Shown here piece by piece: positions 1-64,000 of a stretch of 64,000 bases of DNA. Under the pieces are notes generated by a model that saw only the letters and a list, made by a program, of their open reading frames with translations, was not told the DNA's origin and ran no database searches. Both the position numbers and the translations under genes were made by a program. The DNA lies in the NCBI GenBank assembly GCA_020283715.1, contig JAIQCW010000244.1, positions 1 to 64,000 on the forward strand, given 5' to 3'. Origin of the DNA: Cytauxzoon felis. Lineage: Eukaryota; Apicomplexa; Aconoidasida; Piroplasmida; Theileriidae. Every line of letters starts with the position of its first letter. Positions within the stretch are counted from its first letter, which is position 1.

Positions 1-1
1 T

Positions 2-310
2 GAAGATAAACCTGTGGTTGAAGAAGCATCAGAGACTCCAGAAGATAAACCTTTGGTTGAAGAACCAACAACTGATGTTCAAGAATCAAATGAATCTGTT
101 CAAGAATCTACACCTGATGTACCTGAAGAATCTGAATCAACAACTGAAGTACCAGAAGCCTCTGCTGAACCTAAATCTGATGATGTTCAAGAATCAAATG
201 AATCTGTTCAAGAATCTGTTGAAGATAAACATGCAACTGAAGAAGCATCAGAGACTCCAGAAGATAAACCTTTGGTTGAAGAATCAGTTTCGAATGATTC
301 TTCTGGTTAA
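2..310 (+). CDS. C-terminal part of an acidic Glu/Ser/Pro-rich repeat protein (5' end outside window)
   Basis: The frame is already open at the first bases of the window and runs to a TAA at 308-310, so only the last ~102 codons are present. The peptide is very acidic and consists of short repeats: the block EEASETPEDKPLVEE occurs near its start and again near its end, and DVQESNESVQES occurs twice, with matching nucleotide duplications around 20-50/239-270 and 73-108/181-219. There are no cysteines, membrane segments or recognisable domains. Low-complexity E/P/S-rich tails are common in secreted or surface proteins of piroplasms, but without the N-terminus I cannot say whether there is a signal peptide. 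The function is unknown. It is convergent with the aminotransferase gene downstream. Confidence 0.7.
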   Translation, partial: EDKPVVEEASETPEDKPLVEEPTTDVQESNESVQESTPDVPEESESTTEVPEASAEPKSDDVQESNESVQESVEDKHATEEASETPEDKPLVEESVSNDSSG

Positions 311-427
311 GATTGAATTGTAAAATATTTAAAATTTCTATTAAAGGGATAATCCCTATTAATTTAATAACAGATTTTTTTAATGTAATTCTAATAACGT
401 ATAAAATTAAAATAAATGATTTATAAA

Positions 428-2370
428 TCAATTGCTCAGTACATTATATAATGCATTTACCAATAATTTAATCTTACGATCATTTAATGCAGCTACACAG
501 ACGCGTGAATTCGATATAATATAAATATGATGCTCATTCTTTAATCTTTCAACATAATCCTTTGATATATTGAGAAATGCAAACATTCCACGTTGTTTAA
601 TTAAATGAGACCAATCACCAGGTACCCTTTTTTCCAATAAAGCATCATAAAGTGATTGTCTCATTGAAATTATACGTCCAATAATCGACGTCAACTCATC
701 TAGCCAAGTCCTCCTTAAATCCATATTAGATAATATCCTATAAGCAATCTCTGAACCATGACGAGGTGGATTACTGTAACATGATCTAGCTATCTGCTTC
801 AAATTAGAAACTATCTTCTTATTCATCGAATCCGATATTTCTTCACCCATTACCTACAGAATTTATAGTTATAATTGAAATAATAAATAATACATCCATA
901 AGGGTCCTCCACTCGAGGTCCAGTACCATTCCTCATTCCATCACTACCTTCTCTACCGCCACGATCTCCGGGAGTAGCTCCACCCTTCAGGGATAGTTAA
1001 TTAGAAGAGCTGACGGCAGGACAGACCTCAGGTGGAATGGCGAGTGGAAACAGAGTTGGATTGGACCTCAGGTGCGTTGGTAGTGAATGTATGAAACTAT
1101 GTTAATACTTACGATGTGTAGAACACCAGTTCTTGTGGAGTAAAGGCTCATGATTTTTGAGAATGATTGTGCAAGTAGAAAGTTTACACCTGCATCACAG
1201 AAGAGTTTGATTGGAAGTGCGTCTTTCTTGAGATTGTTTGTGGCAAAACCTTGATAAGCTGTATCTAAAAATGCTATTAATTGTTTCCTTTTTATGATGT
1301 CGATTATTTTCAACCATTCATCTTCGGATAAATCTAGACCTGTAGGATTATGGCATGATGTCTGTAAAACAACGATTGTATTTTCAGGGTAAGTTTCAAA
1401 ATCAGCTAATAGTCCTTTCATATCTACAGTGTTATCCTTGTAATTATAATATGGATGTTCACGATACTCAAATCCTGCACGTACAACAATGGATTCGTAA
1501 GCGACCCATGATGGATTACTAGTATAAACAGCCTGAATATGGATGACGAATTATTTTTTTGTATAAGAATTTTCAGGGTATACCAAATCTTTGTATACTC
1601 AAGATGTGAAATAAATTCAACTTACAGTCCCTGCAGGTACACATCTACGTAATAATGATAATCCATTAAATAAAGCACCAGTTCCGGAGAGGGCATGCTG
1701 TGATATCATACGGCTCCTTAATTTTTTATAATCATCTTCGCTATACCCTTCAAATTTAAAAAGTAAATCCGTAGCCTCATTAACAAATAAATCATGACCA
1801 AGAAGAGGTAAATACTCCTCAAATTCATTAGGGTCATTTGCCATAGCTATTTTAGCCATTCTTACAGCTCTAAAAAAATTTAATTTAAAAATCGAAAACC
1901 GAATAGATATCAGGTATTGATATCAGCAATACCTCCACTTAGGTACAATCATTACCTCCATCTCCGCCACGATCTCCGGGAGTTACTATACTCTTTAGAG
2001 ATAGGTAATTGGAAGAGCTGACGGCAGGACTGACCTCAGGTGGAGAGCTGTCTGCAAGACAAATATGGGCTGTACTAGAAGGTGTATGATGTAATATACG
2101 AGTAGGTAACATATTAATTGCTTCGATTGTTAATTTGGAGTAAACATACTTGAACATTTGCGGTTTTCCTTCGGCATCTCTGTAAACTCCTAGGCAAAGA
2201 TCGACTTTATCTGGATGTTTATCATTTTTGGCAGCGAGTACGGGTCCAAAATGTAGATCAGGTGGCACAATTTCTAGGTTGTTGTACATTTTATTATAAT
2301 GAAAGCATCTTGAAAGGGGGTTGAATATATTTTTTAGATGAGATCTTATAAATCTTATATTAAAATACAT
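428..2370 (-). CDS. Aspartate aminotransferase (4 exons)
   Basis: PLP-dependent transamination between aspartate/2-oxoglutarate and oxaloacetate/glutamate. Exons on the minus strand are 2150-2370, 1626-1869, 1113-1532 and 428-853, joined in phase to give 436 residues. The family landmarks are in order: PPDLHFGPVLAAK, VDLCLGVYRD, EYLPLLGHDLF, ALSGTGAL, SNPSW, SCHNPTGLDLS, LDTAYQGF, the PLP-lysine segment AQSFSK near residue 280, and the C-terminal RQSL..., WSHLIKQRGMFAFLNI and NSRVCVAAL. The first Met adds about 27 basic/hydrophobic residues that could be a targeting peptide; a later Met begins just before NNLEIVPPD. Introns 1 (280 bp) and 3 (259 bp) each hold one copy of the interspersed element in the gene's sense orientation, while intron 2 is 93 bp without one. 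The enzyme assignment is secure; the compartment is inferred. Confidence 0.95.
908..1074 (-). repeat. Interspersed element, module A, in aminotransferase intron 3
   Basis: Module A in the sense of the host gene (reverse on the + strand): the A core at about 957-978, then a diverged TTCAGGGATAGTTAATTAGA, followed by AGAGCTGACGGCAGGAC. CCACTCGAGGT- and ACCTCAGGTG-type boxes lie at both ends. No module B. Confidence 0.9.
1932..2060 (-). repeat. Interspersed element, module A, in aminotransferase intron 1
   Basis: Module A in sense relative to the gene, with TCTTTAGAGATAGGTAATTG and AGCTGACGGCAGGAC intact. If the intron were retained, the exon 1 frame would stay open into the element and read it in the same peptide frame (SSNYLSLKS) used by exonic copies. 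Confidence 0.9.
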
Positions 2371-2523
2371 AAAGAAAACAAGAAAATATTATACATTTAA
2401 CATGACAATTTATAAATTGTAGGTGCTTGTAAAAATATGTGTAAATTACCCACCGGATTCGGGTAAATTTCTGAATGTATCAGGTATATTTGACAATGTT
2501 TTGATTTTTATATTTTCATTCAG

Positions 2524-4504
2524 TTAATATGCGGTGTTGTTTAATTTCTGCGATATGATATCCAATTTTCCTCTAATTTGATCTATTGTACTACTATTTA
2601 GACTCTTAAGCTTGGCATTGACATTTATTGTCATGTGGTTCCTCTCATCCAGAGTGATTTCCTTGATTTTTTCTTTGAGTTTCTGTAATGACTCTATGCT
2701 AGAATGTCTAGAAACATGATTTTTCACCCACTTAGTGGTTGGATTGAATGGGCTTATAGAGGAGTCAATTGTACTTGGGCTCAATGACTTTATAGGAGAG
2801 TAAACAGAATTATAATCAGTGAAGATGTTCCTCGGTGATTTGGTAGTCGAAGAAGATGTAGATGTAAAATTGGCCTCGTTAGATGGGGACGAAAATACTA
2901 TCGTATTATCAATCCTCGAAACCAAATTAAATCTATCATCAAGCTCCTCCACATTTATACATTCACCAATATTCATGTCTCCTCCACTGTATGTCCTATT
3001 AATTACATCCTCTATTCCATTGGATGGAGATACTTCACCCGAGATATTTTGATTCGCCGTGGCGGCTGCATTTTTTACCTCGACCTCCGATTCCCTGAGA
3101 TCAGCTTCAGGTATTCCACTTGAAGTCAAATCATTACTTTCACCACAATCTCTGGGAGTGGCTATACTCTTTATAGATAGGTAATTAGAAGAGGCTTCCA
3201 CTCCCAGTGGAACTAACGTTGTAAACTTATGTGTATCAGCATGTGGAATAGAGACATCTTCCTTTTTATTTCGTTCGATGATTGCATCGTTGATATTGAA
3301 GAATCCATTGGAAGGACTTGTAGCTACGGTATAGTTCCTATTCTGGTCAATTGATGTTCCATCATCACAAGGTGGTAGATGTTGTAATTTGAATAGGGTC
3401 CTACACCTCAGTCTGTTATTGATATCAATTAAAGACTGATTTTGCACTTTATAAATAGAAACATCATCTAATAGCCTTTTATTATCAGTCCTTAAACGTT
3501 GTACCTCTAATTCTGTATCCTTGTACAACACCATCAAATTATTAACCTCAATCTTTAAATTCTCATTCAATTTATGAATCTGTTGCAAATTGCCCCTAAA
3601 GTAATCCAAATCCTTCTCCAACGTCAAAATCTTATTAGATAATTCCAATTTCCTATTATTCAACTCGTCAACCTCATTCCTATGCATATTTTGCATGATC
3701 TCCTGTGACGATATCAATGAATTATTCTCCTGCATATACAAATTTATTTTATTCTGCAACTGCATCTTATCCTTCAAATTCTCATCATTATATTTTCTCT
3801 CTATTATCAAATCTGACTCTATACTAGACAAATTGCCCTTTAACAATGCAATCTCCTCCAACAATCTCACATTCTCCCTCCTTGCATTCTCCAGCTCAGC
3901 AACGGAAGTTTGTGATCTAATATCACTAATCTTAAAATCTTTTATGGTGTCAGCATCTCGTAAATGAACCTCGCTTCCACCTTCCCCTTTATTAAAGGTA
4001 TGAATATTCGATAGGAGTATTTTTTTCCTCTCCTCCTTCTCCTTTTTTCAATTGGTTAATTTGTTCATTGATGCGCAGCGTCAGGTCAATGTACTTGAAT
4101 GAGACCTCTTCATCACATCTAGGCATAGAGTCAGAGTGGAAATCATTGACTATCAGTCTATTATCACCAAGTCTTCTAATGGGTAGATATGATATCTCCC
4201 TTCTATTTCGAACATATGCTAGAGTAGATTTGTCGGTACCATATAATTCGCTACTAGTCAACTGAGGTAGTGAGTCATTTCTGCGTAACTTACACCGTTC
4301 CTGGAATACACGATCGGAAAATGATAAAACGTCTTTAGATTTATGATTTTTATTGTATTCCATCAGCAGCGGATCATCATTTATGTCGGATTCTTTGAAA
4401 ATGTCTATATACAGTACGGCACTCCCATCATCTTCCGTCAATGCCGTATTAAGCTTCTGTGAAGGGGATTTATATAACAACGAATCGTCAATTTCCGTTC
4501 CCAT
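2524..4504 (-). CDS. Coiled-coil protein of ~659 residues with a one-base frame break in an A7 run
   Basis: Two reading frames meet here. The first starts at 4504 (MGTEIDDSLLYKS) and stops at 3992; the second is open from about 4025 to 2524. They fit together if one base is removed from a seven-T run on the + strand (4020-4026, A7 in the mRNA), giving 1980 nt. The N-terminal third is polar; residues about 200-390 are rich in leucine heptads and form a long coiled coil; the rest is Ser/Asn-rich. One interspersed element is translated in the linker after the coiled coil (3074-3212). No catalytic domain is recognised, so a structural or cytoskeletal role is only a guess. An alternative is an unseen intron, but I find no GT..AG pair close to the junction that preserves the frame. 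Confidence 0.65.
3074..3212 (-). repeat. Exonic interspersed element (A then B) in the coiled-coil protein
   Basis: Somewhat diverged A and B modules in coding sense, translated as [19 protein letters not shown] followed by IPEADLRESEVEV. Frame and order match the other exonic copies. Confidence 0.85.
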
Positions 4505-4792
4505 GATTAATCGTTAGTGGCGTACACATTATGGGATAAACATATCTAGTTAATGTCTACAAGCGCATGCATCTGTGTATTCACATGCCACACAGGCGTG
4601 GAACTGGCAAATGACAGAGAAAAACGAAGGAAATGAGCATAGACATGAGAAATATCGACATTTAACAATGTATTATGATAAATACAGAATAATTTTGGAG
4701 TACATTATTAAGGCGTGCGGAATAATACATCCATTAAGCTACACATTATTATGTGGAATGGTCATGTGTGAGAGTAACCTTCGAGATTAAGA

Positions 4793-5029
4793 CTACATAT
4801 TGAGGCCGTTTAGATAATTATGGCGTTTTTTTATTAAACTTTCAATTATTTTTGCTAAAATTTGTGGTTCCATGCCCTTTTCGGAGAGTGCTATGATAAT
4901 GTAGACAAGTTGGCGATTTAACCCTGTGTTGAGTATACTTGCGATTTCATGGATATTGTTTACTGTATCGTTGATAATTTTATCACTATCTACATTGTAA
5001 TTTTGACCTTGTGAGTTGTATTGATTCAT
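4793..5029 (-). CDS. MZT1: Mitotic-spindle organizing protein 1 (MOZART1-like)
   Basis: A 78-residue protein, close to the usual ~80. MOZART1 binds GCP subunits and recruits gamma-tubulin complexes to microtubule-organising centres. The diagnostic central segment is visible: EIASILNTGLNRQLVYIIIA, followed by LSEKGMEPQILAKIIESL, matching the family pattern of three short helices with the I(S/A).ILNTGL motif and the 'G..PE.L...I..L' helix. The ATG at 5029 was chosen because the open frame upstream has no other ATG. The gene is single-exon, downstream of the divergent PH-like gene. In parasites that divide by schizogony this would act at the nuclear-envelope spindle pole; that location is inferred. 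Confidence 0.88.
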   Translation of the reverse strand: MNQYNSQGQNYNVDSDKIINDTVNNIHEIASILNTGLNRQLVYIIIALSEKGMEPQILAKIIESLIKKRHNYLNGLNM

Positions 5030-5317
5030 TGTGATTTGATGTGTACCGCCGGAGAGCACTTCGTATGCATGAATTCTGTACTTTGTCTATTCGACAGTAT
5101 ATATGACAAATTACTCAAAAGACTAGTAGTAAATACATGTGAAATAATAGTTATAATAAATTACGATATAGTAAAGAACTTAAATTAATAGCTGTATAAT
5201 CGCTAGTGTGTTTGTAGATTTGTTATAGTGTAGTTGTAGGACATCAAATTTCGATGTTTATGATGTAAAAATGGGCTATTAAGATTCGCATTTGATATAG
5301 TTGTGATTGAAGTTAGG

Positions 5318-8300
5318 ATGGATGTGTCAAATTTTAACATAGCGGTTGACAATTTGATTAATAAATTCAATGACGAACCATTGGAGAGCCAATGTAGACT
5401 TACACCATTGAAGAGCGTTGAGAGTGATGTTGATCCTCAGGTACTATTGGATAAGATCAGGGATGAATGCAATAACATAGTTGTGCCATCATCTGTGAGG
5501 TCGAATGGTAAGGCAAGGAATGAGATGGTATTGGAACATGCTGAAGCTGTCATTGAGTATCAACGTGATCGTATAAATTCACTTGAAAAGACTATTGAGA
5601 AGTTCAATGATGCCATAACAAAGACTAATGATATGTATAAGGATGAATTACAGAAATATGCTAGTGAGAATAAAGATTTAAGGATCCAAATGCAGAATGT
5701 AATTTCAGACTATGAAGCTCTATCTAATAGATTTCAAGCTGAACGAGATGAATACCAAAAGCTTAAGGAAAAGGTAATTAAAGATGGCTCAGAAATGATA
5801 AAGAAGGATGAAGTTATTAGGAAATTAAACGACAAAATGGAAGTGCTTCCAAAGGAGAATGAATTTCTCAAGGAAGAGAGGAGAAGACTACTGGATGAAG
5901 TAAAGGTACTTAAGGATCAGTTGATGAATGAGGATGGGAGGAACGAAATAATAAAAATAGAGAATGATAATGGAACGAATGCCTTTAAGCACATGGTATG
6001 TGATGTAAGAAAGCAGGAGAATATAATGATGAGTAAATGTTTGATACAAGTAGAGAATGATTTGATGAGTTATAAAAGATTGAGTGAGGATCAAAAGATG
6101 GAGATTGAGAGATTGAATAATGTGATTGATGATATAAAAAGGACGAATTTGCGTCCTGATAATTTCATATTATCAACTCAGAAGCAAATGTTACAATTTA
6201 GGCAACTATTTATAACAATGGTGAAACAACATAAATGTATCGCAGAGGATAAGGATGTGTCACCATCTGACCACAGGGCAGCAAACGATATTGATAATCG
6301 TTCGTTGCATATGGCATATATACTTAAGGCGACATCAGAGCATAGGGAAATGTATGACAAATTATTGAATGTAGTTAAAAATGCTTTGGGTATCAAATCT
6401 AATACAAATTATTTCTACTCCTTTATAGCATCATATAGATTCACTAATGATTTGGATATCTACGGTGAATATACGAAAAGATCCTTTGATGTGAATGATG
6501 GTTTCATTTTAATACACATCTTGGATGATTTAAATGAGCATGTTGTTTCAACGAAGAAACTACTATTGACAGATCTTATTAGCATACGCAGAGATTTTAG
6601 GAATTTGGAATTCACCTTATCCTACAGCAATGGGCATCATATCATTAAATTAGACAACTCGGATTACTATAACAGATTGTATTACGCCCTTTTATATAGT
6701 GGCTTCATCGTGGAAGATAAATCTCTATCCATCCACTCTAACATCGATTTCTCATTGTTAGAAGACAACAATTGGCCAGTAGATCTTGTACCCATTTACT
6801 ATTCAACATCTATAACAAATCACAACAATACCGTCGCACATGAGGTTACTTCTACTGCAGATCGTGGCAATGTACATTCTGAAGAACAAACATCAGGTGG
6901 AGAAGGAGTCAATAAAAGTACATCATGTGATGTATATGATTATATAAATGGTGTATCTGTGATATTAGAGCCTAAATCATGTTTATTTTATTACGATTAC
7001 AATTTGAATTGTATAGTGATAAATGGTCCGAATATGGCAACTAGACCTAATATTATATTTTGTGGTGAAACATTGTTATTTGCTATTAGTAAGGGCGATT
7101 TTAATGAGGATTATGTAATATTACCACCTCCATTAGCGACGTTTCCTAATGGTAATCCTTGTAGTACTTTTTTTTCTAGACCCGTAGTATATGGTTTATT
7201 GAATCACGCTCGCATTCATTACATTATACCAAGAGATTCTAAATCTAGTGATCAATTGAAAATTATATTTCATGGTGCTAAATTTGCATCTATAAATGAA
7301 TTTACGTCACAAGGCTTATATATCATTGAGCCTGTAGCTGATCTCAGGGAAGAGGAGGGACAAGTAAATAGAGGAGCTCCATGCAATAGCAAAGAGGTTG
7401 TAACCTCAACTGGAAAGAAAAAAACAGGAAATGATGGATGTATCGTAAGACAGCCATCAGATAATATCCAGCATCCATTGTATAAATTTATTAATGGAAT
7501 ATTAGAATTATATCTTAGTGGTTCGGATGTACCTATAAAAGTTGATGTAACAAGTGCATATTATAAAAGTAACGATAGTAATAGAGAGGTCATCATTTAT
7601 ACAAATGTAAATACAGATAAGACAGAAACTTTTGTGTTATCAATAGATGAGGAGGATTTGTATAAAGAGTTTTTAAATGACCTTAAATTGAATGGTATAA
7701 AATCTGTAGATATGCTACCGACCAAAAATAATTTGAATAAGGGTCAATCTTGTATAGTCACTAAAGGTCTTATTGAACTATTCGATTATCAATCATCACA
7801 AACACCCATTATCGTATTCCATATAGATAATACTAAAGTTACTGTAGATGACAAGACAAGAAAAATTGTAATCATTCAACATGGAGAAAAGAGTATTAAA
7901 ATGACCCTAGATTGTACATCAGCTCCTGAATTTGCTAGATGGAAATTCGCCTTAACATTCGGTGGATTTTTAAAATGTGATATCAATACTAATACAGCAC
8001 TAAGAGAATTCATATTCCCAATCAAAATTTTCGATACAATCGACGATAATGGTGGAAGATCAGCATTCGATGTACAAGGTGATAGAATCTTACTATACAT
8101 CAATCCAAATTCTAATGAACCTTTCCTCATTTGGGATAAATCAACCATCAATATTACAACTTTCGATACAGATCGTAGGGTCAGAATTCATGTTAAGAAA
8201 AATACAAAATATGAAGAACGATTTGATCTAATCATACCTCTACTAAATGAATACAATAATTTCATCGGATTATTAAACAGATCAAATTATTCAACAAATC

Positions 8301-8659
8301 AAAATGTCAAAAATTCACCATCGAAATATAAATTTATAATTTCAAAACCAGGAAATATCTCAATGCATTCAAATAAATACGACAAAGAACCACTAATCAC
8401 ACTTCAACTACAAGATTATATTAGCGATATCAATGTAAATGAGCTACTGATTAAATTCAAACCCAAAGTTAGCGATAAAAGAGATGTAATTCTACAATTC
8501 AAAAAAGAAGCATCTTTCAAAAAATGGCTACTTGCAATAAAAATCGCCGGATTCGTACCAATATCCAAAGATAACATACCCGTTCTATACTTCCCTACCA
8601 TAATGTACGGATTTACTTGTCTAGAATCAAAAAGACTATTCAAAAATTATACATTTTAA
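5318..8659 (+). CDS. Large protein with N-terminal coiled coil and tandem PH-like repeats (1113 residues)
   Basis: A single long exon from ATG at 5318. Residues about 70-300 are strongly charged heptad-rich coiled coil. The remainder appears to be six beta-rich modules that each end in a helix of the type W/Y..AL...GF: YYNRLYYALLYSGFIVED, FARWKFALTFGGFLKCD and FKKWLLAIKIAGFVP are the clearest. This is the architecture of pleckstrin-homology domains, whose C-terminal helix carries the conserved Trp; that trait and the spacing of about 80-120 residues support a tandem-PH interpretation. Phosphoinositide or protein binding at a membrane is inferred. Diverged copies of the interspersed element sit between modules 1-2 and 2-3. 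I do not recognise the specific protein. Confidence 0.8.
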   Translation: MDVSNFNIAVDNLINKFNDEPLESQCRLTPLKSVESDVDPQVLLDKIRDECNNIVVPSSVRSNGKARNEMVLEHAEAVIEYQRDRINSLEKTIEKFNDAITKTNDMYKDELQKYASENKDLRIQMQNVISDYEALSNRFQAERDEYQKLKEKVIKDGSEMIKKDEVIRKLNDKMEVLPKENEFLKEERRRLLDEVKVLKDQLMNEDGRNEIIKIENDNGTNAFKHMVCDVRKQENIMMSKCLIQVENDLMSYKRLSEDQKMEIERLNNVIDDIKRTNLRPDNFILSTQKQMLQFRQLFITMVKQHKCIAEDKDVSPSDHRAANDIDNRSLHMAYILKATSEHREMYDKLLNVVKNALGIKSNTNYFYSFIASYRFTNDLDIYGEYTKRSFDVNDGFILIHILDDLNEHVVSTKKLLLTDLISIRRDFRNLEFTLSYSNGHHIIKLDNSDYYNRLYYALLYSGFIVEDKSLSIHSNIDFSLLEDNNWPVDLVPIYYSTSITNHNNTVAHEVTSTADRGNVHSEEQTSGGEGVNKSTSCDVYDYINGVSVILEPKSCLFYYDYNLNCIVINGPNMATRPNIIFCGETLLFAISKGDFNEDYVILPPPLATFPNGNPCSTFFSRPVVYGLLNHARIHYIIPRDSKSSDQLKIIFHGAKFASINEFTSQGLYIIEPVADLREEEGQVNRGAPCNSKEVVTSTGKKKTGNDGCIVRQPSDNIQHPLYKFINGILELYLSGSDVPIKVDVTSAYYKSNDSNREVIIYTNVNTDKTETFVLSIDEEDLYKEFLNDLKLNGIKSVDMLPTKNNLNKGQSCIVTKGLIELFDYQSSQTPIIVFHIDNTKVTVDDKTRKIVIIQHGEKSIKMTLDCTSAPEFARWKFALTFGGFLKCDINTNTALREFIFPIKIFDTIDDNGGRSAFDVQGDRILLYINPNSNEPFLIWDKSTINITTFDTDRRVRIHVKKNTKYEERFDLIIPLLNEYNNFIGLLNRSNYSTNQNVKNSPSKYKFIISKPGNISMHSNKYDKEPLITLQLQDYISDINVNELLIKFKPKVSDKRDVILQFKKEASFKKWLLAIKIAGFVPISKDNIPVLYFPTIMYGFTCLESKRLFKNYTF
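6837..6906 (+). repeat. Degenerate exonic copy of module A/flank in the PH-like protein
   Basis: GAGGTTACTTCTACTG then GATCGTGGCAAT, translated HEVTSTADRGN, followed by ACATCAGGTGGA. It looks like a decayed copy with most of A lost. It lies in the linker between PH-like modules 1 and 2. Confidence 0.5.
7331..7413 (+). repeat. Exonic module B in the PH-like protein
   Basis: GTAGCTGATCTCAGGGAAGA and CAAGTAAATAGAGGAGCTCC, then a GTTGTAACCTCAACTGG box. Translated PVADLREEEGQVNRGAP, the canonical frame. Located in the linker between PH-like modules 2 and 3. Confidence 0.88.
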
Positions 8660-9029
8660 AAGTACAACATAAAAACATAATAATTGCAAACAAGCAAAGA
8701 ATTGTCCACACGAGGTCCAATCCAACTCTTCGTTCCCATTGCATGGAGCTTCTCGTCATCCTGCAGTCAGCTCTTCCAATTACCTATCTCTAAAGAGTAA
8801 AGCCACTCCCAGAGATCGTGGCGAGATTAAGGATGTAGCCTCAGGTGAAAGACAAGGGAAGATAGTATGGATCATCGACATAATGAGTGTGAACAACGTC
8901 TAAAATATTAATTTTTAAATTTAATTCTAGTAATTTTTTTGATTCATCCTTTTGAGAGCCGGCTTTACATATCTGTATGTGGGTGGGTGTAGTGGAGCGA
9001 GTTGTAGTTAATTCTTGTAACTCATAAAA
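8660..9029. other. Intergenic region with one element copy
   Basis: About 370 bp between the PH-like gene and RBM8A on the same strand. It contains the element copy at 8705-8850 and an AT-rich stretch just before the RBM8A start. I see no ORF or RNA gene. Confidence 0.6.
8705..8850 (+). repeat. Intergenic interspersed element, module A
   Basis: CACACGAGGTCCAATCCAAC, then TCCTGCAGTCAGCTCTTCCA, ATTACCTATCTCTAAAGAGT and the A core with CCCAGAGATCGTGGC. A GCCTCAGGTG box closes the copy. Confidence 0.9.
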
Positions 9030-9445
9030 ATGGATCTGGAGGAAATTGAAGTTCCTACAAAATGTAAGTTTATTTAATTTTGGGTTCTTGACTTTATTTT
9101 CTTGTAGCTATAGAAGGATGGATTGTTCTCGTCACTGGTATTCACGAGGAGGCACAAGAGGAGGATATAAGGGATTTGTTTGAGAACTATGGTACAATTA
9201 CTAGTTTACATCTTAATCTTGATCGCAGAAGTGGTTATGTGAAGGGATATGCATTATTGGAGTTTAAAACTCAGGATGAAGCACAAACCGCAATTAACAG
9301 TACGTTGAACGAAGATGTTCTTTGAATTTCCCTATGTTAAAATTACATTTCAATTGTTTTAGATTTAAATGGTCAAAAATTACTGGAAAAGGTGATATCG
9401 GTTTCATGGGTGTTCAAGACCCCTCCGGAGAAAAACGGGGACTAA
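9030..9445 (+). CDS. RBM8A: RNA-binding protein 8A / Y14, exon-junction-complex core (3 exons)
   Basis: Exons 9030-9063, 9108-9299 and 9363-9445 join in phase to a 102-residue protein made almost entirely of one RRM. The first exon is only 34 bp, so simple ORF scanning misses the gene. The family hallmarks are direct: EGWIVLVTGIHEEAQEEDI, then LHLNLDRRSGYVKGYALLEF (RNP1-like) and LNGQKLLEKVISVSW. Y14 pairs with MAGO and clamps EIF4A3 on spliced mRNA about 20-24 nt upstream of exon junctions, linking splicing to localisation and nonsense-mediated decay. The N-terminal extension is shorter than in animals. Introns of 44 and 63 bp have standard GTAAGT/GTACGT donors. Confidence 0.95.
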
Positions 9446-9782
9446 ATGTATTAATGTGAAGTATAATAAATTTCTATTAAATATAATGTTCAATTTAGTG
9501 TTATTTTACTGTTAAATGGTTATATGTGCCTTAATTTTCGTTTGTTCCGTGAGGTGCCGGGATTGTTCCGCGCTTAGGAGATGGTACTAACCTTCTGGCT
9601 AGTATACCTTAAACGTGATTACATATTATGAGAATATAATTTATTATGAATTAGAATGCATTTATTTGAGAAAGATTATACTTATGTTTACTGAAAGTCT
9701 AACTTATGGTGGGGAACATCTATTGATCAGTATAGATTAGAAATGATCTAATCGTCCTTGTACATTTGTACCTCTTTATAAA
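9446..9782. other. Intergenic region between RBM8A and SPT6
   Basis: 337 bp, AT-rich apart from a slightly GC-richer patch around 9545-9600. It presumably holds the RBM8A 3' end and SPT6 promoter. I see no element copy, ORF or RNA gene. Confidence 0.6.
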
Positions 9783-12700
9783 ATGGAGGAAAAAGAACTG
9801 AATGTAACTTCGACGCAGGATTTGACTAAGAAGAGGAAAAGATTTAAAAATAAGAGCGTCGAAGGTGGTGGTCAAAATGAAAAGGTTAAAAAGTCCACGA
9901 AGCTCAAGAAATTTGACTTTACTGAGGATAAATACTTAGATACAATGGCTGAAGTAAGTTTTTTTAATATAAAAGGTTCATCTATAATTGAGGTGTTCTT
10001 GCAATTGTACCTTCAGTATCTTCTATTTTCATTACTACACCTCAGGAATCCGAAGATGAGTATAATGATCGAGATTCTTACGAGGACTCAGAAGAGGACG
10101 ATTTGGAAGAAGATATTGGCACTGCTATCCCCGATGAAATGAAGGATTTTATTACAGAAGAAGTAGAGGATGAAGTTGTTGAAGAAGATGTATCTGATGT
10201 CGAATATGAACCGGATAAACTGGATGAGGAAGATTTGGAACTGATTGCAGAGAATACAGGCTCGAAGGTAATGTTCCCAAAACTCCCCCTTTAACGGTTC
10301 CATAGTGGAAGACCAAGGATGAAGATGAGGATGAGGATAGAGGCAAGCAGTTGCGGCGCTTGAAAAAGGGTATGAAGAAGAGCACACAAGATGACGATGA
10401 AGATCTATGGTATGAGGATGAACCATCTAGAGCATTCGAATTATCTGACGTCTGGGCCACCGTTATTGAATGTTTCGGTGAAGTCGATCTAGTTATACAA
10501 ATCCTTAAGAATGAGAGAAATGTCCAGGCATCACAACAACAACAATTACAAGACGAAGAGGATGATGAACAAATTGTATCCGACTACGAACAAGAACAAT
10601 CGCAAAAGGCAGATGATAACACCGCATCATGGGATAATGTAAGTTAACTAACGAAGTATGAGTGAGCTTTTGCCCGCCGAAGATCCTATCCCCTTCCCTC
10701 CCATTCGCCGTAGATTCTTCTCTATTTATTTATCTCTAAAGAGTATAGCCACTCCCAGAGATCGTGGCGAAGGTGAGGATGTGACTTTATGTTGGAGATG
10801 GATAGTGATCCGTATGATATGCTACGCCTTACTAGTGAGGTTCATTTCTGTGATTATTATTTATTTTTGAAATGTTTAATAAACCTTTATAGTATGCTGA
10901 TCCTGATGAATTGGTGAGGGAGTACATGACCAAGGAGGACAATGAAATAAGAATGACGGATCAGCCGGAACGTTTATTTATTCGATACAAGAATAGAACT
11001 GCTATGACGAGCGGTCGTGACATTAGGGCTGAGTCTCAATGGATGACTAAGCGTCTACTTACCGAATTTAATAGAGATTTGACGAAGGAAAACATACAGA
11101 AATCATATGAGGAAGTTTTTAAAGGGTCATACCCATACCCAAATGTATCACCGGTATGTTTCGTACTATGTGAGAACATTTTCTAAATAACCAAATCACA
11201 ATTCATTTTCAGTCCCAAGACGTATCAGAGAAATGTGAGATAGTGTTGAATTGGTTATTTAATGAGAGATGGGAGGTACCATTTATACTGTACCATAAGC
11301 GTCATTTGATTTGCCCACCACTTACTGATGCTATCGTATGGAGGATTTATCAATTGGATAACGAATGGTTAAGACTAAGGAATTTATCAAATGAGTTGCA
11401 GAATTCCATTGAACGTATAGGACATGAAGAATTACCAAGTGATGTCATTTATTATTCGATGTACTTTGATTCCATGGAGGATTTGATAGACGTTTCCAAT
11501 CATCTGAATTACCACTTCCATATAATTCTAAATCCACCACAACTCAAACCTATCCAGCTTGATGAAGCACTAAAGTTAGACGATGACCTCGATGAAGACG
11601 TTGAAGATGATATCTTCGGTGATTTTGTACCAATAGATGAACACATCACTGACCCTGTGCACAATAAATCTCCACCCTCCAGTCCAGAAAATGTCAATGA
11701 TGTAGACGACACATTAGAATCACTAACCAATGAATCTGTCGATAGTATTGAAGATCTTCCAGCCAATATTACAGCTTCTGTTCCCACTTCTGTAGATGCA
11801 TCTTCTAATTCACTCCCCGTAAACGGTATAGCCACTCCCGGAGATCGTGGCGGTGAGAAGGGTAGTGATGGATCATCCATCATGGGAATGATGGAAGATG
11901 GTTCTAAGGATATGTTGGATGTAACCTCAGGTGGACTACCCGCAGCTGATCTCAGGGAAGCGAAGGGGGAAGTAAATAAAGGAGCTGACGGCAGGACGAC
12001 CTCTATTGCAATGCCTAATGGAAGAGAGGAGGTAATAACTTCTGATGTAACCCTTAGCGGAAAGAATGGAAAGGCTTCTGGTGTAGTACCTAGTTCTAGA
12101 TCATCGGAGATGGATGAGGATATAGATTACATTGTAGAAGAGGATAAATTGGATGTGATTGATTCTCAATCTATTCCGATTGATGAAGGCAAAAAATTAT
12201 TTAAACGCAGGAATGCTATGATGCATTTGATAGAAAGTTGTGAGCAGTATGGATTGCATGAAGTATGGAGTGGATATGTACCTACTGCTAATCAATTTTA
12301 TACTGTTTTGGAGAAGAGTATAGTACAGGGTTCAGCTGATCTTAAAGTTCAATTAAATGAAGTACGTGAGGCTTGGAATAGTTTGGGTATTACTGGTATT
12401 ATGGCTACTCCTGTAGTTGAGGGTAATGTTGAACAGCAAATTGAGGATATATGTACTCAATATTGTATTGGTCCATTTAATACTGGTAGGAGGGTTTATA
12501 AAACATTGGTTGATTACCATGCTAAGAAATTGGCAAATCACATATCGATTAAGCGTTTATTACGTGAATATTATCGCAATTATTGTAGTATAACTTGCAT
12601 TACTACACCAAAGGGTGAATTGGATGTAGATGCATCACATAGTTCTTGGTTATGTAGACGATTATTTAGATTTCCATTGATTAAAATGACATCTTTTGAT

Positions 12701-15700
12701 CAATTGAGTTATGATTATCCTAAAGATTTGAAGGATCGTGGTGATCGTTTGAAGTATTTGGAGGATAAAATGGAGAAGACAAGATTTGTAGAATTGTATT
12801 TGGAATTGATGGATTTGGAGAAGAATGGTGCTATAGATATTATAATACATCCATTGAATGGTATTGAATTACCACCATGGAAGGATGATAAATACAAAAT
12901 GAGATTTTCAGATTGGTATGATAGATTTAAGCAATTGGTTTTGTCTGGTAAGCAATTGATTAGTGATGTACAGAGGGATCAATTGGAGCAACAGAAATCA
13001 TTATTAGAGAAGGAGGAGGAATTATTAAATGAAGTTGAGGAAATGGATCGTCAATGGAGGAGGAATTTATTGGATCAATTATCACTTGTATATTGTCCAA
13101 GTAATATTTCAAGCCAGAGTATATGGAAACATGTACAGAGGAGTATATTAGATCGTCTTATAAATATAGAAATAATACCTAAATTTAAGAAAGAAGTTTG
13201 TGAAATGTTATTAAAAAATGCACAAAGATCTGTTATAATTCATTCACAAAGGATGTTACAATATAAATTAGATGTATATCCAAATTATAAAACTATTTTG
13301 TCATTAGTACATGATACACCATCTGATGGATTGAAAGTTTATTCCTGTATAATAAATGAATATGGTGAATTATTGGATTATAAAATATTTGAAAGTTTAT
13401 TATCTGTTACATTTAATACAAAATCTGCTGGTTATACATCATTACCAAATTTTCAACAAATGATGTATGATTTAGATATTATACTGGAGTTAATACGAAA
13501 GTATAATATAACAACAATATTAGTAGGACTTGTTAGTATTTATTCTTTGGATTTGTTTTCAAGGTTGGAGCAATATTTATTACCAAAATCTGATATTAAA
13601 TTAGATATAAAAAAAATTGGTTGTGAAGTACCACGATTAATGGCAACAATTAATGGTAGATCTAATGATATTATACATTGGAATAGAAATACAAATGATA
13701 AAACATCTAATTTAGTTATGAATAATAAAGAAAGTATAATGTGTTTATCATTAGGTAGATGGTATTTAGATGCATTAGCTGAAACTATAAATTTATGGTC
13801 TGGTCATGATGAAAATGTATTGTTAAGATTAAATCTTCATCCATTACAACATTTAATACCAATAGAAAGATTTTCATCAGCTCTAGAAATTGTACTTATA
13901 AATGCTGTATGTGATGCTGGAGTAGATATTAATCGTATTAAAAGATGCCCAAATTACCATAAACAATTACAATTTATAGCTGGGCTTGGTCCAAGAAAAA
14001 GTAATGAATTCATTAGATTATTAAAATTCTCAAATATTATAAACCGTGGTCAAATACGTATCATCAAAGAAGATGTTATTGGTAATTGCGTCTTTACAAA
14101 TTGTTCCAGTTTCATTAAATTCAATTCATCAGATACAAATGATCTTTTAGATACTACAAGAATACATCCAATCGAATCATCATTTATTGCTGAAAAATTA
14201 TGTAGCGGTTCATTAGATGATGAAGTTACAGGAGATGATGCCATACAAGAAATACTCACTAATCCCAATAAATTAGATGACTTAGATCTTGAAGCTTACT
14301 CACTCTTACTCTATGAAAGGCAAGATATGCCCAGAATGCTACCATATCTACTATTCGTAAAAGAAGAATTACAAACACCATATAAAGATTCCAGATGCAA
14401 ATTCAAAAATCTTAAAGATGATGATATTTTCTTCCAAGTACTACAAATAAATAAAAACGAACTTAAATATGGTACACATGTACTCTGTAAATTCGATGAT
14501 ATCTATGAAAAATTCGTTAAAGCAACCATACTACCCTACAATCTTAGAGCACAAGTTTCCGATTTCTACCAATATAAATCCGATCTACAAAAATCCATCA
14601 AAGATAATAAAATTAATCTCAAAGGAGAAACAATAAACGCAAGAATCATCAAACTCGATTTCATACCCTTCATTGAAAATGGACGATCCAATTTCAAAAT
14701 CGAAATCTCACTCACCAATCATCAAAGGAAATACATACTCAATAACTACCTCAATGAACTCATTAATCAAAACCTAGAAACTTATACATCTCCTCTCACA
14801 AAATTCGATGTCAATTATCCGAAAAAACCGCTCTTCAATGAAAAGAAAAAAATACAATATAGAAGAGCCATTCGACACCCATGCTATCGAATGTGGCCCA
14901 TACACAAAACCGTCAACTTTTTAAAACAAACAGAAGTATGTTTATTAACAAACAAAACAACAATAATAATAATAATCTCCATCCCATACAATTCGCCATT
15001 CCACCTGAAGTCCAATCCTACTTCTTTCCCACACGCCGTTCCACCTGAGGTTACATTCCTGCCGTCAGCTTCTCTATTTACCTCCCCCTCCGCTTCCCTG
15101 AGATCAGCTGCGGGTAATCCACTTGAGGTCCAATCACTACACTTCTGCCACGATCTCCGGGAGTGGCTTTACTCTTTAGAGATAGGTAATTGGAAGAGGC
15201 TCCACGCCTAGTGGGAACAGAGACTGTAACCTCAGGTGGGGACATATCGATAGATGTCATATCACTTACTTTGTTTACTTCATGTATTATTTATTATAGA
15301 TACCTGTGGGTGAATGTTGCATATGTCCGATGAGTGAGTGCGATCGTTTGAGTTTGGTGATAAAGACATGTATTGATCCGTTTAATTGTGCTACATTTGT
15401 GATACATGAGAGGAATCAGCGTATACCGGGTGAATTGGGAAAGGATTTGTATATACAGAAAGAGCGGTTTAGTAATTTGGATCAGATAATAGCTCAATTT
15501 TGTGAGACTCTCAAGTTGAATTTGGAGGAATTTTATATGCATCCAAAGTATAGACAGTCAGCTGATTTTGCGAAGGTTGAGCGTGATTTGATACAAGAAA
15601 ATGCACTAAAACCGGATAGCATAACATGGGCAATATTACCACCAAATCCGAGGCGTAAGGATTCTAACAACGAGACTATAAATAATCCATTGAGATTTAC

Positions 15701-15953
15701 TTTGATGGTAATTCCTCCTGGATTTTCTATGATTTCGCATGACTGTAAGAGTTTGCAGGATCCTATTTATGTGGATCATAAATCGTTTAGATTATGGACG
15801 CATACTGAGAAGTCACTTAGGGATTTAATCGCATGGTGGAAATCATATGGTTATTGGCATAGAAATGCGGAACGACAAAAGTATCTGGATGAGAAGCGTA
15901 AATTTATGGATGAATATTCACGACGACAACATACACAAGATGAATTATATTAA
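9783..15953 (+). CDS. SPT6: Transcription elongation factor SPT6 (6 exons, ~1787 residues)
   Basis: Histone chaperone and elongation factor that travels with RNA polymerase II. Exons: 9783-9953, 10046-10267, 10306-10638, 10893-11153, 11213-14935 and 15300-15953, all in phase. In order: an acidic N-terminus (EDSEEDDLEEDIG); EIRMTDQPERLFIRY; RWEVPFILYHKRHLICPP; a YqgF-like core (about 13280-13840); the HhH motif AGLGPRKSNEFIRLL; an S1-like segment (LKYGTHVLCKFDDIYEKF); and C-terminal SH2 domains starting at 15300 (GECCICPMSECDRLSLVIK). A translated element of ~100 residues (around 515-600) lies between the N-terminal helical part and the core. Introns 3 and 5 also hold elements. The SH2 pocket arginine appears to be Cys near residue 1579. 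A short extra exon in intron 3 (about 10800-10850) cannot be excluded. Confidence 0.93.
10700..10785 (+). repeat. Interspersed element, module A, in SPT6 intron 3
   Basis: Sense module A: TTTATCTCTAAAGAGTATAG and CCCAGAGATCGTGGCGAAGG. The left flank is partly degenerate (CATTCGCCGTAGA resembles the GGCGTGGAG box). The host intron is 254 bp. Confidence 0.85.
11766..12010 (+). repeat. Exonic interspersed element, long A-B form, in SPT6 exon 5
   Basis: A' variant (CCCCGTAAACGGTATAGCC) with core CTCCCGGAGATCGTGGCGG, then a ~75 bp middle with the palindrome ATGGATCATCCAT, then B. Translated SLPVNGIATPGDRGGEKG, SSIMGMMEDGSKDMLDV and LPAADLREAKGEVNKGADG. The middle is shared almost exactly with the midasin copy at 50332-50410. 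Confidence 0.93.
15000..15240 (-). repeat. Interspersed element, full B-A, antisense in SPT6 intron 5
   Basis: Reverse B (TTTACCTCCCCCTCCGCTTC, CCTGAGATCAGCTGCGGG) followed by reverse A (GCCACGATCTCCGGGAGTGG, TTTAGAGATAGGTAATTGGA), with PPEVT-type boxes at both outer ends. The element makes up most of the 364 bp intron. Confidence 0.92.
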
Positions 15954-15958
15954 TTTTA

Positions 15959-17345
15959 ATGAAGATTAAACACATTAACATTACAAATATTAAAAGTATT
16001 AATTTGTTAAATTTAAATGTTCGTAAATTAATTAATTTGTCAAAGGCCGCAGATAAACGACGTTCAGCTGGAAGTGCTGATAGTCGATGTGCCATTCTGC
16101 ATGATTCCAAGTATTTTTTCGGTATATACAAGGTACGTTTATCGCAAAATTTGGAACTATCCAATGGTAGTGATTTACATAAGGTAAATTGCTTTTACAA
16201 CCCTCATCTAGATGACCGTAGTATATGTGTATCCCGTATGAGTAATAGACTGAGGAAGGGATCCACTAAATATAGAGGTACGGATACCTCTCTTACCCAT
16301 AACTCAATCAGTAAGAGTCGTTTAAACACTACCAGAAGTCAACCATCTACCTTGTCATTCTACTTATCCACACCTCGGTGTATATATTTCATAAAGAGGA
16401 GGGTGATTTTTAATGAGAGCTTAGAAGGTAATAATTTCAATATACCATTTTACACCGTTGATCCTTGGCTAATTAGATTATTGAGATCAATTTCAAGTGG
16501 TAGAATATCAAAAGTTGTATACAATGATGGATTCGATCTCTATCAACACTTCAATAATTTTTTTGGCGTCAAGATTAGGAATTTGGTTGATTTAAATTTC
16601 ATGTACTATTTGGCGATGAAGTTGGACTCTGTGAATCTGGAGACGTCAAATTTATCACAAGTTTTAAGACATAAGTTGATTAGGGAGAGCAACAGATGTT
16701 CTAGAGATGTTGACGACATTAGGAATATAAATAGGGCTTTTAACTTTTTACTGAAAACCTCTTTATCATTCACCAAAGGAGGTACAATTGCTAATAAATT
16801 GGATGAAATTTGTAGAAGGTCTGATGGTATCGAGCTGAGGCTCTACGAACTGATGCAGAAAGATGCGTTGGCAGCTGACGATATTTGTACATTTAAACAG
16901 ATCCTCTATCAGAAGATTGCTTGTGATGATGACAATTATGAGGTTATACCACTTGTTGCGAACAATGGTATACTTGAAAATTCTGTGAAGGCAAACACGG
17001 GTGTGCCAATGGTAATGAACGGGATACTCAAATATCGTAGTGAAGTTGATAGAATAACAGTGTTATGCACGAATACTTATCTGTTTGATAAGATTAGAAA
17101 ATCTATACTACCGATTTATGGTATAGCTCGCGGTGAATATTTCAAGAACTTTTGTGATCAAATCATTGGTGATTTGGTCTCTACTACAATAGAGTAAGTT
17201 GAGCTGTACAGTTAAAACAACTGATAGGAGTAACAAAACCACCATTCAACTATCCAGAGGTCATGCGTATCTCAACGTCAAGCGTCTACATGATGAGCAT
17301 TTGATTTACAACTTGAGGAAGAAACGCCTTACAACTTTGAAGTAG
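15959..17345 (+). CDS. RNase D/EXD-like 3'-5' exonuclease-fold protein (2 exons)
   Basis: Starts 5 bp after the SPT6 stop. Exon 1 is 15959-17193; a 34 bp intron (GTAAGT..TGATAG) joins exon 2, 17228-17345, giving 450 residues. Without this splice the protein would end early with IE; with it a basic C-terminus ending RKKRLTTLK is added. The segment KVVYNDGFDLYQHFNNFFG, then VKIRNLVDLNFMYYLA and LSQVLRHKL, resembles the middle of the DEDD exonuclease fold of RNase D and EXD1. The usual DxE of motif I and the DT of 'FDT' are not intact (DLN instead), so it may be catalytically weak or dead. The basic, Asn/Lys-rich N-terminus could be a mitochondrial or apicoplast targeting sequence. Family assignment is tentative. 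Confidence 0.6.
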
Positions 17346-17417
17346 ATAGCTGTATACGCTATTTACATAGTGGCACATTCAAGCAACTTCCATCTTTGTA
17401 TCATGAATCTTTACTGT

Positions 17418-17840
17418 TCATTCATCTTCGAATATGTCGTCAGCTCCCCAACTCCATCCTTGGTCATTGTCATTAGTGAATGAGCTCGTGTCGGTACCTG
17501 TGGGTAAATTGTGATCTTAAGACTAAATATAGGTCATACCTGATGTATTACTGATGTCATTATCTGGTTGTTGGAAGAATTGTAGTGTCCTTGGACCGAA
17601 AATTGAATCGACTATCCTCTGGGCAAATGCCCATCCGAGTCCGTGTAGAGCACCTTCTTTGATAATTTGTAGGAAACCTGGTTTGTTCTGTGATCCTTGA
17701 TTTTGCATCTGTAACATTTTTAATTTCCTTATATTATCTTCTAATTCTTGCTGTTTTTGCATATTCGTCAAGGAAGTTCTAGAACGTATTCTGGCACGGC
17801 CAGAGAAATATCTACTTTGAAATTTAAATAATATATGCAT
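17418..17840 (-). CDS. Small protein with Gly-containing hydrophobic helix, possibly mitochondrial CHCHD2-like (2 exons)
   Basis: Exons 17540-17840 and 17418-17497, with a 42 bp intron (GTATGA..CCACAG), make 126 residues. The N-terminus MHILFKFQSRYFSGRARIRS looks like a mitochondrial presequence. Next comes a charged helix (KQQELEDNIRKLKMLQMQ), then GALHGLGWAFAQRIVDSIFG PRT, which recalls the glycine-rich helix and GPR motif of CHCHD2/Mix17 relatives. The protein has no CX9C cysteines, so that relationship is weak. The spliced C-terminus ends in an acidic WSWGADDIFEDE. Convergent with the exonuclease-like gene, with about 70 bp between them. Confidence 0.6.
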
Positions 17841-18642
17841 TTATAATTATAACGACAATTAAAACATAAGTATTTAGTTGATTTAAATTTAATATAAACG
17901 GGCAAAACCTTCAGCGTATTCATCTAAGGCCCCCGTAAGAACATACCTCGGGTCTAGTACATTGACCTCAAGTGGACCCGTAGCTGATCTCAGGGAAGCG
18001 GAGGGGGAGGTAAATAAGGAAGCTGTCTGCAGGACGAAGAAATGTAGAAAGTGGAGAGAGTAATGAAGGAAAGTTATGCGATGATTGGGGATTTGCATTT
18101 GTAAATACGATTATTTATCATTTTTATCAACATTTCAGTACATCATACTTAAATCTACATGATTTCATGTTAAAATGTTGGATAGTGGACAAATTAATGC
18201 AGACGATAGGTTAGGGGATCTATAGAAGAATAAATGAAAAAGTCGTAAAAATCAAAATTAAACTGAATTGGAAAATAATGTTTATAAAAATTTAAATGAA
18301 TGATATCTGGTTGTTGTGGATTCTTAATTTAATATACTTTTTTGCCTAGACAAATTCTTCTGAGGGCGGTAAATCAAGTGCGTATGTGATAGTGTAGTGT
18401 TATAAGTTTAGTTATTTTATGCAGTAAATGAATATCCTTTTGATAGCAGAGACAATTTTTGTTTGAAATTTTAAGATTGAGAATTGAAATTATATCTATT
18501 GGATGTATGACGAAGGAGCAAAGGAAGAACAAAAGAACAGAGGATATTTTTAAACTATTAAATGTATATGTATTCTGTAGAGGATGTTAATATTTATTTA
18601 TAAATATTATCCTAATTTTTGTATAAGAATGATAATAATCAG
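17841..18642. other. Intergenic region upstream of the helicase gene
   Basis: About 800 bp between divergent genes. It contains the module B element at 17947-18037; the rest is AT-rich with no convincing ORF or RNA gene. It probably contains both promoters. Confidence 0.6.
17947..18037 (+). repeat. Intergenic interspersed element, module B only
   Basis: TGACCTCAAGTGGACCC then GTAGCTGATCTCAGGGAAGC, GGAGGGGGAGGTAAATAAGG and GCTGTCTGCAGGACGAAG. There is no module A nearby. Confidence 0.9.
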
Positions 18643-21600
18643 ATGATTAGATCTTTTACTAAAAGTTTGAATATATTGCACAGTTTGTGTAGTAAAAGGA
18701 CTATTTTATCTTTCAATATGAAAAGGCGTAAAGGGGGTACAAAATTATCGCAGAAATGTAGTAGTGATGAATTAGATTCACAGCCGTATAAAAAAGCCGC
18801 TATAAATACCAAGGCCACTAATAAATCGATATCATCTATAGCTTCAAATCTTTTAAAAAAATGAAAATTTTTTGTTAAAAGATGATACAAACAAGGCATA
18901 TTCGGAGGGTATAAAAAAATTATCGGAGAGCTTTGGTAAAAACCATCAGTTCAATTTCTGCATTTATAATGATGACAATATACTAAACACATTGACGATC
19001 AAGCTAAAATTCATGAAAAATACGGTCAATTGGGATGTTCAAATGGTTAAATCTGTCGCTGTATGTAAATATGAATTGAATTTACCGGGAGGAAAGGTGC
19101 GTTTAGTGAAGATATTCACTTCCACTCCCACTACCATCTTCATTATTTCATTCAGGTAATATCTGGAGAAATGACCGCTTCCAATAAAAAATCAGCTAAA
19201 AAAGAGGCGGCTAAGATGATTTTAACAGAATTAGAACCTCCATCTTTCGAGGTTTGTAACATTTCCATCTCATCTCAAATAACAGGAAATGGAAGAAATC
19301 ACCAAATGGATTGTTTACAGCCACAGGAATATCATAAAAGCCACTGAAAAAATCATTGATAAAACATTTGGTGGTACGTTTCCCATCAAACTAGTTAACA
19401 AACCTTGTTCATCTGGGGTCCATCCACTATAACTCTTCTTCCACTAGGCATGGAGTCTCCTCCATTTACCTATCTCTAAAGAGTATAGCCACTCCCAGAG
19501 ATCGTAGTGGAAGTGAGGTTTGGATCCCAGGTGGAACATTATATGTTGTGATTTCACCAATTTCTATGTATAGCTACCGGTCATTATTGTAAGATACAAT
19601 GGACCGTTGATAGTGTAATATATTATGGTGAGGGTAGTGGTCGATCACCACGTGAAGCGGAAGTATATGCACATCAGGATCTATTTGTAAAGACATTTGA
19701 GGTATTTACTTTGGTGTTAGAATGTTATATAGCTTTACAGATAAGGAAGAGTGTTTGTAATTCTGTAGTGTCTAAACCCGATACGACAGTTGAAACTCCA
19801 GTGGATCAAAAGAATACTTTAATTCAGACTAAACCACCGGAAAATGTTATCAATGAGGAGCTATCAAGAGCTGATGCTAGCCAAATGAATGCGTTAAGGA
19901 ATTCCATTGCTACCAAGATGAAGGTTAAGGTGAGTTATATTACTGTAATCTCTACCTGAGTTGAGGTTTATATTTTATATCCTATATAATTCCATCGATA
20001 ATGTTCTATAATTCAGCAAATTGAACATATAATACCCTGCAATGGTGGTTTTCAGTGTTCTCTGACATGGTCTTGGTTGAATAGTGATGGATCGGTAAAT
20101 AAGGTGAGAATTTTATTATCGTTAGGTTGATTTCCTCTTAGAAAGTTATAGTGAGGTTGGGATCTAGTAAGACAATGGCAAAGGCTTCAGCTAGCAAAGC
20201 TATGCTGGTAGAAATAGGCACTATAGAGGATGTAACATATCAGGAGAGTGTGGACGCTACAGAGATTCGTAATTTAATCCATCAGGTAATTATTGTGCAT
20301 CCATCTTATAACTATTTAGAATATATATAAATCCGTTGAATTGGCTGCTGAACTTATAGAAAAGTCAAATTGTAGTGTATGGAGACTTTTCTTGCCACAG
20401 CTTTGGACTATACTCGTACAAATGAGGATACAACCACTTGTTGAACAAATTACAAAGGCTATGCTTTCGGAACAGTTTATATGTGAGTTGATATCTGTAT
20501 TTATCATATCCATCATCCCATTTGGGATTGTTGTTATATTAAACAACACGAATTTATTTACTTCTACAGCAAGCATTAATCCGCAACTGGTACCCTTTGG
20601 TAGAATTGTCCCATCTGATTTATGGGAAGAGTTATTAAAGGCATCAATTACCATTACAGACGAGACATTTGGAAAATTTGTTCTTTGGGAGCTTAAGAAA
20701 CTTAAAATCGATCCAAGATACTTCCATACCCTAAACTGTAAAGAATATTACCAACATCAAAGGTACGTTATTAGATACTGACAACATGGCCTAGAACTAA
20801 GGTGGAATATTACGTTTTTCCCGGTAGCCCTCCTTTTATTCAAACTTCATTATCTTACTATAGCTGGTTGTTAGCGGTAGAATTCCTATCGTCATTGAAT
20901 AGTGAATTATTATTCAAGAGATCTAATGATAGACTACATGAGGGATATCTTGTAAGAATGGATACGATAAAGGTGCAATTACCTATCATTAACCTTTCTG
21001 GGCATGTGTCCTCTGAATATTTTAAAAATCCATTAAAAGAAGATGATATCGTACTAGTGCTTCCATTAGTTGAACACCAAATTGTACCCGAATCATGGGT
21101 AAGTCCATTTACAGTTTTGTGAGCCGATCTCAAATCCATAACTTAATTATAATATATAGATGAATGGATTTCTGGGTTACATAAATAAACAAAAGACAGA
21201 TAATTATTTAGTCACGCTGAAAGTCGGTTATATAACCAAATTGGAATACGCAGAAGGTGATCACTGTTTTCAATATGGAACATACGGACTATATCACCTT
21301 CATACGATGGTCACACATAATCGCATGATGGAAGCACTTCAAGGAATTACACACTCTATCTTCCCAATCAATGTATGTTTCTAAACCAACCCGAAAGAAC
21401 ATAACAAATCGAGATAACACAGTAAATAATCCATTTTCTACTCCACCTGAGGTCCAATCCAACTCTCTTCGTCTTGCAGTCAGCTCTTTTATTTACCTAT
21501 CTCTAAAGAGTAGAGCCACTCCCAGTGATCGTGGCGGAAGTATAGTCATTGGACTTCAGGTGGAGAACTCTCTGATGTGGATTAATTATAATGTTGGCCA

Positions 21601-24157
21601 TCTTCGATGGAGGTTAAAATGTATTTATTCATCTCATCGTTTTAGTCTACATCATATCGTTATTCATATACTCCAATAATACGTGACGTTCTTCTACATC
21701 AAAATAGTCACATAGTATTCGATCCAAATTTGATTGTAAGATTTTGTTTCCATTCCTATGTATATTTCCTATAGGTACCAACTACAATGTCTCTATCACA
21801 TATGCAGAGGCAGGCTTGTGTATCAGCACTTACCAACGCTATTACACTTATACAAGGTAAATTTATCGGATAATCATGTAAAATCATCTTTAAGGTCCAC
21901 CCGGTACTGGTAAGACACATGTAGCATGTGCTATTGTCGACTGTTGGAACCGCATGTTCCCATCCGAGCGCATACTTGCTGTAGCAGACTCTAATGTTGC
22001 CGGTATGTTTTGAACGTCATATTGTCATATTATTTAAAATATACTCCAAAACACAATCCTTGAATCTCATATACCCATACAGCCGACAACTTGATTGAGG
22101 GATTATCATTACGTAATATATCGGCGCTGCGTATAGGATCAAGTTCGGAATCTGATCTACAAGAAGATCCCATTAAAACATTGTATCGCTATCCACAATA
22201 TGTACAACTACGTCAAAGGGGATTACATAAAGAAGCAAACTCATTACGAGTCCTTCTATTTTCCGAAGCTATCAAAAAACATAAAATTGTCATCGCCACA
22301 TGCGTGGGATCGGGTAACGAAATCCTCATGAATCTCACCTTCCCTTTCGTAATCATTGATGAATGCGCACAATCCATAGGTAGGTCATACAAACAAAGGT
22401 GAATAAATATCACAATCTTCGGTAGACAACACCTCAGTCGTAATGTTCCTTCAGATTGTGATATTTATTCGCCTTTGTTTGGTGGAATCCATTGTCTAAT
22501 GTATAAATCTATAGAGGCGTCGAATTTGATTCCAGTTGGACGTGGTTGTAGATCACTGGTATTGATTGGTGATCATAAACAGTTGAGACCGACGATAATA
22601 TCACCAGAGGCATCAAAATATGGGTGTGTATTTTACGTATATTAATTTCGAATTATATAGACTGAACATATCACTATTAGAACGACTAGTAGGGGAGAAT
22701 AATACGCCTGTTTATATGCTGGATATACAAAGACGTATGCATCCATCAATAGCTGAATTCCCTAATCATCATTTTTATAATGGTATTATTAAAAATGAAG
22801 GTGTGTATACATATTAATAATTGTACATTATATTACTTTAGCTGTGAATGATCTAACAAGGCCCAAGATAGATGGACTACATTGGCCTGCTCCAGGTTAT
22901 AATCTATGTTTCATTGATATTAGTAATGGCACACCAAACAGTAATTACGAAACTAATCTTGGCACCTCGAAATACAATTCACTGTATGTTTAATTTCTAT
23001 AGATTTTCATAACATATCAGTGAAATCGCATGTGTATTAGCTATACTCAAATCATTCATTAAATGTGGTGGTGTTAGAGAGAAACAGGTATGTGCCAATA
23101 AAACACCATTTATACAACATATAATCCCCACATCCATTAATTGGTCCAATTGTGGGGAGTCTGTCTTTAAGTATGGAATAAAATTAACGTGTCATTGAAC
23201 GATTTTATTATATAACCCCATAATATATATAATATAATTTTTGGAAACGTGTCATATTTGGAGCATCAAACTATATGAACCTGATCTATCACGCATTCAT
23301 CCATCCTTGACCTTCCTGTATTTCCATCTCTGTCACCTCTTCTCCATTCTCTATATCACATTGCATGGAGCTCTTCTATTTACTTCCCCCTCCGCTTCCC
23401 TGAGATCAGCTACGGGTAGTCCACTCGAGGTCCTGTACTTAGTGGTCGACATCTTTTGTTCCTCCGGGTAGACAACATATCGATGATGATCTCAGGGAAG
23501 CGGAGGGGGAAGTAATTGGAAGAGGCTCCACAGCAGTGATAAAGAGGCTGGACCTCAGGTGCAGTAGACAACATCTTAATTGCGATGTTCCTTGGCTGCT
23601 ATAAATAAATATATAGATCGGTATATTGACGCCGTATGATGCTCAGAAATCTATGTTGCGTCGTCAAATTAATCAGTTGGAGGTGAGACCTATTATCTGT
23701 CTTTTGAATTTAATTTAGGGTATGCGTGGTTATGATATTGATGTCGATAGTGTTGATGGTTTCCAAGGAAAGGAAAAGGAATTGATTATATTTAGTGCGG
23801 TGAGATCGAATTTATCAAAAGACACTGGTTTTGTGAAGGATCCAAGACGTATGAATGTAATGTTAACCAGAGCTAGGAGGGGTCTTGTAGTTGTTGGTGA
23901 TCAATTTACATTATTGTAAGCTGATATACAGTATAAACAATTTATTATTCACTTCTACAGGAATGATATCGTTAATTGGAACCCATTTCTGAATTGGGTA
24001 TACTCCAGGTATATTTAAACGTTGAATATTATTAATGTTCTATAGGCAACTGAATATACACGTCTCACAGCTAAATAATTACTTAAGATATCCAGATAAT
24101 GCTCTACCTACAAATATAAATAACATGAACGCATTTTCGCAAGGAATGATGCGATAA
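18643..24157 (+). CDS. UPF1/SEN1-like superfamily 1 RNA helicase with N-terminal dsRNA-binding motifs (23 exons, ~1171 residues)
   Basis: Twenty-three exons splice in phase. Exon 1 needs one base removed from an A7 run at 18855-18861. The first half has at least three dsRBM-like units ending in Lys/Ala-rich helices: [19 protein letters not shown] (19156-19251), [18 protein letters not shown] (19574-19701) and [18 protein letters not shown] (20142-20285). The helicase core follows: Walker [10 protein letters not shown] (21895), VIIDECAQS (motif II), [11 protein letters not shown] (III), [15 protein letters not shown] (IV), [20 protein letters not shown] (V) and [19 protein letters not shown] (VI). 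These are classic UPF1/NAM7-DNA2 motifs. There is no UPF1 CH zinc domain. It should bind structured RNA and unwind RNA using ATP; the pathway (decay, termination or silencing-like) is unknown. Introns are 32-90 bp except those carrying elements (200, 273 and 529 bp) and a 135 bp intron with a long hairpin. Confidence 0.9.
19414..19536 (+). repeat. Interspersed element, module A, in a helicase intron
   Basis: Sense A: CCACTAGGCATGGAGTCTCC, TTTACCTATCTCTAAAGAGT and CCCAGAGATCGTAGTGG, closing with GGATCCCAGGTGGAA. Lies in the 200 bp intron 19374-19573. Confidence 0.9.
21441..21565 (+). repeat. Interspersed element, module A, in a helicase intron
   Basis: Sense A bounded by CCACCTGAGGTCCAATCC and GGACTTCAGGTGGAGA. 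Contains TTTACCTATCTCTAAAGAGT and CCCAGTGATCGTGGCGG, then the GTATAGTCATTGGACTTCAG middle shared with the midasin copy at 53540. Host intron 273 bp. Confidence 0.92.
22390..22481. repeat. Long intronic hairpin with 29-bp arms
   Basis: Arm 1 (22390-22418) begins CAAACAAAGG and ends CACAATCT. Arm 2 (22453-22481) is its reverse complement except for one T/C difference that would be a G-U wobble in RNA. The loop is 34 nt and contains GTAGACAAC and TAATGTTCCTT. It almost fills the 135 bp intron 22380-22514 of the dsRNA-binding helicase gene. Confidence 0.9.
23361..23575. repeat. Interspersed element, reverse B followed by forward B, in helicase intron 19
   Basis: Reverse B at about 23370-23425 (TTTACTTCCCCCTCCGCTTC, CCTGAGATCAGCTACGGG) and forward B at about 23488-23540 (GATCTCAGGGAAGCGGAGGG). 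The forward copy is bracketed by an 11 bp direct repeat, GTAGACAACAT, at 23468-23478 and 23564-23574. Host intron 529 bp. Confidence 0.9.
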
Positions 24158-24556
24158 TAATATCAACCAATCTAATCTATTAAAATTTATATTCCACAAT
24201 CCATAAGGAGTTTGTAACTCCCATTCATCGTAAATCTTGCAGACAGCTCTTCTAATTACCTATCCCTAAAGGTTGAGCTACTTCCGGAGATACCGGATGT
24301 GGTAATCAATTGGATACGACAATGGTATACGCCTACGGTAGCTACAATGGACGGATAATCTCAATAGTGATAAATTTGTCCTAGGATATAATGTTTAGTA
24401 TGAAATGTGTGAGGCAAATCTATATGTACCAATCTGATTCGTTTGGTTACACCACACATGTAAATTAAAGGTGTATGTATTTTATAATTGGTGAACTTCT
24501 ATAATTTTAAATTTTACTATGGACATCGCAATAAATATTTTAAGTGTGTGGGTAAA
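24158..24556. other. Intergenic region with a degraded element
   Basis: About 400 bp between the helicase and V-ATPase genes. A decayed module A is present (24210-24297); the rest is AT-rich with no ORF or RNA gene seen. Confidence 0.55.
24210..24297 (+). repeat. Degenerate intergenic module A
   Basis: CTTGCAGACAGCTCTTCTAA, ATTACCTATCCCTAAAGG and a damaged core CTTCCGGAGATACCGGA. The outer boxes are missing. Confidence 0.75.
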
Positions 24557-25241
24557 ATGTCTTTAGAGAACTGGGACGTTATAAAACGTGGTACATTGAT
24601 TTATGGCTGCATCGCCATAGGTCTTTGTATCGTTTTACCTATAATATTACTAAACCATGTCAAAAATACTCAAAAAAGAGATCTTATATCGTAAGTTTTT
24701 ATTTACTAATGTCATATATCTTCGATATTGACTTAAAGTTGAGATTGATGGTGTTTATTTGTGAGGGACGAGCGTATGCTACCACCGTGTTCTTCCTTAC
24801 TATATATCCAGAGTTCTTGAGTGTTATGAACTTCAATTCTAAGCATATGTAATCACGTGCTTTCGATGAATTCTCCCCTAAATCCTCAGATGTATAGAAA
24901 TGTAGTGATTGTGTATCTTAAACTGTGAAGATGGCCTCTCAGAATTGCATAGATTGCAATCATTCGACTTCGATTGGATACATGTACTTGAAGTTGGATT
25001 TTTACTATCGGGAAATGGCTTTCTGTGTAAATGTAATATTAATATTTATAGGTTGATATTATTATTGGTTCCTATGGGTGTATTTTGTCTGTGGTTATTG
25101 TAAGTTTTATTCTGATAATGTACATATTACGGTGAAATTAAATTTTACAGTTGGATATGCATGTACATATCGCAGATGAATCCGATGGTGTATCCAATAA
25201 GACATGTTTATGAGGCTGAAAAAGTAATGGAAGCCGCTTAA
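24557..25241 (+). CDS. V-type proton ATPase subunit e (3 exons)
   Basis: Exons 24557-24690, 25052-25099 and 25151-25241 give a 90-residue protein with two membrane helices. Helix 1 is GTLIYGCIAIGLCIVLPII. Helix 2 spans exons 2 and 3, LILLLVPMGVFCLWLLFWIC, and is followed by MYISQMNPMVYP, matching the family's conserved '...CLFWL...AQLNPL..P' ending. Subunit e is a small proteolipid of the membrane Vo sector and is needed for assembly of the proton pump of acidic organelles. Size and topology fit (yeast Vma9 and animal ATP6V0E are ~75-81 residues). Intron 1 is 361 bp, unusually long for one with no interspersed element. A second potential ORF in it does not splice in frame. Confidence 0.85.
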
Positions 25242-25456
25242 TAATTATAATATAGTCAATTTCTACACATTATTATATATTATCTAATAATTATTATTAT
25301 ATCCTATTAGCTTTGTAGTTTAAAGTTGGTTTTATTTTATAATTTCCCCACATGTTAGGTATTTATTGTTATTGTAGTTTAGAATTAGTTGTATTTAGTT
25401 TAAGAACGTTAGCAAAGGCAATAAAATATTTTATATATTTTAATAATCTTTAAAAA

Positions 25457-26403
25457 ATGGCAGAGAAGGTTGAACAAGTAACTAAAGAATCTAAGCCGAT
25501 TGCAGAAGGTGAGATACGTGTTACTACTCTAGGACGCGTATCCAATTATGTTACTTACGCTAAGAAGCTATTATCTAGTGATGTACCTGTCATTACTATA
25601 CGTGGTACTGGACGAGCCATGAGCAACGTCGTAGAAACCGCTGAAATACTTAGACATCTCATCTCAGGACTACACCAGGTTACCACCGTAGATACACAAG
25701 ATAGATTGTAAGTTTTCACCAAACCGTACCAATTGTAATGGTTATTTCAATAAATAATTTACATCCTTGTTCCTTACGATACAATCAGACGTGTTGTACA
25801 CCTAAATGATGACCACCCCCTATCCTTCCTTCAAAGATCCACCACATACTCATTACATCCTAGGTCCTAGTCCTGCCATTATTTACCCCTATTGAAGATA
25901 CTTATCTTCCATTACATGTACCCTCATTTATATGTCTATTCCTTAAGGCTAAAGCACCCCCAGAGATCGTCTAGGATATATCGCCACGATCTCTCGGAGT
26001 GGCTCTACTCTTTAGATATAGGTAATTAGAAGAAGCTGGCGGCACGACTAATACCTAAGATGTAATAGAAGGATGCGGACCTGTCGATGGAATACTATTT
26101 CCATGTTATTGAGGTTTTAATAATATTTAATTTAGGGCTGATGCTAACGGTAATGGTAGTGCGAATGGTAAAGAGTCTAAGTTTAGTGTGTGTTTCTTGA
26201 CGATATCACTAACATTGGATCCGTCGAAGATAGATGTTGAATCTATTGGTTATCAACCTCCGCTTTCAGAGGATGATATTGCAGGTGTCAATGTAGATCA
26301 GTTGCTTCAGACTTCGAGACGTAGTGGTATGAATAAATTCAGGAGGAACGCGGGATCTACACCATCATCCACATTGGGAAAGGGTAACAGGAGTAGAAAA
26401 TAA
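25457..26403 (+). CDS. Alba-domain nucleic-acid-binding protein (2 exons)
   Basis: Exons 25457-25707 and 26136-26403 give 172 residues. The Alba fold is clear: EIRVTTLGRVSNYVTYAKKL, VITIRGTGRAMSNVVETAEI and LISGLHQVTTVD, with the KFSVCFLTISLTLDP strand after the junction. Alba proteins of apicomplexans bind RNA and subtelomeric DNA and are implicated in translational control. The C-terminal tail is basic (SRRSGMNKFRRN..KGNRSRK) and glycine/serine-containing, resembling the RGG-like tails of longer eukaryotic Alba proteins, although it lacks real RGG runs. The exon boundary falls inside the Alba domain at an LL/AD junction, with a Gly/Asn-rich insertion. The 428 bp intron holds a back-to-back pair of degenerate elements. 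Confidence 0.9.
25929..26050. repeat. Inverted pair of module A copies in the Alba-gene intron
   Basis: A degraded forward A (CCTTAAGGCTAAAGCACCCC, CAGAGATCGT, 25940-25970) runs directly into a good reverse A (CGCCACGATCTCTCGGAGTG, TTTAGATATAGGTAATTAGA, 25982-26030) and AGCTGGCGGCACGAC. The two halves can pair into a hairpin. Confidence 0.85.
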
Positions 26404-26600
26404 CTACTTTGATTGTTGTCTTTATCTATTTAGTATATAATGACACCAATTTTTACTCGGCTTTATTAATCTTTACATCAGATCTTTATTTACATAGTTA
26501 TTATTAGAGAGATCCGATGGAACTAGTCTCATGGAGTGAGTGTATTCCTTAAATTAGGTTAGATATAACATGTAAATGTAGAGTAATACATTCATTTCGG

Positions 26601-27673
26601 TCAATTATAATTTAATTGCCGCTGAATAAACGCTTCATTTAAATTGGTTCCGATGAACAAGAATTTATTGTCCTCAATCTGAGAGACGTTGGTGCAAGTG
26701 ATTTCAAAAAGCATTCCAACCCCTTGCAATTGATAGATACCGATTTGGTTATTAACTTCATCAATCATTTTACAATCTTTGAAAGCTTTGAATATGCCTT
26801 TACATCTATAAATATTACAATTTTGATCCTCCCACAGTAGTGTAGATATAAAATCATTAAGAAATTTCAATGAATAAATGCAACCAGTCTTTATAAATAA
26901 TGGTTTTAACAGTGAATTATCATTGTGTTTATGTATTTTTGGATTAAAATTTAATATTTTCGATGAATTAAACATGTTCAAATTCATTACATCATCTAAT
27001 ACAACATTACAATGTACTGTTTCTATAACTTTAACACAATTAAAGTAATCAATCAATTTCTCTCGTATAGAATCTGTTAAACTCTTTAGATCACATCTAT
27101 TTACAATTATCACATCTGCTACTGATAATTGTTTAATAGCCAATTCTACTTTAAATGATGATCCATCTACAGCTAAATTAGATACTTTAAATGATGGTTC
27201 ATCAGCTACTACTGCATTAAATATCTCTTCCAATATATTCACATCTGTAATTGTTATTACTCCATCTAATTGTATAGGCGAATCTAAATTATAATCCAAC
27301 CAAAAATTACCAGCCAAATCTACTGGATCTGCGATACCAGATGCTTCTATTATTATCCAATCAAACCTAGCTCTCAATTTCAATACACTTTCTAAAGCTA
27401 CAACCAATCCATCTTTGCTACTACAACATATACATCCATTCGGTAATTCATAGACATCAGCTCCAGCATTCAATAACAATGGACGTTCTATACCCATTTC
27501 ATCCGAAAATTCATTTTGTAATATAGCAATCTTAATATTATGCAACTCGGTACATAATCTCTTTATAAATGTAGTCTATTATGGAAATTATACATACGCA
27601 ATATTCAACATACCTTTCCAGTGCCCAAAAACCCAGCTACAATTGTAACCGGTATCTTGTCATCATCATACAT
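26601..27673 (-). CDS. CobW-family zinc-metallochaperone GTPase (ZNG1-like; 2 exons)
   Basis: Exons 27614-27673 and 26601-27575, with a 38 bp intron, make 344 residues. G-domain motifs appear in order: VTIVAGFLGTGKTTF (P-loop, split by the intron), ILQNEFSDEMG, LPNGCICCSSKDGLV (the GCxCC metal-binding motif), IIEASGIADP (switch II region) and IVNRCD (NKxD-like). A C-terminal CobW_C-type domain ends VSQIEDNKFLFIGTNLNEAF. COG0523/ZNG1 proteins hydrolyse GTP to deliver zinc; in animals and yeast the client is methionine aminopeptidase 1. A METAP2 gene, the related type, occurs ~13 kb away, but that is probably coincidence. The start ATG is 15 bp after the neighbouring stop codon, and no earlier in-frame ATG exists. 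Confidence 0.92.
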
Positions 27674-27687
27674 TATATCTAATATCT

Positions 27688-28090
27688 TTATAGTCGTCTA
27701 ATGTTCCTAACCCTAAGACAGTGTGTATCGTATGTGGATAAGGAATCTATGCATTTCCGCAATTGTAATGTTAACTCCATGTTATTTCGATTAAGTAACC
27801 TAAATAAATATATATATAATTCAATACAATAAAACAAACGTATTTTCAACGATCAATCGTTGATTGTCACTTGTGATATGCTCGATATGCTTATATAGTT
27901 GATCGGAGGATTTTTTATTGTTTATGCTCTGATGATGATAATCTAACGCTAAAAATTGATATTTCTCTAGTAATATCTTGTAATTTTTATTAATTTCATC
28001 CACACTCGTATCCTTGTTGATGCTAAAGTCCTTAATCTCATCATTTAAGGCTTTAATGATTTCATCACTCTCTCCATTATCAGTTGACAT
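27688..28090 (-). CDS. Small coiled-coil hypothetical protein (2 exons)
   Basis: Exon 1 is 27840-28090 (from MSTDNGESDEIIKAL) and exon 2 is 27688-27799, joined by a 40 bp intron (GTTTGT..TTTAG) to give 120 residues. Without splicing the frame ends after VENTFVLLY. The splice gives VENTLLNRNNMELTLQLRKC and a basic C-terminus. The sequence is a charged, mostly helical coiled coil (EIIKALNDEIKDF..DEINKNYKILLEKYQFL). I do not recognise the family. It ends 15 bp before the CobW-type GTPase start on the same strand, so the two may share transcription signals. Confidence 0.6.
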
Positions 28091-28171
28091 TTTTACACTA
28101 AAAATGCACCTCAACCATCGATTTCATAGATTTCAATACTAAAATATTAATGCCAATGTACATTAGTGATT

Positions 28172-28519
28172 ATGCGCAAGACATCTGATTGCGGGGATTC
28201 TAGATTTATGTTGTACTATTCGAGACTTCTACAAAGAATCAAATCCATTACTATCAACGTTAAACTGGCAGGTCGAAATTATCATGTCTACTCATTACAC
28301 TCCACTCGTATAATAACAAACCCAAGTTGATACTCAATATAAAATCAATTATACTACATGTAAAAATTAATAGGATCAAGCAGTGAAACAGATATTCTAC
28401 GATACAATAGCGATATATTTGAGTGGTACAGGAAATTAGATTCAGTGAGAGATGTTATTACGGTGGTTGATCAAATCTGTAATAATCTTCACGTGAGAAC
28501 ACATCCTACTATACTCTGA
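28172..28519 (+). CDS. Small hypothetical protein (2 exons), possibly mitochondrial LYR-like
   Basis: ATG at 28172; exon 1 is 28172-28325 and exon 2 is 28374-28519, with a 48 bp intron (GTTGAT..TTAATAG). The product is 99 residues: MRKTSDCGDSRFMLYYSRLL at the start, and DIFEWYRKLDSVRDVITVVD in exon 2. A basic N-terminus and LYYSRLLQRIKSI recall the LYR-type small mitochondrial proteins, but the match is slight. It ends 18 bp before the stop of the convergent BOP1 gene, a tight but sensible fit. A longer model with a third exon (28558-28626) was rejected because it would be antisense to BOP1 coding sequence. Confidence is limited by the absence of family support. Confidence 0.42.
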
Positions 28520-28537
28520 AATATCGCTTATGTATTT

Positions 28538-31109
28538 TTATGTCCACATTATCGAAGTTTCATTGGTACAAGTATATAACCATGGCTCATCGTGATGCCA
28601 AGTGGCGTATGTTAGTGTTCCTGTAGTAGTTATATCCTTTAATGGAACAATTAAAGGCTCTTTCCTGTCTTCCGGTATACTCGTATGAATACAATGTACT
28701 GTTCTGCAAATTTACAGTGATTTTATTTCAGAAGAGTAGTCTTACCCATTTTTATATGCGATCAAAAGAAGAGGGTACTTTTTATGAAACCTCACAGTAA
28801 TTACCTCATTATTTTCATAACTAAATGTATTTATATTTTTCAATGATAGAAGTTGGAACTCCTGTTTCAAACAATAAGTTCCACAAGGAGAATTCAAATA
28901 TAAAAACCAACCTAAATGTTTTGTAGGGAAATGTACCAATTTCTGTATCATATAAGCTTACTTTACCAGCTTCATCCCCAACAATTAAGAATGATGATTG
29001 ATTGTTCATGTCAATAGTAACTGGTAACTCAATACCACTGAATTTGATGTCACCTACGAGTTTATTAGCCTCTTTGCTCTGTACAGTTTTCAGATCATAC
29101 AATCTTATACTTTTAGTAAAAGCTATAATTAGCTTTGGTTCCGTAGGATGGAATATAGCAAGACTAATATTATTACTCGAAATCTTGTTACCAACCCTCA
29201 TAGATAGTTTCTTAACAATACAATGAACAATGCACTGATTAACACCTTGCTTACTTTCTGGACAAGTAACTACAATATAATTTCCACCTTGATGTATGGA
29301 CAAGTTACGAACATTTGACGAATGATTTATGGTCAGACCGTTAAAACCATCCGTATTAAATACTTCCCATGCAGTACTTGTACTTGGAATATTCGACAAA
29401 TATTCCAAAGCTCGTTCATAAATTGGTTTATCACCCTGTAAATATTGGTTTAAATTGGCATAATATAGAAGCAGAATAAATACATACCTTTGTCAGACAT
29501 AATTTTTTAAGTTCTAAATCATCGAGGTTATTGATATTATTCTGAAGTTCAATAGCGATACAAGTAACTTTTGTAGAGTATGCAATAATGAGAATTGGTA
29601 ATTTAGTGTGCCACACGATGTCAAAAACTGATTTAAAACATTTTATAGTCTGGAAAACACGCCCAGTCATAACTTCACATATTCCAATGCTATGATCGAC
29701 TAGTAAACAAGCTAGCCAACGACCTGTAGAATCTATCTCTAACTTTACTATAGGTAAATTGAAAATGTATTCAACACTCGGAGTAGTTGGGAAAGGCTTC
29801 AAGTCATTTATATCGGGTAATTTTGGGAATAATGACTCTGGATCAATGTTCATTTGTAATTTAACAGCCCTTGGGCATAAATATAATTGTAGACAACGTC
29901 TAAACCTCTCCACAATCAAATTTTCGTAAACCCCAACGCGTCTTAATGAATCGTGGGCCTTTGGCAAGAAATCCGTAGTACGATCTTCAGGTGCAGTGGA
30001 TAACCACTCCTTTTCTTCCTATAAATATCAATGCATGATTAAATAACATTCAACCATCAATGTACAATAATATCTAATCCATCTTTTCGATATTACTGGA
30101 CGATGTCAGCATACCTCTTCAGTGAGTAGAAATTCCTTAGGTGGATTATACGATTCAGCATGTGTCGGTAATGGCATTTTAGGCGGTATTATTTCATTTT
30201 TACTACCTCTTTTGCCGGTAGTTGGATCAACATCATATATTGCATCCTTCCAAATATCTTCAAGCTCTTCGTCAGGTTGTTCCTCTTTCCTAGTAACAAT
30301 TTTTCCAGTTCTAATTAATTTAACGAGTCTAAATATATATTTAATATATACAAAAATCAACCCACCTTTTAATCTTCATAGCTTCCCATTTCGATGGTAA
30401 AAATCGCGCCTTCGGCGGCGCTTCATAAGAAACAGGGTGAATGCTAGTAAAATATTATTAGTTAAAAAATTCATAACTAACCTATCCTTATTTTCAAACT
30501 CTACATATAAACTCTCTTGGTCGTATGATTCTAATGGATACATAGACTTTCTAATTCTACTGATGATCTGTAAAATGATGAATAATTATGAAAATTTTAG
30601 TTCGCACCTTTAGATCATCATCAGTTAATCTTATAGTTCTATTGTTCCTAGGATCCACAATCGTTCGCCATGCATCGGGATTCTCAGAATTAAACAACAA
30701 CCTTCCGATCTCCGACGTGTCCAACTCTCTGATCAACTTTTTGCCCTCAACCGTATAACCTAATGTTAAATGTATATTTAGGAGAGGTTGAAAGCATATA
30801 AACGTGATTAAGCTTAGTATATAAGAAGTGATTACACATTCTTAAATACATTTAATCTAACATGTTTTTGGACATACCTATGTGATCCTCTTTTTCGTAC
30901 CATTCAAGTGGTACCGTTCCACTACGATTTAAATCTCCAACTTCATCTTCAGAATCGTAATAATGATCTGGGTCAACTTCTTTGTAGTAAGTTTCGTCGT
31001 TGTTAATAGTTTTATCGGTGTTACGTGAGTTTGATCGAGTGCTTGAATTAGATATTAAACCATTTTGCGATTTATTTGGTGAATTATTTCGTCTATTTTT
31101 ATTCACCAT
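28538..31109 (-). CDS. BOP1: Ribosome biogenesis protein BOP1/ERB1 (9 exons, ~685 residues)
   Basis: Exons on the minus strand: 30878-31109, 30608-30759, 30482-30567, 30366-30443, 30115-30328, 29488-30018, 28912-29435, 28746-28820 and 28538-28703, all in phase. The BOP1NT region is unmistakable: GTVPLEWYEKEDHIGYTVEG, HPVSYEAPPKARFLPSKWE, KLIRTGKI, LPTHAESYNPPKEFLL, VGVYENLIVERFRRCLQLYL and CPRAVKLQMNIDPESLFPKL. WD-type beta-propeller repeats follow, ending in WHHDEPWLYTCTNETSIMWT. The last two exons (75 and 166 bp) are found only by splicing. BOP1 with PES1 and WDR12 (the PeBoW complex) is needed for 27S/32S pre-rRNA processing and 60S assembly. Midasin, encoded ~15 kb away, removes WDR12-containing complexes from pre-60S particles, so both belong to the same pathway. 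Confidence 0.94.
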
Positions 31110-31867
31110 TATGTACAAGAAATATATTAAGAATACTACAATCTATTCGGTTGGAAGTGTTATGGTGAGGATCGGAGGAAACAAAGAAAACGCCAGATGA
31201 ACACAGTATGAATTATTTAAATTTTATTTTATAATATTTATTTTCGATATTTCTTAAAAGCGTTAATTCCGATTGTTTTTTTATCGTTTTTTGTCCTGAT
31301 ATCGTTTCTTTGCTCTTGCTAGCTTCCTTAATAACCGGGTGTAAAGTAGCTTAGGTTATCCAATATATCGGGACCATATAACAAATTAGTAGGAAAATAG
31401 TTATTTGGGATGTTTGTCTATAATATATTTGTGTGATATTGACCAGAAGGCCTTTATCTATGTTTATGTAAAATATTATAAACTTGGTAAAGGCTTCAAT
31501 AGGTTAATTACATGTGTTTATATAATTTAATGTTTAATGTTTAAGTGGGTTTTCACAGTCCTTTTAATTAATTGGTTGATGTTGTTCTTGTTTTACTATT
31601 GTACTATTTTATGTTTTCTGTAAAGTCCCAGGAAATTTGTAGAATTTACAATTCCTGTAGTATTTTGTGTTTATATTTATATTTCTTATATTAATTTGTT
31701 ATTTCGATTAGCATATTAGTTTTGTTTTTTAACGTCGCACGTATTTGCACCTGGAAGGAATTCGACAATGAGTGACTGTTAGACTTGATTATATAAAATG
31801 AAAAATTTTAGAAATGAAATAATGCGATGAATGTAGTTTTAAAATATGTTTAATGTAGTTTTAAAGA
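31110..31867. other. Divergent intergenic region
   Basis: About 760 bp between BOP1 (minus) and the coiled-coil gene (plus). Strongly AT-rich with T-runs. No element copy, RNA gene or credible ORF; probably two promoters. Confidence 0.6.
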
Positions 31868-34222
31868 ATGGATCCTGAGTTGGAGTACCGTGTGATATTA
31901 CATGGTCCGATGAAATGGAAGGTTTCGGAGAGCTCAAAGAATGTAGTGTGTGATAATACCCCGTATTTAGTTATTTACGAGCCAATGGCTGGTATATTAC
32001 AGTTATCTCAAGGGACATTGACCATAAATAGTTTTAAAATGTATGGTAATAATGGTGACAGTTGTCAAATTTTATCCATTTGGTTGTTTGCCAGTCTGGA
32101 TGATGCTGAATTGAGTGTTAATGTTCTATCTAAGATGCTGAAGAGCAATACTACAATAATTGCATTGTGTAAAAATACAAATGTGACATCAATTTTGGGT
32201 CGTGCTTTAACTTCATTCCATTTAATATTGGAGTTTGTTGTGAAAAATATTAAGCGTTCATTATTAGAAAAATCACAGACTCCAAAAGAGAACAAGTTTG
32301 ATCCTGTATTGGAATCTTATCGTAGGTGTGGAATTATGGGTTCTTTTAGCTTAAGGGTAGGTTTATTTGATAGTGTTTTAAATGTGACTGAGCATACTGA
32401 TTTAAATGAGCATTTATATAAAGGTATGGAACATAAGGGTGCGGGTATAAATCGCCTTTCATTTAGCTTCTACGAAGTTACACATTCTAGGTCTCAAGTA
32501 TGTTCATCGGTAATTAGCACATGTGATACTTTTGTCAAGAACTCCAGAAATATCAGTGATCCTATAAATGTTGATTTTTTCAATTCAAACTTTAATACTA
32601 ATAATAGATCTATTAGTTCTTGTTCCAATAATCCAAACAACTATGTTAAAACTCCAACGTTTAACGAAAACCAGGACTGCAATGATGGGAGTGATGTTAA
32701 AAGGGTAAATTTGGATAATGAATATGACTCCAAATTAATTGGACAATCACTATCATCTAGTTCAGGTGCTGACAATGATTGTAATTCAGCCAGTATGAAG
32801 GTACTTGGATGTAATTCTATGGATGATTCTTCTATTTTGATGGTGAATAGATGTTTAAGTGGTAAGTATCCACCTATAATTAATGACACATCTGCTGGTG
32901 ATAAAGTTTTGGGTGTTATAGATTTGGATAACTCACCAACTAATGATAATTTTTATTATGGTGGTGATGTATGTAATTCATCGAACGGTTCAACTATAAA
33001 TTTCTACCCTTCTAGTAATTGTTCAGGGGAATCTGTGGATAATATGGGATTATCTATTGATAACAATGAGTGGGTAGATAAACGTCTTTATAATGACCTC
33101 ATGGAGAAATATAAGGTACTCTTTAAAGAGAAATCTGGTATACAGGATTCCTATCGTGTTAAATTGGATGAATTAACCGCTGAATTGAATGAATTTAAGG
33201 ATAAATACGCTTTAGAGCTACAACTTGTCAAAGATAATTGCGACTTGGAAGTACAACATACAAAGGAGCTCTATAAAATTGAAATTCTGAGTTTAAAGTC
33301 CCAAACTGAAGATATTGCAAAGAAATATGAATTAGAGACTAAGAAGGCAGGAGAATTGAGGGAGGAGATGAGAAGGCTCACAGAAGATAAGGTTAGGATA
33401 GAGCACGAATATAAGAGGAGCAAAGAAGGTTTAAAGAAAATGTTCGATTTAGAATTAAGTAAACTGCGGAAGATTAATTCATCATTGGAAGATGATAATA
33501 AAGATTTGTTTAACAGAGTTAAATTCCTACAAACAAGACTAGCACAGAAATATACCGATACCATAGCTGATCTCATAGACCAAGAAGAAGTAAATAGAAG
33601 AGGTCGTATGCAAGACAAAGCGAATCTAGTAGATGGGCCTAGTGAAAGACAACGCATTGTTCATGATACTTTTTTGGACGAACCTGATACAAAGAAATTG
33701 AATGAAATGTTACTGGGCCGTTTATTTATATCTATGGTTGCTCAGATTAAATTGAAGCGCGAGAATGCACTATTGCGTGTTCGTTGTGTTATGATGGAAA
33801 ATAGACGTAAAAGTACTGATGTGAATCCTTTTATAAATACAATTATGAAATGTAGGGGTAAAATCGCAAAAAGGACGTGTCAACTGCATCGTATTGTTGA
33901 ATTATTAGGGCTTAGCGGTCCTACGACTATTACTGGTATTACTAATCGTATACAACAATTAACTTTACATGAACCCAAACGTGTGAACGAAGATGACGAA
34001 CTGAAGGCATTAAAAGACCAATTAGGTCATGTTTTAAAAGGCCAAAAGGTTATTATGAAAAAGTATACGCAATTAGCAGTGTTAGATGGTACTCAGGATT
34101 TATTATTACACCAGGAAATTTTAATTAAAGAATTGGAAGATATTCACAAGAGTTTGAGATATGCTCCAAAATGTAATGATAAAAACATCTTTAATATTTC
34201 AAATTTATCAAGCAAGAGATGA
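31868..34222 (+). CDS. Coiled-coil protein of 784 residues, family not recognised
   Basis: Single exon. The first ~150 residues are globular-looking and beta-rich (EYRVILHGPMKWKV, VVCDNTPYLVIYEPMAGILQ), which could be a PH/C2-like lipid- or protein-binding domain. Residues 170-400 are Ser/Asn-rich and low-complexity. Residues 400-570 form a long charged coiled coil (KYALELQLVKDNCDLEVQHT and onward). The last 200 residues are again helical and basic. A decayed module B is recognisable at 33562-33606 and reads ADLIDQEEVNRRGR in the standard frame. No signal peptide or membrane helix. The layout resembles the other coiled-coil/PH-like proteins in the window, so a cortical or cytoskeletal role is conceivable but unproven. 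Confidence 0.75.
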   Translation: MDPELEYRVILHGPMKWKVSESSKNVVCDNTPYLVIYEPMAGILQLSQGTLTINSFKMYGNNGDSCQILSIWLFASLDDAELSVNVLSKMLKSNTTIIALCKNTNVTSILGRALTSFHLILEFVVKNIKRSLLEKSQTPKENKFDPVLESYRRCGIMGSFSLRVGLFDSVLNVTEHTDLNEHLYKGMEHKGAGINRLSFSFYEVTHSRSQVCSSVISTCDTFVKNSRNISDPINVDFFNSNFNTNNRSISSCSNNPNNYVKTPTFNENQDCNDGSDVKRVNLDNEYDSKLIGQSLSSSSGADNDCNSASMKVLGCNSMDDSSILMVNRCLSGKYPPIINDTSAGDKVLGVIDLDNSPTNDNFYYGGDVCNSSNGSTINFYPSSNCSGESVDNMGLSIDNNEWVDKRLYNDLMEKYKVLFKEKSGIQDSYRVKLDELTAELNEFKDKYALELQLVKDNCDLEVQHTKELYKIEILSLKSQTEDIAKKYELETKKAGELREEMRRLTEDKVRIEHEYKRSKEGLKKMFDLELSKLRKINSSLEDDNKDLFNRVKFLQTRLAQKYTDTIADLIDQEEVNRRGRMQDKANLVDGPSERQRIVHDTFLDEPDTKKLNEMLLGRLFISMVAQIKLKRENALLRVRCVMMENRRKSTDVNPFINTIMKCRGKIAKRTCQLHRIVELLGLSGPTTITGITNRIQQLTLHEPKRVNEDDELKALKDQLGHVLKGQKVIMKKYTQLAVLDGTQDLLLHQEILIKELEDIHKSLRYAPKCNDKNIFNISNLSSKR
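33562..33606 (+). repeat. Decayed exonic module B
   Basis: GCTGATCTCATAGACCAAGA then GAAGTAAATAGAAGAGGTCG, very close to module B at both ends with a mutated middle. Translated in the canonical B frame. Confidence 0.6.
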
Positions 34223-34328
34223 TTTTTCTCTTTGGATTTAATATATTTACAGTTATATACAATTTAATAATATCTGATTATATTATACCAGAAATGTACC
34301 ATTTGACATGTTAGATAGTATCTAAATG

Positions 34329-34748
34329 TTAATATGCGTTATTTCTAGTGAGTTCATTTTTTTTAAGTATCAATTCGATAAGTTTCTGTGTAGCTGGTGA
34401 ATTACGATCGTTATTAAAGTATGCACTACTTTCGATGTAGTTTACAGTTTTATTCCAATCAAATGGTTTATTGCGATCAGGTATATCATCTGTATTTAAG
34501 GATTCAAGTATTTTATTAGTATGCTGTTCAATACGCTCTTTACGTTCCTTACGCCATTTATTTAATTCTTCAGTACCAATCTTTATATTTAATTCTGTAT
34601 CTTCTGATTCCTTCTTTTTCAATTGTTCTATACGTTCTTCTATCTGTTTCTTCAACGTTTCATACTCTTTAGATGTTACAATATTCGACTGAGTGGCATT
34701 TGTTTCATCTACACATTCAGACGATGTATTATCTACACCTTCAACCAT
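34329..34748 (-). CDS. Possible clathrin light chain (139 residues)
   Basis: Single exon from the ATG at 34748; an upstream TTG codon in the same frame was not used. An acidic Ser/Thr-rich N-terminus leads into a long charged helix (EYETLKKQIEERIEQLKKK, EELNKWRKERKERIEQHTNK) and then FDWNKTVNYIE and ATQKLIELILKK. Clathrin light chains have this plan: an acidic start, a heavy-chain-binding helix with 'W+..+...I', a tryptophan-containing segment ('W.+V..LI') and a terminal short helix. The match is to the pattern rather than to a strict motif, so this call is tentative; another small coiled-coil protein is possible. Light chains bind the hub of clathrin heavy chain at Golgi and endosome coats. 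Confidence 0.45.
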   Translation of the reverse strand: MVEGVDNTSSECVDETNATQSNIVTSKEYETLKKQIEERIEQLKKKESEDTELNIKIGTEELNKWRKERKERIEQHTNKILESLNTDDIPDRNKPFDWNKTVNYIESSAYFNNDRNSPATQKLIELILKKNELTRNNAY

Positions 34749-35077
34749 TTTTTGCAATATAAAGTTGTGATTGTTGTATACGTTTTATAAGGGCTAGTGT
34801 ACATAATGGTCATGGGGACAATGTCTGGATATTTATATTAATAAATATGGTATAATACCCATAAATTTTTAGAATCTGCTATATCCATTCAAATAACAAG
34901 AATATTTATGGAAGTATATTAATTTTATATTTGTTCTTGTAATAAGATCTGATTTTTATCTCATGAAAATAATCACCATACCAGACACAAAAATGGATAC
35001 AGGATCCTGAAACTAATGTAAACCCACGAATATACATATATACAAATCACACATAAATTAATGATTCGTTACGAGTT
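34749..35077. other. Intergenic region, nothing recognised
   Basis: 329 bp between two minus-strand genes, AT-rich. I see no element, RNA gene or ORF. Confidence 0.55.
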
Positions 35078-35629
35078 TCATGGCCCTACTACGGTATAGT
35101 AGTTATAGACACGCTTAGAGAACAGTGATACATAGTCGGCCAAGTGTATGGGCAAATATCCCTTCTTACTTATACTATTAAGTACAAGGTAAATTACTAG
35201 TAGATGTAGTAAAATATATGCGATCTTGTGTAGAATGATGTCACGTAACCCGAGACTCGGAGCCACTGCTTTGAAAACAGATCCACACTTGAATAAACTG
35301 ATGAATTGTTCCTTTAAAAAATACATACAATATGCTATTCCGACAAGATAATGCGATTGTGAGCTTATAATGTATATTATGTAGCTGAAAACTATACTCT
35401 TCACCCTGTCTATTGTCACCGCTAACGCGTTCCTTTTTTGCGATTCCTTGGCCTCTGGAGGAAGTTCATATGTATTATTCTTTATCTTCTCCAACGTATT
35501 TAATAGTGAATATGAATCACTCACACTCATAACCTTCCTGGAATTAATATACGCATTACTATTGACATCATTTTCCTCGTAACCCAAAGGAGGCGGCAGG
35601 AATATCCTCACATCAATTGTCTCGCTCAT
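35078..35629 (-). CDS. EMC4: ER membrane protein complex subunit 4
   Basis: 183 residues, single exon, close to the family length. The N-terminal half is cytosolic (MSETIDVRIFLPPPLGYEEN). Hydrophobic segments lie at roughly residues 77-105 and 130-155 (IILHKIAYILLHLLVIYLVL). The diagnostic ending ISKKGYLPIHLADYVSLF matches EMC4's conserved 'C.SMGLLPTH.SDWL.F'. A QKRNALAVTIDRVKSIVFSY segment corresponds to 'W..AL.P.K.IPMN.F..YM'. EMC inserts tail-anchored and multi-pass proteins into the ER membrane; EMC4 is one of its membrane subunits. Divergent from RNase H2B. The sequence is quite divergent, so confidence rests mainly on the C-terminal motif and topology. Confidence 0.75.
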   Translation of the reverse strand: MSETIDVRIFLPPPLGYEENDVNSNAYINSRKVMSVSDSYSLLNTLEKIKNNTYELPPEAKESQKRNALAVTIDRVKSIVFSYIIYIISSQSHYLVGIAYCMYFLKEQFISLFKCGSVFKAVAPSLGLRDIILHKIAYILLHLLVIYLVLNSISKKGYLPIHLADYVSLFSKRVYNYYTVVGP

Positions 35630-36001
35630 TAAAAGAATATTATTTGAAAGATATTAGATTAAAATTAAAGTTAAATGTAAATTGCAATGTTCATTGCTAA
35701 AAAGGTACGCATTCCCATAAACCCTTCATTGTATGGCGTATGTAGACAGTATTTTTTAAATTGGATTATATAAATTGTATATTATTTTAAATTTTGATAT
35801 AAAATCGCATTCTAATTCAATTTGATGATTTCAAGGCTCATTCATGGGTTGAATTGAAAATGTCTTTTGAATGTTTGGAATATGTACTTTTTAATTTGTA
35901 GGATTGTATATCGCACATGTTGTATATTTCCGAATGTATATAAGTTATTTTCTATCTATTACCAAATTAATATTATTTTTGAGTGGTTATTATAAGTTTC
36001 A
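35630..36001. other. Divergent intergenic region, nothing recognised
   Basis: 372 bp between EMC4 (minus) and the RNase H2B-like gene (plus). Very AT-rich; probably both promoters. A TTTCTAG just after the plus-strand ATG could also be an intron acceptor, so that start is not certain. Confidence 0.5.
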
Positions 36002-36958
36002 ATGTTTCTAGGAGAATCCCGGTTATTGAGTCTGAAGAAAGCTGCTCCCAAGGAATTAAGTGCGGATGACTTAATATCAGATCTTAATAAGAACACATCA
36101 CTTATACTTTTAAATGACAAATTAGGTTCTACTGATTCATTGTCTCATGATTTAATATTCCTCCCAAGCCCTGATGATGTGTATGTAGGTGAATGGTATA
36201 TATATAACAATGATAAGTTATTTTGGTTACAAGGAATTAAACCAAATAAGTATAAGGTTAGTAGTTTTGTTAATGAAAATGTTGTAAATTTAGACTATAT
36301 GTTAGGCACATTTGAATTTGATTCTATTTTTATCTTCATATCAATCCTCTATATATTACCTGATAGATATTTAACAATGATCTCCAGAATAGTTGATTGT
36401 TATAGAGGTAGCGGATCTACCGGAAAGGATTTTAAGAAGTTGGAACAAGGAATGTTTTTCTTATGGAATAACAATGTTAATAAAGTTAAGGATAGATTAT
36501 CGTATTTATGTGATGTCACTTCATCTCCCGGTTCTGACGATTTATTATTTAAGCCTAACAAGAATAAGTTATTATTAATGTTGAAACATAAAGTGGAAAA
36601 GATGAACAATTTCATTATTAACAATAAATTATTATTTAAAGAATATTGTAATGTGAGTGTAATAGAGGAATCATACGTAAAAAGACATAATATACAATTC
36701 AACAGTGATAAATGCATAATTTTTTGCTGGTATATTTTACTTTCTTACCTTAACTCAGTTTCTAAAAGGGATATTATACCCTTGGATATAATTAAGTCAC
36801 TTGATATATTAAACAAAATGGATCAAGTTGAAGAATTAAAGAAGTCTGCTGAAATTATGGAAATTTCAACATTAACTAAAAAGTCTACTAAAAAGTCAAA
36901 AGCAAAACCTCCACTTAAAGGTTTTAATAGTATTACTTCATTTTTTAAAAGAAATTGA
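36002..36958 (+). CDS. Ribonuclease H2 subunit B-like protein
   Basis: 318 residues in one exon. Family features: an N-terminal triple-barrel region giving HDLIFLPSPDDVYVGEWYIY; then VVNLDYMLGTFEFDSIFIFI, corresponding to 'TPIDPLFLLLYYL' of animal RNase H2B; KLEQGMFFLW and KNKLLLMLKHKVEKMN, the winged-helix part; and a lysine-rich tail ending KGFNSITSFFKRN. That tail is a PIP-box-like PCNA-binding motif at the same place as in human RNASEH2B. The complex removes ribonucleotides misincorporated in DNA and RNA from RNA/DNA hybrids; B and C are structural, A catalytic. An unusual feature is the Asn/Asp-rich, highly divergent middle. Confidence 0.72.
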   Translation: MFLGESRLLSLKKAAPKELSADDLISDLNKNTSLILLNDKLGSTDSLSHDLIFLPSPDDVYVGEWYIYNNDKLFWLQGIKPNKYKVSSFVNENVVNLDYMLGTFEFDSIFIFISILYILPDRYLTMISRIVDCYRGSGSTGKDFKKLEQGMFFLWNNNVNKVKDRLSYLCDVTSSPGSDDLLFKPNKNKLLLMLKHKVEKMNNFIINNKLLFKEYCNVSVIEESYVKRHNIQFNSDKCIIFCWYILLSYLNSVSKRDIIPLDIIKSLDILNKMDQVEELKKSAEIMEISTLTKKSTKKSKAKPPLKGFNSITSFFKRN

Positions 36959-37425
36959 TTCTTTAAATTTTATCGACTATACATCTATATATATATATAT
37001 ATATCTTTATAACTCCGTAAAATGAACCCCAGAATTAAATCCTATATTATCCATAGTTTATAATTCCCTTGTAGAGATTGCTTTTAGTTTACTATTGAAA
37101 CTCTCGGAGATCTTGGCTGAAATTATCATCTTCACCCCATTATTGTTAATTTACCCCAGTATGTGAATTTCAAAAACGTTGAAATAACAAGGGATGTTTT
37201 ATATAATATAGACAATTGAATTTCCATTATTTTGTCAAATTAATTGTTATCATAATTCAACTGTATAATTTGTGTTTTCTGTTAATTTTGTAATTTTGTA
37301 TATATTGTTACCCCATTATTCATAGTAGTTGTATGGAAGTAGTAAAATTGTAGCATTCATCACCTTAATAATAACATCCTCCAATAATATGTTACCAATT
37401 GCTTTACTACAACAATTGGAGAAGA
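36959..37425. other. Intergenic region with a TA run
   Basis: 467 bp upstream of the FAINT-like gene. It contains a (TA)n tract at 36986-37004 and, at about 37100-37120, ACTCTCGGAGATCTTGGC, which faintly resembles the module A core but lacks flanks. Otherwise nothing recognised. Confidence 0.5.
36986..37004. repeat. TA dinucleotide tract
   Basis: About nine tandem TA units just after the RNase H2B-like gene. Confidence 0.9.
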
Positions 37426-39036
37426 ATGTACATTATCCCATTCTTCATAATTGCATTATGTAATTATTCAATTGCAGGCATAACTATTGATGTTGATGTA
37501 AAAATTAAGGAAAGTACTCGGCAGATTGGAGTAACGAGTAAACAAGATGGTAATATTTCTATATATACACTAAAGGCTGAAGGTGATAATATAATTGGCA
37601 GAATTCTAGATAATAAAGCTGTGATTTATAGACGTGTTGAAAACGATGGTTTCCAGAATTTAAATGTCCTGTATCCAAAGGGTAGCACCGTACCACTGCT
37701 TGTCAAATTAGGATTTAAGAATAATAAATTATCTTTTACTCATACTTCTGAATGCTATTATAATTTTCAAGAAGGATGGGAAAAAATAACCGAGAAATTT
37801 TTCGAATTTACCATTAATACACTAAACAGATTTATGTGCGATAAAGAAGGTGTTTTAAAATTCCCAAAATTTATAAAAGTTGATCTTAATAAAAGGGAGA
37901 GTAATGATGCGATTGATGTTGAATGCAATAAAGAGGGTGATGATAAATGGAATATTAAGTTTATTCCCAAGAAGGGTTACGGTATTGTGGCGGTAATTGC
38001 AAATGGAGAGGTTGTATGGAAAATAGGTGAAGATTGTAAATTACCGAGTGAAGTTAAACTTTCTATATCCGATGATGCACTAGTTTCACTAACTTTCAGT
38101 GAAATAGATGCAAAAAACCCAGAAATTATCACATGCAGACCACATCCGGGACTATCCAGTGATTTTGTATCAGGTCATGATGATACTGATATTACAAAAA
38201 AAGCAACTTTGATTTCATCTACTGATGTCGATGATGAGGAAGAAGATGAACAGGGAGTAATAGAAGATACAACTGCTTGGACAGATGGAATAGAAGTCAC
38301 TGAAGAGGATAAAAAGAAACTAGATGAATATATACGAGTGAAAGATAAGGGCGAACCACAAGGAGAATTTGTCCTAACGGAAACAATAGAGGAGGAAAAA
38401 ATTGAAGAAAAGAAGCATGAAATTGAACCTGAAGCTGATCTCGGGGAGGCGGAGGGGGAACTAATTGAAGAAGGCACCACGCCGAGTGGAGAAGATATTG
38501 AACCTGAAGCCGATCTCGGGGAGGCGGAAGAGAGAGTAGAAGAAGTACTAGAAGAGGAGGAGCAGAAATCTGAAGTCGATCTCGAGGAGATGGAAGAGGA
38601 AGAAGTAATACTACCTGATTATTATCTGGATGATTACTTCAAGGATTTGAAGCCACTTACACTAGACATCTACAATCACGAGACTGAAGGATTGGATATT
38701 AAGGTTAAACAATACCCAAATCATTCATCAACTATTTATACATGTATACCAAAGAAAGGTTATATTATCGATTCATTATATGATTCACAACGTAGAGAAA
38801 CTGTATGGAGGAAGTATAAACATGATAAATATACTGTAGTGGCCATTGTTTATACACGTAAAACTCAACTGATTGTACTATTTGTAATAGATGTAAATCC
38901 TCAAAAATCTAAAGTCTTATACTATAGGAATTTACCATCATTTGGATGGAGAGAACGTTATAGAGAATCATTAGATCAATGTTATTTAGATACTATAATT
39001 AAAGGAGAATGGAGAATCTCCGAAAAAGTTTTGTAA
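37426..39036 (+). CDS. Secreted FAINT/DUF529-like protein with an acidic linker made of tandem module B copies
   Basis: 536 residues. The ATG at 37426 starts a good signal peptide (MYIIPFFIIALCNYSIAG). No transmembrane anchor follows. At least two, probably three, beta-rich units of FAINT type are visible, each with the 'G..I......VW+......' core: PKKGYGIVAVIANGEVVWKI and PKKGYIIDSLYDSQRRETVW, plus an N-terminal unit around GRILDNKAVIYRRV. FAINT domains are characteristic of secreted piroplasm proteins, some delivered into the host cell. Residues ~270-405 are very acidic and include EPEADLGEAEGELIEEGTTP and EPEADLGEAEERVEE, followed by a third decayed unit, SEVDLEEMEEEEV. These are translated module B sequences in the canonical frame. 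The function is unknown; the secreted location is inferred from the signal peptide. Confidence 0.8.
   Translation: MYIIPFFIIALCNYSIAGITIDVDVKIKESTRQIGVTSKQDGNISIYTLKAEGDNIIGRILDNKAVIYRRVENDGFQNLNVLYPKGSTVPLLVKLGFKNNKLSFTHTSECYYNFQEGWEKITEKFFEFTINTLNRFMCDKEGVLKFPKFIKVDLNKRESNDAIDVECNKEGDDKWNIKFIPKKGYGIVAVIANGEVVWKIGEDCKLPSEVKLSISDDALVSLTFSEIDAKNPEIITCRPHPGLSSDFVSGHDDTDITKKATLISSTDVDDEEEDEQGVIEDTTAWTDGIEVTEEDKKKLDEYIRVKDKGEPQGEFVLTETIEEEKIEEKKHEIEPEADLGEAEGELIEEGTTPSGEDIEPEADLGEAEERVEEVLEEEEQKSEVDLEEMEEEEVILPDYYLDDYFKDLKPLTLDIYNHETEGLDIKVKQYPNHSSTIYTCIPKKGYIIDSLYDSQRRETVWRKYKHDKYTVVAIVYTRKTQLIVLFVIDVNPQKSKVLYYRNLPSFGWRERYRESLDQCYLDTIIKGEWRISEKVL
38429..38610 (+). repeat. Three tandem exonic module B units in the FAINT-like gene
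   Basis: GAAGCTGATCTCGGGGAGGC (38430), GAAGCCGATCTCGGGGAGGC (38508) and a weaker GAAGTCGATCTCGAGGAGAT (38571). The first two are separated by ACCACGCCGAGTGGAGAAG, the flanking box. All are in the canonical frame, here enriched for Glu. Confidence 0.88.
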
Positions 39037-39172
39037 TTTGTCAAATACCAAATAGGTATCTTAATTTAATGTAGATTATAATATGAAATTAGATAAATGT
39101 GACCATTAGATTGCTCTTAATCAGTCCAATGAAGTCATTTGTAGTTCCACAGGCTGACTAGTCATAAATGAT

Positions 39173-40595
39173 CTATTTAAATTTCCTGAACAATGATATC
39201 AATAATGTCCAGAGTAAAATCCCATTAACATGATGTGTCAATGCTGCGTGTACTGGTACAGATTTGATAATTGTAATAATCCCGAGTACTAGTTGTAGTA
39301 CTGATGCATGTAACACACCAATAGATTTCTTCTTTATACTCCTTGGCACAGCTAAATCTCTCGAAGATAAAAATGTACACAAAGTTGAGACTACTGTCAT
39401 ATAAGCCAAATTCCTGTGAATAAACTGGACAGTTGCAGTATTTTCAAACAATTGACGATAATCCTTGATATTACAAACTTCATCAGGTATATAACGATCC
39501 AACATCTTTGGCCATGTATTATAGCCTATTCCAGCGTCATTTCCTATTAAAAATGGGGTTCAAATAAAAGGTTCATACAAACCTGCAACTACTGTGCCAT
39601 AAAATATGGTTAGAACCGTCAATAATAATGATAGTTTCGTCAGTTTCCTCACCTTTCTAATCTTTGAATTCTCCAACAAAGGTGCCTCAGGCGCAGATAA
39701 CAATTTTAAACCATTCCAAACACATAATGTATAAATTAAAAATGCATCCATAAAATGAAGTGTTAATCGATATGGAGAAACTCTACATTAATGCTATATG
39801 ATTTAATAAAAACCAACCTAGGTGTTTTATTTTCTGTAGTTGGCTCTACAAAACCAGAATCTACCATCCATCTACCAATAAAGGCTTGTAATACTCCCAG
39901 TGTTGATAAACCTGTATAAATTATTATTTTTTTTAAGTAAAACATACATGACAATAACAAATAGCCGCGAAAGTTGAAAGCTCCCGTTAGTAGAAAATAT
40001 AATCCACCTGCTCCAAAAAATAAACCTGCGCCACGTCCTACCATGCGATGAAACCACTCATTAATAAATATGTTCTTATACTCTTCTAGAGTTATATTAC
40101 TGTGAACTAGTTTATATTCTGGCGTCTCCTGTAGTAGAATTAAGAAAGAAAATAATGTGATAAGAGAAATTAATAAACATTTCCAGTGCGTACAACGCTA
40201 TAACTCACCTTATATTTGCTAAACTCACGCAACCACTCTTCATCATTAGAAGGTAGTGGTAGCCCTAAAAACCTCCAATTTATCATAGAAAGACCGCTTT
40301 CTCGCAGCCTTACATAGGCTCCAACTGTCATTACTCCAAATGTTAGACCAGCACATCCTATATAACAAAATTAAAAAAATATCATAGGAGGTACACATTT
40401 ACCTAATAACCAATATCCTACTTTAGTTTCATAGCCAATTTTAACTGGAGTGCTTAGATTTCCATCATTAATGAAAGTTATACTTTGATTGGATGTTGAT
40501 TTATGTCGGAATTGGTACTTTAATGTATGTGTTAAATTGCGATATTTACTACAATTATATAAAACATTTCTATAAATAAGATTAAATTTATGCAT
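39173..40595 (-). CDS. COX15: Heme A synthase COX15 (6 exons, 395 residues)
   Basis: Exons 40403-40595, 40209-40357, 39948-40128, 39818-39911, 39583-39782 and 39173-39543 join in phase. COX15 converts heme O to heme A in the inner mitochondrial membrane for cytochrome c oxidase. A basic N-terminal presequence ([17 protein letters not shown]) precedes the eight-helix membrane domain. Signatures: [39 protein letters not shown] (heme-ligand His), [52 protein letters not shown] and [15 protein letters not shown]. The conserved His pairs of both halves are present. Introns are 31-80 bp with no elements. Confidence 0.95.
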
Positions 40596-40762
40596 TATAA
40601 TTGAAAATATTTCATCCTTCTACCATTTTAAGTGATTTAAATTATAACTGTTCCCCATGGCTTATGAAATGTAGATTGATTAAGGGATCAAAGAGATGAT
40701 TATAATGATTGATTGTTTAATATTGTGATTTATAAATTATTAGATGTGTATTTAATTAGATA

Positions 40763-42419
<1,657 letters not shown>

Positions 42420-42464
42420 ATATTTTTGGTTATTTTAAATAAATGATTTCATCTGTCTTCGGCA

Positions 42465-42547
42465 GCACGGATGCCCGAGTGGTTAAGGGGGGGGACTTAA
42501 GATCCTCTGGTTGAGAGACCGCGTGGGTTCGAACCCCACTCCGTGCA
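42465..42547 (+). tRNA. tRNA-Leu (anticodon UAA)
   Basis: Acceptor stem GCACGGA pairs with TCCGTGC; the discriminator base is A at 42547 and CCA is not encoded. The D arm is CCCGAGTGGTTAAGG. The anticodon loop CTTAAGA sits on a stem GGGGA/TCCTC with one G-U pair. A long variable arm (TGGTTGAGAGACCGC) marks a class II tRNA, and the T arm is GTGGG TTCGAAC CCCAC. A run of eight G's joins the D and anticodon arms. A T-rich stretch (ATACTATTTTATC) follows as a possible Pol III terminator. No intron. Confidence 0.95.
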
Positions 42548-43179
42548 AATACTATTTTATCTTATAAGTGATGTATTTTTAACTAAGAATTTGGTAAATT
42601 TATTGTTCTGACTCACGTTTACCAGCTTCACATATCAGAAAATTTACATATGACTATATGTGGCACCACTGTCTAATTTTTCCATGCAGATCGCACGCCT
42701 GTGAATTTTACCCTGTAATAAGAATAATTCGGAATATCTTCCTTTTTCACTAAATTTCATAATATCACTATTTAAATATAACAATAAAATATGGAATCCA
42801 GAGATATAATTAATAATCATATTAATAAGTGTTCAATTCAGTATTTCGTTCCTTTCAGGAGTACTTATGAATTAAATCTTTAATAAAAACTAATTTTAGA
42901 TAATGTACGTGTTCTCAGAGGGAGAAAGTCAGATTGTCCTTATGGAACCTGGGATGCTACAATGAAACATTAAGGTAACTTATTCTACAACCATAAATAA
43001 ATAATTACATATAAATAATAATATAATAAGTATTTGATATTCTTATTAATAGTTTATTTAAACTTGTATCACCTACTGTAATATTATTAGAATGGTCGAT
43101 CCCCATTTGTCTAAAGCATTTACCATTTATTAATAATTAACGTAGCGACCATAAGAGTTTAGTACATAATCAATACAAA
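42548..43179. other. Intergenic region, nothing recognised
   Basis: About 630 bp between the tRNA and the p32-like gene, AT-rich. I looked for a second tRNA, snoRNA boxes and element copies and see none convincing. Confidence 0.55.
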
Positions 43180-44055
43180 ATGGTAGTAAATAAAATGAAA
43201 TTGGCATCAAATATTGTAAGGATATTGTCTAAACGTAATTATACCACAATATCAATGTTTGGCAATCTGAGAATAGGATCGAGCATTAATAATATAGTTC
43301 GCCGTAATTTTAGCACCGAGTCCGACAAGTTAGTACAAATTGTACAAGGTGAAATTCATCATGAGAAGACAAATTATGAGTCACCTACAACCGTAAAATC
43401 ATTCTTGGAGAAGACAGGTATTATTTAATTATAATAATTATTACAAATCTCTATGTTTTAGATTGGAAATTTACAGAAAAAGATGGTGATGTCAATATGA
43501 CGTTGGAAAAATCTGTTGGGGGTATGTTTATTATGTTTTTATTGTACCATGTTCTTTCAGACCTTAATGTTACCGTTGATTTCCAGCTAGTTTCACCATT
43601 CGAAGCTGAAGGAGACAGCGAAGTTCAGACTGAGATGACTGATTTTTCCGTTACTGTAGAAAAAAGCTCTGGCCAAGGCATTACCTTTTTCTGTAGTACA
43701 TTACAAAATGACGACAAATTTAGGTACATTATTTGTAATGTACGCATGTACAAAGACCAGGAATCCAAAAATTCTGTACGTTTTATATAGCTACGCATTC
43801 CCATTTCCTCCGAACAATGACCGTATTAACTCACAATTCAATTAATTAATTATATTTTTAACGTAGGTTTCATCGTATAATGGACCAGAATTTGAAGATT
43901 TAGACGACACATTGCAGGCCTCTTTGGATGAATGGTTATCTAGTCTTGGTATTGATGGTGAATTGTGCGATTTTATTGATGCTTGTAGTATTGATAAAGA
44001 ACAACGTGAATATATGGTATGGTTGAAGGGAATAGAAAATTTTTTGAGTAAGTGA
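43180..44055 (+). CDS. Mitochondrial p32/MAM33 family protein (4 exons, 233 residues)
   Basis: Exons 43180-43417, 43462-43521, 43561-43775 and 43867-44055. A basic, hydroxylated presequence (VRILSKRNYTTISMFGNLRI..RRNFST) is followed by the p32 fold: IVQGEIHHEKTNYESPT, WKFTEKDGDVNMTLEKSVG, LNVTVDFQLVSPFEAEG, the twisted-sheet segment GITFFCSTLQNDDKFRYIIC, and the family's C-terminal helices LDDTLQASLDEWLSSLGIDG and DKEQREYMVWLKGIENFL. This matches C1QBP/MAM33 ('L...L...L..RG+......+....K...EY..WL..+..F'). These doughnut-shaped trimers act in the mitochondrial matrix in ribosome function and oxidative phosphorylation. A second Met five codons in could also be the start. Confidence 0.88.
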
Positions 44056-44244
44056 GGCAAAAATAGGTTTCATTGCTTAATTGTGGGTAATTAGGTTATA
44101 ATTTTTTATTAATTTAATTATTTTTTATGTGTTTATATGTGTAAATAGCAAACAATAATTCACGTAATTTTAAAAAATGTTTGCTTTCTTATGCAATTGT
44201 GAAATTCCTTGGTTCATTGTGTGTTAGTGTAGCAGTATGTAACC

Positions 44245-47200
44245 ATGGATATAAATCAGATACACAAATATTCTGATGATCTAAAATGTAAATTGCAGTA
44301 TTCTACAGAGTATCAAAAATGTCTCTTGGAGATTAGCGAATTTAATAGGAGATTCTCTACCCTTAAATTAGGTGAAGCATATGATATATTAGAGATCTAT
44401 GGAGATTCCTTTTATCTAAATGAAAAATTGTATAAAGTATTAATCGTTGAATCATTAAATCATTTAAAATATGTTGTAGATGCTAATATTGCGCTTGATT
44501 TATTCAGGTTCATTGTACGCTCCTGTCTATTGAATCCGAATTTATCAAGCATAACGTTATCTACTGTTCCAGAACTATCATTCATAATTATCCTAGAGTT
44601 ATACAATGAAAATGATTTAGATGATTATGCTATTGAAAAGATTTTACTATTTTCAAGGCTCTACAAGGATCATAGGCTTTTTAGAAAGGTGTTGTGTCAC
44701 ATAAATAAGCTAAAATCTGATGTTAAATTTATAAATCATGTCAATGAATTATTACAGAGGCAAACAAGTGAAAGTATACTGCATGAATTATTAACACATC
44801 TCGGACATATTCAATGGTATGTTTCCACATGAATCTCCACATAAGATTACAATTATACTCTCCTTTCCACTCACCGTTCCACTCGAGGTCCAATCCAACT
44901 CCTTTTCCACTAGGCGTGGAGCCTCTTCTAATTACTTCCCCCTCCGCTTCCCGTAGATCAGCTGCGGGTAGTCCACTTCCACTTGAGAACCATTCCATAC
45001 CTTCTCACCGCCACGATCTCCGGGAGTGGCTATACTCTTTAGAGATAGGTAATTGGAAGAGCTCTCTACAAGAGAATGCAAGGTGGACTGGATTTCAGGT
45101 GGTGTGGCGAAGGCGGAAGAAGTGGAATGGACCTCAAGTGGTAACGTAATAGAGGTATATACTAATCTTTATGGATTACATTTTTGTGACGATACATATT
45201 TCTTTAGGTTTCCTGCGTATAAATTACCGTATGTAGTATCCTTGGCTATAGATGGAACTTTAATTGGTAATTTATGTAAGTGTATATTAATTGGTGATAA
45301 TTTATTTGATAAGTATGATAATTTGTATATTAGTTTACAATCAACATTGAATTTATCGCAGTTAATTTCAATAAATGGTTATATTTCATATAAGAGGGGT
45401 AAAGTATATGGAAATTATGGTGAGAATTATGTATTATTAGATTATTCAGAGGATATATTATGTAATATATTGAACGGTTTAGATATATCATTAGGGCAAG
45501 TTATAATTGGTAATGAATGTAGGACATATTATATCAAGGAATTGGGTTATAGAATAGGTATTGATGATAATAAGATTCATAGAGTATATACTGATGATAC
45601 AACGGATATAAAATCGTTGATATGTAATTGGGTAAGTAGTGAGAATGTTGGTGAATTTAATTATAATTTTGGTATTTTAACATTAGCAATGTTAGAAGGT
45701 TATTGGTTAATATTTGATGATAATATATCAGATTCTATATTATATTTATTATTAAATATATGTAATACTAAAGAATTATATATAAATGAACTAAATAAAG
45801 TTATTATACCACATGATAATTTCAATATTTTTATACTTTCCAATGAATTTAACAAAAAGTTATCATCATTACCTATTATTTATATAAAAAATCCTACATT
45901 TAATGATATCGTCTCTATATCTAATCATCATATACCTAAATTATCACCAATAATATCATACCTACTCGAATATATTAATGAAAATACTACAATCACTATC
46001 TCAAATGTATTAAAATTCCTAAAAAGAATAAACACTATCAATTTCAGAAATGATTTCTATCTATCAACCAATATTAAATCCAAAATTATACAACATTATA
46101 CACATATCTTTGTCGCCAAATACAGTTGTATGAATCATAAAATAGAAGAAATTAATAAATTTAAAACATACCTAGATAAAATACAAACTAAATTCATCAA
46201 ACCTTTATGTAACACCAATACATCAAAGACAACCGATGATACTACAAACTCTATATGTTTTGCCACTCCACATGAGGTTACCTCTACCAGCGGTCCAACC
46301 TCTCTTCGTCCTGCCGTCAGCTCTTCCAATTACCCCCCCGTAAACGGTAATGCTACTCCCGGAGATCGTGGCGGTGAGAGGTTAGTTATTGGACCTCGAG
46401 TGGAAACCTCAAGTGGACTACCCGTAGCTGATCTCAGGGAAGCGGAGGGGGAAGTAAATAGAAGAGGTACCACGCCTAGTGGAAGACCTCAGGTGGAGAG
46501 CTGTCTGCAAGACAAAATAATAAGCGAAGAAAAAATTGATACCATGATAAATATTGATGGTTGTACATCGATACATAAGGATGTATTAGAAATATTATCT
46601 ATATGTTATAAGATGAATGAGTTTGTGTTATTGGTTGGTGAAACGGGTACTGGTAAGACATCTATAGTGCAGAAATTTGCGGATATGTGTGGTATAAAAT
46701 TAATGGTGTATATATTTAATGATCAATCGGATTCCATGGATTTAATGGGTGGTTATTATCCTGATAATATAATAGAATTGACGCGTAATATATTGATAGA
46801 TTTCATAAAATATCATATACGTTGTTGTGTTATAGACGACATGTTTAATAATTTGATAATGAATATAATAGAATTATATAAGAATGGTAATTATAAAGAG
46901 GTATTATTAATAATGTCTATATTATTAAGTAATTTATTGAATGAACAATTTGTAACGATATATAATGAGTTAGAGGAATTGAGGTATAGATGTAATGTGT
47001 TGAAAGGTGATAGTGTATATAATAATAAGATTAAAAGTATACATAATATAAAATTAAAATATTTAAGAGAGATTGTTGAATTATATGGAGATAGAAATAA
47101 TATATTTATAGAATATAATAAAAAATTGAAATTAAATGTAAATGATTATTATTTTAAATTTAAATATGAGGATGGTATATTAATTAATGCTATGAAAAAT

Positions 47201-50200
47201 GGTTATTGGATATTATTAGATGAAATTAATTTAGCACCATATGATTTATTACAACGTTTATATAGTATAATTGATAATCATAGCAATAAATTTCATATTT
47301 ATGAATATGGTAATAAAGTCATTGATATTCATCCAAATTTTCGTATTTTTGCTTGTATGAATCCATCTATTATTATTAATAATCAATCAATTACATATTC
47401 TTATGGTAAAAAAGAATTACCTCCAAATTTTAAGAATAAATTCACTGAAATATTTATCAATCAAATCATAGATTATAATGATTTAATTATTGTTGCATCC
47501 ACTCATGTTAATGACTTGTTAAAAAATGTTAATATACCAATTTCATTCATATGTAAATTTTATATACAATTAATACAATATACAAACAATGGATTATTAG
47601 AAGATGGTTCTCTAAAAACACCCAATTTCACACTACGAAATTTCGTTAGATGTCTCTATTATCTGAAAAATGTCATCACTAGAGAATTCAAACCCATAAA
47701 AAATTATAAAATCGCTACCATCGATGCCATTTTAGCCTGTTTCACTTCGTCACTAAAACCTACATCAATGATGTTAATCGATAATTTACTCAATGAGTTG
47801 AATACGAATACAGAAACTCAATCGAACACGGTAAAAGAACTGTCTACCCATAGATCTCTGTCCAATAGAACCACTGTTCCACTTCCACCTGAGGTTACAT
47901 CACTATCTCCTGGTACAACCTCTGATCCCACTAGGCGTGGCGCCTCTTCTAATTATTCATCTCTAAAGAGTAGTGCCACTCCCGGAGATCGTGGTTTAAA
48001 CGATAAAATGTCTGTACAATATGTAAACGTAGAGGGTTATTGGATAAGTGTAGGTAGTGAAAAAATTCAGGAATGTAATGATTTTATATTAACTGATAAT
48101 ATACGTAAAAACCTAAAGAAATTGGCCAGAATTTTAAGTGGGCAAAGAGTTCCGATACTATTAGAAGGGCCAACAGCTGCTGGGAAAACATCATTAGTAA
48201 AATATCTGTGTAATGTTACAGGGCATAAATGTATTAGAATTAATAACCATGAACATACAGATGTCTCCGAATATATAGGACAATTCATTTTTGATAGTAA
48301 AACTTCGAAAATCATATTCAATTATGGACCAATTGTCAATGCCATGAAATACGGCCATTGGGTCATACTCGATGAGCTAAATCTTGCACCCAGCCAAATA
48401 TTAGAAGGTATGTTTTAATGATAAAATGTTGGTACCATGTGGAATGTTGTACTTCATTTTATAATAAATATAACAGCTATGAATCGCATTTTGGATGATA
48501 ACCGTGAGGTTTATATACCAGAGACTCGTGAAGTATTTAAATCTCACCCAGAATTCATGATATTTGCAACTCAGAATCCATCAAATAGTATTTATGGTGG
48601 TAGGAAGCAATTATCCAGAGCATTTTGTAATCGTTTTATTCAGTTGTATATAGATGAGATGCTATCTGTAGATTTAGAGTATATTTTACATAAAAGATGT
48701 GATATAGCAATGTCTAGAGCCCAGAAAATAGTTAAAGTTTATGAAGAATTAATGCAGTCATCATTGACATCTATGATATTTGAGAAGCATAATGTATTAA
48801 CTGTACGTGATTTGTTGAAATGGGCTAATCGTGCAGCAGTAGACGATGAATATTTGCCTTATTATGGTTGGTGTATTATAGCAGAAAAGTTACGCAATGA
48901 TAATGAAAAGTTAAAAGTTAAGGAGATTATAGAGAAACATTGTTTGTTATCCAGATCTGATAAATTGAAGAATTTAGATATTAACTATAGAAATGACAGT
49001 GCTTTAACTGCGTTTTTTACCAGAAATAATTTGACCAGGGAAAGTTTATTACTATATAATTTTACGTGGTTTGATGGTATAACAGATCGTGTAATAGCAT
49101 TAGTGTTAAGAGCGTTGGAACATAAAGAACCTATTTTATTAATTGGTGAAACTGGTATAGGCAAAACGACAATGTGTCAATTATTAGCAAAGATATTTGG
49201 GGTGAAATTGAATATATTGAATTGCCACAAACATACAGAAGCATCAGATTTCATTGGTGGTTTTAGGCCTGTGAGGAAATCCAAATTACTTGTAGAATAT
49301 ATTAATGAGCTTTTAAAACACTTGAATACACTTGACCGTTCTGAAACTATTGATGATATTGTTGCATATTTAAAAAAGGTAAAGGATATACAAATAAATG
49401 ACGTTATTACAAGTACATCCGAAGGTAATTATATGCGTAATGAAGAGCATAGTAATTGTGGTATAGATACGACGAAGAATTCTTCTGACATAAAAGGAAT
49501 AGATTTACAAGAATTCAATGATGTTTTATGTTTAATAAATCATGTATTGAGAAGTGATGTTTCTAAACGTTTGAAATTTGACAATGGTAATATATTTATT
49601 CTATTAGAAGATATACGCAAATGTGTTAATGGTGTGTTATTTGAATGGGTTGATGGTCCATTAACTAGTTCAATGATGAATGGTGAGTGGTTTTTAGCCG
49701 ATGAAATATCATTAGCCGATGATGCAGTATTAGAGAAAATGAATTCATCACTAGAAATGGAAAGTTTTTTATCTATTCCAGAATATGGTGGTGATGTATT
49801 AAGAACAATAAGAGGTCATGATGATTTTAGATTTTTTGCTACTATGAATCCTGGTGGTGATTATGGTAAACGTGAATTAAGTCCAGCAATTGTCAATAGA
49901 TTTACATCTATTTATATACCTTGTCTTAATATAAATGAATTTTCAACCCTTGAGAAAATTCTCAATTTGAATGATGATATTATTCATGCCATGATAAAAG
50001 TAATAAATTTATATAATAATATTCCCAATATTAATGAAAAATTAACACTAAGAGATATAATCTCGTGGGAACAATACATAACTTCAAAAAATGATGAAAG
50101 TTTTATAAATAAATTCATTAATGGCGCATTCGTCTCATTCCTCGATAAGCTAGAAAATCATCCAATCACATACAATGATATATATAATATCATCACCCAA

Positions 50201-53200
50201 ATTAACACGAAGGAACTCGATTATAAGACCTTGTCTATTCCACCTGAGGTTACAACCAGTGTTCCACTCGCCGTGGAGGCCTCTTCCAATTACCTATCTC
50301 TAAAGAGTAAAGCCACTCCCAGAGATCGTGGCGGTGAGAAGAGTAGTGATGGATCATCCATCATGGGAATGATGGAAGATGGTGCTAAGGATGTGTTGGA
50401 TGTAACCTCAAGTGGAATACCTGGAAGCGATCTCCGGGAGCTGGAAGGGGAGATAAATAGAGAAGGCTCCACGGCGAGTGGAAGAAGAGTTGGATTGGAC
50501 ATCGGTGGAGAAGCTGTCTGCAAGACGACCTCAGGTATAAACCCTAGTTTAATTGAAACTTCGAGTGAAATGAATTATTTTTATAATGATCGTGTTGTTA
50601 GCATATTGAGGTCATTAAGTGTGAATCGTCCTATATTATTGGAAGGTGATCCTGGCGTTGGTAAGACGGCTACAGTTGAAATCGTATCGAAGATGTATCG
50701 TATGAAATTGGTACGTATAAATTTATCTGAGCATACTGATATAATGGATTTATTTGGTTCTGATTTACCATGTATAAAAGATAATAAATGGCAATTTTGT
50801 TGGCACAATGGTCCTTTATTAGATGCTGTTGAAAACGGTTATTGGATAGTATTAGATGAATTGAATTTAGCTAGTCAGCAAGTATTGGAAGGTTTAAATG
50901 CGTTATTAGATCATAGAAGAGAGACTTTTATTCCGGAGTTGAATAAATTTATTAAATGTAATGATAATTTCAGATTATTTGCTACACAAAATCCACCTAG
51001 AGATGGTAATGGTAGAAAATATTTGCCAAAATCATTCCTTAATAGATTTACTCGTATTTATATAACAAGGTTAACTAATGATGAGTATATTAACATTTTA
51101 AAAACAAAATTTCCAAATATTGATGCTTCTATCTTAAATAATATTATAGAGGAATTGAATACATTGAAAAGACTTGATAATTCTTGGGAATGGAATTTAA
51201 GAGATGCTATCAGATTTTGTACATCATATGATTTAGGTATACCAAATAGGAATTTTGAGGACGTGTTTAATTTAATGATCACATCAAGATTAAAGGATAT
51301 AAAGTTACCATTAAAGAACAATACACAGGACCTGATAATAAATGTCAATGATTCCAATAAGTTATTAAATGACAGTTTAATATTATTCAATCAATACAGG
51401 ATATTAAAATATTTAATCAACTCATTAAAATTAAAATTGCCGATATTGTTAACAGGAAAATTTTTTAGTGGTAAAGTATCAATTGTTAAGAAATTTGCTA
51501 AATTGTACAATAAAGAATTGATAGAAATTACATTATTACCAAATAGTGATTTAACTGATATAATAGGGTCTTTTGAACAAATGAATGAAGATTGTCTGAA
51601 TAATAATGTCAAAGATGTGTTAAATGAGTTTTATAAATACGTAATACCAAGAGATTTAAATTCAAATATTTTAAACCTAAGTATACATGAGATTATAAAT
51701 TTATATGAACATCATCACGATGAATATATACAGATTTTAATAAAGAATTTGAAAGACTATATCAATACAAAATCATACATCACCAAGAAGTGTAATTTTA
51801 AATGGATCAATAGCAGATTTGTAGACGCAATTGAAACTGGCAAATGGGTTCTCATTAAAAATATACATATAGCTAATCCAGCAATTCTAGATAGACTTAA
51901 TTCACTACTAGACGATGCAGGTTTGTTATACCCAGAAGGAGAAAAGGTTTCCTCATACTTCATTATATATATTAATATAGGTCAATTATTATTGAATGAG
52001 AGCGGTGTTTGTAGAATAGTACGTCCTCATGGTGATTTTAGAATATTTATGACCATGGATGAGTTGAGGTCTTGTAATGTATCAAAGGCGTTTAGGAATC
52101 GATGTTTAGAATTTAATATCAATAAATGTCATGTAAACGTAGATAAATGTCCCGCTTTAGATTGTTTATTTACGAAGATTAATGAATATTGGGATGATTT
52201 TAAGAACTATATGAAATCTTTTAATAGTGAATTTAGTATTGATAATTGGGAATTGATTATATCAATATCTGATTTAATTGATGGTATTAGATATGTAATG
52301 AGTGTAAGAGGTCGTGAATATATAGATAATGCTATGATAATATCATTGGTTAATTGTATAATACAATCATTTATGAAATGTTATAGTGGTGATGATGAGA
52401 TTAATGAATTTTTATTTTTAAAGACATGGTCATTATGGGATATAAAATTAACTGATGGATATAAAAAGACATGTAATATATTTAAGAATGATTATATGCA
52501 TATGATTTATAATATTGGATTATATTTTATTAATTTGGATATTTATAATGAATTATCATTATTAAAAGACTATTTATATTTATCTTATAATGATTTTACA
52601 TGTTTATTATCAAGGGAGACTTATATTACTAAATTAACATTAAATACACATGATCCAATTCCATGGTTCATTTCAAGGATTAATAATGATGATAATTTAC
52701 GTATCAATATATTAAAAGATGCATTGAATTGTGATTTTATACAAGAAAATTTATTCAAAATCAAACATCATCTTAAATCTAATGGTTATGAAGGTATTCT
52801 ATTCATAAAAATGCTTATTGATGATTTTAATATCATTAATAATGAATCATTATCTATTTATAAATTATATCATTTGTCTCGATTGAATAAACTACCAACC
52901 AACAAGACAACAAATTACCTAAAGTTGACTGTATTGGGTGAAGGTACAAGTGATAATACAGTAGAGAGTCCTCTTCAAAGTAATTCAAATGACGTTCTCC
53001 AAAATACATTAGATCAAACTTTGATATCAGATGGCTTGTATAATTTATATGATGTAGCAATGGAATTATTATGGTTGTATAAATATGATGAAAATTTAAT
53101 GTCTGTATATTTCAATTCATCAAATAATTCCATATTAGGAATTAATGATGTTGACAAATATACAGAACAACGTTTATCATATATGAATAATCATGAAAAT

Positions 53201-56200
53201 CATCCAATATTAAATATAAATTTTAAATTGAAGTCAAATTATATAATCATTTTATTTATTAAAAAATTAACATTCATATCATCATGGATTAATCATTTAT
53301 ATATAACAGATCAATTAAATTATAATAATACAAAAACTGTTATACAATATTACCATGATATTATAAAATTATACCTATCAATCCAACAAGATTTATCAAC
53401 TTTCACCATTATACATCTATTGGAAATCTTCATTAATCTCAAGTTGCTTCTCAATACGACAAATGCAAAATATATCTACAAAATCAATCTCATCATATAT
53501 AATGTGATCTTACAAGAAAATAAATACACGAACACTGATAGTGTTCCACTCGAGGTTACATCCAACTCTGATCCCACTTCCACCTCTCTTCGTCTTGCAG
53601 ACAGCTCTTCCAATTACCTATCTCTAAAGAGTAGAGCCACTCCCAGAGATCGTGGCCGAAGTATAGTGATTGGACCTCAAGTGGAACCCGCAGCTGATCT
53701 CAGGGAAGCGAAGGGGGAAGTAAATAGAGAAGCTGACGGCAGGACCTCGAGTGGGACGCCTAGTGGAAAGACCTCAAGTGGTATTGATATCGATTATAAT
53801 AATATTTCACCCTTGGAACATATGAGATATTTGATCGGTAAATGTATTGGTCTACCAGCCGGATTATGTAATGATTTTAAGTACCAGATAATTTTGGATG
53901 ATTTAAATGATATTGTAAATTTTTGGAATTATATTAAAAATGATAATTCATTACGTAATTTCCAATTGAATTGTAATAGGATTAATATAATGGAAAAATT
54001 AATGATGAAATCACTAACATCCTCAATATCAAATAATATTTTCTTACTATTATACTATGTATCACCCATAATGAACAATTTATATAATTTAGAATTTGAT
54101 AAAATCATAAAGGAAATTTATACAAATCTACATAAAGGAAATCTGAAAATCAATTTACACGATTACTCAACAAAAATACCAAATAATAATACCATAAATT
54201 CAACATGCTTAAGATTAATCAATGCATTAAATAATATGAATGAACTTGAAATCGTTATCTCATGTACACTACTTATATTAATTACACTGCCAAATCTAAA
54301 TATTATACTCAATAATCTACAAAATATATACAAACTACAATCACATCAATCTCTCATTACTCAAATCAAAAATTCAGTATGTTTCCCAGATAGTTTATAC
54401 CTAACGGATATTACTGACTACATCATGCAGAGGGCTCTACAACTGAGGTTACATCTACCGTTGGTCCTGCAGAAAGCTCTCAACTCGAGGTCCAATGCAA
54501 CTCTCCTTCCACTAGGCGTGGAGCCTCTTCCAATTACCTATCTCTAAAGAGTAAAGCCACTCCCGGAGATCGTGGCAAATATGGAATGAAGAGTAGTATT
54601 GGACCTCAAGTGGAACCCGTAGCTGATCTCAGGGAAGCGGAGGGGGAAGTAAATAGAAGAGCTGTCTGCAGGACGAAGACAAGGTTGTAACCTCATGTTG
54701 AATGGAAGTGGGAATACAAGGCCGTAACCTCAGGAGTTATTCCTAGTGAAAGGTCCTATTGTTGAATTAACAATATAATTTACATTTTTATAGGAATCTT
54801 TTTATGGTGTATTGGATTCGATGGTGGATGGTGTATATTATGATCGTCTCGGTTTTTGTGAAATAATGAATAAATTAGAGTCCGAAATGGGTGACTGTAA
54901 GGTTACTTTAACATCGGTAGACTATAGAAATAATGAAGTAGATCTGTCGTCTGATGATTTTATTGATTTAATTGATGAATTTAAATCTGATGTTATGAGA
55001 TTTCTGGAATTAAATAAATTAAATGATTTAGACTCGTTATTGAATTTTCTAAATTATATTTCATTGAAATATTTAATATTAAATGAGGTTATTAAGCCTA
55101 TAGTGTTATCATTGCAGACATTAATTTCTATAATAAATAGGCGTAATGAATTGAATAATCAATCATCATTAAATATTATTAAAGGATTAGAATTAAAATT
55201 CCCATATAATCCCATAAAATCAATTTCAATTAAAGAACTTGTCAACATGACTCTAAATTTCTATAACATCAAAGATTTATATCATTACACTTCATGTTTC
55301 ATATATTGGTACTCAATTTTTAATCTCAAACATCTAATAACACCTTCATTCGAACCGCTCAAACATCTATTTATACTCATCACCAGCATATCAAATAAAT
55401 ACAGAAATGATGAAAATTACTCACAAGAATTTAAAATGACAACATTACAAAGATGTCTCTCAAACGCCAACAATAAGATGAAGAATATCGAAAATACAGA
55501 TATAGCAAATACTTTATCCAATGATGAGAATTTAGATCTAGATTCCAACAATGATAGTTCCTTATATTCATTCGGCATTGTAGAGAGTTCTCCACCTGAG
55601 GTTACAACATCTGTTCCACTCGCCGTGGAGGCCTCTTCTATTTACCTATCTCTAAAGAGTGGAGCCACTGCCGGAGATCGTGGCGAAGGTGATGGTAAGG
55701 GTAAGACATATGAAATGGGAACTATTGATAAAGATATTGGAGTGAGCGACGATATTTATAAACAAAATGAACTTGAAGCTATTGATATGTTATCAAATTT
55801 GCTAGTAAAAGTGATTTCTGGTAAAGAAGTTAATATAAATGTTGTATTAAATGTAAGTTTAACATACTTTATGCGTTTAATATTAAATTTTAGTCTATGA
55901 TTTATTTAAGGCTAAATGGTTATAAGGTGGAAAATTATGAATTAATCATGAATTGTTTAATGAAGAGTTCAAAAGATCTATATGGTTTTAATAATCTTAA
56001 CAATCATATTGTTGATATGTGGAATCTTGCACAAAAAATATATAAATTTACCAATCTTCTACTAAATGATTTTCCAAATCACCCACAACTAAAGGACGTA
56101 TTATACACTGTAAGTCTATACAAAACCTATAAAGTATAATTAATGTTATCTACTTGATCCATTCTATTTTCATTTTTAGGTTGAATCATTATCGCGTTTG

Positions 56201-59200
56201 AATGTCGATGAATTATCGATTTCAAATATAATTTCATGCTTGGAAATATTAAATGGTCGGATGCACAATTGGAACGAATACGCTCACTCTGGGATTACTA
56301 TGCGTCCCTTATGTAATGAATTAGAAGCTCTAATAATTAACCTTAGGAAGAAACAACTTGAAGAGTGGTCTGACCTGATCAAAAAACATTATGAAAAATG
56401 CCTAGAAAATAGTTCATCATTCCTCATTTACTTTATTGAAATGTGTAGTAAATTTTATGATCATTCAAATACAAATATCATCAATGAACTCCAACAATTC
56501 ATATTCAACGTCAACTTGCCTCAATTTATAAATACTTTAAATGTCATTAAGACTACGACTCAAATTTTCAATGTAAGTATTACCACGAGAGGGATATGTT
56601 TCATTTGTGGAGTATAGAAATGTAATCTCTGACTTTTCAATTCATATTTTTAGGATACGGATAATGAAGAAGAAATGAACAGGTGTATAATATTAAACAA
56701 CATGTACGAATTTTTTTCGTATTGGAAGGTCGATGTCGAAGAACAGCTCGAAGAAATGATAAAAAATTCAGAATCAAAGATAAAGGAAATTATCAGTGTA
56801 ATTAAATGGAATGGTCCAGATTATGTTACCATTAAAGAGTATGTCTGATTACGTTGATTTTTCCATTTACTTTAGGTCAATTAATTCCAATAAAAAACAA
56901 GTTCTAAATGTTATTAAGCAATTTGATGAGAGTATTAAAATGACATTTTCTAATTTTTATTTTAATAAAATCATCAATAAAGATTTAAAGATTGGCACAA
57001 ATTATACAAACGAACTTGCATCAATATTACGTAATAATACACAACATGTACTCGAGAATAGAAATGTAAGTCACCATTCACATACACTTTTAATTATTTG
57101 ATATAATCCTTATCCTCATCGTATAATTTAGAGTATTACAAGATTAGAATGCAAAGCTATATGTCGTGATATATGTGAATTATTAAGTTCCAATGGATAT
57201 AGCCAGTGTGTAAGTTTGACATTTTTAATTTTATCAATGGTATATAGAAATATAATGAAAATGTCTATACAATGATCGACTTTAACAAATCTCTCGTATA
57301 TGATGATCCCGTCATCAAGGAAGCTGTAAAATATCTTATAACATCACTACATATAATTTTCAATTTATATATGAAAAAGGACTATGAATTTAAAAACGTA
57401 ATTGATGTAAAGATATTTAAATTTTTATCATTCATGTTAAAGGAAGCTCATAATCAAATAATAAATGCATCTATAAATTGCAAAGGAAATAAGGAATCGT
57501 TTTATATCGAGAGAATAAAAGCGGAAGATCATTTTGTATTGAATAATAAAATTTTATTGATGAAATTATTCCAACATGTTGATGAATTATATGATGGAAT
57601 TATACAACATTTAGAAGTGTCATCAGATGATTTAAATGAATTGATGACAATGATTGATGATTTGATGGCCCTAATCTCAAAATCTTTCGAATTTAATTTA
57701 TACAAATTATCACCCATACCCATTGTTAGATGCAATTGGATTATGAATATTCGCAATTTACTCAATAAAATAATCAATTTTGTCGATGCTATTCCAACTT
57801 TAAACGTTATTATTGGTAAATTTTATCGTAAAATTATACAGGAGTTAAATGACGTAATAAATGATATACTAAAATTCAAGAAACAAATTGGAATAGGAAA
57901 TAAAACTAACCCTAGTACCGAAAATATATTTTTATCGGAAGTTACATCTACATATCCACTCATATCCACCGTAGGTCTTCCACTAGGCGTGGAGCCCTCT
58001 TCCAATTACTTCCCCGCAAACGGTAATACCACTCCCGGAGATCGTGGTGAAGGTGAAGGTGGTGAGGATGTAACATCAAGTGGACCTGGAAGCGATCTAC
58101 GGGAGCCGGAAGGAGAAATAAATAGAAGGGCTCCATGCAATGGAAAAGATGGACCTCGAGTGGAGGGCTCTCTGAAGGAGGAAGACAAGGAAAAGACATT
58201 AGATGAAGGAGTTGTATCTTTTATATCCTATTCATTACCGAATATGTCATTGGAATGTTTGGAGTTATGTAGATTTATAAATACATTATCTTTGATTCAA
58301 TTTACAAAAGATGAAGTTGAGGGTGAAGGTGGTGAAGAGATGACTGAGTTTGTTAGTGGTTCTGGTTTTGATGAAGGTTCGGCATTGAAAAATATATCGG
58401 ATAACATTGGTGAATATAATGATGATATGTTTGACAAAATTGGTGAAGAGAGTATGGAGAAGGAACAGAGAGATGAGGGCCCTGGGTTAGATTTAGAATT
58501 AGATTTCGAAGGTGAAGACTATAATGTGGATAAAAATGAGGATGAGGCATTGAGTGAAGATGGTGATATTAAAGATGAAGGAATTGGAGAGATAGAAGAA
58601 GATAATATTGCTGATGTCAAGGATGAAATGTTAGATGCTGATGATAACATTAAAAGTGATGATCTTAATAAAAGTAATCTTGATATTGAGGGAGAAGTTG
58701 AAAATGGAGATGATAATGAGTGCCCTTTACCCGAAGGTAATGATGAAAATTTTTCCATGGATAATCACATACAAGATGATGAAAAAGTAGAAGAAGCTGG
58801 TAGTGAAAAGGAAGAGGATATGCTTCCGTTGGATGATGGGAACTCGTCAGATAATGAGAGAGACAGAAAATTAGGTAAGTTGATATTATCATTTGTTCAA
58901 CATGTTTCAATAAACCCTAATGATGTTTCCTTAAGAGGCCAATGAATTTATTTTTATGATTTAAATATTCTTGAGATTGGTATAATTTTATTTTAATATA
59001 ATCTGAAGGGTTAAACATTCATGAAATTCATTTGTAAATATTATCCACCTATAGATTATGAATCATCAAGAGATTATGATAATGTGCCATATGGTGTACA
59101 TGGTGATGGTACAAGGTTTGTTTAAATTTATGCTGATTTCACGTCTATATCATCAGTCAAGTAAAGTATGATGAAGAACAAGAGTTTAATGATTCAACAC

Positions 59201-61563
59201 GTGGTAATAACAATATGAATGAAGAGCTACTTGGAGAAAAGGATGCCAATAATTTAAAAAGCGGTGATTTTATGGGTAAAGTACTTGATGGTAATGAATG
59301 GCTGAGGATGAATTCAACATTTATAGAAAATTTAACGAATGTGATTGAAAATTTGAACAGTGAAGGTATAGTAAATGATGTAATGAATGAATTGAGTAGA
59401 AAAAATATAATTAAAGGCGATTATACATGTGACAATAATACTACAAATATTGACAGCACATTAAATATAATCGATGATCAAAGTAATTCATATGGATTAG
59501 CACCCAATACTAGCAGTACAATCTCAGAAAAGAATGTCAATATAACTAAAGAAAGTTTCGTAGAACGTCCTACATCATCCACAAGTCCAATTAATGTTCC
59601 ACCAGAAGGTACATCCACTCTTCCACTCGGCGTGGAGCCTTCTCCTAATTACCTCCCCGCAAACGGTAATACCACTCCCGGAGATCGTGGCGAAGGTGAT
59701 GATGTAACCTCAAGTGGACTACCCGTAGCTGATCTCAGGGAAGCGGAGGGGGAACTAAATAGAAGAGCTGACGGCAGGGCCTCAAGTGAACCTTTGATAG
59801 AAGATGAGAATGGAGCTATTCCTATAGATTATAGTATTAACGATGATTCAATAACATTAAGAGGTTATATTGAATTAGATGATGATGAAAATAATATGAA
59901 TATTGATAATGGTGTATTAATAAAACAAAATATCAATCAACAACTATTACAATGGAATCAATTCATACAAAATACTGCACACATCTCCAATCAACTCACA
60001 GAACAAATACGGTATGTTACTCAGAAAACCATCATTCCACTTGAGTTCCAATCCAACTTCCATTCCACTTCCACCTAAGGTCGTCCTGCCGTCAGCTCTT
60101 TTAATTACCTATCTCTAAAGAGTATAGCCACTCCCGGAGATCGTGGCGAAGGTGGTGGTAGTGATTCGACTTCGAGTGGATCTACGGTTGATTTTGATAA
60201 GTATGTATTATTAATTATAGGATGGTATTGGAGCCGACCGTATATGGGGGTTTGCGTGGAGATTATAGAACTGGTCGTAGGATATCAATGAGGAAGTTGA
60301 TGTCATTTATAGCATCAAATTATCAGAGGGATAAAATATGGTTAAGGCGCACAAAACCGACAAAACGTGATTATCACATAACACTTGCTATTGATAACAG
60401 TAAATCTATGGCTAATTTCAATGCACAACCATTAGCTATTAAAACACTCGTCACTATTTATCAGGTAATTACACATACAACTTTAATAAATATAAACTAT
60501 AGGCACTCGAAAAATTAGAAATCGGCAACCTCACAATTTGCAAATTCGGAGGGTACGTTTACACATTGTTCCATAGCTCCGTGTCATACCGACGGTAACA
60601 TGAAGTTATCTCTGATCCCACCTCTCTTCGTCTTGCAGACAGCTTCTCTATTTACCTATCTCTAAAGAGTGAGGCCACTCCCAGAGATCGTGGCAATGAT
60701 AGAGGTGTAGTTATTAGACCTCAAGTGGAACCCGTAGCTGATCTCAGGGAAGCGTAGGGGGAAGTAAATAGAGAAGCTGTCTGCAGGATGAAGAGAGAAA
60801 AAGTCAAGTATATAATAATATAATATTTTATATAGTGCTCCACCAGAGATATTATTAGAAATGGGTGTCGGTGATAAATTGAATGTACTAGATAAATTAA
60901 CATTTGATGAAGAGACAATGTGTTCTCATGAGATGGGTTTACCACAATTGTTAGAATTCATATTAAATACACCCGTTAAATCTGATAAAAGAATCCTTAT
61001 TATTATATCAGATGGAAAATTCAATAAATCCAAAGCTAAACCATTCATACAACATACACTCAATCAGCATATCATACCACTACTCGTCATACTAGATCCT
61101 TACACATTACAACATAAATCAATCAAAAATATGAAACAAGTAACTAATATCAGTAAGTTTATCACCACTACTCGTAACTTCATCGATGACCCTCCCTTTT
61201 CCTACAGACGGTTTCTCCACCTGAAGTCCAATCCACCTCTCCTTCATCCTGCCGTCAGCTCTTCCAATTACCTATCCCTAAAGGGTAATACCACTCCCGG
61301 AGATCGTGGCGAAGGTGAAGGTAGTCATTGGACTTCAGGTGGAGGATTTAATGACTGTATATATGAATATATTTAACTAATTCAGATGGTAAAATGTGTA
61401 TAGAAGGTTTCTTCCAGAATTTCCCATTTCCATACTATGCAATAATTCATGAGATTGAGAAATTACCTAATATAGTAACAGACTTATTAAGGTGTGTTTG
61501 CAATAGGATTAATTTAACCTTATCACTCATAGACAATGGTTCGCTTTAACTAATCGTAGTTAG
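44245..61563 (+). CDS. MDN1: Midasin, AAA ATPase of 60S ribosome assembly (17 exons, ~5050 residues)
   Basis: Seventeen exons over 17.3 kb; the main ones are 44245-44816, about 45139-48407, 48477-54376, 54794-55852, 57248-58874 and 59157-60011, and the last is 61533-61563. Six dynein-like AAA modules: AAA1 has no Walker A (YWLIFDD remains); AAA2-5 have GETGTGKTS, GPTAAGKTS, GETGIGKTT and GDPGVGKTA with LLDE, ILDE, LADE and VLDE; AAA6 is degenerate (TGKFFSGKVS, LIKN). Then a long helical linker, an Asp/Glu-rich region (58320-58870) and the MIDAS domain (LAIDNSKSM, DxSxS). The end, FPFPYYAII..DLLRQWFAL, is typical. Midasin mechanically removes Rsa4/Ytm1 (NLE1/WDR12) complexes from pre-60S particles. 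It carries seven exonic elements, all in linkers, and five intronic ones. The intron 1 acceptor is ambiguous (45138/45139 or 45154/45155). Confidence 0.95.
44870..45145 (-). repeat. Interspersed element, full B-A, antisense in MDN1 intron 1
   Basis: Reverse B (ATTACTTCCCCCTCCGCTTC, GATCAGCTGCGGGTAG) then reverse A (GCCACGATCTCCGGGAGTGG, TTTAGAGATAGGTAATTGGA). Outer boxes include CACTCGAGGTCCAATCC, ATTTCAGGTGG and GACCTCAAGTGG. It supplies most of the intron and makes the splice acceptor uncertain. Confidence 0.92.
46262..46515 (+). repeat. Exonic element (A'-B), MDN1 linker between AAA1 and AAA2
   Basis: CCACATGAGGTTACCTC, CCCCGTAAACGGTAATGCT, CTCCCGGAGATCGTGGCGG, then B, GTAGCTGATCTCAGGGAAGC. 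Translated NYPPVNGNATPGDRGG, LVIGPRVE and [20 protein letters not shown]. Confidence 0.95.
47872..47996 (+). repeat. Exonic module A, MDN1 linker between AAA2 and AAA3
   Basis: CCACCTGAGGTTACATCAC, CACTAGGCGTGGCGCCTCT and A core CACTCCCGGAGATCGTGG. Translated PPEVTSLSPGTT and ASSNYSSLKSSATPGDRG. No module B. Confidence 0.95.
50233..50540 (+). repeat. Exonic element, long A-B form, MDN1 linker between AAA4 and AAA5
   Basis: PPEVTTSVPLAVEASSNYLS and LKSKATPRDRGGEKSSDG, then SSIMGMMEDGAKDVLDV and a variant B reading IPGSDLRELEGEINREG. The middle is nearly identical to the SPT6 copy at 11846-11933. Confidence 0.95.
53540..53783 (+). repeat. Exonic element (A-B), MDN1 post-AAA linker
   Basis: CCACTCGAGGTTACATCC, TTACCTATCTCTAAAGAGTA, CCCAGAGATCGTGGCCG, then B, GCTGATCTCAGGGAAGCGAA. 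Translated [25 protein letters not shown] and PAADLREAKGEVNREADG. Confidence 0.95.
54425..54745 (+). repeat. Interspersed element, full A-B, MDN1 intron 3
   Basis: CACTAGGCGTGGAGCCTCTT, ATTACCTATCTCTAAAGAGT, CTCCCGGAGATCGTGGC, then B and GCTGTCTGCAGGACGAAG. Compared with exonic copies, the GTGGAG/CCTCTT spacer is one base short, so the PPEVT-side frame would not run on into A. Host intron 417 bp. Confidence 0.93.
55588..55700 (+). repeat. Exonic module A in MDN1 exon 4
   Basis: CCACCTGAGGTTACAAC, CTCGCCGTGGAGGCCTCT, TTTACCTATCTCTAAAGAGT and CTGCCGGAGATCGTGGC. Translated PPEVTTSVPLAVEASSIYLS and LKSGATAGDRGEG. Confidence 0.95.
57955..58185 (+). repeat. Exonic element (A'-variant B) in MDN1 exon 10
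   Basis: CACTAGGCGTGGAGCCCTCT, CCCCGCAAACGGTAATACC, CTCCCGGAGATCGTGGTGA, then variant B, GAAGCGATCTACGGGAGCCG. Translated NYFPANGNTTPGDRGEG and GSDLREPEGEINRRAPC. Just upstream of the acidic region. Confidence 0.95.
59590..59800 (+). repeat. Exonic element (A'-B) in MDN1 exon 12
   Basis: CACTCGGCGTGGAGCCTTCT, CCCCGCAAACGGTAATACC, CTCCCGGAGATCGTGGCGA, then B. Translated NYLPANGNTTPGDRGEG and [19 protein letters not shown]. Lies between the acidic region and the MIDAS domain. Confidence 0.95.
60036..60183 (+). repeat. Interspersed element, module A, MDN1 intron 12
   Basis: CCACTTGAGTTCCAATCC, CCTGCCGTCAGCTCTTTTAA, TTACCTATCTCTAAAGAGTA, CTCCCGGAGATCGTGGC and a closing CTTCGAGTGGA. Sense. Host intron 209 bp. 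Confidence 0.93.
60608..60790 (+). repeat. Interspersed element, A-B, MDN1 intron 14
   Basis: TTTACCTATCTCTAAAGAGT, CCCAGAGATCGTGGCAATG, ACCTCAAGTGGAACCC and B, GCTGATCTCAGGGAAGCGTA, the last with a stop codon (TAG) in the canonical frame. Sense. Host intron 283 bp. Confidence 0.93.
61205..61345 (+). repeat. Interspersed element, module A, MDN1 intron 15
   Basis: CCACCTGAAGTCCAATCC, CCTGCCGTCAGCTCTTCCA, TTACCTATCCCTAAAGGGTA, CTCCCGGAGATCGTGGCG and a closing ACTTCAGGTGGA. The two ends are inverted copies of each other. Sense. Host intron 233 bp. Confidence 0.93.
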
Positions 61564-61761
61564 GAATTCATACAAGATTAAAAATAAAATCAGTTTTGTA
61601 GATTAATGTATCAAATACTTAAAATGTAGTCGCGATGTTGTAAAATTGTATAACATATAGCCTTCTGCTTTCCAGTGCAATAGGAAGGATATTAAAAATG
61701 CTATAGATATGATTTTAAAACCCATAATAAATTGGTTTATATTAAATTTATTATTTAGAAA

Positions 61762-62190
61762 ATGAATAAATTTTTAATTTTTATACTTGTGTCAGTCAAT
61801 TTTAGCATCGTCAAATGTGCAAGTAACTTAGATGTTACACATGGCGTGGAAGGACCATGTGAGTTTAATTAAATTATTTACATGTAATTTTAATTAGCAT
61901 TTGGCCAATTTGATGTCACATTACCAAATGTATTGGATATAATGACAAGAGGTACTACTGGTACAAGAAAGAAGAATTGGGGAGGTGGTAATCTAGGAGC
62001 ATATTATAATTTCATGTATCCAGATAACGATGATTATCCATGGGCTTGTACATGTAATATGGCAGATTATAAATTATGGGAGGAAGATAAGCAGGGATAT
62101 GTAAGATGTAATAATCAAGAAGATTTATCTGTACAAAATATCCAAGCAAATTGCGATCCAACAAATATAACGGTCAAACAAGAATTTTAA
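61762..62190 (+). CDS. Small secreted protein (2 exons, 129 residues)
   Basis: Exons 61762-61858 and 61898-62190, with a 39 bp intron (GTGAGT..TAATTAG). A clear signal peptide (MNKFLIFILVSVNFSIVKCA) precedes a soluble ~108-residue mature part with DVTLPNVLDIMTRGTTGTR, a Gly-rich NWGGGNLGAYYNFMYP and four cysteines in ACTC, VRCNN and ANCDP, which could form two disulfides. There is no GPI or transmembrane tail. I do not recognise the family; with its signal peptide and compact cysteine-containing body it looks like a parasite secretory or surface protein. The splice removes an in-frame TAA and joins in phase (GP|SFGQF), which supports the model. Confidence 0.7.
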
Positions 62191-62657
62191 GTTAAAGTTA
62201 GTTAATTATATCATAATAATAGATTTAATAATCAAAAATCAACTAATGATAATAGTTATAATAAATTATTAGAATAAGTATTACCCCCATTGATGTTGTA
62301 TAAGTACATTATGTAATGATAAATCAGTTATGTAATCTATATATAGGTCAAATGTTCCGCACATCAATCCCCTACCCGACCTTCCATAGTAGGTCGTCCT
62401 GCAGACAGCTCCTCTATTTACCTCCCCTTCCAGCTCCCGTAGATCGCTTCCAGGTTCCACTTGAGGTTACATCCATACCTTTGCCACGATCTCCGGGAGT
62501 GGCTTTACTCTTTAGAGATAGATAATTGAAAGAGCTAGGGTAGCCCAGTTGGTGGGAATAGATTATATAAATAAAAATAAATAAAAAAATATACGAGTGG
62601 GTTCTGTAAGGATCAGTAAGCACGGGTAGGTCAACCGGTCGGCAGCTGCGGTCCGCC
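62191..62657. other. Intergenic region with an element and the start of a GC-rich island
   Basis: 467 bp. The first ~190 bp are AT-rich; then comes the element at 62385-62535, an A-rich stretch (62565-62600), and from about 62610 the composition becomes GC-rich into the next ORF. Confidence 0.6.
62385..62535 (-). repeat. Intergenic element, reverse B-A
   Basis: TCCTGCAGACAGCTCCTCTA, TTTACCTCCCCTTCCAGCTC, CCGTAGATCGCTTCCAGG (variant B, reverse) followed by GCCACGATCTCCGGGAGTGG, TTTAGAGATAGATAATTG (reverse A). Confidence 0.92.
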
Positions 62658-63101
62658 ATGTTGCTAAAGCGACAGCTATTCTCTGCTCTGTTGCCAGCCT
62701 GGAGCGGTACGCTGTACCACACCGCGAATGAACACCAGCCTACGCCGGTACCCATCCGCGACTTTAGCCCATTTCAGACAGTCGCCAGACGAGGAAAGCC
62801 TTCGTACGAACCCCTTCATGTTCTCACACGCGCCCCTAAGTGGAACTTAGTTACAGCAATTGCCGGGCACATTACCTCTCTCGATATTAACTCGGAGTGG
62901 GAATTTTTAAAAAAAAGTGTCCTGGCCCCATGTGGTATAATTTGTGTTGTACTGAGAGATCTGAATGAATCATTGTATGGAATCATTACACATTTGATTT
63001 ATATGAATTCAACTGATTTAAAATATTTGTTGTCATCTAATAAACATATAATATGCGGCAGCAGTCGCGGATCTACCTCATCATACACTAATATTCCATA
63101 G
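62658..63101 (+). CDS. GC-rich ORF of uncertain reality (147 residues)
   Basis: Open from an ATG (MLLKRQLFSALLPAWSGTLY) to TAG at 63099-63101. The first ~240 bp are about 57% G+C, in sharp contrast to its AT-rich neighbours; after about 62900 the composition returns to AT-rich. The N-terminus is basic, hydrophobic and Ser/Thr-containing, like a mitochondrial presequence. The next stretch, VPIRDFSPFQTVARRGKPSY and ALTRAP-like residues, is not a family I recognise. The last third may be non-coding read-through or an intron. Interspersed elements flank the ORF on both sides (62385-62535 and 63102-63290). It could be a real mitochondrial protein gene, a transferred segment, or a chance ORF in a GC-rich insertion. 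Confidence 0.35.
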   Translation: MLLKRQLFSALLPAWSGTLYHTANEHQPTPVPIRDFSPFQTVARRGKPSYEPLHVLTRAPKWNLVTAIAGHITSLDINSEWEFLKKSVLAPCGIICVVLRDLNESLYGIITHLIYMNSTDLKYLLSSNKHIICGSSRGSTSSYTNIP

Positions 63102-63290
63102 AAGGTCCATTCTTCTCTTCATCCTGCCGTCAGCTCCTTTATTTACTTCCCCCTCCTCTTCCCTGAGATCAGCTACGGGTAATCCACTCGAGGTTACATC
63201 CTCTGTACCTCTACCATCGCCACGATCTCCGGGAGTGGCATTACCGTTTACGGGGAAATAAATACAGAAGGCCGTCTGCAAGACAAAGCA
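63102..63290 (-). repeat. Intergenic element, reverse B-A'
   Basis: CATCCTGCCGTCAGCTCCTT, TTTACTTCCCCCTCCTCTTC, CCTGAGATCAGCTACGGG (reverse B), CACTCGAGGTTACATCC, then GCCACGATCTCCGGGAGTGG and ATTACCGTTTACGGGGA (reverse A'), closing with CCGTCTGCAAGAC. Confidence 0.93.
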
Positions 63291-63877
63291 AAACCAAATT
63301 GATACACAAGAGATGATGGAAGTGAAGATATGACTTTCACTTGAGTAGATGTAATGGTTGATGTGGTATGGATCAACAACGTGCATGTGAGTTGTATCCC
63401 TACTGTATACAGTTGAGCAAAAATTTTACAAAACGTGCGCACATTATAAATTTTTACATAATTTTTGTTTAAATGGATATAGAGTGATTATAAAAAGTTA
63501 TAATTGTATGATTAAAAGGTGAAATAAGCTGTGTGAGATGTGTAACATATTGAAATATAAATGCCAGGATTCGTGTATAGTAATGGTAATTAAATTAATA
63601 AATTTATATAAATTCCAACATAAAATATCGGAAATTGAAAAAAGTGATGTTATTGATGAAATAAATTGTTAGATGTATATTCCTCCATGTTGCATAATAC
63701 TACTAGACAGCTTCCCCACGCACAATGAGAATCCCGTAAGGGTGTATATACGATTGTTGATTAGGATGGACTACATGTGAATTATAATATACAAGATAGC
63801 TTATCTTTAATAATATAATTTTTAAAAGATAGGTATTTGTGTATTGTATATAAATTAATCTAAATGGGTGATATATA
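63291..63877. other. Intergenic region, nothing firm
   Basis: About 590 bp, AT-rich, upstream of a membrane-protein gene. A 44-codon ORF (63538-63672, MCNILKYKCQDS..) is present but has no support. No RNA gene or element recognised. Confidence 0.5.
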
Positions 63878-64000
63878 ATGAATCATCGGACATTAAGAGC
63901 AATTGTTATCTGTTTAATTGTAGCTGCAGCATCAATAGGTTGTATAATTGGATTAGTTGCAGAATTTAAAACTATAGAACGATTAAAATTGACTAAACAA
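63878..64000 (+). CDS. N-terminus of a membrane protein (3' end outside window)
   Basis: ATG at 63878 opens a frame that runs off the window: 41 codons, starting MNHRTLRAIVICLIVAAASI and continuing GCIIGLVAEFK. A single hydrophobic segment at residues 6-27, flanked by basic residues, suggests a signal anchor or first transmembrane helix. The preceding ATG at 63863 is followed by a stop after four codons. Too little is visible to identify the protein. Confidence 0.55.
   Translation, partial: MNHRTLRAIVICLIVAAASIGCIIGLVAEFKTIERLKLTKQ

Follow-up and report, generated by a model that had tools for sequence, protein, structure and literature searches.

To our knowledge, palindromic DNA that invades coding sequence is known mainly from Rickettsia. 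The Rickettsia palindromic elements (RPEs) are described as short palindromic repeats of about 150 bp, a share of which lie in frame within unrelated genes with a recurring peptide, and 44 insertions have been reported in Rickettsia conorii (PMC10969869). The GC clusters of yeast mitochondria are presented as GC-rich hairpins of an AT-rich genome whose units merge and shuffle and whose stems are constrained; they are mostly intergenic, the main one is 42 bp long, and short direct repeats flank them (PMC4478555). The palindromes of Volvox carteri, short, very numerous, and considered selfish, are placed nearly all in intergenic or non-ORF intronic organelle DNA, and their nuclear copies are inert according to the authors (PMC2670323). 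PARCEL is described as translated palindromic DNA of unicellular organisms, eukaryotes included, that forms tandem 25-residue amphipathic repeats within ORFs (PMC2996958). The piroplasm group to which Cytauxzoon felis belongs has been reported to be without transposable elements, and the listed titles and abstract openings of the open-licence literature on piroplasm repeats and mobile elements gave no description of the C. felis hairpin family reported here.

The window, by which we mean the whole stretch of 64,000 nucleotides analyzed, is C. felis nuclear genome, with the vaccine-candidate antigen cf76 matched at 100% identity. It carries spliced genes, an SRP RNA, and one tRNA and is therefore not organelle DNA; COX1 had no match anywhere in the assembly, and the species was settled by cf76. 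The original prediction of about 30 copies in 64 kb, belonging to a high-copy modular piroplasm family that is GC-richer than its surroundings and sits in exons, introns, and intergenic DNA, was borne out. We counted 30 repeat islands and one decayed copy (38427-38491), and found 24 matches to the A core, 16 to the B core, and 14 to the B tail at up to 3 mismatches, with 0 expected for each. Exact matches across the genome numbered 1,375 for the A core, 1,048 for a B 24-mer, and 0 for the reversed patterns. The loop GATCTNNGGGA occurs 7,145 times in 8.62 Mb (3,565 and 3,580 on the two strands, a mean density of about one loop core per 1.2 kb) versus 14 times for the reversed pattern. Repeat islands make up about 10% of a 264-kb sample, with shares of 6% in the window and 9% and 15% in two other stretches (C4 and C8), and have a GC content of 51% versus 30% elsewhere. 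Composites have a median length of 255 bp, and other copies are up to 92-97% identical across 177-271 bp. Exonic copies lie in read-through frames, intronic copies in three midasin introns, and intergenic copies to the left and right of the SRP RNA gene (Table 1).

Table 1. Element copies in the window and the observations on which each is based.
Position	Strand	Feature	Basis
907..1074	-	A unit, T> T> H1> c> A> T<	island, tokens
1963..2062	-	A unit, H2> T> H1> s> t> A>	island, tokens
3015..3210	-	A-B composite, exonic in frame (ORF 2524-4047 -)	tokens, open frame
7330..7414	+	B unit, exonic in frame (ORF 5264-8659 +)	tokens, open frame
8711..8824	+	A unit	island, tokens
10738..10772	+	Short A unit	island, tokens
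11757..11996	+	A-spacer-B composite, exonic in frame, SPT6 homologue	tokens, open frame, orthologue alignment
14996..15239	-	A-B composite	island, tokens
17963..18040	+	B unit	island, tokens
19433..19505	+	A unit	island, tokens
21441..21564	+	A unit, T boxes at each end	island, tokens
23359..23561	-	B unit and X box	island, tokens
24235..24267	+	A unit, decayed	island, tokens
25980..26015	-	A-e composite, decayed	island, tokens
38427..38491	+	Decayed B-type copy, exonic, FAINT-domain protein	open frame
44876..45063	-	A-B composite	island, tokens
46266..46513	+	A-B composite, exonic in frame, midasin gene	tokens, open frame
47883..47994	+	A unit, exonic in frame, midasin gene	tokens, open frame
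50238..50539	+	A-spacer-d composite, exonic in frame, midasin, flanked by stretches matching solved midasin	tokens, open frame, match to solved midasin
53544..53782	+	A-B composite, exonic in frame, midasin gene	tokens, open frame
54443..54695	+	A-B composite within midasin intron (54377-54793, GT-AG)	splice test
55588..55688	+	A unit within open frame 54794-55900, midasin gene	tokens
57964..58180	+	A-d composite, exonic in frame, midasin gene	tokens, open frame
59620..59779	+	A-B composite, exonic in frame, midasin gene	tokens, open frame
60078..60151	+	A unit within midasin intron (60012-60220; acceptor 60161 also open)	splice test
60620..60788	+	A-B composite, perhaps intronic; all frames closed, splice test without solution	tokens
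61216..61343	+	A unit, ends form a 17-bp inverted repeat, within probable midasin intron (61153-61385; other splice choices also open)	folding, splice test
62394..62513	-	A-d composite, intergenic, adjoining SRP RNA gene	tokens
63120..63286	-	A-B composite, intergenic, opposite side of SRP RNA gene	tokens

A and B had been taken for two core modules with flanking boxes. Both cores are abundant and the boxes are present, but A and B are inverted versions of a single hairpin unit, in which an 11-nt loop stays constant and whole stems are swapped for one of several complementary types, and the boxes are part of layered inverted arms. Stems pair perfectly at 317 of 347 distinct sites, a set that takes in loci fetched because they hold elements, compared with a mean of 102 and a maximum of 129 after shuffling and 0-2 in slid registers. 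Eight complementary stem types account for this pairing; 20 further left-right combinations are all rare. Compensating-stem hairpins of this kind are a feature of mitochondrial GC clusters or double-hairpin elements. Eight single units folded no better than shuffled sequences (z, -1.19 to +0.64), which counts against the explanation that we prefer below, and the unit at 61216-61343 folded far better (z, -5.67). The covarying stems could also have arisen with no selection on the hairpin, if quasi-palindromes were corrected by template switching.

Each unit runs from an arm with at least one T and H box through a linker and a small TAAA-type hairpin to the constant-loop hairpin. In a full element, the left arm leads into an A hairpin and a spacer, which are followed by a b, d, or e hairpin and by the right arm in inverted orientation. 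Tokens for T, H, linker, hairpin, and core all face inward, on either side and with no exception (100 of 100 A cores). The inner H types on the left and right are independent (15 of 61 matched; null, 13.2), so whole-element foldback is disfavored as the general copying form. Perfect outer repeats are 0-17 bp long; in some copies, such as locus L042 and 61216-61343, the arms match well. The arm hairpin boxes assort independently of each other and also of the spacer: 63 pairs with a spacer in common, compared against all pairs, had the same left H at 0.27 (all pairs, 0.23) and the same right H at 0.16 (0.20), and shared the TAAA-type hairpin at 0.87 (0.56) and the right core at 0.71 (0.48). The central block tends to move as one, and the arm hairpin boxes are freely exchanged.

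All 55 cores within long ORFs have the same strand and the same frame, which is the stop-free one; the other 178 of 233 cores lie outside long ORFs. Excising three GT-AG introns from the midasin gene re-opens the frame around an element, with alternatives for two of the three. An element peptide recurs in SPT6, midasin, cf76, and further ORFs. The SPT6 insertion falls in a linker of variable length, and the peptide was not seen in 8 aligned SPT6 orthologues. Among proteins of other piroplasms, it was found neither in those of about 617-1,961 amino acids (226 candidates) nor in those of 172-548 amino acids (84 candidates), and its absence holds for those sizes only. Exonic and other copies are equally diverged, and there is no clear codon-position signal of selection on the peptide (third-position share for A, 0.36 exonic and 0.26 other; for B, 0.27 exonic and 0.34 other). 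Exonic copies look like passengers. cf76 encodes two copies, and a 33-bp H1-T tandem closes the second. Between the two listed forms of cf76, the first copy and its surroundings differ; because the differences reach beyond the element on its upstream side, a divergent haplotype may be their source.

The Rickettsia analogy drawn in the original prediction is good for behavior, since in-frame insertion into many unrelated genes with a recurring peptide is common to both, but the definition of an RPE would probably not fit. The C. felis copies lie in a nuclear eukaryotic genome with introns and number 7,145 loop cores versus 44 insertions, and, against RPEs as described, their arm boxes are combinatorial, with constant loops and swapped stems. 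Like yeast GC clusters, they are GC-rich hairpins of an AT-rich genome whose smaller units are merged and shuffled; unlike them, they are nuclear, often exonic, and much longer as composites, with no flanking repeat found. Shortness and number recall the Volvox palindromes, whose organelle, non-coding location differs, and dispersal, largely outside long ORFs, sets the family apart from PARCEL as described. The best reading is that the element would work like RPEs and yeast GC clusters, falling under neither definition.

Taken together, our data probably describe selfish palindromic repeats in the nuclear genome of C. felis, a single family whose members encode no protein of their own and are propagated as DNA. 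Mobility, claimed from the outset, is inferred from dispersal, from spacers common to unrelated sites, from the SPT6 orthologues, and from the cf76 allelic differences; no insertion polymorphism or orthologous DNA-level empty site was seen in the C. felis DNA compared. At three sites (C8:56.0k, C9:5.0k, and C8:59.2k), a B unit stands beside a common segment in two and is absent from the third, but the flanks are not homologous and this is therefore not a clean empty site. Among the 60 matches listed of the 96 in a masked self-comparison of the 264 kb, most were K-type interior and few were other duplicates.

MITEs or foldback-type elements, mobilized by a transposase that another locus encodes or that the genome has lost, are a possible but unlikely explanation. 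The family shares with them high copy number, the lack of an own protein, and inverted arms of strict polarity, and there are longer composites, at sites with no other relation, in which d and b units in inverted orientation enclose an AT-rich interior. In 9 of 46 elements, the outer T box is the same at each end (null, 5.1; P, 0.023), a slight excess that fits end pairing as in a transposon and counts against the reading preferred here. The arms are nevertheless of unmatched composition, their inner H boxes agreeing at chance level only. No target-site duplication was found in the 46 elements with T at both ends, whose true outer ends may be decayed: match lengths of 0, 3, 4, 5, and 6 occurred 19, 20, 5, 1, and 1 times, resembling shuffled pairs (22.9, 16.1, 5.2, 1.1, and 0.4). 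The transposase profiles rve, DDE_Tnp_4, and MULE had no match in the genome, nor had DDE_1, in a search without a working control; these four families were the scope of the search.

Host-useful DNA kept by selection, as replication, recombination, or chromatin sites or as a source of antigen diversity, is likewise improbable. It would suit the high mean density, the conserved hairpin grammar, and the presence of the element in a surface antigen at a place where its listed forms diverge. Copies are found alike in exons, introns, and intergenic DNA, however, the island share is uneven between stretches, exons lack codon-level constraint, and the peptide is missing from the two size ranges of other piroplasms' proteins.

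A SINE-like retroelement copied from RNA, for which structured units and high copy number would speak, is very unlikely. The only RVT_1 match in the genome is the telomerase ORF, so no LINE-type reverse transcriptase was found; at the Rfam gathering threshold, the window gave only the SRP RNA and one tRNA, neither at an element, and thus no sign of small-RNA origin; no A-rich tail was seen in the first 95 of 160 islands; and stem mismatches (17 GT-type and 12 AC-type) lack strand bias and do not point to RNA of one strand. It is hardly credible that the copies are introner-like introns, the exonic ones being spliced out: some do sit in introns, but inside longer ones, 44 of 54 copies with both flanks open on one strand read through without a stop, a property introns would not need, and cf76, described as a single exon (PMC3748084), encodes both of its copies.

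For a selfish DNA family, the hairpins would be what is recognized or copied, as single-stranded DNA or a cruciform, and new copies would arise by structure-dependent copying or capture. Dispersed copies would trade arm boxes at the hairpins, through template switching or gene conversion. A nuclear cassette system is a decidedly doubtful elaboration: a hairpin-reading enzyme would recognize the constant loops, the small hairpin boxes of the arms would be exchanged at fixed positions and faster than whole elements are copied, and in-frame copies would vary cf76-type surface proteins between isolates. If true, a mobile element with no known transposase would be diversifying proteins throughout the genome.

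That about 10% of the sampled DNA belongs to one palindromic family is a surprise beside the reported lack of transposable elements, and the family extends the invasion of coding sequence by palindromic DNA to a eukaryotic nucleus. With thousands of copies, alleles, and modules available for comparison, the multiplication of hairpin repeats without a known enzyme becomes testable. The occurrence of the element peptide in the vaccine candidate cf76 and in many other ORFs may bear on antibody cross-recognition in C. felis serology.

On one strand the A core reads CCAC-GATCTNNGGGA-GTGG, and on that same strand the B core reads GCT-loop-AGC, with a second B form (d) as AGC-loop-GCT, a third (e) as GAC-loop-GTC, and the rarer stems AAC/GTT, GAT/ATC, and AGT/ACT. 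Because these share a constant loop and differ by swapped stems, A and B are, as judged from sequence, one hairpin unit in opposite orientations. The cores named in the original prediction do occur in the window beyond chance expectation, and its claim of two separate core modules gives way to inverted forms of a single hairpin. The sequences of the first 95 of 160 islands (repeat clusters), together with tokens scanned across the complete set, give the order of a unit from its outer end inward: a T box (TCCACCTGAGGT and variants), an H box, of which there are six short kinds, a linker (..CAATTAC or CTATTTAC), a TAAA or TGAA hairpin (stem CTC/GAG, CCG/CGG, or CCC/GGG), and, innermost, the core hairpin. 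Three of the six H boxes can be read as stems GTCT/AGAC, CTCT/AGAG, and CCAT/ATGG on a common loop, TGC, and a hand count found the 3-bp stem of the TAAA/TGAA hairpin in 128 of 137 sites.

A perfect 3-bp core stem was present in 317 of 347 distinct sites, part of which come from loci fetched because they bore the element, compared to a mean of 102 (maximum, 129) when right halves were re-dealt and 0 to 2 when the register was slid. When counted by stem types, which is free of inflation from relatedness, the exact complement was the commonest partner for seven of the eight most frequent left stems, the eighth, GGC, pairing with GCT in 4/4 sites; the combinations comprised 8 complementary and 20 other types, the 20 summing to just 30 sites. 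GT-type mismatches were similar on both strands (17 on the loop strand and 12 on the other), and the 347 sites therefore give no pointer to a one-strand RNA.

The islands, defined by 13-mer counting across 264,000 bases (the window, 30; three other stretches of the genome, C4, 64, C8, 59, and C9, 7), cover 27.1 kb, or 10% of the sample, with shares of 6%, 9%, 15%, and 13%, respectively. The family is dispersed throughout the assembly (8,623,106 bp in 181 contigs, the window being contig C142), where the loop occurs 7,145 times against 14 for the reversed pattern, at 0.83 per kb compared to 0.87 per kb (230 loops) in the sample. Scaling the 160 islands by loop counts gives an estimate of ∼5,000 islands genome-wide. 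For one window element, the best 39 other sites (40 of 3,095 candidates scored) were 83 to 97% identical over 177 to 290 bp, which suggests a fairly recent spread.

Polarity was scanned in 100 islands with one A core. All 359 T, H, linker, and hairpin tokens left of A point inward, and to its right all T (161), H (100), linker (39), and b/d/e (78) tokens point in the opposite direction, the sole exception to this strict polarity being the X box (GTCTACCCGGAAGAACA), which mostly runs counter to the other tokens on the right of A (23 one way, 1 reversed). The X box also occurs five and six times in the spacers of C8:29462-29772 and C8:47370-47902. By type, 70 islands were A-B composites, 30 A only, and 51 B only. 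The core-nearest H boxes of the two arms matched no more than by chance (15 matches among 61 composites against a null of 13.2; P = 0.34). When the set was enlarged to 94 composites, the 63 spacer-sharing pairs had the same left H box in 27% (23% of all pairs) and the same right H box in 16% (20%), so inner arm boxes are exchanged freely, whereas the same TAAA-type hairpin was found in 87% compared to 56% of all pairs and the same right core in 71% compared to 48%, a linkage of the central block. The largest spacer group (n = 10) is no random sample, since nine members were fetched for resemblance to the window copy 50238-50539. The centre tends to move as one block, with arm boxes exchanged. 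Outermost T boxes were the same in 9 elements out of 46, compared to 5.1 under the null (P = 0.023), which counts against full independence of the ends.

Longer composites look like the same arms placed around other interiors. An AT-rich interior of ∼175 bp that runs on into the K token recurs in C4 and C8, is bordered by inverted d or b units, and loses similarity at its own edges in a masked self-comparison; a second AT-rich segment behaves similarly. K forms a second interspersed family with a conserved TTCCCCAGAAATTC stretch (13 copies aligned), and the token scan found no copy in the window. A 335-bp stretch without element tokens is present twice in C4, inverted and 99% identical (22099-22433 and 48797-49131), with an A unit (48715-48793) 4 bp from the start of the latter copy; the pair would reflect either a recent duplication or an assembly effect.

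Genome-wide, RVT_1 matches were confined to one ORF, which also carries a telomerase RNA-binding domain. No matches to rve, DDE_Tnp_4, or MULE were found genome-wide with working controls, nor any to DDE_1, for which the control did not work, and no target-site duplication was seen in 46 elements. COX1 had no match in the assembly, so the mitochondrial genome is apparently absent from it. As DNA, eight single units folded weakly (z, −1.19 to +0.64; three control stretches, −0.68 to +0.87) and a unit with matching arms folded strongly (z = −5.67). Element DNA may be copied in a structure-dependent way, and arm boxes would be swapped at hairpins by template switching or gene conversion. Compared by behaviour and not by sequence, the family resembles Rickettsia palindromic elements in its placement; it resembles yeast mitochondrial GC clusters in its manner of shuffling, although their location in organelle DNA is not shared by the C. 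felis element. With both, the likeness would be one of working.

A reading frame open for ≥70 codons on each side surrounded 55 of 233 core sites, and for every one of the 55 the longest frame of this sort used the same element strand and the same frame. Of 222 clusters, 213 could be evaluated, the other 9 being at edges, and 54 of the 213 had both 210-bp flanks open on one strand. Forty-four ran through open, 43 scored sense and 1 antisense, the latter (window 11814-11850, within the sense-strand ORF 11174-15211) being scored so because the last strand tested was kept; the other 10 were interrupted (4 sense and 6 antisense). Among full composites not called exonic, the canonical frame was open in 10/59, the other two sense frames in 0, and the antisense frames in 3 and 1; the chance of an open frame over 220 bp of random sequence is 9%. 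Exonic and other copies carried similar numbers of mismatches to consensus per copy (A, 1.71 versus 1.66; B, 3.13 versus 3.03), with no consistent third-position excess in the consensus comparison, and core stops in the canonical frame numbered 0/31 and 0/30 in exonic copies versus 1/114 and 6/90 in others. We read exonic copies as probable tolerated passengers filtered for an open frame.

One copy in the midasin gene is flanked on both sides by sequence matching solved midasin 6or5, where 149 query residues (577-726) align with 82 (1469-1551). Three more lie inside candidate introns with GT-AG ends (417, 209, and 233 nt); splicing these out leaves an open frame, none being open without splicing. 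The 417-nt intron was the only solution found, the 209-nt intron had one other acceptor, and for the 233-nt intron four further choices were listed. No solution emerged from a fourth splice test. The window's SPT6 homologue, closest to that of Theileria equi (52% identity, residues 1-700), carries its copy within a length-variable linker, and no element peptide was seen in eight aligned orthologues. The window also encodes a FAINT-domain protein containing three degenerate tandem B-type copies (38419-38611), as though amplification had turned an element into a protein repeat.

Locations of element-associated features
Feature	Location	Strand	Remarks
K family loci (L011-L029) in C4 and C8	e.g., C8:31001-31340, C4:69376-69813		d/b units inverted at sides
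Possible third interior, AT-rich	C8:56286-56612, C9:5343-5666, C8:59540-59781		Bordered by element units, side varies
Signal recognition particle RNA gene	window 62639-62860	-	Rfam RF01856; element copies on both sides
cf76 elements, two, in frame (L051, L052)	G000 (the assembly) C114:7050-7380 and 8190-8540		Tokens at DNA level

When a 106-residue element-bearing stretch of the window was compared to proteins, the two matches at E ≤ 1 among 226 candidates were both the C. felis surface antigen cf76, a vaccine candidate. This 723-aa protein is encoded in the assembly at C114:6540-8708 with 100% identity, and the available text of published reports places it at contig00195:6540-8711 of the C. 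felis genome (PMC6310948) and gives 723 aa for the sequenced isolate (PMC3748084). On these grounds the assembly is assigned to C. felis. Its first copy reads T> H6> T> H1> s> c> A> T< b< s2< H4< T< and its second H6> c> A> T< b< H1< T< H1< T<, ending in a 33-bp tandem of the H1-T box. We take the C-terminal 30-bp tandem reported twice in 10 of 11 samples and once in 1 (PMC3748084, available text) to be this box, despite the 3-bp length difference. The listed 706- and 723-aa forms differ only within alignment columns 119-305, in the surroundings of the first copy and upstream of it. According to the same text, the C-terminal region was the most reactive with cat sera (PMC3748084); this region includes the second copy, the reactivity being reported for the region as a whole. 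A dispersed repeat is unmentioned in the available portions of PMC3748084, PMC6310948, and PMC10058880. Peptides common to the cf76 elements and others could affect C. felis serology.
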